Part shown: positions 1 through 41,803 of the stretch, piece after piece
Numbering within the stretch: the first letter of the stretch is position 1
How the letters are laid out: every line of letters starts with the position of its first letter
Source of the DNA: a virus
IMG/VR virus record: IMGVR_UViG_3300033149_002948
Location: 1-41,803 of that record
Length of the DNA: 41,803 nt
Reading direction: 5' to 3' (one strand)
Made by a program: the position numbers and the translations under genes
Notes under the pieces: model-generated
The model's database searches: none
What the model was told of the DNA's origin: nothing
What the model saw: only the letters and a program-made list of their open reading frames with translations

Positions 1-114
1 GAGCGCCAATCGGAGGATTGGTGCGTTCACCAGTGTGAAAAATTGAGAGATGCTCTCATGTCCCAACCTGATTTTACTCCCGGCGAACTCATTCGCGCTG
101 TTGGGAGCTGGGGG
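1..114. repeat. Terminal direct repeat, left copy
   Basis: These 114 bases are identical to 41690-41803. The reading frame of one gene runs through both copies without a break, so the repeat is the overlap of a circular (or circularly permuted) assembly rather than two biological copies. The unit genome is then about 41,689 bp. A true short direct terminal repeat cannot be excluded from sequence alone, but the coding frame crossing it makes circular closure more likely. Confidence 0.9.
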
Positions 115-351
115 CTTCGCTATAAACCCCTCTCGGAATTGGGTATCCCCACGCCCCCACGGAAAAAAGGTGCAACAGAGAAGGAAATGTTGAATTATGC
201 CCAGAAAACCGGCAGGGGCGGAATCTACCTGGAAAATGAACTATACCAAAACTGGGCCGGGGCATATAATCAGTGGATCAAAGAACATCCCGATCTCGCT
301 GCCGACTATGGCTTAGATTTCCAAGATGAGACATGGCTGCCAGTCAAATGA
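1..351 (+). CDS. 3' part of the split ribbon-helix-helix-like protein
   Basis: This is the C-terminal part of the gene that starts at 41327; the frame is open from base 1 to the TGA at 349-351. Joined across the circle the protein is 237 aa. The first third resembles the protein at 28105-28473 (ribbon-helix-helix-like N-terminus). The part read here is a polar domain without a family I recognise, rich in Trp and Tyr, ending WLPVK. The stop overlaps the next start as ATGA (348-351), so translation of the downstream genes is probably coupled. It is the first gene of the operon that carries the IbrA/IbrB-like pair, so a regulatory or partner role is an inference. The TTG at 43 is not a credible start because the frame continues upstream. 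Confidence 0.8.
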   Translation, partial: ERQSEDWCVHQCEKLRDALMSQPDFTPGELIRAVGSWGLRYKPLSELGIPTPPRKKGATEKEMLNYAQKTGRGGIYLENELYQNWAGAYNQWIKEHPDLAADYGLDFQDETWLPVK

Positions 352-746
352 GAGCCGTACTAAAACTAGAGATTGTCGGAGATAACTATCTCCAACGGAA
401 AAAACTGATTGAAACTGGCAGGGCTCCGTGTCCACATATAAAAGAATGGATTAGGATTCTGCGTTATGGGCGCAAGCAGTTTCGGCCCTGGGTGGCGCGC
501 ATCACTGGTTTTCACAATCAATATGGTTTTGTTCGTGAATTCGTGACTGGCATGCGAGACTATACTCACGCAAATTCTATCGGATCACGCGGCATTTATG
601 AGTATTTCGCACTCTCGCCAGGAATTTATGAAGTCAATGAGTGCGTCAAACTTGGCAAAAATCGCCGGTATTTCATTCGCGTTCAGGATGCAACAATTAC
701 CGAGATTGATAGAGATGAGGTGCTGCAATGCCTAAGCGAATGCTAG
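348..746 (+). CDS. Hypothetical protein, ibrAB-operon member
   Basis: A 132-aa protein starting at ATG 348, which overlaps the previous stop as ATGA; the in-frame ATG at 333 lies inside the upstream gene and is less likely. It begins MRAVLKLEIVGDNYL and is mixed basic/acidic, with no signal peptide, membrane segment or catalytic motif that I can name. Its last 19 bases overlap the PAPS-reductase-family gene, so the two are co-translated. I do not recognise the family. The tight packing suggests that it works with, or regulates, the IbrA/IbrB-like pair. Confidence 0.75.
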   Translation: MRAVLKLEIVGDNYLQRKKLIETGRAPCPHIKEWIRILRYGRKQFRPWVARITGFHNQYGFVREFVTGMRDYTHANSIGSRGIYEYFALSPGIYEVNECVKLGKNRRYFIRVQDATITEIDRDEVLQCLSEC

Positions 747-1942
747 GTATCAGTGTGCTGGAAGCAGCACAACAGCGCATCGCCTGGACATTTGATACTT
801 TCCCCCGCATTTACACCAGTTTCAGCGGTGGGAAAGATTCGACTGTGATGCTGCATCTCGTCATGGACGAGGCGATAAAGAGAAACCGCAAAGTCGGCGT
901 GTTGTACATAGATTTTGAGGCTCAATATAAACACACGATTGATCACATCGTCAAAATGTATGAGCTTTACAAAGATCGCATTGAACCCTACTGGATCGCA
1001 CTTCCGATCCACCTCAGAAACGCGGTCAGCATGTACCAGCACCATTGGGTTTGCTGGAATCCCGACCGCGAGGCGGATTGGGTGCGCCGTCCACCCGAAA
1101 TTGCTATCACCGATCAGGGCCACTTCCCATTCTACCGGTATGCAATGGAATTCGAGGAGTTTGTCCCTGCCTTCGGTCACTGGTATGCACAAGACCAGTG
1201 GTGCGCCTGTTTTGTTGGCATCCGCACGGCGGAAAGCCTTAACCGCTGGCGCACCATCGCGGGTCACGGCACAAAATTCGAGGGCCGCAATTGGACAAAT
1301 TATGTCGGCCAAACACTCTGGAATGTTTACCCGATCTACGACTGGACCGCCGAGGATGATTGGCGTTACATCGGCAAGTTTAAGAAGCCCTACAACAAAA
1401 TCTATGACTTGATGCACAGGGCTGGCTTGTCCGTTCACCAAGCCCGGCTTTGCCAGCCTTATGGCGATGACCAGCGAAAGGGCCTCTGGCTCTTCCACGT
1501 TTTGGAGCCGGAAACCTGGGCGCGGGTTGTGGCTCGCGTGAACGGAGCGAATAGCGGTGCGCTGTACGCCCAAGAAACGGGCAATATCCTGGGCAGAATT
1601 AAAATTTCCAAGCCCGAGGACCACACCTGGGAAAGCTTCTCCATGCTCTTACTGGAAAGTATGCCGCCCAAAATTCAAGAGCATTACAAAAATAAAATTG
1701 CCCTGTTCCTGCATTGGTGGCAGGAACGCGGGTATCCCAATGGCATACCAGACGAAGCTGATCCACAGGACGAAGCGACCAAAAAAGTGCCCAGCTGGCG
1801 ACGCATCTGCAAGGTGCTTCTGCGAAACGATTATTGGTGTCGGGGCCTCTCATTTGGTATGACGAAGAGTCATGCCTATGAGAAATATCTGAAAATCATG
1901 AAAAAACGGAGGCAGCAATGGGGGATTTTCCCATCGGACTAA
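728..1942 (+). CDS. ibrA-like: PAPS reductase-family protein, IbrA-like (DUF3440 type)
   Basis: A 404-aa member of the adenine-nucleotide alpha-hydrolase (PP-loop) superfamily. The ATP-pyrophosphate loop SGGKDS is at residues 33-38, followed by the expected strand-helix and a long Trp-rich C-terminal region typical of the DUF3440/IbrA group. Family members adenylate or reduce sulfur or related substrates; IbrA of E. coli has a regulatory link to immunoglobulin-binding proteins, but its reaction is not settled. The start at 728 has GAGG eight bases upstream. The next gene starts 25 bases before this one ends, with its SD inside this gene. The substrate in this phage is unknown. DNA or RNA thio-modification is possible because DndC and SspD share this fold, but that is inference. 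Confidence 0.85.
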   Translation: MPKRMLGISVLEAAQQRIAWTFDTFPRIYTSFSGGKDSTVMLHLVMDEAIKRNRKVGVLYIDFEAQYKHTIDHIVKMYELYKDRIEPYWIALPIHLRNAVSMYQHHWVCWNPDREADWVRRPPEIAITDQGHFPFYRYAMEFEEFVPAFGHWYAQDQWCACFVGIRTAESLNRWRTIAGHGTKFEGRNWTNYVGQTLWNVYPIYDWTAEDDWRYIGKFKKPYNKIYDLMHRAGLSVHQARLCQPYGDDQRKGLWLFHVLEPETWARVVARVNGANSGALYAQETGNILGRIKISKPEDHTWESFSMLLLESMPPKIQEHYKNKIALFLHWWQERGYPNGIPDEADPQDEATKKVPSWRRICKVLLRNDYWCRGLSFGMTKSHAYEKYLKIMKKRRQQWGIFPSD

Positions 1943-2583
1943 TGGGTCATAGCATTGTTGAGCAGGCACGGCAGTTGTGCGAACAGGTTAACACTCTGCC
2001 AGAGGAAGAGAAGATTGCCGTCCTGAATAAGATACGGCTAATGTTGCACGACATCAGCCCGTTCCGCGATGAGCCTGTAGATTGTGTACTCTGGGTTTCA
2101 GCAGATACGGTATCGGGCAATGACTACAATCCCAACGTCGTCGCCCCGCCGGAGATGAAGCTGCTCAAACGCAGTATCTTGGAAGACGGCTATACCCAAC
2201 CCATCGTCACTTGGATGACTGGGGAGGATGGTCGTCGAGAGGTGGTTGACGGTTTCCACCGCAACCGCGTGGGCAAAGAAGACAAGACCATCCGCAAGCG
2301 GCTAGGGGGCTATCTGCCCGTCACTACTGTAAATGAGTGGCGAACAGATCGCGGCGACCGGATCGCCGCGACTATTCGCCACAACCGCGCGCGGGGAAAG
2401 CACGTGGTTGAGGGGCTGAGTGAGATTGTGATCGAACTCAAGCGCCGTAAATGGTCGGATAAACGCATTGCCCGCGAACTGGGGATGGACCCCGATGAGG
2501 TTCTGCGTCTATCCCAGATTAGTGGACTAGCCGAATTGTTTGCCGACCAGGAGTTCTCGGAGGCATGGGAAATTGATCTCTAA
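1918..2583 (+). CDS. ibrB-like: ParB/sulfiredoxin-fold protein, IbrB-like
   Basis: A 221-aa ParB-N/sulfiredoxin-like protein. Visible family signatures are DGYTQPIV (residues 90-97), VVDGFHR (109-115) and RHNRARGKH (154-162), followed by a helical HTH-like tail. These match the IbrB group, which is nearly always paired with an IbrA/DUF3440 gene, as here. Partition ParB proteins are larger and have different boxes, so this is not the plasmid partition protein. The start at 1918 is favoured by GGAGG at 1908-1912; an alternative ATG at 1942 forms a TAATG overlap with the upstream stop. It is the last gene of the operon and is followed by a strong terminator. The fold can bind or hydrolyse nucleotides or cut DNA, but the activity here is not known. 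Confidence 0.85.
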   Translation: MGDFPIGLMGHSIVEQARQLCEQVNTLPEEEKIAVLNKIRLMLHDISPFRDEPVDCVLWVSADTVSGNDYNPNVVAPPEMKLLKRSILEDGYTQPIVTWMTGEDGRREVVDGFHRNRVGKEDKTIRKRLGGYLPVTTVNEWRTDRGDRIAATIRHNRARGKHVVEGLSEIVIELKRRKWSDKRIARELGMDPDEVLRLSQISGLAELFADQEFSEAWEIDL

Positions 2584-2620
2584 AAGTCGGCCAACTCGTC
2601 CGAGCCAATGGCCAGGCCAC

Positions 2621-2664
2621 AAAGAAAAAGCCCCTGAGCTTTCGAGCTCAGGGGCTTTTTCTTT
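2621..2664. terminator. Perfect bidirectional intrinsic terminator
   Basis: Two 20-base arms (2621-2640 and 2645-2664) are exact reverse complements around a TTCG tetraloop. The base of the stem is A-rich on one side and T-rich on the other, so it terminates both strands. It sits between the plus-strand ibrAB-like operon and the converging late operon. Confidence 0.95.
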
Positions 2665-2668
2665 TTCG

Positions 2669-2719
2669 GCGGGGCAGGGACAATCACCCTGGGGGGATGG
2701 GGTGAAAGCCCTGCCCCGC
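2669..2719. repeat. Inverted repeat downstream of late operon
   Basis: Arms GCGGGGCAGGG (2669-2679) and CCCTGCCCCGC (2709-2719) are complementary with a 29-base loop. It lies just beyond the last late gene on the minus strand and before the main terminator, and may stabilise or help end the late transcript. Confidence 0.5.
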
Positions 2720-2747
2720 ACGCGGGGGGAGGGGGTGGGCAACCTGC

Positions 2748-3041
2748 TTATTGAGGCGGGCCGGCGGGCAGGATGCGGCCGGCCAGGTCACGGGCCACGT
2801 CCACCATCCCGCTGGCCGTCACGCCCAACCCTAGCCCATAGACCGCCACGGCCAGCCAACCGGCGAGGTCGGCGGGCGTAGCGATGCTGAGCTGGTAGGC
2901 CACGCCGAAGGCAAGGCCCAGGCAAGCGGCGGTCAGGCGCAGAGCCTTGCCACCTACTCCCATCTCCTTGACGAATTGTGTTAATGCCGTGATTAGCAGC
3001 ACTAACGGAATACCCGATACAACCGCGTCTGAGAAATCCAT
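2748..3041 (-). CDS. Holin-like membrane protein
   Basis: A 97-aa very hydrophobic protein with about three predicted membrane helices (roughly residues 9-27, 33-55 and 58-80), a short acidic N-terminus and a charged tail. Size, topology and position at the end of the late operon fit a phage holin, which would permeabilise the inner membrane at lysis. It follows the coiled-coil membrane protein by 4 bases. There is no diagnostic holin motif, so a superinfection-exclusion or other small membrane protein is possible. Confidence 0.55.
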   Translation of the reverse strand: MDFSDAVVSGIPLVLLITALTQFVKEMGVGGKALRLTAACLGLAFGVAYQLSIATPADLAGWLAVAVYGLGLGVTASGMVDVARDLAGRILPAGPPQ

Positions 3042-3045
3042 GATC

Positions 3046-3414
3046 TTAATCTCCTTTCATTGTGACTTCTGCTTTCCACTCGGCAAGCTCCCGCTTGAGG
3101 CAATCGATCTTCTCTAACAGTTGCCTGCGCTCTTTCTCCCATTCCCGCTCCCGTTCCGCTCTGCGCTCAGCTTCGGCATCCAAGCGCCTCACCAAATCCT
3201 CAATCGCCATCGACTTGGCTTTGTCCCGCCGGCGCAGATCGGCGTTATCGCGTTCCAGCTCGTCGACCCGCGCCGACAAACGCTTAATCTCCTCCCCGCG
3301 CCGGTCTATTACGGCCTCCAGTTCAATTAGAGCTTGTTTGCGCAATGTCGCCACTGCGCCAATGATACCAACGATGAAACCGGTCACGCCGGTAACGACT
3401 GCGACGCTGTCCAT
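3046..3414 (-). CDS. Membrane-anchored coiled-coil protein, spanin-like
   Basis: 122 aa: one N-terminal membrane helix (about residues 4-24) followed by a continuous highly charged coiled coil (about 28-115) full of Arg, Glu and Leu. This layout is that of i-spanin/Rz-type or similar lysis accessory proteins, and the gene lies next to the holin-like gene. The start ATG overlaps the upstream stop as TAATG. No partner lipoprotein (Rz1) with a lipobox was seen inside it. Role inferred from topology and position only. Confidence 0.5.
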   Translation of the reverse strand: MDSVAVVTGVTGFIVGIIGAVATLRKQALIELEAVIDRRGEEIKRLSARVDELERDNADLRRRDKAKSMAIEDLVRRLDAEAERRAEREREWEKERRQLLEKIDCLKRELAEWKAEVTMKGD

Positions 3415-4040
3415 TATGCCTCCACGATTTGCCAGCTCCCATCCGACAACAGTGCAAACACATCACCGTCCGAGGGGGCTTTCAGCCAGACGACACCATC
3501 CTGCTCGACCAGCCCGCCGTCGCCGTGCACTTCCTCCATGAGCACTTCTCCGAAGTCTTGGTGTCCGGCCAGCCAGTCTATTCCCGAACCTGGCGGGGAT
3601 TCATCCGGCACGGCCTCCCAACGCAAATCGTGCACCCAGAGCACGTACAGCGTGCCGCGATCCCAGAACACAACCGCTCTCTCAAAATCTGCCTCCGCCA
3701 TACGGCGGGTGTGCGGGGCGAAGTCGGGTGGAGCAGGCAGGATCGGTGGCGACGGTTCTGCTGGCGGGGGCGGCTGTTCATCGCCTGGCGTGGCGTGGAT
3801 CACCACGAAGACGTTCATCCCGTCCTGTCGCCACCGCCGCGTGAATCGGACGCCCTGGCCGGTACGCTTTTGGAGCACGCGGTCAACGGCGTCCAGGAAC
3901 TCCTCCAGCTCCTGCTCCGTGTCGGGTGACGCCATTGTGCCGACGCACTCGCCACCACGGGCAAACATCACCTCACCGGCCCGCACCTCGCCCAGGACCG
4001 GGTCGTCGCAGATTATCCTCTCCAGTTCCGATGCGTCCAT
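3414..4040 (-). CDS. Hypothetical protein with Pro-rich linker
   Basis: 208 aa in two parts: an acidic N-terminal half, a Pro-rich linker (about residues 85-108), and a C-terminal half rich in Trp, Asp and Gly. There is no signal peptide or membrane helix and no lytic enzyme motif that I can see. It sits between the PEP-CTERM gene, which it overlaps by 28 bases, and the lysis-type membrane genes, and is co-transcribed with them. A tail-fibre accessory or lysis-related role is possible; I cannot decide. Confidence 0.7.
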   Translation of the reverse strand: MDASELERIICDDPVLGEVRAGEVMFARGGECVGTMASPDTEQELEEFLDAVDRVLQKRTGQGVRFTRRWRQDGMNVFVVIHATPGDEQPPPPAEPSPPILPAPPDFAPHTRRMAEADFERAVVFWDRGTLYVLWVHDLRWEAVPDESPPGSGIDWLAGHQDFGEVLMEEVHGDGGLVEQDGVVWLKAPSDGDVFALLSDGSWQIVEA

Positions 4041-4294
4041 AATACGACACCTCCCAATCCCGCAATCACCAACAATAACGTTGCCGGTTCTGGTACTTCC
4101 CCCGGTAGGCCCTCCATTTCTGCCCGCGCTGGCGCCTCATTTACTCCAGATACAGACTGCAAATCTGGCGTCGGTCGCCACGGTGGGGGCAGCGGCGAGA
4201 CGGGCGAGTCAAAAGCCAACGCCTGGTGTGCGCTGAGGGCCAGAGCCAGGGTGATGATAATTGCGACGAGCAACAGAATTACAAGTTGTTTCAT
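4013..4294 (-). CDS. Small secreted protein with PEP-CTERM sorting signal
   Basis: 93 aa with a Lys-led N-terminal signal peptide (about residues 1-27), a Pro-rich linker, and a C-terminal tripartite sorting signal: VPEPAT (67-72), a hydrophobic stretch (about 72-86) and a basic tail with THRNWR (87-92). This is the PEP-CTERM signature recognised by exosortase in bacteria that make extracellular matrix. No exosortase gene is in the window, so processing would depend on the host. The start has AGAGGAA upstream. Such a signal on a phage late gene is unusual; the protein has almost no body between the two signals, so a membrane or envelope-active role is more likely than an enzyme. Confidence 0.75.
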   Translation of the reverse strand: MKQLVILLLVAIIITLALALSAHQALAFDSPVSPLPPPWRPTPDLQSVSGVNEAPARAEMEGLPGEVPEPATLLLVIAGLGGVVLWTHRNWRG

Positions 4295-4306
4295 CGTTTC
4301 CTCTTT

Positions 4307-4753
4307 CTATACTCGATAGCGCACGAAAGCGCGGGTCTGCGCGTTCGTGATGTTTGCGCTTGTCCAGAACGTGAGTACATCGCCCTGCGCGAAATCCGCG
4401 TTCACAGCGGTGTTTACATAGTTAGTCGCCCCTACCAGGGCCACATTCCAAATACTGATGCCATTGGCGTAGATGTGCAAATTGCCGGTATAGGCATTGC
4501 ATGACAGAGTGACGGCCACAACTGTGCCGTTGAACGGCGCAACGTGACCGATGGTGGCCGATGTAACCACCGTGCCCGTCATTAGCATATAGCCCGCCGC
4601 CGGCGCGGATCGCCCCGCCCCAAACCAATCCATGCCCAGTGTCAGTGATTTGTCGCCGCGCGTGCGGTCGAGGCCGTACTGCATCGGGTTCTCGTCGCGG
4701 CGGAAAAAGAAGCTGGTCAGCGTTCGTTTCAAATCGGCAGAGATTTGCGCCAC
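4307..4753 (-). CDS. Putative tail or receptor-binding protein
   Basis: 148 aa, GTG start at 4753 with GGAGG upstream. The N-terminal third is basic and helical (RRDENPMQYGLDR); the rest is Ala/Thr/Val-rich and predicted beta sandwich, as in phage tail-fibre tips and head fibres. It follows the tail-tip genes directly, three bases after the previous stop. No enzymatic motif is seen. Receptor binding is inferred from the position and the beta-rich composition. Confidence 0.55.
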   Translation of the reverse strand: MAQISADLKRTLTSFFFRRDENPMQYGLDRTRGDKSLTLGMDWFGAGRSAPAAGYMLMTGTVVTSATIGHVAPFNGTVVAVTLSCNAYTGNLHIYANGISIWNVALVGATNYVNTAVNADFAQGDVLTFWTSANITNAQTRAFVRYRV

Positions 4754-4756
4754 GGG

Positions 4757-5911
4757 CTATCCCTCCATTCTCGCCAACAGCAACGATAACGGCGCATCGC
4801 TACCCTCCGGCGTTCCTCTCAGCTCGCCGGTCTGCGCATTGTATTCCGTTTCCGTGAGCACGAAGCCGCGCAACTGGTCAAGCGGTGTAGACAGGCTGGC
4901 CGCGTCGGGCACCAGGTCACGGATGAGCACCATCATTCCGGCCTGGATTGCCAAGATAGAACGTGCCGCACCACCCGCGTCTTGGCAGAGCGTGTCGGCC
5001 AGGGAGACGATGAAGTCCGGCGTCTCCGGTCGTTGCCACACTCGCAAGCGGGGCAGCGTCCACACCGGCCCGCGCCGTGTCCCCGTCTCTACACCCACGT
5101 ACCAGATGTTTTGTGAGTTATCACCCAGGGAGACGATGTGTTGGATGTAGTCTTGTACTGGCCCGGCGTTATCCTCGTACTGCGTGATGTTCAAGTTCGT
5201 GCCCCCGATTAGCGACACATCGTTTGGGTCAAGGAATTCAACGTAGCTCGTCCCGTAAGCTGGGGCGATGGTGGTGTCTACAATATCCTCCAAAATCGCC
5301 TGTACCGTCGCCGTCGTGGTTACAAGCCGCTGGTAGAGCCGGTAGCGCAGCGTAGCCCAGTAGCCCAGCGCTGAAACGGACAACCTCATCCCCGCCTGGT
5401 TGACAGGGATACCAATGGTTGCGCCGACTACTGGCGTGGCGTGTACGCTGGCGAACGTGTCCCGCACGTTCATAGCCATTGCCGCCGTCAGGCCGCCTGG
5501 GGATAAGACGTGCTCTTTGATGCCATAGATGGTTTGGCTGTCCACATCGTTGGCCCAGGCGGTCAGCGAATAGCGGTTGTTTGCCAACAGGTCAGAGTAT
5601 TCGACGGCCACACGGTTGTGAACATCGCCCAGGGAGCGAGTGAGGCCCGTGCCACCGAAGCTCAACCTCACATTCCACAGCAGCCCATCCCACACGCACT
5701 CCTCGCCCTCCTCATTGGCCCAAACGATAAGGCGGCAGCCCAGTCGCTCCTCGAACCAATGAAACATCTCCACGATGTCCTCGCCGACTTCCGCGCTCCA
5801 CTGGCGGTAGAGGCCAGGAACGGCGGTAGAGAAGCGGTCGTTGTGGAGGAGGGGGGTCAGGTCGGCGAGTTTGTCAGTTCCGGGCAGGCGATCATAGAGT
5901 ATGGTTTGCAT
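4757..5911 (-). CDS. Tail tip / baseplate hub-like protein
   Basis: 384 aa, no signal peptide. The N-terminus (ILYDRL, LTPLLHN) and the central domain with several Trp and 'ITQYEDN' type segments resemble siphophage tail-tip proteins of the Gp37-like group that follow the distal tail protein. It lies four bases after the 777-aa tail protein and is followed by a small beta-rich protein. A structural role in the tail tip is likely from gene order; the exact family assignment is tentative. Confidence 0.55.
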   Translation of the reverse strand: MQTILYDRLPGTDKLADLTPLLHNDRFSTAVPGLYRQWSAEVGEDIVEMFHWFEERLGCRLIVWANEEGEECVWDGLLWNVRLSFGGTGLTRSLGDVHNRVAVEYSDLLANNRYSLTAWANDVDSQTIYGIKEHVLSPGGLTAAMAMNVRDTFASVHATPVVGATIGIPVNQAGMRLSVSALGYWATLRYRLYQRLVTTTATVQAILEDIVDTTIAPAYGTSYVEFLDPNDVSLIGGTNLNITQYEDNAGPVQDYIQHIVSLGDNSQNIWYVGVETGTRRGPVWTLPRLRVWQRPETPDFIVSLADTLCQDAGGAARSILAIQAGMMVLIRDLVPDAASLSTPLDQLRGFVLTETEYNAQTGELRGTPEGSDAPLSLLLARMEG

Positions 5912-5914
5912 GAT

Positions 5915-8248
5915 TCACAGCCACCGTGGAGTGTATTCACATTCGACGCGGGCGACGTGATCAACGTCGTGGAGTGGGGCGTAATCGCCGCCGCCGAGAT
6001 CGTGAAGTGTAGCCCAGGCCCATACCAGGCGATTGCATCTCTCGGGCCGCACACGAATGCCCTGGCCTAGAAACGGCATATTGAAACTCATATCATCGGT
6101 CAGGTTCAGTCGCTTGACGTAAAGATTGCGACCAGTACAAAGAACCAATTGCTCTACATCGGCCACCGCCGCGAGAACCCTAGTTTCAGGCCCACCAACG
6201 ATAAACAGGCCCTCGCGAGCGGGAATGAATATCAGGGTGTCAAATTCATAAGTGAGCGCGGCATTGCCAGATATATCCCACCACGTCCGCCAACGCCAAC
6301 TTACACCGTCTGGAATTAATCCAATAGGAAAGCTTACCCGTCCAGCCCCCGACAAAAACTCCCACAAATTTACGGCGGGGTGTAAGGGTAAATTAATCGT
6401 AGGGCTTGTGGCTTCGCCATCCCACCACAAATGAAGTGTTAATGACGGTAGAAAAACGTTGGTCTGCCGGGCCGTAGCAATAGGTATCCACGTACCGCAC
6501 ATTCCGCGCGGCACGTTATACCAGAAGAAGGCAGGCAATACTGGCACAAACGGGGACTGAATTAATCCTTCGGAACGCTCATTGTTACGCGCCATGCCTC
6601 CCCAGGCCATTTCAATATCGCCCCATGCTTCTTCGGGATAACCTTGTGACGTTAGACCAACGTGGATATTCGTCCAGCCTTGTAGCGCCACTCTGGTGGC
6701 GTCTATATGCACCTCGAATGAGAGCTTCGTATCTGCCGGTACATCCCCTGGCACATCCTCCACATCAAACAGGTTGCTGTGACTGCCATAACCGGTCACG
6801 CCTGCCGTGTGTTCTGTTATCCCATCATCGTAATGGTTGTAGACGCCCCACCATGAGCACCAGCCAATGGGATAGCTTTCGCCAGCGAGCAGGTTGGCGG
6901 CCTCAGTGAGATAGACTTTATCCACATCGTAATAAACGGCCACCGCCGCGCGATCAGGGCCGGTCACATAGATGTAAACCCGAATTGCAGTACAGCCGGC
7001 CGGCGTAGTGAACGTGAATCCATTGCGCTCCCATTCGCCAGCAGGCCCTGTCCAGGTCGCCGTATCTGCGATCCAGGCTGCGCCGGTCACGTCCCACACC
7101 TGCATAGTCACCGTCTGCCCGAGTATCCCTGCCGGCACGCGCACCTGGGCATGGACGTGGTAATCTGTGTTCGCCGTGACCGCGATGTCGTCGGTGTAGA
7201 TTCCGCCTGCAACTCCGGTATGCCCACCCCGCAGCCACACCTCTTGATAGCGAATTCCCTGGGGTGAGGCCACGGGGTAGGTTGGAGAAGCATCGGAGTA
7301 GTAGATAGCCGGTTCTGTCCAACTGCCCGCTATCACATTCCAGTTATCGCCCAGGCTCATTGTCGGGCCAGCGCCGCCCAGGGCAGCGTCGGCAATATTG
7401 TCAGTATAGGCCACTGTCGTGTTATCAGGAATTGTGATGAGATGATACCACGGCCCGGCCACGGCGGCCCCAGCCACACAGCGATAGATTTTCCGTGCAA
7501 TCGTTCCCGCTGGTCCAATGGGGATAGCCGCCAAATCGACCTGTTGATTGACTGGGGCAACGACGTTAGAAACGGTGCCCAGGATCGTTTGCCGCCCGTA
7601 CTGGTCAACGAAAGTCGTTTTGTAGGAATATTGGCCGTTGAGTATGCCCGCTCCGCCCAGGCCAGCATTACAAGCCCCCGGCGGCGTGTCGGGGTTCGGG
7701 CCGTACTCGAAGCTCGGATTGCGCACATGGTTACAGAGGTGCTCTGTGCGGCCATAGCGGAACGGCTCGCGGGTCATGGTCAGTTCGGCCTCGATGAATC
7801 CCTGCATGGCCGGAGATTCTGACCATGCGCCAGTTATCTCTAACCGCCCGTCCATGATGCGAGATTTGAGCAAAAAGCCCTTCTCATCGCTCCATAGTTC
7901 CAGGCAGGGGTTGGCCTGCTGTAAGTTGGCAGGCAATTCAGCCCAAGCGCGGCCCAACTCCAGCGCAGCGTCAATCCGTGAACGGACTTCCTCAATTGAC
8001 TCATCCGCCGTCTTACCGTGGTAGTACCAGCATGGCCGGCAGGTGGCCACGCCGTTGTTGTAGCGGCTGGCCGTCAGGTCTTGGCCGTCCCGGAACAGGT
8101 TGCCGCCAGCCCACTGCTGTCGCTTCGTGGCCGGGGGGATGCGCAAATTGAGGCGTGACTGATCAAACGGGAAGTCCATGAAATCGACCAACGTCGTCGC
8201 CGTGCCGTCGGGGTCCACCCGCACCAAGCGGGCCATACTCAAAGCCAT
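5915..8248 (-). CDS. Large distal tail protein with carbohydrate-binding-like domains
   Basis: 777 aa. The N-terminal about 180 residues look like a tail-tip attachment domain; then comes a fibronectin/Ig-like stretch (GQYSYKTTFVDQYGR), a jelly-roll region resembling a carbohydrate-binding module, and a second beta-sandwich-like half. It is encoded after the tape measure and a 99-aa accessory gene, the usual place of the distal tail/adsorption protein. It probably forms the adsorption device and binds host surface glycans; the glycan-binding part is inference from fold-like composition. Confidence 0.65.
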   Translation of the reverse strand: MALSMARLVRVDPDGTATTLVDFMDFPFDQSRLNLRIPPATKRQQWAGGNLFRDGQDLTASRYNNGVATCRPCWYYHGKTADESIEEVRSRIDAALELGRAWAELPANLQQANPCLELWSDEKGFLLKSRIMDGRLEITGAWSESPAMQGFIEAELTMTREPFRYGRTEHLCNHVRNPSFEYGPNPDTPPGACNAGLGGAGILNGQYSYKTTFVDQYGRQTILGTVSNVVAPVNQQVDLAAIPIGPAGTIARKIYRCVAGAAVAGPWYHLITIPDNTTVAYTDNIADAALGGAGPTMSLGDNWNVIAGSWTEPAIYYSDASPTYPVASPQGIRYQEVWLRGGHTGVAGGIYTDDIAVTANTDYHVHAQVRVPAGILGQTVTMQVWDVTGAAWIADTATWTGPAGEWERNGFTFTTPAGCTAIRVYIYVTGPDRAAVAVYYDVDKVYLTEAANLLAGESYPIGWCSWWGVYNHYDDGITEHTAGVTGYGSHSNLFDVEDVPGDVPADTKLSFEVHIDATRVALQGWTNIHVGLTSQGYPEEAWGDIEMAWGGMARNNERSEGLIQSPFVPVLPAFFWYNVPRGMCGTWIPIATARQTNVFLPSLTLHLWWDGEATSPTINLPLHPAVNLWEFLSGAGRVSFPIGLIPDGVSWRWRTWWDISGNAALTYEFDTLIFIPAREGLFIVGGPETRVLAAVADVEQLVLCTGRNLYVKRLNLTDDMSFNMPFLGQGIRVRPERCNRLVWAWATLHDLGGGDYAPLHDVDHVARVECEYTPRWL

Positions 8249-8251
8249 GCG

Positions 8252-8551
8252 TTAGCTCCTGTCTCCATCTTCGCAAGGTTGAATAACATATCCCAGCAGC
8301 AATTGCCTTTGCGCTCGTTTCTGCTCTCGTAATTGCTTCACCCGCTCCGCTTTGCCCTGATCTATAAGGCCAGGGCTGAAGATCATTCCTGTTGGGTCGT
8401 CACGACAATCCCACACGCCACCCAGCTCAACCTCCCCTGTCTTGGAATCGATCCTGACCTCCAGGGCCACGCCCAGGGGGTGGAGAAACTGACGATTAAG
8501 CTCCTGCAGAAACCCAAAGTCACGGAATTCCGCAATTGACATGTGTTTCAT
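8252..8551 (-). CDS. Small tail-region accessory protein
   Basis: 99 aa starting MKHMSIAEF at 8551, chosen because GGGGG lies six bases upstream and the start sits next to the tape-measure stop (8553). A longer frame up to 8629 runs inside the tape-measure gene. The sequence has the pattern 'LQELNRQFLHPLGVALEV' followed by 'GGVWDCRDDPTG', which I associate with a widespread unnamed phage family encoded near tape-measure genes. Function is unknown; a role in tail tip assembly is inferred from position. Confidence 0.75.
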   Translation of the reverse strand: MKHMSIAEFRDFGFLQELNRQFLHPLGVALEVRIDSKTGEVELGGVWDCRDDPTGMIFSPGLIDQGKAERVKQLREQKRAQRQLLLGYVIQPCEDGDRS

Positions 8552-8552
8552 C

Positions 8553-10847
8553 TTAGCCCCCATAATCGAAATCCAGCCGCGATTTCCTGCCCATTTCACG
8601 GGCCACCAAGCCCACCAGGGCGTGGGCATCAGCCGCCGACTGCACAGATGCAGTCAGATTCAGCCGGCGGTTGTCGTTGTAGGTCTGCGAGCGCTGGTAG
8701 TAGACGGGGGAGGCGGGGGGCGTGATCCGCTCGCCACCATGCACCATGACGATGCGCGGTGCGCCCAGGGGTCCGGGCACGCGCCCTCCGACCTGATAGC
8801 CCTCCGGCAGATGCACGCCTGGCATGGACAATCCGGGAGGACCACCCAGCGAACCCATGATTTGGTTGTAGCGATTTGCGAACTCCTCAGATTGGGCCAG
8901 GATCGCCGCAAAGTGGTCGGCGTGTTCTTTGCGGATCGCCTCAAGGTGCTCTATCAATTCGCGATGCTCTTCGGCCCGCTGCTCCACCAATTCCGCTCGC
9001 TGGCGTTTGTAGTTCTCCGCACGTTGTTGTTGCTGGCGCTTGAAGTCAGCCTCGCGGTCGGCCTGCTGTTGACGGAACGCCTCGATCATCTGTTGGCGCT
9101 GGATCGCGTAGGCTTCTGCCGCCTGCGCCTGTTGCGCGGCAAATTGCTCTTGTGCCCGTGCCTGCTGGATTCTGAACGTCTCCTCAAAGACGCTCAGCTT
9201 CTCCTGCTGTTGGGCTTTCAGTTCGTCAAGTTCGTCAGACTGCGTTTCCTTGAGCTTCGCCTGTTCCTGTTTGCGCTTATCCGCCGCCAGTTTCAGACTT
9301 TCCTTGTCGCCGCCTTTTTGCAGGCGAAGCTGGATGTCGTCCCATTTCTCGTCCAGCGCCTTGCGCGCATCTGCCTGGCGCTTGAGTAGGTCGAGCTCCT
9401 CTTTGGCGAAGTCCTTGATCATCTTTTCCCGCTCACGGAGGTGATCGGCCTCCGCTTGCGCCTGCTGGCGGTTGAACTGCGCGGCGGCCTGCGCCTGTGA
9501 GCGATTGAATTGCGCCTCTGCCCGCGCCAGGTTCTGTTGGTGTTGGCGCGTGGCCCGTTCAACGGCAAGCTGATAATTCGCCAGGGCCTGTTGTGAGGAA
9601 CGGGCAAATGAAGCGTCCAGTTTGGCGATGGCGTTGTCGGCCCGTTCCATAGCCGTCTCATAGCTGGACAATGCCTTTGTTGCATCTTTGTAACCCTTCT
9701 CTACATCTTTCGCTGAATAAGACAGCTTTTCGTTTGCCGTTGCCATCGCCGTGGCCGCTTGTGCCTGGCGAGCCATCCAGATACCGGCGTCACCAGAAGC
9801 GGCAGCCCCCGCAGCCTCGGCCAGGCGTTCGTATTCGCCACGTTGTAGGGCCAGTTGGTGGGTCAGCTCTGCGCAGAAACCTGTGATGGATTGAGTCGCA
9901 TCGCCCGTTTCCCATAACGCTTTGTAGAACCGCTTATCGGCCTCCCAAACTGCGCCCAGCATGGGCAGAATGTCTTGTAGCCACGATTTCTGCCCCTCAG
10001 CGAATTTCGTTTGCAGGGGTATGAGTGTCTCGCCCAGGAGCGCCGCGTTACGCTCGTTGAGCCGCGCTAATTCACCCTGCGCCCCGGCCAGCGTATTCGT
10101 GCTTTCAGCGGCCCGGCCTTGTAGCTCATTGGATTGCTCTAAGAACATCGCGTAGCGCACTTGCGCTTTTTCCACATCAGACATAGCGGCCCAGGCTTTT
10201 TCGTAGCCCTCGGCCTGCGCATACGCAGCCACGGCATTTTCATTTAGGGTCAAACCCAGATATTCGGCACTTTCGGCCTCCCCGCGCATGGCCGCCGCCA
10301 CGCGCTCTATGCCGGAGGAGAGGTCTACCTTGCCCGCCGATAGGTCGCCGGTGCGCCGCAGCAGGGTTTCCATTTGCTCTTCGGTGAACCCCAGGCGCTT
10401 AGTCATGTCTACCAGGCGTGCGGATGCGTCGGCCACATCGCGGTCGGTAAACACGCGCAGGCTATCGCTGACTTCTCGGACGCGCTTATTCCAGCTTTCA
10501 GTTGTGCCTACCGCCGAACCGAACTCGCGATTAGCCGCCCCCACCGCTGCCTCTAGATTGAACATGGCGCGTTGGGTCTCTTTGGCCGTCTCCATCGCCG
10601 ACTGCAAGGCATTAACCAGCATCGCCGTCGCAGAGGTGAGGCCGGCCATGGCCAATGCAGAGCGGGCCGCCGATGCCGCCTTACTGGTCAGCGCCGCGCC
10701 GAACTTGCGCGATTGCTGGTCAGCCGCCGCCGCTTTTTTGGCGAACTTGTCCGTATTCTTTTCGGCTCTGTCTATGGCTTGATTAAATCTCTCTACAGCC
10801 GCCGAAAATTTGTCATAAGCGACAAGCTCAAGTCCGCTTTGCTCCAT
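8553..10847 (-). CDS. Tape measure protein
   Basis: 764 aa, the longest coiled-coil protein of the window. The N-terminal 200 residues are Ala-rich helices typical of tape measures, with hydrophobic membrane-active stretches (SALAMAGLTSATAMLV). Residues about 400-650 form a long Gln/Arg/Ala coiled coil with repeated 'QAQAEA' type heptads. The C-terminus has the Gly-rich 'GGRVPGPLG... VHGGERI' element common in siphophage tape measures. It sets tail length and is ejected with the DNA. It follows the tail-chaperone genes, as usual, overlapping by 20 bases. Confidence 0.92.
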   Translation of the reverse strand: MEQSGLELVAYDKFSAAVERFNQAIDRAEKNTDKFAKKAAAADQQSRKFGAALTSKAASAARSALAMAGLTSATAMLVNALQSAMETAKETQRAMFNLEAAVGAANREFGSAVGTTESWNKRVREVSDSLRVFTDRDVADASARLVDMTKRLGFTEEQMETLLRRTGDLSAGKVDLSSGIERVAAAMRGEAESAEYLGLTLNENAVAAYAQAEGYEKAWAAMSDVEKAQVRYAMFLEQSNELQGRAAESTNTLAGAQGELARLNERNAALLGETLIPLQTKFAEGQKSWLQDILPMLGAVWEADKRFYKALWETGDATQSITGFCAELTHQLALQRGEYERLAEAAGAAASGDAGIWMARQAQAATAMATANEKLSYSAKDVEKGYKDATKALSSYETAMERADNAIAKLDASFARSSQQALANYQLAVERATRQHQQNLARAEAQFNRSQAQAAAQFNRQQAQAEADHLREREKMIKDFAKEELDLLKRQADARKALDEKWDDIQLRLQKGGDKESLKLAADKRKQEQAKLKETQSDELDELKAQQQEKLSVFEETFRIQQARAQEQFAAQQAQAAEAYAIQRQQMIEAFRQQQADREADFKRQQQQRAENYKRQRAELVEQRAEEHRELIEHLEAIRKEHADHFAAILAQSEEFANRYNQIMGSLGGPPGLSMPGVHLPEGYQVGGRVPGPLGAPRIVMVHGGERITPPASPVYYQRSQTYNDNRRLNLTASVQSAADAHALVGLVAREMGRKSRLDFDYGG

Positions 10848-11106
10848 CCACAGCTTCCTTTGTCAACACAGCGTCAATCCGCCGCGATAGGCGATGGTGT
10901 TCTACCATCCATGCTTGCTCCCACGGTTCGGTGTCGTAAAACTGACGTGGCGTCAATCCCCACGCCCGCGCCGCTTCCATTTCTGCGAATCGCTGCGAGT
11001 AGGTAATGTTCCCACTAGGCAGGGGAACGTCGTCAATTGCCTTGCCCTTGTAACGAACGTCGAAACAAGCCTCGGACTGATGCCCGTTCCTCCTCGGTCG
11101 GCTCAT
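10828..11106 (-). CDS. Tail assembly chaperone, second product (possible frameshift extension)
   Basis: 92 aa with the 'EMEAARAWGLTPRQFYD' helix seen in the C-terminal part of tail assembly chaperones encoded just before the tape measure. It overlaps the upstream chaperone by 74 bases in another frame. It has an ATG (11104-11106) but no convincing SD, so it may be made partly by ribosomal frameshifting from the upstream gene, as in lambda G/GT. The frame relation here would need a +1 or -2 shift, unlike lambda's -1. Confidence 0.65.
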   Translation of the reverse strand: MSRPRRNGHQSEACFDVRYKGKAIDDVPLPSGNITYSQRFAEMEAARAWGLTPRQFYDTEPWEQAWMVEHHRLSRRIDAVLTKEAVDGAKRT

Positions 11107-11536
11107 TCAACACGGTCATTGCCACATCGAATAGCGCACGGTCGGCGTCGCAACCGAAGATGGCACGGCGGACGTAAGCCACCTTGCGGCCCACGCCATC
11201 GGTGGGGATTTGCACGTTCAGGCCCAGCTTCGCCCATTCCTCAATTTGCGTTTCACTGGGCCAGTCATCGGGCACGTCCACTTCCCGAAAGGCGTAGTAA
11301 AGTTGGGCGCGGTTGTAGAGCCGCGCTCGTTCCGCAAGCGCCTTGTCGCGGGCCAGTACATACGCGGGATCATCGGGATCGGGGATGGTCAGGTCAACGC
11401 CAGGCGGGGTGTTTTCGGCTGGCCGCTGCGGAACTTCGGGCAGCGGCACAGCCGACAAAACATCTTCAAGCAGGTAGGCGGGCACGGCGCAGACAGTCCA
11501 TGTGCCCGTGGAAAGGACCAACTCTATCTTTCGCAT
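11033..11536 (-). CDS. Tail assembly chaperone
   Basis: 167 aa, acidic and Pro-rich in the middle, with helical C-terminus. Position between the tail tube and the overlapping small gene before the tape measure is that of the gpG-type chaperone that coats the tape measure during tail assembly. No specific motif is needed or seen; the call rests on gene order and overlap. Confidence 0.6.
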   Translation of the reverse strand: MRKIELVLSTGTWTVCAVPAYLLEDVLSAVPLPEVPQRPAENTPPGVDLTIPDPDDPAYVLARDKALAERARLYNRAQLYYAFREVDVPDDWPSETQIEEWAKLGLNVQIPTDGVGRKVAYVRRAIFGCDADRALFDVAMTVLNEPTEEERASVRGLFRRSLQGQGN

Positions 11537-11554
11537 TGTTCCCCCCTTACTCTT

Positions 11555-13036
11555 TTACAGAACTTTGACGATGGTGCCAACGGTGGCGGTGGTCAGTGTG
11601 GCGGCCATCAGGTTCGCATCGCCGTCGCACATTTTCACCCAGCGCGTGGCAGTCGAAGCCGGAGTGTCCACACAATCCCAGGTGTAGCCCCCGTCTACCG
11701 TCTGCCAGAACTGACCGGCCCCGGCGTTCGTGGTGATGCCCAGCCAGCCCACATTGCCGGTTGGATCGAAAACGATGTCTTGCGGGTCGTCGGTTGCCAC
11801 CCAGCCCGACGGGTAGCGGGTAATCGCGGCATTGGTGGCCCAGCCGTCCTTCGTGTATCGTGGCACCTCGTTATCCGCCGCAACCCACATTCGGTGCTCG
11901 TCTATGACATGGCAGCCGTTGATGGTGTTTGCGCCGCCCACGCCAGTGGCAACGGTGGCCCAGGTCTGGCCGCCGTTGGTGGTTAACAGGGCCACGCCGC
12001 CCGCTCCGGCAGCCATGCCGATGCGCGAATTGACGAAATGCACGCATGACAGATTGGCCGCCGTCACGCCTGCGCCCTGTACGGCCCAGGATTGACCGCC
12101 GTCATCGGAGTGCCATATTGCCCCCGCTGCGCCTACCACCCAGATGTGGTTAGAATCAGGCATGGACACGTCGGCAGCGACCTGCGCCAGGGTAGGCAAG
12201 GTGATGTTCACCCAGTTCGGCGCACCTGTCGCCCCGAACTCCAGACGGGCGATTTCGGCGTTTGATGTGCCGTTGACTACGAAAGCAATATCTCCCCGCC
12301 CGGCAGCAGCTACAATGTTGTCCGTAGCCACCGTCCAACCGGCGGGCATTGTCGCCCAGGTGGTCATTCCATCGCGGCTGTAGGCCAGCTCCTGAGCGGC
12401 CGCAATGCCGCTTGTCCCCGCCACGGCATACTGGCACGGCTGGCGAGCCACGCCGCACTCATCGCCACAACTGCCCTCGCCCCACACCGCCAGAGCGGTG
12501 ACCACCGCCAGGGCGGAAGCGGTCACCTGGTCAACGCCCAGCTTTGGGGCGTATATCTCGAATACCTTCTCGAAAGAGGGTCCCGCCGTCTGTGAGGCTA
12601 AGCTGGGCGAGGCACCGTCCAGGTCCATTGAGCCGGTCGATCCCCAATCCCCCAGCGTTAGATTGTGTAAGAAGCGGATCTTTCCGCCATCCCGCCATGC
12701 CAAGCGGCAATCGGGTCTCTTGCAGCCCGCAAAGCGGATCTGCGCACCGAAGGGGCAACCGCTATCGCGGATTCTCTCCAGGTACGCCTCACCCCGGCTC
12801 TTCGGCTCCGGGCCGGTGATGGTCGCTGAGCCGGGTTCTAGTACGCCGGGCACGCTGGCCACGATGTCGTATTGTCCGTGACGGTCACGGGACAAGCGGC
12901 GGATGATAGTCGCCGCACTGCGCGATTGTGAAACGTCGCCGATAGCCGCGCAGTCGAAGTAGTAGAGCGGGGTATTCGGGCCGTCGGGTTGGATCCACAA
13001 CCGACCGTGACTGGATTCCCAGAATTTATCTGCCAT
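11555..13036 (-). CDS. Tail tube-position protein with C-terminal Asp-box (BNR/Ycf48-like) propeller
   Basis: 493 aa. Residues about 1-175 are a compact beta domain in the gene slot of the major tail (tube) protein. Residues about 200-493 hold Asp-box repeats: SRDGMTTW (220-227), SDDGGQSW (310-317), TTNGGQTW (352-359) and TVDGGYTW (446-453), the hallmark of BNR/sialidase-type and Ycf48-like beta propellers. The start overlaps the upstream stop as TAATG. If it is the tube subunit, every ring of the tail would carry propellers outside, which would suit glycan binding. Sialidase catalytic residues were not recognised, so binding rather than cleavage is more likely. Confidence 0.7.
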   Translation of the reverse strand: MADKFWESSHGRLWIQPDGPNTPLYYFDCAAIGDVSQSRSAATIIRRLSRDRHGQYDIVASVPGVLEPGSATITGPEPKSRGEAYLERIRDSGCPFGAQIRFAGCKRPDCRLAWRDGGKIRFLHNLTLGDWGSTGSMDLDGASPSLASQTAGPSFEKVFEIYAPKLGVDQVTASALAVVTALAVWGEGSCGDECGVARQPCQYAVAGTSGIAAAQELAYSRDGMTTWATMPAGWTVATDNIVAAAGRGDIAFVVNGTSNAEIARLEFGATGAPNWVNITLPTLAQVAADVSMPDSNHIWVVGAAGAIWHSDDGGQSWAVQGAGVTAANLSCVHFVNSRIGMAAGAGGVALLTTNGGQTWATVATGVGGANTINGCHVIDEHRMWVAADNEVPRYTKDGWATNAAITRYPSGWVATDDPQDIVFDPTGNVGWLGITTNAGAGQFWQTVDGGYTWDCVDTPASTATRWVKMCDGDANLMAATLTTATVGTIVKVL

Positions 13037-13440
13037 TATTTACCTCCTCTGAGATGCTGAATTAACTTCGTGGTCTCTAAGCCCAGCACCTGCTGAATCG
13101 CCGCCCCGGCCAAGGGCAAGAAAGCCTCGGCATCCTCAACGCTGAAAACGCCGTGGGCACGCAGGGCATCGTAGAGAGCCTGTTGTGGTTCGGGCAGGTC
13201 ATCCGGCCCGAAGCCATGCAACGGCGCGGCCTCCCAGTCCGCCAGGGCCACTCTGTGGGTCACGACACCCACCGGCCCGCCGCGTTTGGTCTCTACCAGT
13301 TTCGATTCTACTACGCGGCGCTCCGGCAGGCCACGCTCATCGGGTCGCTCTACCAGCAACGGCCCGCCCAGGCCGCGCACTACGCGCACGTCAACCATGC
13401 GCGGTCTTCGCCTCTTAGTCTCTTTTTCGTTTTCACTCAT
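13036..13440 (-). CDS. Hypothetical head-tail region protein
   Basis: 134 aa starting MSENEKETKRRRPRM at 13440, with GGAGGAG just upstream; the longer frame to 13503 runs inside the neighbouring gene. A basic N-terminus is followed by an acidic Pro/Leu-rich C-terminus. It lies between the gp10-like head-tail protein and the tail tube and is coupled to the latter by TAATG. Tail terminator or connector accessory is possible; I see no recognisable motif. Confidence 0.65.
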   Translation of the reverse strand: MSENEKETKRRRPRMVDVRVVRGLGGPLLVERPDERGLPERRVVESKLVETKRGGPVGVVTHRVALADWEAAPLHGFGPDDLPEPQQALYDALRAHGVFSVEDAEAFLPLAGAAIQQVLGLETTKLIQHLRGGK

Positions 13441-13955
13441 TTGCTCCTCCTGGCTATTCGCCTGAAAGTGTTGTTCATTCGCCGCCGAAATTCCGGCTTC
13501 CAATATGCCATAATTGCCTTGTCAAACTCACGCGCTTTCGTGCCTGGGTGATGCACGATTTGAGCGAACACTCGCTTGCCTGTGGCCCGCCCCCCACCCC
13601 CACTGCGCCTGATTCGTGCCGGGCCGGGAAAGGTGCGTGGCTTGTAGCCCAGGCGGAAGCGCAGTGCCTTAGCCCGCTTCGGGCGGATGACGTGGGGGGG
13701 CGTGCCCTTGTTCACGTAATGGAAAATCTGACCGGCCTTATTCTTTCGTGGCGAGCACGTTATCCTGAACCCCTCGCCGGTGATGTATTTGCGGGCTACG
13801 AATGTCGGTTTGTTTTTCCAGTCGGCAGTGATGGCCTCAAAGTTGGCCTTGACCTTGATTTTCTCCATCTCGTCCGCGAATTCGCGCCTGTAATCTTGTA
13901 CTCGCTGCCCGCGCCGCGAACTGCGGATAGTTTTCACCATGAGGAAGTAGGCCAT
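13437..13955 (-). CDS. HK97 gp10-like head-tail joining protein
   Basis: 172 aa starting MAYFLMVKT at 13955, which forms TAATG with the upstream stop and has GAGGTGGG as SD. It is strongly basic and carries the 'YVNKGTPPHVIRPK' turn and a C-terminal helix, typical of HK97 gp10/tail-completion proteins that bind at the neck. Its position after the connector gene and before the tail tube agrees. A longer frame to 14117 is inside the previous gene and is rejected. Confidence 0.7.
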   Translation of the reverse strand: MAYFLMVKTIRSSRRGQRVQDYRREFADEMEKIKVKANFEAITADWKNKPTFVARKYITGEGFRITCSPRKNKAGQIFHYVNKGTPPHVIRPKRAKALRFRLGYKPRTFPGPARIRRSGGGGRATGKRVFAQIVHHPGTKAREFDKAIMAYWKPEFRRRMNNTFRRIARRSK

Positions 13956-14977
13956 TACCCACCTCGATTGCGCATGATCCGCAGGTCGGCGAACGGCGTC
14001 CATCCTCGCTCCGCCGTACCGCAGGCCGGATAATCCGCGCCCGTGCCGGATTGGGTAATGATAATCTGCGATAGCCTGATTTTCTCTAGCCCCTGCCGAA
14101 ACTCCTCCACCCACCATGCCCGCGTGGGGAATTCAGCAGCGTTGCTCATCCCACCACGGCAGGAGAGGTCAATCAGTGACGCCGCGCCGATCATATTCAG
14201 ATATTTGAGGTATTGTGCCCCGCCTGCCGAAAGCGTGGCTGTCTGTGCACCGGCCTGACGGGCGGCGTCAATCTCGCCGGCCCGCATACAGATGTATGAT
14301 TCGATCAGGGCCTCCGTTAGATCGGGATCGGTCTCGCTAAAATCGCGCTTGAGCAAACCCTCCACATCGGACAATTCGCAGTAGTGATTACAGGTTAAGA
14401 GCAACGAGCGCCGACCGCCGCCGAAGTTGTCCAGGCGGCCCGTATTGCCGTTGACGCCCAGCATCAAATAGCCAGCGGTGGCATAAGTATCATCGGTGAA
14501 TGTGCCCAGTGCGCCCCACGCCCCACCGACCGGTCGATAGTAGACCGTCACCACATCGCCAACCATGCTGATGCCAATCGAGTCGCCATCGTTGACGGCC
14601 TGAGAGAAGGTAATGCTGCTCGCAGGCCCGCCGCCTACCCTGGCTTCGACCGTGATCTCATTTAGAGCATGATTGACATACATAATGTAACCGTCAAGAT
14701 TGCTCCAGTCGGGCATACTAATCCGCCAGCCTAACCACTCGGAATCTAGCGGCCCGCACGCGGTTGAGATGGTGACGTAAACTTCACAGTCTGGTTCTAT
14801 TTGTGTGGCCCAATAGCTCAGATTCAGGTCAACCGGAGAGCTGCCCGCGCATTGCGTCGTATCGACGATTAGTCCTGGCTGCACTGTGTCTATGTCATTT
14901 AGCCAGTCTGCGCCAGGCGGCGGCCCACAGTCGGGCCGGTTAAAGTTGTCCAGAATCGGCGTGGTGGGAAAACTCAT
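13955..14977 (-). CDS. Connector/adaptor protein fused to N-terminal lectin-like domain
   Basis: 340 aa in two parts. Residues about 8-187 begin DNFNR and end RLDNFGGG, alternating beta strands of a concanavalin/LamG-like jelly roll. Residues about 195-305 are helical with 'ELSDVEGLLKRDFSET' and 'ALIESYICMRAGEID', matching head-tail adaptor (gp6-like) proteins. The fusion would place twelve or more sugar-binding domains around the neck. It follows a 109-aa small protein and precedes the gp10-like gene. Adaptor assignment is well supported by order; the lectin assignment is by pattern only. Confidence 0.7.
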   Translation of the reverse strand: MSFPTTPILDNFNRPDCGPPPGADWLNDIDTVQPGLIVDTTQCAGSSPVDLNLSYWATQIEPDCEVYVTISTACGPLDSEWLGWRISMPDWSNLDGYIMYVNHALNEITVEARVGGGPASSITFSQAVNDGDSIGISMVGDVVTVYYRPVGGAWGALGTFTDDTYATAGYLMLGVNGNTGRLDNFGGGRRSLLLTCNHYCELSDVEGLLKRDFSETDPDLTEALIESYICMRAGEIDAARQAGAQTATLSAGGAQYLKYLNMIGAASLIDLSCRGGMSNAAEFPTRAWWVEEFRQGLEKIRLSQIIITQSGTGADYPACGTAERGWTPFADLRIMRNRGG

Positions 14978-14984
14978 TGTTGCC

Positions 14985-15314
14985 TCACATGTAGGTTACG
15001 CAGACATTGGCAGTAGTGCCACCGATGAAAACAATCTCAATGCTGTCCCTGATTAGAACGTCGAGGAGCGCACAGTGAGAGAGATTGGACGCCTCAGCGG
15101 TCGCTGCCACGCCTGCAAACGTCCACTCCATAATCTGCGTTGCCCCGTCCAGAAGCTGGACGACGTAGGGTAGTGGAGCGCCTGCGGCCATGACGGGGCT
15201 GATCGTCACGGTGTGCACGTAGCCCGGCGCGTCCTTGATCGTCGTGTCGCCCTTGACCTGCGAATAGAGATAACCCTGCGCTGGCGCACCTGTACCACCC
15301 AGAATATCACCCAT
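14985..15314 (-). CDS. Small beta-rich head or neck protein
   Basis: 109 aa, Ala/Val/Thr-rich, beta-sandwich-like, without signal peptide or motif. It lies between the beta-helix protein and the lectin-connector fusion, after an intergenic hairpin. A capsid decoration or neck protein is plausible. I do not recognise a family. Confidence 0.6.
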   Translation of the reverse strand: MGDILGGTGAPAQGYLYSQVKGDTTIKDAPGYVHTVTISPVMAAGAPLPYVVQLLDGATQIMEWTFAGVAATAEASNLSHCALLDVLIRDSIEIVFIGGTTANVCVTYM

Positions 15315-15333
15315 GTGATTTCTCCTATTTCTT

Positions 15334-15364
15334 GCCGGGGCGAGCCGTGATTGCCCGCCCCGGC
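15334..15364 (-). other. Intergenic GC hairpin in late operon
   Basis: Arms GCCGGGGCG (15334-15342) and CGCCCCGGC (15356-15364) form a stable stem between the beta-helix gene and the next gene in the minus-strand transcript. It lacks a U-tract, so it is more likely an mRNA-stabilising or partial-attenuation element that sets the ratio of capsid to neck proteins than a full terminator. Confidence 0.6.
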
Positions 15365-15386
15365 TTCGTTATTGTGATTTGAGTCG

Positions 15387-16322
15387 CTAGGTCGTGGCGT
15401 CTACCAGTGCACCGCCAGCGCCGTCGGCGACGTAGTTCTCAACGGCGTGATCGCCACCGTCGACCAGAACAGTGATCGGCGTCCCCGCACCGGAGAAGCG
15501 GTTGCCGTGCATGGACACATCGACGTTCGTCCCCGCGCGGAAGATACCCGTCCCGGCTTGCTGAAACACGAAGTCGTTATCACGGATGATCGTGCCCGGC
15601 TGCGAGACGTTGGCGATTGAAACGCCATAGACTGCCTGTGCCATATTTGACCAGAAGAAGTTGTTCTGGACGATGCAGCGCGTGGTCAAGTTCATGAAGA
15701 TGGCCGCGTCAGCAGCGGTATTGTCCATCATCATGAACGTACAGCGCTCGATGAGCACGTCTTGCGCCCATTCCGTGCCTACGCCCAGATAGATGCCGTG
15801 TAGCCCCACAGCGAACAGGCAGTCATGGATGTGTGTCCCGATAGTGTCCGCCGTCACAGCCACACGGATACACGCCTCAGCGTCGCCCTCGCCGTTGGCG
15901 AAGCGGATACCGGCGATCTCGATTTCGTCGGCGTCTACGTCCAGGCAGTGACAAGCGCCGTTGGCGTCTATCACCGCAGATGGCGCGGCCTGGCCACGCA
16001 GGTAGTCCCAGGAAACGAGCCTCACGCTGTCTTTCACCATAGACAGGGCCTCGGTGATGTCGTAGTGCCCCGGCAGGAGCACCACGAAGTCGCCGCGTCC
16101 GTCTACGCATTGGTCAAGCGCCGATTGGATCGTCGCCTTCGGGAAGGCGGGGTCAGTGCCGTCGTTGTTATCGTCAGCGGTGGTGAACTGCGTCGCATGG
16201 CCTACCCAGTAGACATTCCCGCCGCCGGTGCGCAGGCCCAGGGAATTATCACTACCACGGATACCCAGTTGGCCGGGATACCACGGCTTGAGGCGCTCAA
16301 GTTCCAGATTGTGGTCAGCCAT
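15387..16322 (-). CDS. Right-handed parallel beta-helix protein next to the capsid gene
   Basis: 311 aa. After an N-terminal segment (MADHNLELERLKPW) comes 'ATIQSALDQCVDGRGDFVV', the common start of pectate-lyase-like beta helices, then rungs with N/D/G turns such as 'IHDCLFAVGLHGIYL', 'IERCTFMMMDN', 'VQNNFFWSN' and 'IRDNDFVF'. Such folds occur in tailspikes, but this gene follows the major capsid gene by 12 bases, so a capsid-surface spike or decoration protein is suggested. No catalytic acid pair could be identified by eye. Confidence 0.75.
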   Translation of the reverse strand: MADHNLELERLKPWYPGQLGIRGSDNSLGLRTGGGNVYWVGHATQFTTADDNNDGTDPAFPKATIQSALDQCVDGRGDFVVLLPGHYDITEALSMVKDSVRLVSWDYLRGQAAPSAVIDANGACHCLDVDADEIEIAGIRFANGEGDAEACIRVAVTADTIGTHIHDCLFAVGLHGIYLGVGTEWAQDVLIERCTFMMMDNTAADAAIFMNLTTRCIVQNNFFWSNMAQAVYGVSIANVSQPGTIIRDNDFVFQQAGTGIFRAGTNVDVSMHGNRFSGAGTPITVLVDGGDHAVENYVADGAGGALVDATT

Positions 16323-16334
16323 TTTATCCCTCCT

Positions 16335-17441
16335 TTACGGGGTTGTCCCATCGCTATAGTAGATACCCTGGTAGTCGGTCACCCCGACATACGTGTCATC
16401 TTCCCAGCCGCCGATGATGTCCTCCACTTCATATTCGATATCTTTGCTGGCCCACGAGCCACCAAACATATCGGCTGTACCCAGGCCGCCGCCAGGCGAG
16501 AGAGGAATACGGTCGGACTCACGCATGTACAGGCGCGGGCCGGGGTATCCTTCGAGCCGGGCTACGGTCACGGCCGGCACGGCTGCGGGGTCGGCAAACA
16601 GATACCACGGGATGTCGGGCTCGGCGAAGGTGATGTAGGGGTCAATCCGCACTTCCAGCAGACCCTTGAGCACGTTCTTGTCGTTGGTTGCCATCCCCGC
16701 AATCAGTTCGGATTCCAGGATAGCACGGGCCTGCAAGTGGAGTATGGGCGGCACAACTAAGTACTTGGGCCGGATGTTCAGCGGATTGCCCCGCGCGTCC
16801 ACTCTTTGCGCAAAGGCGTTGTAGCCGATGGCCAGGTTCTGAGCTGTCAGTCGCCCAGTGCCCGCGTAGTTCGGGCCGAGCGCAACGAGGGCCGCCTGGG
16901 TCGTGGCGTTATCGTACAGCGCACTGACGTAAGCATCCTCGAAGCGATTGGCGGAACTCGCCATCAACAACGTGATCTGGCGAATCTTGCCCAGGTCGTC
17001 GTTAATGATGGTCTGCCACGATATGTCGAACTGCTTTGCGTATTCGCGCACGCGGTAGGACAACGGCTCTTCAAAGACGTGGCCTGCCTTCGCCTCCGCC
17101 TTTTCGCGCCGTGGCTCCAGGGTGTCGAACTCCGACATGCGCAGGCGTTCAACTTCCCTGAAGTCCGGGGTGGTGTCGGCGAACGTGTAATCTTTCCACG
17201 CGCCGACCTGATATTGGTACTGGTCATAGAACCGCCGTGAGAGCGTAGTGCCGAAGTAGTAGGGGAAGTCGGCTGTAGTCAGCACCTCGCGCAACACGGT
17301 ACGCGGAACGTTCTCGCGGTCGAAAGCGCGGTCGAGGGTGCTGTACGCCTCGCGCAGTTCGGCAACACGCCCGTTGGGATCCTCAGTGGCTTTGGCTTCC
17401 GCCGCCGCCATTTCCAAACACATCTGTAGTATTCGTCTCAT
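16335..17441 (-). CDS. Major capsid protein (HK97-fold, Mu gpT-like group)
   Basis: 368 aa. The pattern 'TTLSRRFYDQYQ', 'DFREVERLRMSEF', 'EEPLSYRVREYAKQFDISWQTIINDDLG' is typical of the Mu gpT/HK97-fold coat proteins: N-arm, E-loop, then spine helix. It follows the protease-scaffold and a 172-aa head protein. The N-terminal about 40 residues are helical and may be removed at maturation. It would form the icosahedral shell. Confidence 0.85.
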   Translation of the reverse strand: MRRILQMCLEMAAAEAKATEDPNGRVAELREAYSTLDRAFDRENVPRTVLREVLTTADFPYYFGTTLSRRFYDQYQYQVGAWKDYTFADTTPDFREVERLRMSEFDTLEPRREKAEAKAGHVFEEPLSYRVREYAKQFDISWQTIINDDLGKIRQITLLMASSANRFEDAYVSALYDNATTQAALVALGPNYAGTGRLTAQNLAIGYNAFAQRVDARGNPLNIRPKYLVVPPILHLQARAILESELIAGMATNDKNVLKGLLEVRIDPYITFAEPDIPWYLFADPAAVPAVTVARLEGYPGPRLYMRESDRIPLSPGGGLGTADMFGGSWASKDIEYEVEDIIGGWEDDTYVGVTDYQGIYYSDGTTP

Positions 17442-17450
17442 CGTAGCCTC

Positions 17451-17969
17451 CTAAAACCCCTTCTGCCGGATTGCGCAGACGTGCGTCTCACCGGCCTGCG
17501 GGTCGGCTGTCCCTTTCGGGAAGTCGTCTGCGGTCTCGCCCTGGTCAAGGACGATGTGGCCGAAGATGGGATTATACGTACCGTCAGATCGTATTGCGGC
17601 CAAGCTGAGCTTGACGCCGTTCAGTCCATCGCTCTCATCATCGTAGTACACGATGTCGCCGACGTTGATCTGCGCCCAGGTCGCCTCCGCTGGGCCTTCC
17701 GAGTAACCCGTCACCGTCCTGACTTCGTGTCGATAGACCATACTGTCGAAGTCAATCACGACCACGCTGTGCGTAGCGTCCAGGGTGAGCACCGTGCCGG
17801 TGAGTGAGTTTATTGGCGCTCCCAAGCCCGCCGCCTCGGCCACCGGCGCATTGACACAGGCCGGATCATGCAGCGTGGGGGTTGTGTCTTTCAGGTTAGC
17901 GTAAGGCACTTCCCAGTGCCGCCCGCCGCCCTCTGAGCTTACCTGATATTCGTAAAGTTCTCTGGTCAT
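17451..17969 (-). CDS. Small head protein (possible decoration protein)
   Basis: 172 aa, acidic and beta-rich with several Gly-Asp turns (VGDIVYYDDESDG), no transmembrane part. Located between scaffold/protease and major capsid, where decoration or capsid-stabilising proteins are often encoded; overlaps the protease gene end by 4 bases (ATGA type). The family is not recognised with certainty. Confidence 0.6.
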   Translation of the reverse strand: MTRELYEYQVSSEGGGRHWEVPYANLKDTTPTLHDPACVNAPVAEAAGLGAPINSLTGTVLTLDATHSVVVIDFDSMVYRHEVRTVTGYSEGPAEATWAQINVGDIVYYDDESDGLNGVKLSLAAIRSDGTYNPIFGHIVLDQGETADDFPKGTADPQAGETHVCAIRQKGF

Positions 17970-19717
17970 TTCTCTTTACCTCCAGTTCCGCCCAAGAACT
18001 TGTCAACTACTTTGCTCTGGGCTTCGGCGATTTCTTTTTCGGTGGCCTGAGCCACCTCCTCGCTGCCCATATCCCGCACACGCCCGCTTTCACGGATTTC
18101 CGCGATGTACCGCTTTTCGTTCTCGATGGCTTCTTTAATAGCGGTCTCCAGTTCGTCTTCGTCGGGCGTTTCGGATTCGAGCAGGGTGACGACGCGCTTT
18201 TTGGCCGCATCGGGCAGGTCGGCTTCGGCCAGTGCCGCCTCGACCTGCGCTTTCTGGCGCTCACGTTGGAGTTCTGCAATTTGCTCAGTGAGTTGTGTTT
18301 TGTCGGCCTCCAACGCGGTTAGCTTTTCCTGAAGCTCTTCGATTTTCTTTTCTTCGTCCACTTTTGCCTCCTGCAATTCTGTGATTCGTCCATACAATTT
18401 AGCCTTCTCCTCCTGGCGCACCCGCTCGATGAGGTCGGGACGGTGCTCGACCAGCAGGTCAAAGGTGAGTAGGTCCAGATCGGCGGCGATTTCGGCCTCG
18501 TACAGTGCCAATACGTGGCCACCGGCTCCGGCCCTGGTCACCCAATCCACGTACTTGCCCTTAGTGATTTGTTCGACGACGTTCGCGGTTTTGCCGTTCA
18601 CCTTACCCCTTTTGGCCTCGCCCAATGCCAGGATGGAGTTTTCCATCTTGCTTAAAAGCCCCTGTGTGCGTAGGGTCTTTAGCTTCTCCCAGAACGCTTT
18701 GTCATGCACGGCCACGCGGGCTACCGGCGTGCCGTCGGGGAGGAAGCGCTTACCAGCCTCAGTGATGGTGCTCACCCAGGTGCGCGTGGAGCGCTCTTTG
18801 TCCTTGTGGTCGGTCTCAAACATCTTGAGTCCCTGAAAAACGTGCGCATCGCGCTTGAGCACGCGGGCCGGGTAGTAGTGGTTATCCCGCTTGTTGCCGA
18901 ATCCGGGCTTGATGAGGGCGATGTCCAGTTCCATGCGCTCATCGTCGGCCTCCATCAACGACACAGGTTCGGCCTCAGCGACGATGGCCCGCGCCGCCTC
19001 GCCCGTGGTCACATATTGCGTCTCGATCTTCACGGCCTCCCACTTGTCAACTGGGGCGAACTGGTACTTACCGTCCTTGTCCCGCGTGTAGGTGACCTTC
19101 CAGAGCTGCCCGCCCCGCTTGGCAATCAGGTAACCGTCAAAGACCTCCTGGACGTATGTGTAGACATCCTCTGCCGTGGGGGAGGTGGTCTTCGGTGGTG
19201 GCTGTATGGCAATACGGAACGCATCTCGCACACTGGCTACCCGCTGGCTCAACGATTCACCCTCGGCCTCCACCACCTCACTCTCTTTGCCCCGCCACTT
19301 GGTTGTGCCGGTGACAAAATCTTTCAGCGCGGCGCAAAAGGCGGCGGGATCGTCCATGTGGCCCTTCATCTTCGCCATGCACTTCGTCACCGAGCCGCCC
19401 AGGGAGGAGAAAAACTTCTTGGCCGATGCCATGTCCCAGCCCGGCGGTTGGTTCCAGCCCGGCGGAGGCTTGCCAGCCTCAGCGAATTCGATTAGCCAGG
19501 CGGCGGTGTAGTCGTCTAGTTCCTCATCGCCCTCTTTCTGTTTCTTGAAAAACTGAATTTGCCCCTCACGTTTGTGGGCCGCAGCGCGGGCCGCCTTCTC
19601 GTCCTCATATTTCTCATCCTTGCCAAAGGGGAAGCGGCCTAACACCTTCTCACCCTTCGAGTCATACAGGACGATTTCGTTTCCCTCTTTTTTGATGACC
19701 TCTGCGAGTTCTGCCAT
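17966..19717 (-). CDS. Prohead protease fused to scaffold
   Basis: 583 aa from ATG 19717, chosen for AAGGAGG upstream; a longer frame to 19768 overlaps the previous gene. Three parts are visible: an N-terminal region with 'CMAKMKGHMDDPAAFCAALKD' (about 113-132), a protease-like region (about 262-420) with 'NHYYPARVL', the putative catalytic His in ETDHKD (H about 304) and Ser in MENSILALG (S about 361), and a charged coiled-coil scaffold (about 423-540). Such fusions cleave themselves and the capsid arm after assembly. The catalytic residues are assigned by pattern and spacing only. Confidence 0.75.
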   Translation of the reverse strand: MAELAEVIKKEGNEIVLYDSKGEKVLGRFPFGKDEKYEDEKAARAAAHKREGQIQFFKKQKEGDEELDDYTAAWLIEFAEAGKPPPGWNQPPGWDMASAKKFFSSLGGSVTKCMAKMKGHMDDPAAFCAALKDFVTGTTKWRGKESEVVEAEGESLSQRVASVRDAFRIAIQPPPKTTSPTAEDVYTYVQEVFDGYLIAKRGGQLWKVTYTRDKDGKYQFAPVDKWEAVKIETQYVTTGEAARAIVAEAEPVSLMEADDERMELDIALIKPGFGNKRDNHYYPARVLKRDAHVFQGLKMFETDHKDKERSTRTWVSTITEAGKRFLPDGTPVARVAVHDKAFWEKLKTLRTQGLLSKMENSILALGEAKRGKVNGKTANVVEQITKGKYVDWVTRAGAGGHVLALYEAEIAADLDLLTFDLLVEHRPDLIERVRQEEKAKLYGRITELQEAKVDEEKKIEELQEKLTALEADKTQLTEQIAELQRERQKAQVEAALAEADLPDAAKKRVVTLLESETPDEDELETAIKEAIENEKRYIAEIRESGRVRDMGSEEVAQATEKEIAEAQSKVVDKFLGGTGGKEK

Positions 19718-19734
19718 AGATGCCTCCTTGTGCG

Positions 19735-20412
19735 TTATCCCCTTCCCCCCAACCACAGATACCGGCACATCACCGGCCTAATCTTTTTCAAATGATACAC
19801 CCATCCGTGTGGGCAATTCGGGTGTGCAGGAAACTTCTCTTTCTGCGCCGTTTCCAGCGACACTCGTTTTTTGTTGACGTACAGCCGACACTTGTCACAC
19901 GAGCCGGCCACCAGGATTTTCGGTTCTAGCGTCGCATATCCCGCAATGTCCGCGTTATACCGCCAGAAGTCCTCTTCGGCCATTTGCCGGGCCGTGCCCG
20001 TGGTGTGCAATACAATCTGGCTGGACTTCCACGCCTCCCGCTTTGCTTCCCACGATTGCAGCCGTTTGCTGTAAACGTGGCGATTGGCCGTCGGCACTTC
20101 CTGCCGGATGCGCATAATGGCGAAGGCCAAGTCGCGATTGAACGTGCGCACAATCGAAGCCGCGTCCGCCGCGCATTGGGTGTGGATTTCGGTCATCCGT
20201 GCCCCCGGCCCCAACACACCCCGCTGTCCACCGCAACCGGCCTCTGCCGCCAGTTCTGTTAGCCGCTTCTCATAGGCGTCCCTGCGCATCTTAAACAAGC
20301 GTCGGCTGATTGCGGCTTCGTCATCGGCAGTCTGTCGCAGGGCCAGGTGTACCAGTTTGCCGACCGGCGACAGGCGCCCGATTGCGGCGCGGACTTCGTT
20401 ATCGCTAGGCAT
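19735..20412 (-). CDS. Minor head protein, Mu F-like
   Basis: 225 aa. A helical N-terminus is followed by a C-terminal part with 'CDKCRLYVNKKRVS' and 'HPNCPHGW', the Cys/His pattern of the Mu F-like minor head morphogenesis family. Position directly after the portal gene (2-base gap) is the family's usual place. It probably helps DNA entry or portal assembly and may be ejected. Confidence 0.8.
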   Translation of the reverse strand: MPSDNEVRAAIGRLSPVGKLVHLALRQTADDEAAISRRLFKMRRDAYEKRLTELAAEAGCGGQRGVLGPGARMTEIHTQCAADAASIVRTFNRDLAFAIMRIRQEVPTANRHVYSKRLQSWEAKREAWKSSQIVLHTTGTARQMAEEDFWRYNADIAGYATLEPKILVAGSCDKCRLYVNKKRVSLETAQKEKFPAHPNCPHGWVYHLKKIRPVMCRYLWLGGRG

Positions 20413-20414
20413 GG

Positions 20415-22082
20415 CTACAACTCCTCAGTAGTCATGTCCGCCACGACTGCCTGTTCCCACTTCGCCTCCGGTATGTCCTCCAACGACTGATAGCGTGGCC
20501 CACGGGCCGCTTTCGCATCGGCCCGCCAGCGAGCCGCCACCGATGTAACTTCCTTCTTGCGCTCATCTGGTAGGGCGTCAATCGCTGCGCTTAGATTGCT
20601 TGTCTCTTTCGCCTTCTCTGCCAGTTCGCCCCAGCCCGGCGGCGAGGGCTTTTCGCGTGGCTCTTCGGTTTGCAGGGCAATTATGAGCTGCTCGACGTTG
20701 TTGCAACCCAGGGTCGTCATAATCAGCCGTGCCGCCTCATCACGCGGTATCAATTGGCGGTCGTAGGCGTTCGTCACGGCCGTCACGTACACGCTGGCGT
20801 CCCGCTCCAAGATCGGCGGGTAGTCTATGTCCAGCGTTCTATCTACATCCTCCGGCAGGCGGGGAATTGCCGGGATTGCGCCGCCAAATTTGATGGCCTG
20901 GTCGACCACGAAATTGAAAAGCTCAGTCCACACACCCAGCCAATAGTCCTGATAGTCGGCGAATTGCTTCAACATCGGCAACTCCATCGCCGTTGCCGTC
21001 GCCAGGTTGCCGGTGCGCGGGTCTCCGAAGTAGTGAAGAAAGACGCCCGTGCCAGCACACGTTTGCAGCTTGAGCATATCGCCGTCTACACTGGCGTTGC
21101 CCGCGCCGGTGTCCACGCGCAATTGCTCCCGCGTCGCCGCCTCGTTTTCCAGCCATGTGCTGCCCGCCGCTGGCGTGGGCTTCGTCTCCCTGTCGCTGGT
21201 GACGTAGCCGCTGCGCAAAGTGGCGACAAGAGCGTCCACGGCCGGCGAGCCGCCTTTGACCTTGACCTTCCAGGCAAAGGCGGCCAGGGCCTTCGTCAGC
21301 GTGGCCCTGTCCTCCATGAACTCTTTGTAAGCCGCGATCCAGGCCAGGGCTGGGGTGAGGAGTGGATACCCTCGCTGGCCGATGGTATTGATTTTCAGAA
21401 ACATGACCTTAGCGTCAGCCACGTCCACGCCGGAGGTGTCCACCCTGTCTAATTGCTCATCGGTGGCCCGATAGTCGGCATAATATTTGGTCACCGTCTC
21501 ATATTGCGCACTCAGGCCGTCATCGCCCAAGCGCGTGCGCTTTCGTCGCTGGAAGGTGCGCTTGTAATAAAGCGGCACGCTATCATCTTCGGGGTCAGTG
21601 ATAATTCCGGTGATCTCCAGGGCGCTGCGAATCCTCATCCGCACCTGGCCGGTGGCCTCATTAACGAACAAGAAAATCGGCAACTCGCCGTCTATCAGAA
21701 GCATCTCACTAAGCCGTTTGCGGTTGTGGCGGGCCAGGAGCGCGGCGTTATCGGGCGAGTTCCAGAAAGCATCCCATGTCTGCTGTGCGCCTTCGTCCGC
21801 CGCTTTGAACGTCAGCTCGCGGGCGAAGCCGTAGGATGTCCAAACGCGAACGGCCTGCTTCGCCAGCGGGTCCTCACGCCAATAGCGGCGTGCGAGCTTG
21901 ACCGTCGCCACGCGATTCCGTGGCGCTTTATCCTGCTCAGCGCCACCATCGCCGCCGGCCGACAAATCGAGCCAGCCACGCCGCCGGAGCAGGAGGTCAA
22001 TGAGCTGGTCGGTGGCTTCCTTCATGCGAGTCAACCGCCCGCCCGTCAAGGTGTCTGCAATGCGCTCCCTGAAAGTTGGCAT
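20415..22082 (-). CDS. Portal protein
   Basis: 555 aa. The N-terminal half includes 'LAKQAVRVWTSYGFA' and 'LLIDGELPIFLFV', followed by 'SALEITGIITDPEDDS', the classic pattern of phage portal proteins (clip and wing regions). It lies after terminase and before the Mu F-like gene. It forms the dodecameric DNA channel of the capsid. ATG at 22080-22082 follows immediately after the stop of a 47-aa ORF. Confidence 0.9.
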   Translation of the reverse strand: MPTFRERIADTLTGGRLTRMKEATDQLIDLLLRRRGWLDLSAGGDGGAEQDKAPRNRVATVKLARRYWREDPLAKQAVRVWTSYGFARELTFKAADEGAQQTWDAFWNSPDNAALLARHNRKRLSEMLLIDGELPIFLFVNEATGQVRMRIRSALEITGIITDPEDDSVPLYYKRTFQRRKRTRLGDDGLSAQYETVTKYYADYRATDEQLDRVDTSGVDVADAKVMFLKINTIGQRGYPLLTPALAWIAAYKEFMEDRATLTKALAAFAWKVKVKGGSPAVDALVATLRSGYVTSDRETKPTPAAGSTWLENEAATREQLRVDTGAGNASVDGDMLKLQTCAGTGVFLHYFGDPRTGNLATATAMELPMLKQFADYQDYWLGVWTELFNFVVDQAIKFGGAIPAIPRLPEDVDRTLDIDYPPILERDASVYVTAVTNAYDRQLIPRDEAARLIMTTLGCNNVEQLIIALQTEEPREKPSPPGWGELAEKAKETSNLSAAIDALPDERKKEVTSVAARWRADAKAARGPRYQSLEDIPEAKWEQAVVADMTTEEL

Positions 22083-22226
22083 TTAACGGCTTCCCCTACA
22101 GCGTATCCACCAAATTTCTTTCTTCCAAAGACGCCAATTCTCACTATTCGGGCGGCGTGATTGGCGACACACGAACCGCCACAATAGTCTAAAAAACCAA
22201 TTCTGACCAACCAACCAATTTATCAT
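22083..22226 (-). CDS. 47-aa Trp/Arg-rich small protein between terminase and portal
   Basis: A small frame of 47 aa, MINWLVGQNWFF at its start, with seven Trp and many Arg. The ATG at 22224-22226 forms TAATG with the terminase stop, AGGGA lies upstream inside terminase, and its own TAA is followed directly by the portal ATG, so it fills the whole 143-base gap. This perfect tiling supports a real gene. N-terminal amphipathic/hydrophobic and C-terminal basic. Function unknown; membrane- or nucleic-acid-binding is possible. Confidence 0.5.
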   Translation of the reverse strand: MINWLVGQNWFFRLLWRFVCRQSRRPNSENWRLWKKEIWWIRCRGSR

Positions 22227-23734
22227 TAGTAGTTCCCTATTCGTATCGGGCTGTAGACTACCTCTACCACTTCCTTCGCTGGCCGCCCCCACCTCATCTG
22301 CCCGGCTATGGCGTCGGCTATGACCAGGTCGTCATGTGCCCCCGTCGCCGCCTCCGGCTTGCCCCTGTCGTTTATGACGAACGTCAAGCACTCGTCAATG
22401 ATTGCCCTGTCGTGGATTATGTATTCCGTGCCGCGCAGCTCACGGTCGTAGTCCGAGATGACAAGTGGCCTGGTCACGGTGGTCGTCGGCCAACCCAAGC
22501 GCCCATCATTGTGGATATACAGATTCTGATAGCCGTACACGCGCACCAGGGCCAGGAGCACAGCCACGCCGTCTTTGTTGCGCTCTACGCCGATCAGGGC
22601 GTTGTTGTAGCGCCTGCCCAGTTCGGCCAGCCGCTCAGCGAAGAGGTCTGGTGGCCACTGGCCGTGCAGGGTGGCCACCTGTTCCCCCGTGCGCTTGCAG
22701 CGGACGGTGGCAGCGCAGTAGTCGCCGCCCACACCCTCCGCCGTATCCGCGCCGATGACGTACTCCCAACCAGCCACCGGTTTTTTGTAAATGCGCAACT
22801 GGTACATCGTCCGTCCGTCAGCCAGTTGCAGCGGGTAAGCCGCCTCAATCGGTTCGGTGCACTGGGCCAATCGCGCTTTGAGGCGAACGCGGTCGAAACG
22901 GGCCGTGCCCGATAACAAGAAGCAGGTGACGGGGTCTTCGGGGTATTCCTGGTAGAATAGCTGTCCCCGGCCCGCCAACTTGCCCCGCCGCCACTTGATC
23001 TGCGCGGGAGTGAGACCGTACTGAGCGATGAGGGCCAGCTCCTCATCGTTGTACGGCTCCAGCGATTCGCCCTCCTCAAGTGGAATGCGATATTCGGCGT
23101 CCCACCACCAGGGATAGAAATGAAACGCCCATTTGCCCTCCCCGCGCATGGCGGCCATGCACATCTCATAAAACCTGCCCGCCGCGCCGTTAGGCGTGGA
23201 TTCGTACACGATGTCCGTGCCGGGATCGTCGGGCACGGCCTCCTCCAGACCGGCCACGAGCTTGTCGGCGTGTGGCCAAAAAGCCACCTCCGAGCCGTGC
23301 ACGTTGGTGATGGTGTCCCCGCGCCCGAAAGTGCGCTTGCCCGCCGTGCCAATGTAGTAGGTACTCAGCAGGCCAGGGAACGTCACGCCGCGCACGTTGT
23401 CATAGCCACTCCGGGGGCGGTCGGCCTCCGGTAATCGACTGTAAAAGAGCTTGAAAATATCGCGCAGGTGCGCCGTGTTGTCCGGCTCGCTGCTGATCGT
23501 CACCGTCGTGGTTGCCGGAATGGTGACCGTCTTGCGGAACAGTCGGCCCTGGATCGCGGTCGAGCACCCAAGCTGACGCGCCTTTAGAATGAGGTCTCGC
23601 CCCGTACGATGGGCCAGGAAGTGTGCCTGCATCCGGTTGGGAATGAACGGCGCGATGCGTTGGTGCTTATCCTTGATCCACAGGTACGTCTCGAAATAGA
23701 GCCGGTCGTCAAAAAACACGTCACCCGGATTCAT
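22226..23734 (-). CDS. terL: Terminase large subunit
   Basis: 502 aa from ATG 23734 (MNPGDVFFDDRL); the upstream in-frame ATG at 23788 lies inside the small terminase. The Walker A-like loop KARQLGCST is at residues 51-59, the coupling segment ESTPNGAAG at 178-186, and the RNase H-like nuclease shows GADTAEGVGGDY (328-339) and a late HDDLVIADA. It drives ATP-dependent DNA packaging and cuts the concatemer. It overlaps the small subunit by 14 bases. Confidence 0.93.
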   Translation of the reverse strand: MNPGDVFFDDRLYFETYLWIKDKHQRIAPFIPNRMQAHFLAHRTGRDLILKARQLGCSTAIQGRLFRKTVTIPATTTVTISSEPDNTAHLRDIFKLFYSRLPEADRPRSGYDNVRGVTFPGLLSTYYIGTAGKRTFGRGDTITNVHGSEVAFWPHADKLVAGLEEAVPDDPGTDIVYESTPNGAAGRFYEMCMAAMRGEGKWAFHFYPWWWDAEYRIPLEEGESLEPYNDEELALIAQYGLTPAQIKWRRGKLAGRGQLFYQEYPEDPVTCFLLSGTARFDRVRLKARLAQCTEPIEAAYPLQLADGRTMYQLRIYKKPVAGWEYVIGADTAEGVGGDYCAATVRCKRTGEQVATLHGQWPPDLFAERLAELGRRYNNALIGVERNKDGVAVLLALVRVYGYQNLYIHNDGRLGWPTTTVTRPLVISDYDRELRGTEYIIHDRAIIDECLTFVINDRGKPEAATGAHDDLVIADAIAGQMRWGRPAKEVVEVVYSPIRIGNY

Positions 23735-24413
23735 CTTCCAGCCCCCGCTCCTGTCGCAGGCGACGAATCCGATCCTCATAAGATTCAAATACCAACTCGC
23801 TACTGCCCTTGCTCGCCGTCGACATGTCAGCCCGGTCCAGGATGCTTTCCGCTGCCTTGCGGCGGTCTGCGCTCAACCCAGCCGCGATTTGAGCAATGCC
23901 CCCCAGGATCACCGCCCGCGTTTCGTCGTCACAGGTTTCCTCTAGGGTGGCGACCAGGGCAGGCAGGGCGGCGGGCAGTCCCGTTGCTGCCAGGGCGCGA
24001 ATGACGGCTAACCGCTCCTCAGGCTCCTCTGCCTGGCCCAGGGCGCTGGCCAGGGCCTGCACAGCCGCCAGGTCGCCCCGCACCTGTCGGCGCAGTTCCC
24101 GCGCCGCCTCGGGCGCGGCCAGGGTAAGCTCCTCGATGGCTTCTTCCAGCGCAGTGGCCAAGCGGTGGCCGGCCGCGTCCCGGCGAGCCCTATCCAGGGC
24201 CTCGCGAAAGCGGGCCTGGTGGTGCCAGCCGGGGCGGGGTTTGGTGCGGTAGTAGGTTGTTTTGGTACAAATCCTGTTTGGCCCCTCCAGGAGCACGCGG
24301 AGGGGCACACCAGCCAATTCCGCCTCCACGATGCGCACCACGGCCTGGCGTTGCCTCGGTGTCAGGCGGCCCAACAGCGTCAATAGGTCATCGCTCACCC
24401 ACGTGGGTAACAT
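23721..24413 (-). CDS. terS: Terminase small subunit-like protein
   Basis: 230 aa. The N-terminus (LLGRLTPRQRQAVVRIVEAELAG) is an HTH-like DNA-binding region followed by 'TKTTYYRTKPRPGW', then Ala/Leu-rich helical repeats (about 85-190) of HEAT-like appearance, and a basic tail. Position directly before the large terminase supports the call. The length and helical repeats are larger than in typical small terminases, so some additional oligomerisation surface is likely. Confidence 0.75.
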   Translation of the reverse strand: MLPTWVSDDLLTLLGRLTPRQRQAVVRIVEAELAGVPLRVLLEGPNRICTKTTYYRTKPRPGWHHQARFREALDRARRDAAGHRLATALEEAIEELTLAAPEAARELRRQVRGDLAAVQALASALGQAEEPEERLAVIRALAATGLPAALPALVATLEETCDDETRAVILGGIAQIAAGLSADRRKAAESILDRADMSTASKGSSELVFESYEDRIRRLRQERGLEDESG

Positions 24414-24495
24414 CCTGGTAGCCCTTTGTTACGCCTCGTTTTGGAAGCGCGGGGGAGACCACCTCCCGTATTCGCGCTCTCCGCTAGGCTATCCG

Positions 24496-24535
24496 AAAAA
24501 GAAAAGGCCACCATCACCCGTGGGTGACGATGGCC
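24496..24535 (-). terminator. Intrinsic terminator before terminase genes
   Basis: On the minus strand, a 14-bp stem with two mismatches (24506-24519 with 24522-24535) is followed by a T-rich tract (complement of 24496-24505). It lies between the 70-aa gene and the small terminase gene, in the middle of the late transcription unit. Confidence 0.85.
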
Positions 24536-24556
24536 GCGCGGATTTCGCACCTGGCC

Positions 24557-24608
24557 AAAAAGAAAACGGCCTGAGCTATACTACCTGTCGGATAGCATAC
24601 TCAGGCCG
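24557..24608 (-). terminator. Intrinsic terminator at the end of the 70-aa gene
   Basis: Stem arms CGGCCTGAG (24567-24575) and CTCAGGCCG (24600-24608), extended by inner pairing, are followed on the minus strand by TTTTCTTTTT (complement of 24557-24566). The stop codon of the 70-aa gene lies within the hairpin. With the next one this gives two tandem terminators upstream of terminase. Confidence 0.85.
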
Positions 24609-24788
24609 GCCGCGTTTGATTTTGAGTCTCAGGGAGCTGGCGGGGTATTGCTCAGACAACCGCGTCGCAAAGGCGGCCAGCGTCTCGCCGTCAACCGGCT
24701 TGATCACCTCATGAGCCTCAACGACTCCCTGCCCCCCTATGACGATCTCACCGAATTCGATAGCCGTGACTGCATCGGGGAATTCCAT
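24576..24788 (-). CDS. Hypothetical protein, first gene of late operon
   Basis: 70 aa starting MEFPDAVTA with AGGGAGC as SD, ending in a basic, Arg-rich tail. No recognised domain. It is placed between the leader attenuator and two tandem terminators, the position at which an antitermination factor or other regulator might lie, but there is no motif to prove it. Alternative: a small head accessory protein. Confidence 0.75.
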   Translation of the reverse strand: MEFPDAVTAIEFGEIVIGGQGVVEAHEVIKPVDGETLAAFATRLSEQYPASSLRLKIKRGRPEYAIRQVV

Positions 24789-24805
24789 GATTGCTCCCTA
24801 TAAAC

Positions 24806-24839
24806 AAAAAACGCAGCAGAAGACGACACTCCTGCCGCG
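24806..24839 (-). terminator. Leader attenuator of late operon
   Basis: On the minus strand an 11-bp stem with two G-U pairs (24829-24839 with 24812-24822; loop 24823-24828) is followed by six T (complement of 24806-24811). It lies between the strong late promoter and the first late gene, so most transcripts would end after about 50 nt unless antiterminated. Confidence 0.85.
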
Positions 24840-24867
24840 CGGAGCCCGCACCTGGCGGGTCACAGTT

Positions 24868-24896
24868 ATTATAGCACAAGAATAACTTGTTGTCAA
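24868..24896 (-). promoter_or_regulatory. Late promoter with operator-like inverted repeat
   Basis: Consensus sigma-70 promoter on the minus strand: -35 TTGACA (complement of 24891-24896), 17-bp spacer, -10 TATAAT (complement of 24868-24873). The spacer contains arms ACAAG/CTTGT around five bases (24876-24890), a possible repressor site. It reads into the structural operon. Confidence 0.9.
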
Positions 24897-24948
24897 GGTT
24901 CTTAAAAATGCGCCCTCAAAACAGCTTAGCGGTGCGCAACGTTACCCC

Positions 24949-24978
24949 TTGACAAAGTATGTAATTCTATGATATAAT
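24949..24978 (+). promoter_or_regulatory. Strong promoter for plus-strand structured RNA
   Basis: TTGACA (24949-24954), 18-bp spacer, TATAAT (24973-24978). Divergent to the late promoter. The transcript would start near 24983-24985 and has no good ORF before a strong hairpin at 25136-25169. Confidence 0.9.
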
Positions 24979-24983
24979 AGTGA

Positions 24984-25172
24984 TACTGAGCAAGCGGATG
25001 TGGCGCGGGGAGCCAACCCCCGCCTGGCCTGTCCCGCCCTTATCGTCAATATGACAGGCCAGCTAGTGGGGTAGGGAGCGGCCAGCCCAACCCTGCTAGG
25101 CGGCTCGCAGTTTCATCCAGGTTACGCACATCCCCCACAAGCGCGGCGTCGCCTCACGCCGCGCTTGTGCTT
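24984..25172 (+). ncRNA. Candidate multibranched structured RNA (about 190 nt)
   Basis: The region has its own consensus promoter, no ORF on the plus strand, and dense base pairing. Visible stems: P1 GGATGTG (24996-25002) with CACATCC (25127-25133); P2 GCGGGG with CCCCGC (25005-25010, 25018-25023); P3 CTGGCCTGTC with GACAGGCCAG (25024-25033, 25053-25062); P4, a 14-bp stem with one A-A mismatch and two G-U pairs (about 25063-25100). A 13-bp hairpin (25136-25148 with 25157-25169) closes it, followed by only a weak T-run. GGATG could also pair with CATCC at 25114-25118, an alternative to P1. It matches no tRNA, tmRNA or RNase P pattern that I know. Confidence 0.6.
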
Positions 25173-25184
25173 TCGGGGAGGTTC

Positions 25185-25239
25185 GCTAAAACCCCCGTTC
25201 CTGCCAGTACCGCTGCCACGCGGCGGATTTGGCATCGCT
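25185..25239. repeat. Direct repeat R1, copy 1
   Basis: 55 bp, one mismatch to 26273-26327. It encodes the shared C-terminal tail of two zinc-ribbon paralogs. Confidence 0.9.
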
Positions 25240-25551
25240 CTGGAACGCATAACGCTCGGCACGAGCTTCCGGCGTGTCCAGATCAACGATGGTGTACTTC
25301 CCACACCGGTTGCAAGTTAGCGTTGTTCCGCTATCGAGAATTTCGACGCTCGCCTCGGCGATATCGCCACAGTGGGCGCAGATATATGCGATACCCCGCC
25401 CGTTCAAGGCTAAGGCAACTTCACAAGCTTCCCTTTTGAGATCGCAGACGGCTAGGAGTGTCCGGCCGGGATCAGGCCGCCAAACACCCCACTTGCCACA
25501 ATCCGGCCCTTCGTGATGGATTTTAGAGACGAAATATTTGTTAGCAGGCAT
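25186..25551 (-). CDS. Zinc-ribbon protein, mosaic paralog B
   Basis: 121 aa with a Cys pair CAHCG, then 'LDSGTTLTCNRCG', forming a two-pair zinc ribbon, and the tail SDAKSAAWQRYWQERGF. The C-terminal part is nearly identical to the protein at 26274-26630, while the N-terminal half (MPANKYFVSKIHHEG) is different. SD is GGGG upstream of ATG. Likely a small nucleic-acid- or protein-binding factor. The 55-bp DNA repeat that encodes the tail (25185-25239) indicates recent duplication or recombination. Confidence 0.75.
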   Translation of the reverse strand: MPANKYFVSKIHHEGPDCGKWGVWRPDPGRTLLAVCDLKREACEVALALNGRGIAYICAHCGDIAEASVEILDSGTTLTCNRCGKYTIVDLDTPEARAERYAFQSDAKSAAWQRYWQERGF

Positions 25552-25658
25552 TGTTAGTCCCCTTCGCTTAACTCCGCGATTCGCTAAACATCCCGTATCT
25601 CTCCCACCCTACGATGCTGACCATCGCTCATCATCCCAGGGATGCGGCAGAAAGAAGG

Positions 25659-25919
25659 TCAAGCTGCTATCTCCTCCTCCGTCGCTACCGCCAAGTTAAA
25701 ACGCAAGATAGGTATGTCGCCTATCCTGGGAGAGGAAAGGTCAAAGGGTTCAGGCAAGAACCGCTCGCAAGAGTGAAGTAGACCATAATATTCAGCCTCC
25801 GCTTTCACTACCAGCGCGGCTTGACCTACCGCCGTGCCAGCTTGGCCACTTCGCACTTCCACGCAGCTAAAATGCGCTTGCCGGCCGCCCATGCCTTTTC
25901 TGGCGTGGCATGCTTCCAC
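25659..25919 (-). pseudogene. Remnant or recombined paralog fragment
   Basis: An 86-aa frame whose middle, 'VGQAALVVKAEAEYYG', matches the N-terminal half of the zinc-ribbon protein at 26274-26630 ('IGQAALVVKAYDAPE'). The zinc-ribbon part is missing and the start is doubtful: the in-frame ATG at 25919 lies inside the neighbouring gene (25826-26101) and has only GGAG nine bases upstream. It may be a decayed copy or a domain exchanged between paralogs. The tail 'EPFDLSSPRIGDI' is unique. Confidence 0.5.
25801..25828. repeat. Direct repeat R2, copy 1
   Basis: 28 bp identical to 26488-26515, coding for the shared segment GQAALVVKA in two paralogous frames. Confidence 0.9.
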
Positions 25920-26101
25920 ACTCCGTGTTCAGACACCACAACACCACGGATTTTGGCCACGTACCAGTAGTTAACGCGCCTTGTGCTCTTGTCAACTTGG
26001 CCCATACGACCAACCGTGACGCGCCCACCTGCCAGGTATACAACCCTCATCTCCAGTGGCAACGCCTCGATTTTTCTGATTTGCGCACGATTGCTGATCA
26101 T
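25826..26101 (-). CDS. Hypothetical protein, 91 aa
   Basis: 91 aa with AAGGAG before the ATG at 26101. Beta-rich, with 'YLAGGRVTVGRMGQVDKSTRRVNYWYVAKIRG' split by Gly turns and a helical C-terminal tail. It looks like a small SH3-like or OB-like fold but no family can be named. Its end overlaps the fragment at 25659-25919. Confidence 0.65.
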   Translation of the reverse strand: MISNRAQIRKIEALPLEMRVVYLAGGRVTVGRMGQVDKSTRRVNYWYVAKIRGVVVSEHGVWKHATPEKAWAAGKRILAAWKCEVAKLARR

Positions 26102-26155
26102 CTAACACTCCTTCATGTCTTAGATACAGACCGGCCATCCAGGCAATGCTCCCCC

Positions 26156-26269
26156 TCAATATTCAGCCTCCCGATCTACGAACCAGAGAGCGATAGGATG
26201 AGGGGTATTCAATCCCAATAAACTCATCAATCGCTCTATCTTTTCCGAAGTCAAAACGTTTCTCACCAT
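26156..26269 (-). CDS. Small ORF, 37 aa
   Basis: A 37-aa frame MVRNVLTSEKIERL... ending VDREAEY, between two zinc-ribbon-cluster genes. No clear SD is present (the G-run is about 11 bases upstream). The helical 'TSEKIERLMSLLG' looks protein-like, but length and weak initiation make this tentative. Confidence 0.35.
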   Translation of the reverse strand: MVRNVLTSEKIERLMSLLGLNTPHPIALWFVDREAEY

Positions 26270-26272
26270 TTT

Positions 26273-26327
26273 GCTAAAACCCCCGCTCCTGCCAGTACCG
26301 CTGCCACGCGGCGGATTTGGCATCGCT
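26273..26327. repeat. Direct repeat R1, copy 2
   Basis: 55 bp, one mismatch to 25185-25239, coding for the same C-terminal tail. Confidence 0.9.
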
Positions 26328-26630
26328 GTAAGCTTCCGGTGTTTTCAGATCGACGATGGTGTCTCGTCCGCACTCATCGCAGGTCAGTGTCGTGCCACTA
26401 TCGAGAACCTCGGCATCAGCATGAACAATCGCGCCACAGTGTGCGCAGTGGTACGCGATCTGCTGGCTGGTTTCAGGTGCATCATACGCTTTCACTACCA
26501 GCGCGGCTTGACCTATCGCCAACGCCCAACGATTTCGATACGCCTCGCTTCCCCGCTCGCTTCGCTCCAACAACCTGCGAGCAAACGGTTCGAGTATCTC
26601 GACAACGTCAACTGCTAGTTTGCTGTTCAT
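26274..26630 (-). CDS. Zinc-ribbon protein, mosaic paralog A
   Basis: 118 aa: helical N-terminal part ending 'IGQAALVVKAYD', then a zinc ribbon (CAHCG ... LTCDECG) and the tail SDAKSAAWQRYWQERGF. SD GGGAGAG precedes the ATG. The zinc-ribbon and tail are shared with paralog B, the N-terminal segment with the fragment at 25659-25919. Likely an early regulatory or host-interaction protein; function not known. Confidence 0.75.
   Translation of the reverse strand: MNSKLAVDVVEILEPFARRLLERSERGSEAYRNRWALAIGQAALVVKAYDAPETSQQIAYHCAHCGAIVHADAEVLDSGTTLTCDECGRDTIVDLKTPEAYSDAKSAAWQRYWQERGF
26488..26515. repeat. Direct repeat R2, copy 2
   Basis: 28 bp identical to 25801-25828. Confidence 0.9.
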
Positions 26631-26666
26631 TCTCTCTCCCTACTAAGCGGCAGCCGTGTCAGCGGA

Positions 26667-26924
26667 TCAGCCGTAAATCGCCGGTTGCTTAGCAGACGTT
26701 GCCAATGACCGGAGAGTAGGAGCACACGTCAGGTCTTCCTCCTCGCGCGTGCCAAAGGCCGCCGCTACCACCTCCAGCGCGTCCTGATACCCCTGCCTGT
26801 ACTGTACCACTTCAGGCTCAGACAGGCCGTTACGCTCCAGTGCGCGGGCAGTAGCCCTGCTGGCCAACTCAGCCGCAGTCAAAGCCCGCGCTATGTCCTC
26901 TCTAAACCAAACGTCAAGCCCCAT
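26667..26924 (-). CDS. Hypothetical protein, 85 aa
   Basis: 85 aa starting MGLDVWFREDIARAL at 26924 with a GGGGG SD; a longer frame to 27152 has no support. Helical and Ala/Glu/Arg-rich with 'VVQYRQGYQDALEVVAAAFG', like many small phage helical proteins. It overlaps the upstream 56-aa gene by 11 bases, so both are probably in one operon. Confidence 0.65.
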   Translation of the reverse strand: MGLDVWFREDIARALTAAELASRATARALERNGLSEPEVVQYRQGYQDALEVVAAAFGTREEEDLTCAPTLRSLATSAKQPAIYG

Positions 26925-27084
26925 CTTTTTCCCCCTCACGCTTTTTGTACATCTCCAATGTGCTATTCGCAGCGTCCGCAAATTCCTGGGCTTCTGCCTC
27001 CGAATCCCGGACGCACCAGAGACTCCCGTCCGGGCGCCGGACCTCCCAGCCCCCCACGACCTTGCATATGTGATATTGAACCAT
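26914..27084 (-). CDS. Small protein, 56 aa
   Basis: A 56-aa frame MVQYHICKVVGGWEV, with AAGGAGG six bases before ATG 27084. It contains 'WEVRRPDGSLWCVRDSEAEA', which reads like a small beta-hairpin plus helix and is common in small phage proteins. It is followed with overlap by the 85-aa gene. Function unknown. Confidence 0.7.
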   Translation of the reverse strand: MVQYHICKVVGGWEVRRPDGSLWCVRDSEAEAQEFADAANSTLEMYKKREGEKDGA

Positions 27085-27102
27085 CGTTGCCTCCTTACAA
27101 GC

Positions 27103-27498
27103 TTACAGATCAACCACATCGTCGCCGCTTTCAAGCGCCGCCCGATGCACAATTGGCGGTAGCGCCATAGGCATGATCACCACCGCCCCATCCTGCTTCC
27201 GCGCCCGATGCACCCCCACGCGCAGGGCCGCTACCTTCTCAGCCGTGCCCATCACGCGCTCGCTGATTTCGTCAATCCCGCGCAGCCGCGCCGTGGCTTC
27301 TCGATTGCCCAGCCGCCAGCCGACAAAAGCCGCCGCTGGCGTAGCCACCGCACCGACCAGCACCAATACACGCAGCGTGTCCACCGAGAGTGCCAACACG
27401 AGCTGCCAGCTACCCCAGGCCAGGCCGCTGGCCAAGCCCAGGACGATGAAGCCCAGGCCAATGAAGTCCCGAATCATTTTGATGTCTTTCTTGCTCAT
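27103..27498 (-). CDS. Membrane protein, 131 aa
   Basis: 131 aa from ATG 27498 with GGAGGTG as SD (the frame to 27561 is not supported). Two membrane helices, about residues 9-30 and 40-70, then a charged cytoplasmic tail. It is the first gene of the small-gene run to 25186. A superinfection-exclusion or early membrane function is possible. Confidence 0.7.
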   Translation of the reverse strand: MSKKDIKMIRDFIGLGFIVLGLASGLAWGSWQLVLALSVDTLRVLVLVGAVATPAAAFVGWRLGNREATARLRGIDEISERVMGTAEKVAALRVGVHRARKQDGAVVIMPMALPPIVHRAALESGDDVVDL

Positions 27499-27715
27499 TT
27501 GCACCTCCGTAATGTCTACGCAAAAACACATGAATCGAGAAAGTGTGGCGTATAATTCCATTCTGATCGCTGTTTCTGCCGAATTTGGGATTGACTCCCA
27601 TCCCAGTTACAAATTTCTACCGCCCCTCGCTCAGGCAGGGGACACTTCGCCACTTGGCTGCTGTAAAATGATGCGATTTGGGCGAAACTAGTGCTGAAAC
27701 TCCACCGGAAAAGTA

Positions 27716-27760
27716 TTGACAAATATACGATTATCGTATATGATATAGATAGTTAATTCA
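27716..27760 (+). promoter_or_regulatory. Promoter with palindromic operator, copy 1
   Basis: TTGACA (27716-27721), 17-bp spacer, TATGAT (27739-27744). A perfect 9-1-9 palindrome with arms ATATACGAT/ATCGTATAT (27723-27741) covers the spacer and -10 start, a classic repressor site. The whole block is closely similar to 41261-41305, so the two operons are probably co-regulated. Confidence 0.9.
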
Positions 27761-27782
27761 ATCGAAATACAGGAGGACGAAA

Positions 27783-28112
27783 ATGTACACACCAGAACAA
27801 ATCGAACGAATCAGGGCAATCGGCAACGAGTGGCACAAGGGCAACTATCATCGGGTGTATTTCAACAATCTCAGCGAACTATATGGGATTAAGACCAACC
27901 GCTACAATAGCGGCAATATCTCCAGCGCTACATTGGATGGTGAGAAAATCAGCAACAGTGCAGCCAAACGGATTTTGGGCAGACTGGCCTGCGTAAAAAT
28001 CTGGTTTGACCTCACCGACAACGAGTTCCATTGCAAGGATCGCTATGGCGAACTCCATGATGGCGATTTTGAGAAAATCATCCACGAAATCGAGGAGAGA
28101 ATCAATGTCTAG
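27783..28112 (+). CDS. Hypothetical protein, first gene of operator-controlled pair
   Basis: 109 aa with SD AGGAGG before ATG 27783. Mixed alpha/beta (MYTPEQIERIRAIGNEWHKG), no membrane segment. Overlaps the next gene by 8 bases. Its codon use is more A/T-rich than the late genes. It is under the palindromic operator and therefore probably repressed in lysogeny. Family not recognised. Confidence 0.75.
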   Translation: MYTPEQIERIRAIGNEWHKGNYHRVYFNNLSELYGIKTNRYNSGNISSATLDGEKISNSAAKRILGRLACVKIWFDLTDNEFHCKDRYGELHDGDFEKIIHEIEERINV

Positions 28113-28473
28113 ACAAACGAGCATTCAGCTATCTGCTGCCCAAGAGCGGCAGATAGCCGCCCTCAAACAACTGGGATTTGGAAACCTGAGCACGATCTTC
28201 CGAATCGCGCTCGACAGGATGTACAGACAGGAGACGCAAATGAATAATGTAGACGTTAACGAATTAGTCCATGAATACAGGGGCCGTTGGATTGTCGCTC
28301 AGTATAAAGACGGGCGTTATTACGCACCACAACGCCCCGAAGTCCGCAAGCTCACTGGTTGTCACACCACATTCGGGCCGCTAGATTATGTGGCTGGCGA
28401 TGCGTATAGTTACAAGCGGCGCTCCGCTGCCATCCGCAAGGCCCGCGAGATATACGGTTTGGACGACAAATAG
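28105..28473 (+). CDS. Ribbon-helix-helix-like protein with C-terminal extension
   Basis: 122 aa, starting MSRQTSIQLSAAQ. The pattern of a short strand followed by two helices (RQTSIQLSAAQERQIAALK, then FGNLSTIFRIALDRMYRQE) is ribbon-helix-helix-like and matches the N-terminus of the protein starting at 41327. The C-terminal extension is unrelated in the two. It may bind the palindromic operator in front of its own operon, an inference from the pairing of this fold with both operator copies. Confidence 0.7.
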   Translation: MSRQTSIQLSAAQERQIAALKQLGFGNLSTIFRIALDRMYRQETQMNNVDVNELVHEYRGRWIVAQYKDGRYYAPQRPEVRKLTGCHTTFGPLDYVAGDAYSYKRRSAAIRKAREIYGLDDK

Positions 28474-28515
28474 CACCACACACAACCGAATACGCATCCC
28501 TGCCCGCCCCCCGCT

Positions 28516-28542
28516 GCCCCGCTTTCGAGCGGGGCTTTTTTA
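28516..28542 (+). terminator. Intrinsic terminator
   Basis: Stem GCCCCGCT (28516-28523), TTCG loop, AGCGGGGC (28528-28535), then seven bases of T-rich tail. It ends the two-gene plus-strand operon that started at 27716. Confidence 0.95.
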
Positions 28543-28566
28543 TTGTTAAGGTGCCGCCGTCCGCTG

Positions 28567-28662
28567 ACTGACTGACCGAAACCTCACACACGCTGCCAAA
28601 ATGCCCATTTTCACGGCTTTTCAGGTGTGTGTGCGGACCTTTCAGTCAGTCAGTCAGCGCGA
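28567..28662. repeat. Imperfect inverted repeat with GACT short tandem repeats
   Basis: The left arm contains CTGACTGACTGAC and CACACAC, and the right arm GTGTGTGTG and CAGTCAGTCAGTCAG. The end of the translocase gene (stop 28646-28648) lies inside the right arm. The centre AAAAT-gccc-ATTTT forms another small hairpin. Between converging genes, it could act as terminator for the minus strand or as a replication/recombination feature. Confidence 0.65.
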
Positions 28663-29944
28663 GCTCCAATCGCCACGAGCGAGCATCCAGCCAACCCAGG
28701 GCCTCACGGCCCAGTCCCAGCAGCCGCCGGGCACGGTCGCTGCCCGGACGGGGCAGGTCGCTCGCCTCGATCATGTCTTTCAGCCACGGCCGTCCGCGAT
28801 TCAGGCAGGCAGCCGCCAGCGCGGCCCCGACCTCGGCCGGCTCGGGCCAGGGAGAAGGTCGGCCTCCCACGTCCTGGCCCAAGTCTTCTGCCTCGAACTC
28901 CGGCCATTCCTCGAGTGCCGAATCAGTGCGTTCGGCCTGGTCAAAGTCGTGACTATCCACATAGGCTAGTTGTGCACGATGCAGCCCTGCCGGTGCGATA
29001 GCGTAGGCGTCGCCTGCGCCCAGGAGATGGTCGGCCCGTGGCCGGTTACTCCCCACGACCACCTTGCTGGCCTCATAGTCCATTACTTTTAGCGCCAGCC
29101 GTCCCACCAGGTTGCGCCTAATCGCTGGATCGCCGAAACTGGACAGGGCGGGGTGTTGGGTCGCCAGCAGGCAATGGACGTGCGCCGCCCGCCCCTGGGC
29201 CACCAGCCGCCGCAGACCCTCAACGACCACCTGGTCGCCGGTCAATTCCTGGAATTCGTCAACGACAACGATAACCCGCCCAGGCGCACCACCTTGATAG
29301 CGCCGCTTCATCTCGCTGAGAGTCCACCCCAGCGCAGCGCGCACGTCCACTACATCCGTTGCCAGCGGGCCGACTACGCCAGGCAAGCGGACCAGCATCC
29401 CCAGACCCTCACCCCACTTCCCGTCGATCAGCACCAGGCGGTTATCTGGATCGCGTGATAGTTGCAGCACTGCCGACCGGAGAGCCACACTCTTGCCGCT
29501 CCCCGTTGCACCCGCTAAAAGAAAGTGAGGTGTTTTGTCGTTCAGCCCCAGCGTCACCGTCTGGCCCAACTCGTTCTTGCCGGCGATCCAGCGCCCCCCA
29601 TCTCGCGGGTGCGCGCCCAGGTCGGTAAGGCGGATCATCGTCTCAGCCAGGTCGGAAGGCCAGCCAGCCTCAACGCGCACATAGCGCCCGGCCATGTAGA
29701 CGGCCGGTTCGCCGGTGAAGGCGAAGGGAATGAACTGGCGCGCCAGTGCGCAATCGTCGGCGGATAGAGCGCGTAGCAACCGCCCAGCCTCCATGCCAGC
29801 ATGGAGTTCAACGGCGCCCGCCCTCGGCCCGGCCACCGTCTCCGCACGCCGAATTTGCATTGGCTTACCTTTAAGCGCTCCCTGCTGCGCCGCGTTGATC
29901 AGTCGCCGCGCCCAATCGTTTAGAACCTCGCGCTTCCCACTCAT
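28646..29944 (-). CDS. FtsK/SpoIIIE-like DNA translocase
   Basis: 432 aa from ATG 29944, which overlaps the upstream stop as ATGA. Walker A GATGSGKS is at residues 145-152, Walker B VVVDEFQE at 227-234, and the sensor LLATQHP follows. It lacks the long membrane N-terminus of FtsK and the gamma domain was not recognised, so it resembles plasmid/ICE-type cytoplasmic translocases. It could move plasmid-like genome copies at division or transfer. In the same transcript direction as the ParM/ParR genes. Confidence 0.85.
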   Translation of the reverse strand: MSGKREVLNDWARRLINAAQQGALKGKPMQIRRAETVAGPRAGAVELHAGMEAGRLLRALSADDCALARQFIPFAFTGEPAVYMAGRYVRVEAGWPSDLAETMIRLTDLGAHPRDGGRWIAGKNELGQTVTLGLNDKTPHFLLAGATGSGKSVALRSAVLQLSRDPDNRLVLIDGKWGEGLGMLVRLPGVVGPLATDVVDVRAALGWTLSEMKRRYQGGAPGRVIVVVDEFQELTGDQVVVEGLRRLVAQGRAAHVHCLLATQHPALSSFGDPAIRRNLVGRLALKVMDYEASKVVVGSNRPRADHLLGAGDAYAIAPAGLHRAQLAYVDSHDFDQAERTDSALEEWPEFEAEDLGQDVGGRPSPWPEPAEVGAALAAACLNRGRPWLKDMIEASDLPRPGSDRARRLLGLGREALGWLDARSWRLELALTD

Positions 29945-30213
29945 AGCGCATCCCCCCTTATCAGTTCCACAATCACAATCACCGCCACTCCCACCGGAAT
30001 CGCCACGGTCAATATTGGCCCCCAGCGATTCCAGAACTTGCGATGGCGTAGCCACCGCTGCCAGGGGTCGGGGTCACGGTAAAACATCTCTTTAAACCAC
30101 ACGGGCCTATCCTGCGCTGCAATTTGCGCGATGGATGGGCCTGTGGTAAAATCCTCGAAGCCTGGACGGTGGCCCACTCCACCGCCTGGGTTAGGGGTCG
30201 TCGGTAGTATCAA
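29941..30213 (-). CDS. Small single-pass membrane protein
   Basis: Up to 90 aa, TTG start at 30213 doubtful. The C-terminus has one membrane helix (ILTVAIPVGVAVIVIVELI) after an aromatic helical stretch 'PDPWQRWLRHRKFWNRWG'. Translational coupling to the translocase by ATGA suggests it anchors that ATPase to the membrane, a role that its missing N-terminus would require. This is inference from context. Confidence 0.6.
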   Translation of the reverse strand: MILPTTPNPGGGVGHRPGFEDFTTGPSIAQIAAQDRPVWFKEMFYRDPDPWQRWLRHRKFWNRWGPILTVAIPVGVAVIVIVELIRGDAL

Positions 30214-30231
30214 CCTATCGGCGGCCCCGTC

Positions 30232-30312
30232 CTAAAATGGGATGTCGATCACGTCCTCGCCCTCGCCACTACTACATAATCTGTCTGAGACGAAGCCAGC
30301 ATCTCGCCTCAA
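30232..30312 (-). other. Small frame ending in an SSB-tip-like sequence
   Basis: A 26-aa frame (TTG start, no SD) ends in GEGEDVIDIPF, the pattern of the C-terminal acidic tip of single-stranded DNA-binding proteins. No OB fold is encoded in front of it, and the frame is closed upstream by TAG. It may be the remnant of a lost ssb gene or a chance match. A W-rich small gene overlaps in another frame. Confidence 0.3.
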
Positions 30313-30415
30313 TCCACCACAAACTCGCCGCGCGGCGGATTCGAGAACACCATAGCCACGCTACCCATTCCGCTTTCTGATAACGAAGCCAGAGCCACAA
30401 ACGCAATTTCCACAT
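30272..30415 (-). CDS. 47-aa Trp/Arg-rich small protein
   Basis: A 47-aa frame MWKLRLWLWLRYQKAEW with nine or so Trp and many Arg, with GAGGAGG nine bases upstream of ATG and one codon after the stop of the 88-aa gene. Its composition resembles the 47-aa frame between terminase and portal. No domain. It may be a membrane-active peptide. Because overlapping frames here also look plausible, the confidence is moderate. Confidence 0.5.
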   Translation of the reverse strand: MWKLRLWLWLRYQKAEWVAWLWCSRIRRAASLWWIEARCWLRLRQIM

Positions 30416-30416
30416 T

Positions 30417-30683
30417 TTATGCCGCCTCCTCGGATAAACCCAATCTTGCCAGCAACAGTTCAAAATGCTTCTTATATTCGGCGGCGTCGTGCTGTTGTTG
30501 CGCGCGTCCTGTGATCACAGCGCCGCCGCCGAAGTTGACAATTAGAGCCACTGGCCACAGTGGTGAGTTTTCAATGCCCGCAAGAAACAACTCGCCTGCG
30601 AAATCGTCATGGTTGAAACCGCAATGTTCCAAATCCACCAAATCCATAACAATTACGCCTTCTTTCGGGTAGTATCTAATCAT
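30417..30683 (-). CDS. Hypothetical protein, 88 aa
   Basis: 88 aa starting MIRYYPKEGVIVMDL at 30683 with AGGAGG as SD; a longer frame to 30746 is not supported. Alpha/beta, with 'DFAGELFLAGIENSPLWPVALIV'. Overlaps the previous gene by 4 bases. Family not recognised. Confidence 0.7.
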   Translation of the reverse strand: MIRYYPKEGVIVMDLVDLEHCGFNHDDFAGELFLAGIENSPLWPVALIVNFGGGAVITGRAQQQHDAAEYKKHFELLLARLGLSEEAA

Positions 30684-30958
30684 TTTGCTGCCTCCTGATA
30701 ATAATCCATCTCCATATTTAATGGCATTTGTTCGTAATTTGCACAATCAAATTCAAGAATGCAGTCACCAGCTCGCCTTGCCAGTTTTCGATAGACACAA
30801 GCCCGCGCCCGCTTCTCGCGCCACTCCTGGCCGGCACGAAGATTGGCAGTCTCCAGCATTACGCCACAGCCGCTGGGACTATAACACCAACCCCCGGCCA
30901 GGGGGCAAGGCCGCACCCAATCCCAATCGCCCTTGCCCACGGTATCGTCTGTATTCAT
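30680..30958 (-). CDS. Cys-rich hypothetical protein
   Basis: 92 aa with GAGGAG before ATG 30958. Several Cys residues (CPLAGGWCYSPSGC, CVYRKLARRAGDC) suggest metal binding, and an acidic C-terminus follows. ATGA-type overlap with the next gene. Role unknown. Confidence 0.65.
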   Translation of the reverse strand: MNTDDTVGKGDWDWVRPCPLAGGWCYSPSGCGVMLETANLRAGQEWREKRARACVYRKLARRAGDCILEFDCANYEQMPLNMEMDYYQEAAK

Positions 30959-30967
30959 CGCGTCTCC

Positions 30968-31063
30968 TCACGGATTCCGTGGCGTTGCCGCTATTCCCAA
31001 CAGCTTCTCCACTTCCTCCGCCGTGGGTTTGCGCCCCTCGTTTTTCGTGTCTTTCGTGTCCAT
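30968..31063 (-). CDS. Very small ORF, 31 aa
   Basis: MDTKDTKNEGRKPTAEEVEK and 11 further residues, with GGAGG six bases upstream of ATG 31063. Charged, helical. The strong SD and in-operon position between parR and the Cys-rich gene support expression; length leaves doubt. Confidence 0.5.
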   Translation of the reverse strand: MDTKDTKNEGRKPTAEEVEKLLGIAATPRNP

Positions 31064-31093
31064 GATGTCCTCCGTGTTTTGTTCATCCGCTCA

Positions 31094-31125
31094 TCCTTGC
31101 CCACTACTCGAAAGTAGTGAGCAAG
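31094..31125. repeat. Hairpin downstream of parR-like gene
   Basis: Arms CTTGCCCACTACT and AGTAGTGAGCAAG, with a CGAA loop, form a stem of about 13 bp with two mismatches. It follows the parR-like stop (31138). No T-run, so it is a partial terminator or RNA stabiliser. Confidence 0.6.
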
Positions 31126-31137
31126 GGGAGGGAATGA

Positions 31138-31425
31138 TCACAGTCCCAACTTGTCCAGGTTGGCAGCCACGTCGGGAGGTTCGTCTACACGCGCCACATC
31201 GCCGCTACCCACCTGGGCTACTATCACGCCCGCTTGCAACTTGTGGTCAAGCGCTTTCACCGCCTGGTATATATCGCCCAGGGTCACACCGCTCCGGCCC
31301 AGCCCGGCCCGGATCACCTTGCGGATTGCCTCAGACTTCCCCCGCTTGGGCAGGCCAGCCAGCCAGCGCACCAGGTCGGCGTCCGTTTCCGTGTTCACAC
31401 TAAAGGCGATTGTCAGGTTTGCCAT
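31138..31425 (-). CDS. parR-like: ParR-like ribbon-helix-helix centromere-binding protein
   Basis: 95 aa from ATG 31425, SD GGTGG. 'TIAFSVNTETDADLVRWLAGLPKRGKSEAIRKVIRAGL' is the strand-helix-helix pattern of ParR/StbB-like adaptors, and the gene follows the actin-like gene directly. It would bind centromere sites and link them to the filament. C-terminal half is variable, as in ParR. The call rests on fold pattern plus neighbour. Confidence 0.7.
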   Translation of the reverse strand: MANLTIAFSVNTETDADLVRWLAGLPKRGKSEAIRKVIRAGLGRSGVTLGDIYQAVKALDHKLQAGVIVAQVGSGDVARVDEPPDVAANLDKLGL

Positions 31426-31440
31426 AGCTGCCACCTTTGT

Positions 31441-31469
31441 TATAAAGAATTTAGTATAAACTCTTTATA
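31441..31469. promoter_or_regulatory. Inverted repeat between parM and parR
   Basis: Arms TATAAAGA (31441-31448) and TCTTTATA (31462-31469) flank 13 AT-rich bases. Located in the short gap between the parM-like and parR-like genes; it is a candidate ParR binding site or operator. Part of a larger parC array was not seen. Confidence 0.55.
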
Positions 31470-31470
31470 G

Positions 31471-32439
31471 TCAGCCCGTCACCCGTTGCGCAAACTTCCA
31501 GTATCCCAGCGCGTTTGCAAAAACCGGCTCGGATACCACCCGCGCGTGCCGGAAGTGCGCCTCGATATATGGCCCTAACAGATGCGCTCCACCGCCGCTT
31601 ACCAGGATCGCGTCCAGGCCCGCGCCGCCGTTCCAGAGTTGCGTCGCCTCTGCCACAACCTGGTCGGCCATGGGCTGTAACGCAGCGTCTACCACATCGC
31701 CCAGGTCAACCGGCTCGCCGTAATAGCGTACACGGCGGGCTATGATAGCGTCTACAACCTGGTGGTCTCTAAGCTCCAGGTTCGGGCAGTTGTCGGCCAG
31801 CCAGCGCCTGACGGCCCGCACCGCGTCCCACGCGCCCACGTTCACGCTGGAGGTCTCACGGCCAATCTCGGCCATGCGATTGACAGATAGCAGATTCGTG
31901 GTCTTGCCCCCGCAGTCTATCACGCCCACCGCGCCGGTCGCCAAGCCGTTGTCAACGATGCGTCCTTGAACGTCTAGCGCCTCGGACAGCAGACAGCCAA
32001 AGGGCTGTGGGATCACCCTCACATCCGTAACCCTGAGCACTTGCGCCCGCCGTCCTTCCCGTTGCACCCGATGCTCACCCAGCAAACGATCACGTACCAC
32101 GCCCTTGTCAGAGTAGAAAGCCACGGGCAGGCCGGTCACTATCTGGAGATCACACCGCGTCGCACTCGTTAGCTCGGAAAGGGCGGCCAGGGCCAGCGTG
32201 TACCACTCCAGGCTTTCGATCCACCGCCTATCCTCACGGCGGTTCACAAAACGGCTCTGGCGCACCGCCTCAGCACCTACCAGAACGTGCTCGGGCTCTA
32301 CCAGCACTAGGGCCGCCGCCTGGGCACCCACCGTAAACCGCGCCTTGTCGGGCGTGCCTACCACGCTGGGGAAGTTCATTCGCCGTCCGCCGGATACCGC
32401 TTTTGTTGCACTATAGCCAATGTCGAGTCCAATTTTCAT
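31471..32439 (-). CDS. parM-like: ParM/StbA-like actin ATPase
   Basis: 322 aa with actin-superfamily motifs: phosphate 1 DIGYSATK (6-13), phosphate 2 VIDCGGKTTN (173-182) and adenosine VSGGGAHLLGP (280-290). Length and domain order match plasmid ParM/StbA-like proteins and are shorter than host MreB. It would polymerise with ATP and push plasmid copies apart. SD is GGAGGGGG. Together with the RHH gene downstream it makes a type II partition system. Confidence 0.88.
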   Translation of the reverse strand: MKIGLDIGYSATKAVSGGRRMNFPSVVGTPDKARFTVGAQAAALVLVEPEHVLVGAEAVRQSRFVNRREDRRWIESLEWYTLALAALSELTSATRCDLQIVTGLPVAFYSDKGVVRDRLLGEHRVQREGRRAQVLRVTDVRVIPQPFGCLLSEALDVQGRIVDNGLATGAVGVIDCGGKTTNLLSVNRMAEIGRETSSVNVGAWDAVRAVRRWLADNCPNLELRDHQVVDAIIARRVRYYGEPVDLGDVVDAALQPMADQVVAEATQLWNGGAGLDAILVSGGGAHLLGPYIEAHFRHARVVSEPVFANALGYWKFAQRVTG

Positions 32440-32486
32440 TGCCTAATCCCCCTCCGTTAACGCACAAGCTGTAAGAAAAAAAGAGA

Positions 32487-32687
32487 TCATTGCGTGTATT
32501 TCTGGTCACCCAGCTCACGCATCCGCCGTACATAGCCCGCCAGGCTCTCAGCGTCCACCAGCCAAACACGGGCCCCAATCCGCCGCGCCGCCACCTTGCC
32601 GGTGCGGGCCAGCCAGCGGATGTGGCCGGCCGAGTAGCCGGTAACTGATGCGGCCTCGTTCGGGGTTAGCTCAATCCTTTGTGGCAT
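32487..32687 (-). CDS. Excisionase/MerR-like small HTH protein
   Basis: 66 aa from ATG 32687 with GGAGGGG; longer frames to 32843 run through a neighbouring gene. 'LTPNEAASVTGYSAGHIRWLARTGKVAARRIGARVWLVDAESL' is the winged-HTH of excisionase-family proteins (HTH_17). It may direct excision with the tyrosine integrase or regulate the replication genes. It lies upstream of parM-like. Confidence 0.75.
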   Translation of the reverse strand: MPQRIELTPNEAASVTGYSAGHIRWLARTGKVAARRIGARVWLVDAESLAGYVRRMRELGDQKYTQ

Positions 32688-32716
32688 TTTCCCCTCCAGT
32701 CTTTGCGCAAAGATTT

Positions 32717-32965
32717 TTAATCCCTCGGCAACCCCGCCGCCTTGCGCACCGCCTCCAGTGCCCACGCCTCGTGCTTCGGGCAGTAGGCCGTATCCGTGGC
32801 GGCGATCACGCCCACAATCCCGCCCTGCTTGCAGAGGACGCAACAGTGGCAGGTCTGGCAGATTGGGTTATCGGGGTCATACTCAAAAGCGCCATCTTCC
32901 TGCCGGGCAATCGCACGGGCCACGGCTGCCATGCCGTCTCCCGCGAAAACAAGGCTTTCAATCAT
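32717..32965 (-). CDS. Cys-rich protein, possible zinc binding
   Basis: 82 aa from ATG 32965 (AGGAGG SD). A Cys/His cluster CQTCHCCVLC and CPKH suggests two zinc-binding sites. It overlaps a 54-aa coiled-coil gene by 8 bases. Function unknown. Confidence 0.65.
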   Translation of the reverse strand: MIESLVFAGDGMAAVARAIARQEDGAFEYDPDNPICQTCHCCVLCKQGGIVGVIAATDTAYCPKHEAWALEAVRKAAGLPRD

Positions 32966-33122
32966 CGGCGTCCTCCTGGTTGGGTTGCCCCGCCAGCTTG
33001 CGCAGGCGTCGCACTTCGGCGCGAAGGCGGGCGATCTCGGTCTGCTGCGTTTTGAATCTCTCTTCGAGGCCACGGTAAGCAGCTCGCGCGGCCTCGAGCT
33101 GGACACTCGGGTTTGCGCTCAC
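32958..33122 (-). CDS. 54-aa coiled-coil protein
   Basis: GTG start at 33122, SD AGGAGA. 54 aa: 'EERFKTQQTEIARLRAEVRRL' forms a short coiled coil with an acidic C-terminus. It sits between the Rep protein and the Cys-rich gene and could be a replication accessory factor. Below usual ORF length but with good SD and overlap. Confidence 0.6.
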   Translation of the reverse strand: MSANPSVQLEAARAAYRGLEERFKTQQTEIARLRAEVRRLRKLAGQPNQEDADD

Positions 33123-33149
33123 GTTGTGTTCTCCTGTGCACTGCCCCCC

Positions 33150-33977
33150 TCAGTGTCGAATGTACTGGGCGTACTCCCCCTCGGTGTAACGCTGGGGGTC
33201 CGCCACCAGTTCTTCTTCGTGCATTTGCTCCAGCAACTCGTCCGGCAACTCATAGTCGCTCTGGATGGCTCGAATCAGCCATCCGGCGCCGTTGGCCCGC
33301 CCGTAACGCCTGGCCCACTCGTAGTGCTGTATCTGGCGAGTCACGCACTCCTCGCCGAACTCCTGGAGCAACGACCTGGCTACCCGCTCTGGAATCTTAA
33401 CGTCCACCAACCGAACTACAAGCTCGTCCTTAAAGTTCGGTTTTCGAACTCCAAGATTATCCTTTTGTTGTTGTTCTATTTCTCTTGGAGACACAACAAC
33501 AACAGTATTATCTTTGGGTTCGATTTCCGAACTTTCGGTAACCGAACTATAAGAATCTTGAAGTTCGATTTCCGAACTATAAGAATCCTCCTCAAACAGC
33601 GCGGGCTGGCTAGGCCCTTTACCAAACCAGGCGTAGCCCCTGATTTGGTATCGCGATGTCCGGCGGCGACGGCGGTGTTTCTCGATCAACCCGAGGTTTC
33701 CCAGGTCTGTGATCGCGTTGCATACGGCCTCGCGCTCATAGCCTGTCTCCTCGCATATAGTGTCAATCGAGGGCTCCGCGTAGCCACCAGAGTCCATGTG
33801 CAGGGCCAGACAGATAAAAACAGACAGCTTGCTACCTTTCAACTCCCGCAGCGCGCGCTGGCGGAAAGCTACCTTAAATTTGATGTACACCTCAGTCCAG
33901 GGCAGGGGGGAGGCGCCTAAGCGATAGTCTATTCCGCTTTCCTGGACGATTGCGATTCCATCATCGTTGTCTACCAT
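33150..33977 (-). CDS. Replication initiator-like protein with intragenic iterons
   Basis: 275 aa, SD GGGAGG. The N-terminal half is winged-helix (GSKLSVFICLALHMDSGGYAEPSIDTICEETGYEREAV) as in plasmid and phage Rep proteins. The middle (about 130-185) is a low-complexity linker (SYSSEIELQDSYSSVTESSE) and the C-terminal part is helical. The DNA coding for the linker carries dyad iterons, like lambda O. It probably binds these as replication initiator. Not a helicase or polymerase. Confidence 0.75.
   Translation of the reverse strand: MVDNDDGIAIVQESGIDYRLGASPLPWTEVYIKFKVAFRQRALRELKGSKLSVFICLALHMDSGGYAEPSIDTICEETGYEREAVCNAITDLGNLGLIEKHRRRRRTSRYQIRGYAWFGKGPSQPALFEEDSYSSEIELQDSYSSVTESSEIEPKDNTVVVVSPREIEQQQKDNLGVRKPNFKDELVVRLVDVKIPERVARSLLQEFGEECVTRQIQHYEWARRYGRANGAGWLIRAIQSDYELPDELLEQMHEEELVADPQRYTEGEYAQYIRH
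33435..33587. repeat. Origin-like iterons inside the Rep gene
   Basis: Dyad sites GTTCGGTTTTCGAAC (33435-33449), GTTCGATTTCCGAAC (33518-33532) and again GTTCGATTTCCGAAC (33563-33577), plus a 16-bp direct repeat CCGAACTATAAGAATC (33542-33557 and 33572-33587). An AT-rich stretch with a GTTGTTGTT/AACAACAAC inverted repeat lies between (about 33463-33502). This is the layout of a lambda-type ori in the initiator gene. Confidence 0.75.
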
Positions 33978-34371
33978 GCTGCCTCCCTCTTATCACCCAC
34001 GCCCGAATCTGGATTGTCTCCCCATCTGGGCTCAGTCGCCGAAATGTGCGCTCCGGTATGTCCAGCACTACCGGCTCGCCGTTCGGATCGGGCACATAGT
34101 ACCCCCGATCCGCCGACCAAGCGAACGTTCCGGCCTTGCTCAGGTAGCCCGAATCGTTCACCCTGAGCACTGCTCGCCGTCCGTTGCTGGCCACCACCAA
34201 CAGCCACTTGCCACATAGCTCATCCCACCGCTCATCGTCCACCGCGCAGGCCGGGGCGTTCGCTCTGTACGGCTCCTCGGAGCGGGTCAGTCGCTCGTCG
34301 TGAGCACTGGCATCATAGTGGGTGGCCAGGCCCTCCATCGCCACGGCCAGGATCAGCAACACGCGGATCAC
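33961..34371 (-). CDS. Secreted RlpA-like double-psi beta-barrel protein
   Basis: 136 aa with GTG start at 34371 forming GTGA overlap with the upstream stop. A short signal peptide (IRVLLILAVAMEGLA) is followed by 'THYDAS', 'CAVDDERWDELCGKWLLVVA', 'RVNDSG' and 'VLDIPERTFRRLS', the order of RlpA-like DPBB domains. RlpA-type proteins bind or cut peptidoglycan. It is the only wall-active candidate found. Catalysis is not proven; the gene lies in the replication block, not in the late lysis region. Confidence 0.65.
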   Translation of the reverse strand: MIRVLLILAVAMEGLATHYDASAHDERLTRSEEPYRANAPACAVDDERWDELCGKWLLVVASNGRRAVLRVNDSGYLSKAGTFAWSADRGYYVPDPNGEPVVLDIPERTFRRLSPDGETIQIRAWVIRGRQHGRQR

Positions 34372-34604
34372 GTTGGCACACCCACGACCCCCCGCCGAAT
34401 CGCCGCCACTGCATCCGCCTGTGCCCGTACCCGCGCCGCACACGCTTCGTGATCTCGGCAGCGAAAAAGCTGCCGGTGGAACGGCTCACCCAGGACGCGG
34501 ACGGTGATCACCTCGCCCCGCTCAAAGTCGGTGGCCGGCCCCTCGCGCCCGCAGATATAGCAGTGAAACACGGCATTGCTCAGATCACGAAAGCTCATTA
34601 TCAT
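34368..34604 (-). CDS. Cys-containing small protein, 78 aa
   Basis: 78 aa from ATG 34604 (an ATG at 34598 has a better SD spacing to GGAAG). 'FHCYICGREGPATDF' and 'FRCRDHEACAARV' make a CxxC...CxxxxxC zinc-binding pattern. Overlaps the upstream and downstream genes, so it is part of the operon. Function unknown. Confidence 0.6.
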   Translation of the reverse strand: MIMSFRDLSNAVFHCYICGREGPATDFERGEVITVRVLGEPFHRQLFRCRDHEACAARVRAQADAVAAIRRGVVGVPT

Positions 34605-34776
34605 GCTCTTCCATCCAGCGCTCAATCAGCTCCAGGCGCTGGTCTTCGTCACCGGCGACGTTCATCCAGGACGGTCTACCCGCCACCCTGTGCAGCCGGG
34701 GCGACATCCTGCTGGCTGATTTCCGACCAGCCAGGAAGCCTATCGCCAGCCCCAACACGAACGCTGCGACGGTCAT
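34585..34776 (-). CDS. Small membrane protein, 63 aa
   Basis: 63 aa: one N-terminal helix (MTVAAFVLGLAIGFLAG), then a basic and acidic tail. ATGA overlap with the upstream gene. Small inner-membrane protein of unknown role. Confidence 0.65.
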   Translation of the reverse strand: MTVAAFVLGLAIGFLAGRKSASRMSPRLHRVAGRPSWMNVAGDEDQRLELIERWMEEHDNELS

Positions 34777-35078
34777 TGCTCCGCGCCCCCGCGCCCAAGC
34801 AATTCATCCAGCACCGGCCGGCCGTGGTGGTCGGCCACATACTGGGCCAGGCGGACGGCGGTTGTCCGCAGGCCGAACCACGAGAGCTGCTGTAAATGCG
34901 AGACCACATCGCTAATGTCAATGTGGTAAGTGACGTAGCCCTCAGCGGTGGCTACTGTAGTGTAGTAGGTTTGATCCACATGATACGCCTCTTTCATCCA
35001 TCGGGGCGCGGGGAAGGTCTTTTTGTTTAGCCGCGTGGCAAGAGTATGTAATTGTGCCCCGCGCCCCAATTTCCCCAC
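34773..35078 (-). CDS. Hypothetical protein, first of replication operon
   Basis: 101 aa if the GTG at 35078 is used; the first ATG in frame is at 34997 (74 aa) and neither has a perfect SD. 'YHVDQTYYTTVATAEGYVTYHIDISDVVSHLQQL' is alpha/beta. Followed by ATGA-coupled genes. Function unknown; the start is uncertain. Confidence 0.55.
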   Translation of the reverse strand: MGKLGRGAQLHTLATRLNKKTFPAPRWMKEAYHVDQTYYTTVATAEGYVTYHIDISDVVSHLQQLSWFGLRTTAVRLAQYVADHHGRPVLDELLGRGGAEQ

Positions 35079-35156
35079 CCGTCCCTTGCTTCAGCGGGGC
35101 GTTGACCTCGCCCCTTTTCATACACCTGGACGTTGGGACGGGAAGTGGGCTTTTAA

Positions 35157-35180
35157 GAGGGGCGGCGGGGCGCGCCCCTC
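35157..35180 (-). terminator. GC hairpin downstream of tRNA gene
   Basis: Arms GAGGGGCG (35157-35164) and CGCCCCTC (35173-35180) form a stem; on the minus strand it is followed by TTAAAAG. Probable end or processing signal of the tRNA transcript. Confidence 0.5.
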
Positions 35181-35345
35181 TTGTCCCTACAGCTTGTCGT
35201 GTTTACCCAGGAAGGATATTCAATTGTGTTGCCCCGACTGCTGGTCTTCCCCACGTCTTGCCAGCTTGCATAGCGCCCTGCTTTTATCGCCCGATTGTCT
35301 GGGACGAACCGCTCTCCTATTGCTATGCGCCCTTCGGCCGCCTTG

Positions 35346-35418
35346 TGGACGCGGCAGGGTTTGAACCTGCGTCACAGCCGTGCAAGGACTGTATTTTCCC
35401 CACTTAAACTACGCGCCC
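35346..35418 (-). tRNA. tRNA-Ala(TGC)
   Basis: 73-nt cloverleaf on the minus strand: acceptor GGGCGCG/CGCGTCC with the G3-U70 pair that marks alanine tRNAs, a 4-bp D stem, anticodon arm CAGTC-CTTGCAC-GGCTG giving TGC, and T arm GCAGG-TTCAAAC-CCTGC. CCA is not encoded. The flanks 35181-35345 and 35419-35546 hold short hairpins (for example GTAGGCA/TGCCTAC at 35461-35511) but no convincing gene. Confidence 0.93.
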
Positions 35419-35546
35419 ATCTCTCCGCCCCGCCGTCCTGCCAGCGGATAGAGCCTGCGGGTAGGCAATTCGGCATGGGTTTCAACTATGCCCGCTTATC
35501 GCCATGCCTACAATCTGGCACGCCCTCCTGCATCATACGCCGAGAC

Positions 35547-35717
35547 TCAGCGGCACGAACGGGGCAGATTATTGTTAAGTTGCTCGGGCCAGGAGCGGGA
35601 GACTCCTGCCCCAAGCTTAGAGTGAGTCACGGAGCGCATCCGGCGCTCCCCGCTGGACTGGTGCTCCCCGTTTGAGCTACCACGGTGGCCTCCGTGGGGC
35701 AGGTCGTGCCGGCTCAT
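35547..35717 (-). CDS. Small hypothetical ORF, 56 aa
   Basis: 56 aa from ATG 35717 with GGAGG nine bases upstream. Arg/Ser/His-rich, low complexity, no domain. Coding status is uncertain because the same DNA has many hairpins; a non-coding role is possible. Confidence 0.3.
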   Translation of the reverse strand: MSRHDLPHGGHRGSSNGEHQSSGERRMRSVTHSKLGAGVSRSWPEQLNNNLPRSCR

Positions 35718-35757
35718 CCTGCCATACCTCCAGCCCAGCGGGCAGAGTCGGATTCGT

Positions 35758-35904
35758 TCACGCCCTCCGGTTTCGTTTCCTGGACGCCCTGGCCATCTTG
35801 CGCCGAACTCGCCGTTTCTTGCGCCAATTCCGGGGCTTGCGCCGACCTCCGGCGTGCTTGCTTCTCCTGTGGAAAAGGTGTTCAACAATGTTCGTTATAT
35901 TCAC
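35758..35904 (-). CDS. Highly basic small protein, 48 aa
   Basis: 48 aa from GTG 35904 with GGAGG seven bases upstream. Extremely Arg/Lys-rich after residue 12 (NWRKKRRVRRKMARASRKR). It could be a nucleic-acid-binding protein or peptide. A longer GTG start at 35955 lies in the inverted repeat. Function unknown. Confidence 0.5.
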   Translation of the reverse strand: MNITNIVEHLFHRRSKHAGGRRKPRNWRKKRRVRRKMARASRKRNRRA

Positions 35905-35948
35905 GTCCTTGCCTCCGTTGTGCGGGGTGGGGGCTTCCGCTTGAATGA

Positions 35949-35972
35949 TTCGCACAAGCTTTGTTGTGCGAA
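35949..35972. repeat. Inverted repeat TTCGCACAA
   Basis: Arms TTCGCACAA (35949-35957) and TTGTGCGAA (35964-35972) with a 6-bp spacer, upstream of the basic 48-aa gene. It could be an operator or a hairpin. Confidence 0.6.
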
Positions 35973-35974
35973 CC

Positions 35975-36046
35975 CTACTCCATTCCCTCCGACCGCACCC
36001 CCACCACTCGCCCGTGCCTCACCCTCTCGATCCTGTAGCCGGTCAT
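35975..36046 (-). CDS. Tiny ORF, 23 aa
   Basis: A 23-aa frame MTGYRIERVRHGRVVGVRSE plus three residues; AGAG lies nine bases upstream. Its beta-hairpin-like sequence looks plausible but the length makes the call weak. Confidence 0.25.
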   Translation of the reverse strand: MTGYRIERVRHGRVVGVRSEGME

Positions 36047-36082
36047 CGCCGGAAACTCTCTTTTGTGCACCAGGCCCAGGGA

Positions 36083-36325
36083 TCAATCGCGCTCATCTTC
36101 TAGCAATTCCTCCGAAAGCTCCCCATACTTTGCCAGCCGCAGTGTGTTAGCGATTTCTGTCAACCGCCGCTGGATTTCGGCCACGGCAACCACCGCTTCC
36201 TCGCGGCGGTTCTGCCGGATCAGTGCCTTAGCTGCTGAGCACAGATCCCGGCTCTCACGGGCGACGGCGAGACAATACAGCCGCGCTGTCTCAGCGTTGC
36301 GTGGCCACCTCTGCGGTCGTGTCAT
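36083..36325 (-). CDS. Helical hypothetical protein, 80 aa
   Basis: 80 aa, SD GGGGGGAG. Almost fully helical, Arg/Glu/Ala-rich (AKALIRQNRREEAVVAVAEIQRR). No motif. Co-transcribed with the upstream membrane protein, overlapping it by 35 bases. Function unknown. Confidence 0.65.
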   Translation of the reverse strand: MTRPQRWPRNAETARLYCLAVARESRDLCSAAKALIRQNRREEAVVAVAEIQRRLTEIANTLRLAKYGELSEELLEDERD

Positions 36326-36623
36326 CGTCTCCCCCCAGAGACTCCAGATAGTCGGCCAGGCGACGGCGGGCCAGCGCCACGTTAATCAGGCTGCGCACCA
36401 CAATGGGTGTACCGGCGACACAGAACGCGCCGCAAATCCGTAACCAGTCTCCCTCCGCAAACAGGGCACGCAGGCCAATGAGCACGTAGCCCACCCCAAC
36501 GACGACCATCAGCCACGTCAGGTCATCGTACACGTCCTGGAACTCCCGCCGTGCATATTCCAGGCCCAGAGCGTAAAAGATTGAAGCTACAAACAGCGCG
36601 ATGTAGACCGTGGTTGTGCTCAT
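36291..36623 (-). CDS. Membrane protein, 110 aa
   Basis: 110 aa from ATG 36623 (SD AGGGGAC). About three membrane helices with short loops (IALFVASIFYALGLEYA; LMVVVGVGYVLIGLRAL; ICGAFCVAGTPIVVRSL). First gene of a short minus-strand unit next to the integrase region; lysogenic conversion or exclusion is possible. Confidence 0.65.
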   Translation of the reverse strand: MSTTTVYIALFVASIFYALGLEYARREFQDVYDDLTWLMVVVGVGYVLIGLRALFAEGDWLRICGAFCVAGTPIVVRSLINVALARRRLADYLESLGGDDDTTAEVATQR

Positions 36624-36699
36624 GGCGTCCCCTATAAAATCCCGTGAAAGACCCTGCCCCATCCCCTACCAGACAAATCTCGAAAAGCATGGTATTCTA

Positions 36700-36897
36700 T
36701 TGTGGTTGTTAAATCCCCAGTCGCCTCCCCGCTTAGGTGGGGAATCCCCGCAAGCGGGGAGCGGCTGGGGTCCATCACAGTGAGTCCTCTCTGTGCAAAC
36801 CGCACAGAGGATGGATCACAGCCTTGACCTCTGGGGGGGGTGAGGCAATTTATGACAGGCGCTCGGCTTGCGCAACAGGTCGGGCGCTTTTCTTTTT
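36700..36897 (+). ncRNA. Candidate structured RNA with terminator upstream of integrase
   Basis: No ORF with support. A 19-bp stem with one bulge (36715-36734 with 36752-36770) encloses a second small hairpin; a further stem CTCTGTGC/GCACAGAG (36789-36796, 36802-36809) is closed by TCCATC/GATGGA (36771-36776, 36810-36815). It ends with stem 36859-36867/36879-36887 followed by TTTTCTTTTT (36888-36897). A weak promoter CAGACA-N17-TATTCT lies upstream. Either a stand-alone RNA or an attenuator leader for the integrase. Confidence 0.5.
36859..36897 (+). terminator. Intrinsic terminator before integrase
   Basis: Stem GCGCTCGGC/GTCGGGCGC (36859-36867, 36879-36887, two G-U pairs), loop of 11, then TTTTCTTTTT (36888-36897). 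Confidence 0.85.
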
Positions 36898-36953
36898 ATG
36901 GTACACTGATTGCACTTAACCGCTTTGCTATTTGACGAAAGGAAGGTGTAAAC

Positions 36954-37847
36954 ATGGAACTGCAAGACGCGCTTCGGCAATTCATCCTGGACAAGAGGGC
37001 GGCCAATCTCAGCCCCGATACCATTGGCTGGTATCGGCGGATGCTGTCCCGGCTACTCCGGTTCCTGGCCGAGCAGGGCGTCTCCGAGGTCTCGGAGGTG
37101 GCCATCACCCACCTCCGGGCCTTCGTTGTGAGCCTGCAAACGGCCGGCCTCGGCCCCCACAGCGTCCACACCTACGCGGGCGCCCTGCGCATCTTCTTCA
37201 ACTGGCTGGTAGCTGAGGAGGTGATCGGAAGTAGTCCTGCCGCGCGGCTCAAATCCCCTCACCTGCCGGATTGCCCGCCCAAAGCCATTACCCCGGACGA
37301 TCTGCGGCGGCTACTGGAGACTGCCAAGCCGGACGCCCGTGATTACGCCATTGTCTGCTTTCTGGCGGACACGGCGTGCCGCGTCGGTGGCCTGGTGCGC
37401 CTGCGCCTCACCGACCTGGACTTGGGGAACGGTCGTGCCCTGGTGCGTGAAAAGGGGCACGGTGGCGGGAAAGTCCGCACCGTGTATTTCAACGGCCGCA
37501 CCCGCGCTGCGCTAACGAGGTGGCTGAAAGTGCGACCGGGGAGCGACGACGACGCCGTCTTTCTCAGCAAGAAGAGCGGTAGGGCTTTGACTACCAGGGG
37601 TGTGTGGCAGGCACTCAAGCGCCTGGCGAAACGGGCCGGGGTTAAGGGCCGTTTCAATCCTCACGCCTTCCGCCACGGGTGGGCGCGGGAGGCGCTGAGG
37701 AACGGGGCAAGCCTGGCCGATGTATCACAGGTGCTCGGCCATAGCAGCATCGCGGTCACGGCCCGCTTTTACACCCGCTGGGCTGATCGGGAGTTACAGA
37801 AACGCCACGGCCAGTTCTCGCCGTTGGCGGATCCCGATAGCGATTGA
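36954..37847 (+). CDS. int: Tyrosine recombinase / integrase
   Basis: 297 aa, SD GGAAGG. N-terminal SAM-like core-binding domain (about 1-100), then the catalytic domain with R143 (ACRVGGL), K167, H237-x-x-R240 (HAFR), H263 (LGHSS) and Y273 (ARFYTRW). XerC/D-like size. It would integrate the phage or resolve dimers of the plasmid form. No attP core could be identified. It lies next to the XRE repressor, in a lysogeny module. Confidence 0.92.
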   Translation: MELQDALRQFILDKRAANLSPDTIGWYRRMLSRLLRFLAEQGVSEVSEVAITHLRAFVVSLQTAGLGPHSVHTYAGALRIFFNWLVAEEVIGSSPAARLKSPHLPDCPPKAITPDDLRRLLETAKPDARDYAIVCFLADTACRVGGLVRLRLTDLDLGNGRALVREKGHGGGKVRTVYFNGRTRAALTRWLKVRPGSDDDAVFLSKKSGRALTTRGVWQALKRLAKRAGVKGRFNPHAFRHGWAREALRNGASLADVSQVLGHSSIAVTARFYTRWADRELQKRHGQFSPLADPDSD

Positions 37848-37931
37848 GAACATGGCTTTCACCCACGTAATCATGCCCATGCACATCCGCACCGATTGAC
37901 CTATAGGTTGGAAATGTGCTCTACTAAATAA

Positions 37932-37971
37932 GGTGGGTCTCCGCTTCTCACCGAGAAGCGGTGTCCATAGC
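37932..37971 (+). other. Hairpin downstream of integrase
   Basis: CCGCTTCTC-ACC-GAGAAGCGG gives a 9-bp stem within this stretch, which then runs into CTCTTTTCCC. Possible first terminator of the integrase transcript. Confidence 0.5.
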
Positions 37972-38025
37972 TCTTTTCCCGCTCATCACTTGGCAGGTGG
38001 GGGAGCGGGGGAGGGGCAGAAGGAA

Positions 38026-38064
38026 CAAGCGCCTAGTCCCTGTACACACAGGGCTGGGCGCTTG
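38026..38064. terminator. Bidirectional terminator between int and repressor genes
   Basis: Long stem (CAAGCGCC and CCCTGT against ACAGGG and GGCGCTTG, loop ACAC) followed by GTATTTTCT on the plus strand; it separates the converging integrase and repressor genes. Confidence 0.8.
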
Positions 38065-38071
38065 GTATTTT

Positions 38072-38308
38072 CTAGTTAGGTCGGTGGGGCCGCTCGTAGG
38101 TAGGATCGTATTTGAAAAGCTCTTCCACGCCTACCTCAAGCGTTTTGCACAGCTTGTCGAGCGTCTCGAAGGCGATACTCCCTGTCCGGTCATGATAGAT
38201 CTCGTAGACAGTGGGATAAGAAAGACCCGAACGCCTTGCAAGCTCTGCAATACTCATTCGCTCGCGCCCCATAACCTCGGAGACACGGTTCACAATCCCC
38301 AATGGCAT
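38072..38308 (-). CDS. XRE-family repressor
   Basis: 78 aa, SD GGAGGGG. HTH pattern 'MSIAELARRSGLSYPTVYEIYHDRTGSIAFETLDKLCKTLEV' is the Cro/cI-type XRE fold, with a short C-terminal tail and no protease domain. Its promoter faces the promoter of the early plus-strand operon, so it likely is the lysogeny switch regulator. It might also be Cro-like. Start chosen for SD. Confidence 0.85.
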   Translation of the reverse strand: MPLGIVNRVSEVMGRERMSIAELARRSGLSYPTVYEIYHDRTGSIAFETLDKLCKTLEVGVEELFKYDPTYERPHRPN

Positions 38309-38360
38309 GGCCCCTCCTTTCTTTGGATTATGTGATTAGTGCCCTTTTCCTGCGCCTTTT

Positions 38361-38389
38361 ATTATACACTATCTGTACCTGCTTGTCAA
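38361..38389 (-). promoter_or_regulatory. Repressor promoter
   Basis: Minus strand TTGACA (complement 38384-38389), 17-bp spacer, TATAAT (complement 38361-38366). Consensus-grade. The 6-mer ATCTGT occurs here and in the opposite promoter's spacer; possible operator half-site. Confidence 0.9.
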
Positions 38390-38420
38390 TAGCTACAACC
38401 TTAAAATTTTCATCTAGGCC

Positions 38421-38449
38421 TTGACAAACTCATTGATCTGTGGTATCAT
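38421..38449 (+). promoter_or_regulatory. Early promoter
   Basis: TTGACA (38421-38426), 17 bp, TATCAT (38444-38449). It drives the early plus-strand genes and is opposed to the repressor promoter, with 31 bp between -35 boxes. Confidence 0.88.
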
Positions 38450-38505
38450 TAAGGTGTGGGATAGAGAGTATAGCCCGTAGCATGAAAACGAAAGGAGCAC
38501 CCCCA

Positions 38506-38763
38506 ATGACCGACAAAAGCAAAAACATCGTCCGCATCGCCACTACCCCCAGTCACGATTCCGAGCGCCTGGTTGTCCGCGAGCACAGCGACGGGCACGC
38601 CCTGGTCACATTCTGGACGCCGATAGTCGTGGACTTCGCCAGCTTCGATGCCGCGCTGGAGTGGGCGCGAGACCACATTGAGGCGCGGGGCTATCCCGAC
38701 ATGGAGATAACCGTCCGCGAACACGAATACATTTCATATTGCGCACGTGCGGATGGCAGGTGA
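38506..38763 (+). CDS. Hypothetical early protein, 85 aa
   Basis: 85 aa from ATG 38506 with AGGAG nine bases upstream. 'VRIATTPSHDSERLVVREHSDG', then a helix 'FDAALEWARDHIEAR' and 'YPDMEITVREH'. Small alpha/beta protein, first of the early operon. Function unknown. Confidence 0.7.
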   Translation: MTDKSKNIVRIATTPSHDSERLVVREHSDGHALVTFWTPIVVDFASFDAALEWARDHIEARGYPDMEITVREHEYISYCARADGR

Positions 38764-38814
38764 GCAATCATGGCACACGCTAAGGCAATGCTCGAGACAA
38801 GGAGCTAGTTAGCT

Positions 38815-39159
38815 ATGACCCCCATCACCCTACCCACAGCGCAAGGACACATCACCATCCGCTCAGGCCGCAAGGTCGAGCTCCCCAGCGGTCGCACCAT
38901 GACCCTCAAGCGCTTTCGATCCAGCGTCTATTTCGTGGTGCGCTGGCCCGACAGCCCTGGCGCTCAGCAGGCCCTGGCCGAACTCGGCCTTGCCCTGGCC
39001 GATGTACAGGCCCTGGCCAGCGCCACCGATGAGGACGTGGTGCTCCGTCAGGTGTTGGCCCCAGCGCGTGAGCGGGTACGCTGTGCCCGCTGCGGGCGGG
39101 TGCTGTGGGATGCAAAGAGCATCCGGTTGGGGATGGGGCCGGAGTGCCGGAAGAAGTAG
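38815..39159 (+). CDS. DUF6011-type zinc-ribbon protein
   Basis: 114 aa. C-terminus 'CARCGRVLWDAKSIRLGMGPEC' is the DUF6011 pattern (CxxC ... GxGPxC), a zinc-binding tail frequent in phages and mobile elements. The N-terminal beta region (HITIRSGRKVELPSGRTM) is a small domain. SD AAGGAG lies about 11 bases before the ATG. Role unknown. Confidence 0.8.
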   Translation: MTPITLPTAQGHITIRSGRKVELPSGRTMTLKRFRSSVYFVVRWPDSPGAQQALAELGLALADVQALASATDEDVVLRQVLAPARERVRCARCGRVLWDAKSIRLGMGPECRKK

Positions 39160-39178
39160 GGGCGAAAGGACTATCACG

Positions 39179-39430
39179 ATGGATCGAAAGAATATCTCAC
39201 GCTGTCGCCGGTCGGTGTACCACGAACCCACCGATGCGCGGGTCACACTGTGCAACGGCGCACCGGAGGAGGCTGTGTGTTGCGGCGGCTCCTGGCAACC
39301 GTGGCGGATCAAGGCGCTGGGGCGGGACTACCCCGCGCCGGCCGGTTGGCGGTGGCAGGGGGCGGGCAGCATCGCCTACCTGGTACGGGACGCTACTTTT
39401 AGGAGGGAGCGATGTTCAACTCAACGCTAG
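39179..39430 (+). CDS. Hypothetical protein, 83 aa
   Basis: 83 aa from ATG 39179, AAAGGA nine bases upstream. Cys- and Trp-containing (CCGGSWQPWRIKALGRDYP), N-terminal basic (MDRKNISRCRRS). It overlaps the next gene by 19 bases. Function unknown. Confidence 0.65.
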   Translation: MDRKNISRCRRSVYHEPTDARVTLCNGAPEEAVCCGGSWQPWRIKALGRDYPAPAGWRWQGAGSIAYLVRDATFRRERCSTQR

Positions 39431-39696
39431 TCCGGGATTACGTCTGCGCTCGCCCCGGCTGCCACGCGCCCCTGATCGAGGTCTGGGATCAGGAAAGGCA
39501 ACGGCACGTGGTGGTCTGCTCGGCCAACCGCGAACATCGCGGGTTTTGGCTCAAGACCACGCTGGCCTATCGAGAGGCCAGCGAGCGGGCCGAATACAAT
39601 CTACTGGCCGAGGCGTTTCCGGTGCTGGCCAGGGCCGAACACCCTCCGCTCCAGGAGTCGGCCAGGAAGAGCATCGCTGATTTGTTTGGAGATTGA
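39412..39696 (+). CDS. Small zinc-binding-like protein, 94 aa
   Basis: 94 aa with SD GGAGG upstream of ATG 39412. 'VCARPGCHAPLIEVWDQERQRHVVVCSANREH' suggests a C-x4-C ... C-x6-H site. Then a helical C-terminus. Precedes the gp3-like gene. Role unknown. Confidence 0.7.
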   Translation: MFNSTLVRDYVCARPGCHAPLIEVWDQERQRHVVVCSANREHRGFWLKTTLAYREASERAEYNLLAEAFPVLARAEHPPLQESARKSIADLFGD

Positions 39697-39719
39697 CTAA
39701 TCGAGGAAAGGAGATTACA

Positions 39720-40898
39720 ATGCCTATCAAGGGACTTACCGACACCGGCACACGCCGGTTCAATGAGATTGGGGTCATCCGCAAGGGTGGGCCCAAAGGC
39801 GCGAATCGCCCCGGAAAAGACCTGTCCTACTTCCGTGTCGTTTTCTATGAGGGCGAAGAGGAGGCGGCTCGCCGTTTTCAGGAGGTCTATGGCGACCGGC
39901 CGCGAGAGATCAATGTGTGGTTGCCATTCGACACAGTGCCCGAAGTGTGGGACGCCTGGAACGAGGCGTACACCGCCGGGGCGTTGGTGCATCGCTGCAA
40001 CGGCGAGTGGGTAGACTATGCCCGCGATCCACAGACGGGCGAGGTACTGGTGCGTTTTGGGCGTGACCTCAAGACGGGGCTGCCCGTGCCCTGCACCGGC
40101 GAGCCCGTCTATTTCTACACCAACAAAAAAGGCGAGCAGGTAGGCGTGCACTGCGCACCGCGCGGCCGGCTGCGAGTGATCATCCCAGAGTTGCAGCGGA
40201 TAGCCTACCTGACCGTAAAGACGGGCAGCTACAACGATGTCCGCAACCTCTCCGAGCAACTGAACGGCTTTGAGGATCTAACCAATTATCATCTGCGCAG
40301 CGTACCGTTTCGGCTGTGCCGCCAGAAGAAGATGGTGCCCACCCCGGGACCCAACGGTAAGACCGTCCGCCGCCCCAAGTGGTTGCTGGCCCTGGAGGTA
40401 CACCCCGACTGGGCAGCGGCCAAAGTGCGCGCCTTCCAGGTGGCCGTGCCAGCGGCGCTACCGGCAACAACGGAAGCAGAGCCGGAGGGGAACGGCGAGC
40501 CGGACGGGTGGGATGAGGATGTTCACGCTGGCGATGAGGAGAACGGGGTTGTTGAGGCGAGCATCGTTGAGGAATCGCCACCCCCCGAAGTGCCCGAAGG
40601 GGAACTGGAGGCTTTCGTCCGTGAGCTTCGTGAGGCCCTGGCCGAACACCCGCGCAACGGCGACCCCGCCCCGGCGGGCACGCGCCGCAGCGTCAAGGTG
40701 GCCCTGGAGAGAGTCGTTGGTGAGGGCAACGCGCCCGCCCTCCTCCGCGCAGCCTACGGCTGTGAGTGGGAGGAACTCACCCTGGGGATGGCCGCCATTC
40801 TGGCCAACGCAGCGGCGGGCCGGAACGGGAAGTTCGCATGGAAGAAAATGCGCTGGAGAAAGTTGGCGCAGGCGCTGATCGCGCAGGAGGAGGGGTGA
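39720..40898 (+). CDS. phiC31 gp3-like protein (RDF / 'hydrolase or metal-binding' family)
   Basis: 392 aa from ATG 39720 (AAAGGAG). N-terminal 'FNEIGVIRKGGPK', 'DLSYFRVVF', 'EINVWLPFD' and 'WDAWNEAY' are the pattern of the gp3-like family, which in phiC31 controls integrase direction. C-terminal half: an acidic linker (about 254-300), then a helical domain. Its integrase partner here is a tyrosine enzyme, so the RDF role is uncertain; ssDNA binding or annealing is possible. Confidence 0.65.
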   Translation: MPIKGLTDTGTRRFNEIGVIRKGGPKGANRPGKDLSYFRVVFYEGEEEAARRFQEVYGDRPREINVWLPFDTVPEVWDAWNEAYTAGALVHRCNGEWVDYARDPQTGEVLVRFGRDLKTGLPVPCTGEPVYFYTNKKGEQVGVHCAPRGRLRVIIPELQRIAYLTVKTGSYNDVRNLSEQLNGFEDLTNYHLRSVPFRLCRQKKMVPTPGPNGKTVRRPKWLLALEVHPDWAAAKVRAFQVAVPAALPATTEAEPEGNGEPDGWDEDVHAGDEENGVVEASIVEESPPPEVPEGELEAFVRELREALAEHPRNGDPAPAGTRRSVKVALERVVGEGNAPALLRAAYGCEWEELTLGMAAILANAAAGRNGKFAWKKMRWRKLAQALIAQEEG

Positions 40899-40899
40899 T

Positions 40900-41247
40900 A
40901 TGCCTACTCAAACCTGGATTTGCCCTCGCTGTGGTCAGGAGAACACCGACAATTGGCCGCTGAAAATGAGGGACGGCCAGATCGCAGACGGTGGCTGCCG
41001 GGACTGCTGGGAGAAGCAATGCGCTAAGACTTGGTGGGAGCACTGGGGGCCTCGCTTGGGGAATGTGACAATTGCGATGGATCGGGCGGCAAGCGCAATC
41101 GCCACCTTACCGCCCGACCAGTGGGCCGGCTGGGTGATCTATCTGTTGGAGACCCTGGACGACCGGGCTGGGGAAGACGAGTTTCGCGCCGTCCTGGAGG
41201 GACTGCGGGGTGACATCACCACGCGGCTAGAGGAGGGGAGGTGGTAA
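40900..41247 (+). CDS. Zinc-ribbon protein, 115 aa
   Basis: 115 aa, SD GGAGGAGGGG. N-terminal CPRCGQ ... CRDC gives a two-pair zinc ribbon, then 'WAGWVIYLLETLDDR' helices. Last gene before the ibrAB-operon promoter. Function unknown. Confidence 0.7.
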   Translation: MPTQTWICPRCGQENTDNWPLKMRDGQIADGGCRDCWEKQCAKTWWEHWGPRLGNVTIAMDRAASAIATLPPDQWAGWVIYLLETLDDRAGEDEFRAVLEGLRGDITTRLEEGRW

Positions 41248-41251
41248 GGGC

Positions 41252-41305
41252 TTGACAAACTTGACAAATATACGATTATCATATATAATATAGATAGTTG
41301 ATTCA
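41252..41305 (+). promoter_or_regulatory. Promoter with palindromic operator, copy 2
   Basis: TTGACA (41261-41266; a second at 41252-41257), 17 bp, TATAAT (41284-41289). A 9-1-9 palindrome (41268-41286) matches the 27723-27741 palindrome, with one base changed in one arm. It drives the ibrAB-like operon. Confidence 0.9.
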
Positions 41306-41326
41306 ATCAAACCGCAGGGGGCAAAA

Positions 41327-41803
41327 ATGGAACAAGCGACAGAAAAACAACACAAAACAATAATCGCTACTGGGAGGAGCACAATGTCCAAGCAAACCAG
41401 CGTTCAGATTACAGAAGGAACTCAGCGTCAAGTGGAGTTCCTTAAATCGTGCGGGTTTGGCGGTTTTACCGACATTTGTCGGATTGCAATTGATAGAATG
41501 TACAAGGAGGAAATAGCTATGCTGAGAAAACGCCTGCCCAAAATAGAAATCGTACGGACTGAGATTGTGCCCGTAGAGGTGGCAATCAAAACGGCAGCTG
41601 GAACTATCAATCAGGCTTATAGTCTGCGTGTTACATTGCGATATGCTGACAAAACAGTAACGGTAGATACTGTAAACGCGCTGGTCACTGAGCGCCAATC
41701 GGAGGATTGGTGCGTTCACCAGTGTGAAAAATTGAGAGATGCTCTCATGTCCCAACCTGATTTTACTCCCGGCGAACTCATTCGCGCTGTTGGGAGCTGG
41801 GGG
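41327..41803 (+). CDS. 5' part of split ribbon-helix-helix-like protein
   Basis: Starts at ATG 41327 after a GGGGG motif and continues across the window join to base 351 (237 aa in all). An in-frame ATG 16 codons later, where the sequence MSKQTSVQITEG begins, lines up with the start of the protein at 28105 and may be the true start. Strand-helix-helix pattern (QTSVQITEGTQRQVEFLKS, then FTDICRIAIDRMY) suggests DNA binding and autoregulation of the palindromic operator. C-terminal domain is specific to this protein. Confidence 0.8.
   Translation, partial: MEQATEKQHKTIIATGRSTMSKQTSVQITEGTQRQVEFLKSCGFGGFTDICRIAIDRMYKEEIAMLRKRLPKIEIVRTEIVPVEVAIKTAAGTINQAYSLRVTLRYADKTVTVDTVNALVTERQSEDWCVHQCEKLRDALMSQPDFTPGELIRAVGSWG
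41690..41803. repeat. Terminal direct repeat, right copy
   Basis: Identical to 1-114 (see left copy). Confidence 0.9.

Follow-up and report, generated by a model that had tools for sequence, protein, structure and literature searches.

Organisation of the operon

The window analysed here is the whole of the 41,803-nt viral record IMGVR_UViG_3300033149_002948, the genome of a tailed phage with a circular genome. Its ends repeat (bases 1–114 equal 41690–41803), so the record represents a 41,689-bp circle whose join falls within the operon described below, as the first-pass annotation of this DNA had proposed. The operon consists of four overlapping plus-strand genes: ORF A, whose 237-aa product is encoded at 41327..41689 and, across the join, at 1..351 (with a possible alternative start near 41384); ORF B (348..746), encoding a small protein; ibrA (728..1942), encoding 404 aa with a PP-loop ATP-pyrophosphatase domain (about residues 1–230) and a DUF3440 domain; and ibrB (1918..2583), encoding 221 aa with a ParB/Srx nucleotide-binding fold and a helix-turn-helix (HTH). 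Adjacent genes overlap by 4–25 nt, with 25 nt shared between ibrA and ibrB and an ATGA overlap joining ORF A to the ORF B start at 348. We prefer this start, which gives 132 aa, because the ATG at 348 is conserved in relatives; starting at the first ATG, 333, would give 137 aa. The coordinates confirm that the four-gene operon is real and as tightly packed as first described.

The strong promoter and perfect terminator claimed for the operon are both present. A sigma-70-type promoter (41261..41289, plus strand) has perfect consensus hexamers and spacing, with TTGACA at 41261 and TATAAT at 41284 separated by a 17-bp spacer. An extra TTGACA lies at 41252. Beyond ibrB, an intrinsic terminator (2621..2664, unstranded) combines a 20-bp perfect stem, a 4-nt loop and T runs (−37.5 kcal/mol, z −6.2), and also fits the convergent late genes. 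The palindrome that had been read as an operator, TTGATTCAATCAA (41298..41310, unstranded), exists as the sole exact copy in the window and is a possible operator; its arms measure only 6 bp, and because 23% of the sequences obtained by shuffling the 79-bp intergenic region held an equally long palindrome, we rejected it as strong operator evidence.

The N-terminus of ORF A resembles a ribbon-helix-helix (RHH), so the earlier description of an RHH-like protein stands as a putative one, drawn from the sequence; profiles from Pfam, PHROGs, NCBIfam and PADLOC-DB gave no family match. One weak homologue (34%) was seen upstream of ORF B in another locus (L002), and no relatives were retrieved with ORF A as the search query. 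ORF B matches phrog_26647 (3e-9), its homologues lie immediately before ibrA in 11 other loci, and a comparison with PDB chains returned no match. The alignment of ORF B homologues was too variable for profile scanning.

The phage acquired the operon horizontally as a moron, one of the possibilities raised at first pass. It carries its own promoter and terminator, and its GC content is 50.8% versus 59.6% for the rest of the phage. The ORF B-ibrA-ibrB core is common to 11 loci, in unrelated phages and bacteria, whose flanks match the window only by a generic integrase. Among the viral contigs searched, the backbone proteins beside the operon had no relatives and the portal protein only two distant ones, and a search through backbone proteins for related phages with an empty site found none. 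The AT-richer composition, the core shared with unrelated phages and bacteria, and a backbone that lacks close relatives together argue for transfer.

Domains and fold of IbrA and IbrB

Family searches upheld the identification of an IbrA-like PP-loop protein and an IbrB-like protein, and the phage pair is a further member of the already known IbrA/IbrB family. IbrA matches phrog_2302 (4e-87) and two Pfam domains, PAPS_reduct (6.9e-14, 52.7 bits vs a cut-off of 22.5) and, after it, DUF3440 (9.9e-35, 120.4 bits vs 25), a fusion present in the IbrA copies checked. Its SGGKDS loop (residues 33–38), D62 and E64 are essentially invariant in 63 diverse IbrA sequences. No cysteine is invariant among the same 63 relatives, the most conserved being C242 (61/63), C371 (51/63), C109 (48/63) and C361 (43/63); since C242 is near-invariant, thiol chemistry by IbrA through this residue may be possible. 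The best PDB profile matches are adenylyltransferases (CysD, 5e-8; FAD synthase, 5e-7), and an AlphaFold model (pLDDT 88) resembles CysH most closely and also FAD synthase and CysD. Among PP-loop proteins, IbrA belongs to the CysH/CysD/FAD-synthase branch, with DUF3440 as an added domain. In the literature that could be searched, no biochemical function was found for IbrA/YbdN.

IbrB matches the ParB-like family phrog_2159 (1.5e-68). Its AlphaFold model (pLDDT 89) aligns with KorB, ParB and Noc along some 165 columns, and hhalign pairs it with ParB over 157 columns, including the HTH, at a probability of 96.6. Unlike ParB, IbrB has DGxHR at the place of GERR and HNxARGxH at that of ENxxR, lacks the C-terminal dimerisation domain and has no ParA neighbour.

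IbrA and IbrB as near-inseparable partners

IbrA and IbrB are almost inseparable. Of the 110 loci anchored on IbrA, which come from viruses, bacteria and an archaeon, 108 have IbrB next to it; conversely, all 79 new IbrB-anchored viral loci have IbrA nearby, and both gene orders occur. This bears out the conserved co-occurrence on which the first-pass interpretation depended. Records of isolated phages contain IbrA 216 times and IbrB 218 times, with the same counts in the leading genera, so a phage copy is common and not the unusual occurrence that it had been taken for.

Recurring neighbours across loci are IbrB, ORF B, a GNAT-like protein, an SNF2 helicase and a cysteine-rich protein. The helicase (phrog_62) was seen at 24 loci, in most of them as the gene immediately before ibrA, an association that may reflect shared mobile-element ancestry. 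A GNAT-like protein adjoins the pair in 21 loci from several phyla; many of these lack a clear acetyl-CoA motif and may therefore not be enzymes. Neither gene adjoins the pair in the window.

A candidate nucleotide-dependent modification system

Our leading interpretation, held tentatively and at somewhat less than even confidence, is that the acquired moron encodes an adenylylating or modifying system that depends on NTP and is directed to DNA, with IbrA and IbrB as its two obligate components. IbrB, with its ParB-like NTP-binding fold and HTH, would bind DNA in a nucleotide-dependent manner and recruit IbrA. IbrA, with its intact SGGKDS loop, would split ATP into AMP and PPi and adenylylate a substrate, most likely a group on nucleic acid, or a small molecule later placed on DNA. 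GNAT-like and SNF2 helicase partners would have been added in many lineages, and the outcome for the cell could be altered transcription, as described for E. coli ibrAB and prophage eib genes, DNA marking, or both. The conserved SGGKDS, D62 and E64 and the adenylyltransferase matches of IbrA favour the chemistry, and the ParB-type fold and HTH of IbrB and the helicase and GNAT-like neighbours favour a link to DNA. Our data show the operon, a mobile cassette, the pairing, the predicted folds with their conserved residues and the recurring partners; we infer the adenylylation chemistry, DNA as the target and a benefit to the phage. A broader proposal is more doubtful: that the IbrA-IbrB pair, joined in different lineages by ORF B, GNAT-like proteins or SNF2 helicases, constitutes an uncharacterised nucleic-acid modification system, ATP-activated through the PP-loop and targeted by the ParB-like HTH, whose range takes in phages, mobile elements and the chromosomes of bacteria, with near-core status in E. 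coli.

Alternatively, the pair may act as a transcription co-activator, an account that we regard as rather unlikely. IbrA would modify, for example adenylylate, a protein such as an RNA polymerase subunit or a repressor, while IbrB would pick the promoters, and the phage would thereby tune its own genes or those of a resident prophage. According to Sandt 2002, as cited in PMC7649339, the IbrAB island of E. coli ECOR-9 activates prophage eib genes, which equally fits a purely regulatory role without DNA modification; moreover, IbrB retains the ParB-type HTH, and its closest structural match, KorB, is a transcriptional repressor. However, an intact ATP-pyrophosphatase domain would be superfluous for a simple regulator, the strong conservation of the HTH region across phyla is atypical of promoter-specific factors, and the recurrent helicase and GNAT partners suit nucleic-acid chemistry at least as well.

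We consider it improbable that IbrA places sulfur on DNA in the manner of DndC or SspD, with IbrB in the role of DndB. The PP-loop superfamily is common to these enzymes, IbrA matches DndC weakly (1.8e-6 in NCBIfam, 7.4e-7 in PADLOC-DB), and DndB was once classed with ParB (PMC10853773), which counts towards such a role. The DndC score is nevertheless only 27.1 bits against a TIGR03183 cut-off of 290.4, and weaker than the CysH match; neither DndC nor SspD is among the structure and PDB profile matches listed, and no DndA, DndB, DndD, DndE or SspB/C was recognised among the recurring neighbours scanned. DndC relies on a 4Fe-4S centre held by cysteines and on a dyad of cysteines (PMC10853773), whereas the 63 IbrA sequences offer no invariant cysteine for an Fe-S or persulfide mechanism, C242 alone being near-invariant. 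On scores and cysteines we therefore rejected the direct DndC/SspD link suggested at first pass.

Ordinary sulfate assimilation, which the same annotation named as the outcome that would count against its proposal, is very improbable. As an auxiliary metabolic gene, ibrA would encode a genuine PAPS reductase, the label given in PHROGs and GenBank, and the PAPS_reduct match lies above its cut-off, with CysH both the best NCBIfam match (5.8e-12) and the top structural one. The catalytic motif of CysH is a C-terminal ECG(I/L)H. This motif is absent from the IbrA of the window, the loop is the ATP-type SGGKDS, the score reaches 46 bits against a CysH cut-off (TIGR02057) of 254.2, and both the DUF3440 fusion and the near-obligate ParB-like partner speak against the label; we rejected it on score, loop and motif. 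Far below the CysH and DndC cut-offs and with no invariant cysteine, IbrA is therefore unlikely to have either function.

Plasmid-type partition, in which IbrB would be the ParB of a phage-plasmid with its ParA elsewhere, draws on the ParB fold and a ParA-like protein in the window (31471-32439, phrog_691), but is extremely improbable and was rejected, because IbrB scores 12.4 bits against the ParB cut-off (TIGR00180) of 58.45 and lacks GERR and ENxxR, IbrA accompanies it in nearly every locus, and the parA gene lies about 9 kb from the operon start around the circle, beside its own HTH gene.

The pair occurs in nearly all E. coli and in phages by the hundred, and database labels assign it to sulfur metabolism. 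What had been only a vague moron becomes an enzyme hypothesis open to testing through the near-perfect pairing, the changes in the ParB motifs and the partners of GNAT and helicase type.

Comparison with known systems

IbrA has the fold and PP-loop region of CysH, CysD and FAD synthase, but differs from them in DUF3440 and its near-obligate ParB-like partner, and falls far below the CysH and CysD cut-offs. The PP-loop superfamily also includes the phosphorothioation proteins DndC and type 4 BREX BrxP, through which PADLOC-DB 2.0.0 matched IbrA weakly (IbrB and the other operon genes had no match there), so that the operon fits none of the known anti-phage defence systems modelled in that database; IbrA, unlike them, has no conserved cysteine set or recognised Dnd/BREX partners, and its scores are far under cut-off. 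IbrB shares its nucleotide-binding fold with the CTPases ParB, Noc and KorB and with SbnI, SerK and sulfiredoxin, and its HTH with ParB, Noc and KorB.

Among phages, the Chlorobiaceae phage CV-1-33 has ORF B, ibrA and ibrB in the same order as the window (60% and 57% identity). The same two proteins occur in this phage and in Streptococcus Moineauvirus, Flavobacterium and mycobacterial phages, all with unrelated backbones; in Streptococcus phage CHPC1148, ORF B was not recognised and a 412-aa hypothetical gene lies upstream instead.

To our knowledge, eib activation is the sole phenotype reported for the IbrA/IbrB family. E. coli ECOR-9 IbrA/IbrB and chromosomal YbdN/YbdM likewise comprise a gene for a PAPS_reduct and DUF3440 protein and, overlapping its end, a ParB-like gene, and enterobacterial relatives are about 45–52% identical to the window pair. 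In E. coli, ybdN and ybdM are adjacent, and 5,374 of the 5,426 complete genomes of this species match a copy of the pair taken from Klebsiella. Next to ybdNM lies ybdO/citR, a LysR gene that represses it (PMC9068703). Unlike ECOR-9 ibrAB and ybdNM, the copy in the window resides in a phage, is preceded by ORF B and the putative RHH-like gene, and has its own promoter and terminator.

IbrA/IbrB operon organization and genomic context

The window's virus record is complete and circular: its first 114 bases recur at its end, giving a circle of 41,689 bp. The virus is a tailed phage, encoding a terminase, a portal and a head protease/major head protein together with a Gp3-like (recombination-directionality-factor-like) protein. 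Its late genes lie on the minus strand, beyond about 2.75 kb. A ParA-like partition protein (phrog_691) adjoins an HTH_17 protein (31471-32843, minus strand) and may allow the phage to persist as a phage-plasmid; a tyrosine integrase is also encoded (36954-37847). Further minus-strand features are an FtsK/SpoIIIE-like protein (phrog_1358, 28646-30055), unusual for a 42-kb phage, and a tRNA-Ala (tgc) gene or remnant (35345-35418), which lies some 1.5 kb away from the integrase gene and may represent a phage tRNA or what is left of an attachment site.

Between the minus-strand late genes and the plus-strand integrase side lie four plus-strand genes: ORF A (41327..41689 joined to 1..351), ORF B (348-746, encoding a small 132-aa protein), ibrA (728-1942) and ibrB (1918-2583). 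Neighbours overlap by 4-25 nt, the ORF A/ORF B overlap being ATGA given the conserved start of ORF B, and the operon is flanked by a perfect TTGACA-17-TATAAT promoter 5′ and a terminator with a 20-bp perfect stem 3′. These features confirm the operon described in the first-pass annotation, which also identified IbrA and IbrB correctly. The palindromic operator proposed there was too strong a claim: the palindrome 3′ of the promoter has arms of only 6 bp and, because 23% of shuffles of that region hold one as good, we regard it solely as a candidate operator. The ORF A N-terminus reads like an RHH domain by eye, and no family model backed this assignment in profile searches.

The operon is a moron cassette, as had been suggested. 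Its GC content (50.8% vs. 59.6% for the remaining genome) falls in the lowest 1% of equal-sized windows. The closest IbrA (81% identical) is encoded on contig L002, where IbrB (64%) and ORF B (60%) are retained as well, along with a weakly similar homologue of ORF A (34%). The ORF B-ibrA-ibrB arrangement was found again in L002-L005, L024, L032-L036, and Chlorobiaceae phage CV-1-33, its carriers being viruses as well as Bacillota, Lentisphaerota, and Mariprofundaceae assemblies, and these stretches have no other match to the window except a generic integrase. The window backbone proteins tried against IMG/VR had no relatives or distant ones only; the portal matched just two contigs, at 29-34% identity. 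On a tree of 63 IbrA sequences the viral label requires at least six changes, and the gene has therefore been repeatedly exchanged between viruses and cells, with the caveat that some loci counted as cellular may be prophages.

IbrA and IbrB are near-obligate partners

Using IbrA alone as query, IbrB adjoined IbrA in 108 of 110 loci (30 viral, 80 genomic); of the two exceptions, L100 lies near a contig end and L105 is real at the sensitivity used. Reciprocally, IbrA was found near IbrB in all 79 new viral loci recovered with IbrB alone, with IbrB downstream in 36 and upstream in 43. Isolated-phage records gave 216 IbrA and 218 IbrB matches, with equal counts for both proteins in the leading genera (Flavobacterium, 90; Mycobacterium, 55; Streptococcus, 21; Arthrobacter, 12), and the chromosomal pair ybdN-ybdM was matched in 5,374 of 5,426 complete E. 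coli genomes.

IbrB in the upstream order is usually longer (about 390 aa). A separate gene for a 127-155-aa protein lies between ibrB and ibrA in L006 (5591-6001), L038 (747-1130), and L110. The L006 copy has no family match; those of L006 and L038 cluster by sequence with the long IbrBs, matching their C-terminal part, and the domain therefore exists both fused and free.

Predicted activities of IbrA and IbrB

Essentially invariant positions across the 63 IbrA sequences (42-81% identity) comprise SGGKDS (33-38), D62, and E64 and, within DUF3440, residues such as P244, G246, W264, R270, G273, and R359. The best solved relatives of the IbrA profile are two enzymes that transfer adenylyl groups, CysD and FAD synthase, followed by CysH, and the AlphaFold model (pLDDT 88.4) matches CysH, FAD synthase, and CysD, with neither DndC nor SspD among the structure matches listed. 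Scores for CysH (46 vs. a cut-off of 254) and DndC (27 vs. 290) fall far below threshold, and no cysteine is invariant among the 63 sequences, C242 being near-invariant. From these low scores, the adenylyl-transferring relatives, and the lack of an invariant cysteine, we infer that IbrA is an ATP-dependent adenylylating enzyme rather than one that reduces PAPS or transfers sulfur by an Fe-S mechanism; the DndC score and the cysteine pattern likewise make the earlier link to sulfur-based DNA modification too strong.

The IbrB model (pLDDT 88.6) has structural matches to KorB, ParB, and Noc that span both the nucleotide fold and the helices after it, and hhalign comparison with ParBs from genomes also encoding IbrB gave an alignment of 157 columns that takes in the HTH (probability 96.6%). 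The ParB GERR motif aligns with an invariant D-G-x-H-R in IbrB, and ENxxR with H-N-x-A-R-G-x-H, in which the asparagine and arginine are kept but the glutamate is lost. The ParB fold can bind CTP, ATP, or GTP, and which of them is bound is predicted neither by sequence nor by AlphaFold3 (Kaljevic 2025, PMC12704722).

Partner genes and possible roles

In 21 loci from Clostridia, Bacteroidota, Actinomycetota, proteobacterial lineages, and one phage, ibrA and ibrB are separated or flanked by a gene for a GNAT-like protein, which often lacks any recognisable acetyl-CoA motif. The degenerate GNAT-like proteins encoded between the two genes in Clostridia (L098, L102, L106, L108) lack the usual CoA-binding motif and share a conserved FYxxMGxFFGSR...DRIYDD stretch. 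An SNF2-type helicase (phrog_62) is encoded in 24 loci (L019, L020, L022, L083, L094, L101, L109, and 17 others), for the most part immediately 5′ of ibrA; ten of the 24 also carry the GNAT-like protein. In some loci the helicase gene is itself preceded by one for a cysteine-rich protein (phrog_16123) or for a 106-aa protein (phrog_5809). Nucleic acid is the target that the helicase partner and the HTH suggest.

The best-supported model is that IbrB would act as a DNA-binding, NTP-switched protein that directs an ATP-using IbrA. The phage would likely benefit by controlling its own genes or those of resident prophages, or by marking DNA; a defence role, as raised previously, is no more than possible.

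In E. coli, the chromosomal ybdNM pair is repressed by the LysR protein YbdO/CitR (PMC9068703), and the IbrAB phenotype, as PMC7649339 relates it from Sandt 2002, is activation of prophage eib genes, which may result from a DNA mark or from direct regulation. The window copy adds a member to a known and common family of unsolved function, for which we further report reciprocal near-complete IbrA/IbrB pairing, GNAT and SNF2 partners, a residue-level case against both sulfur readings, and motifs altered from those of ParB.
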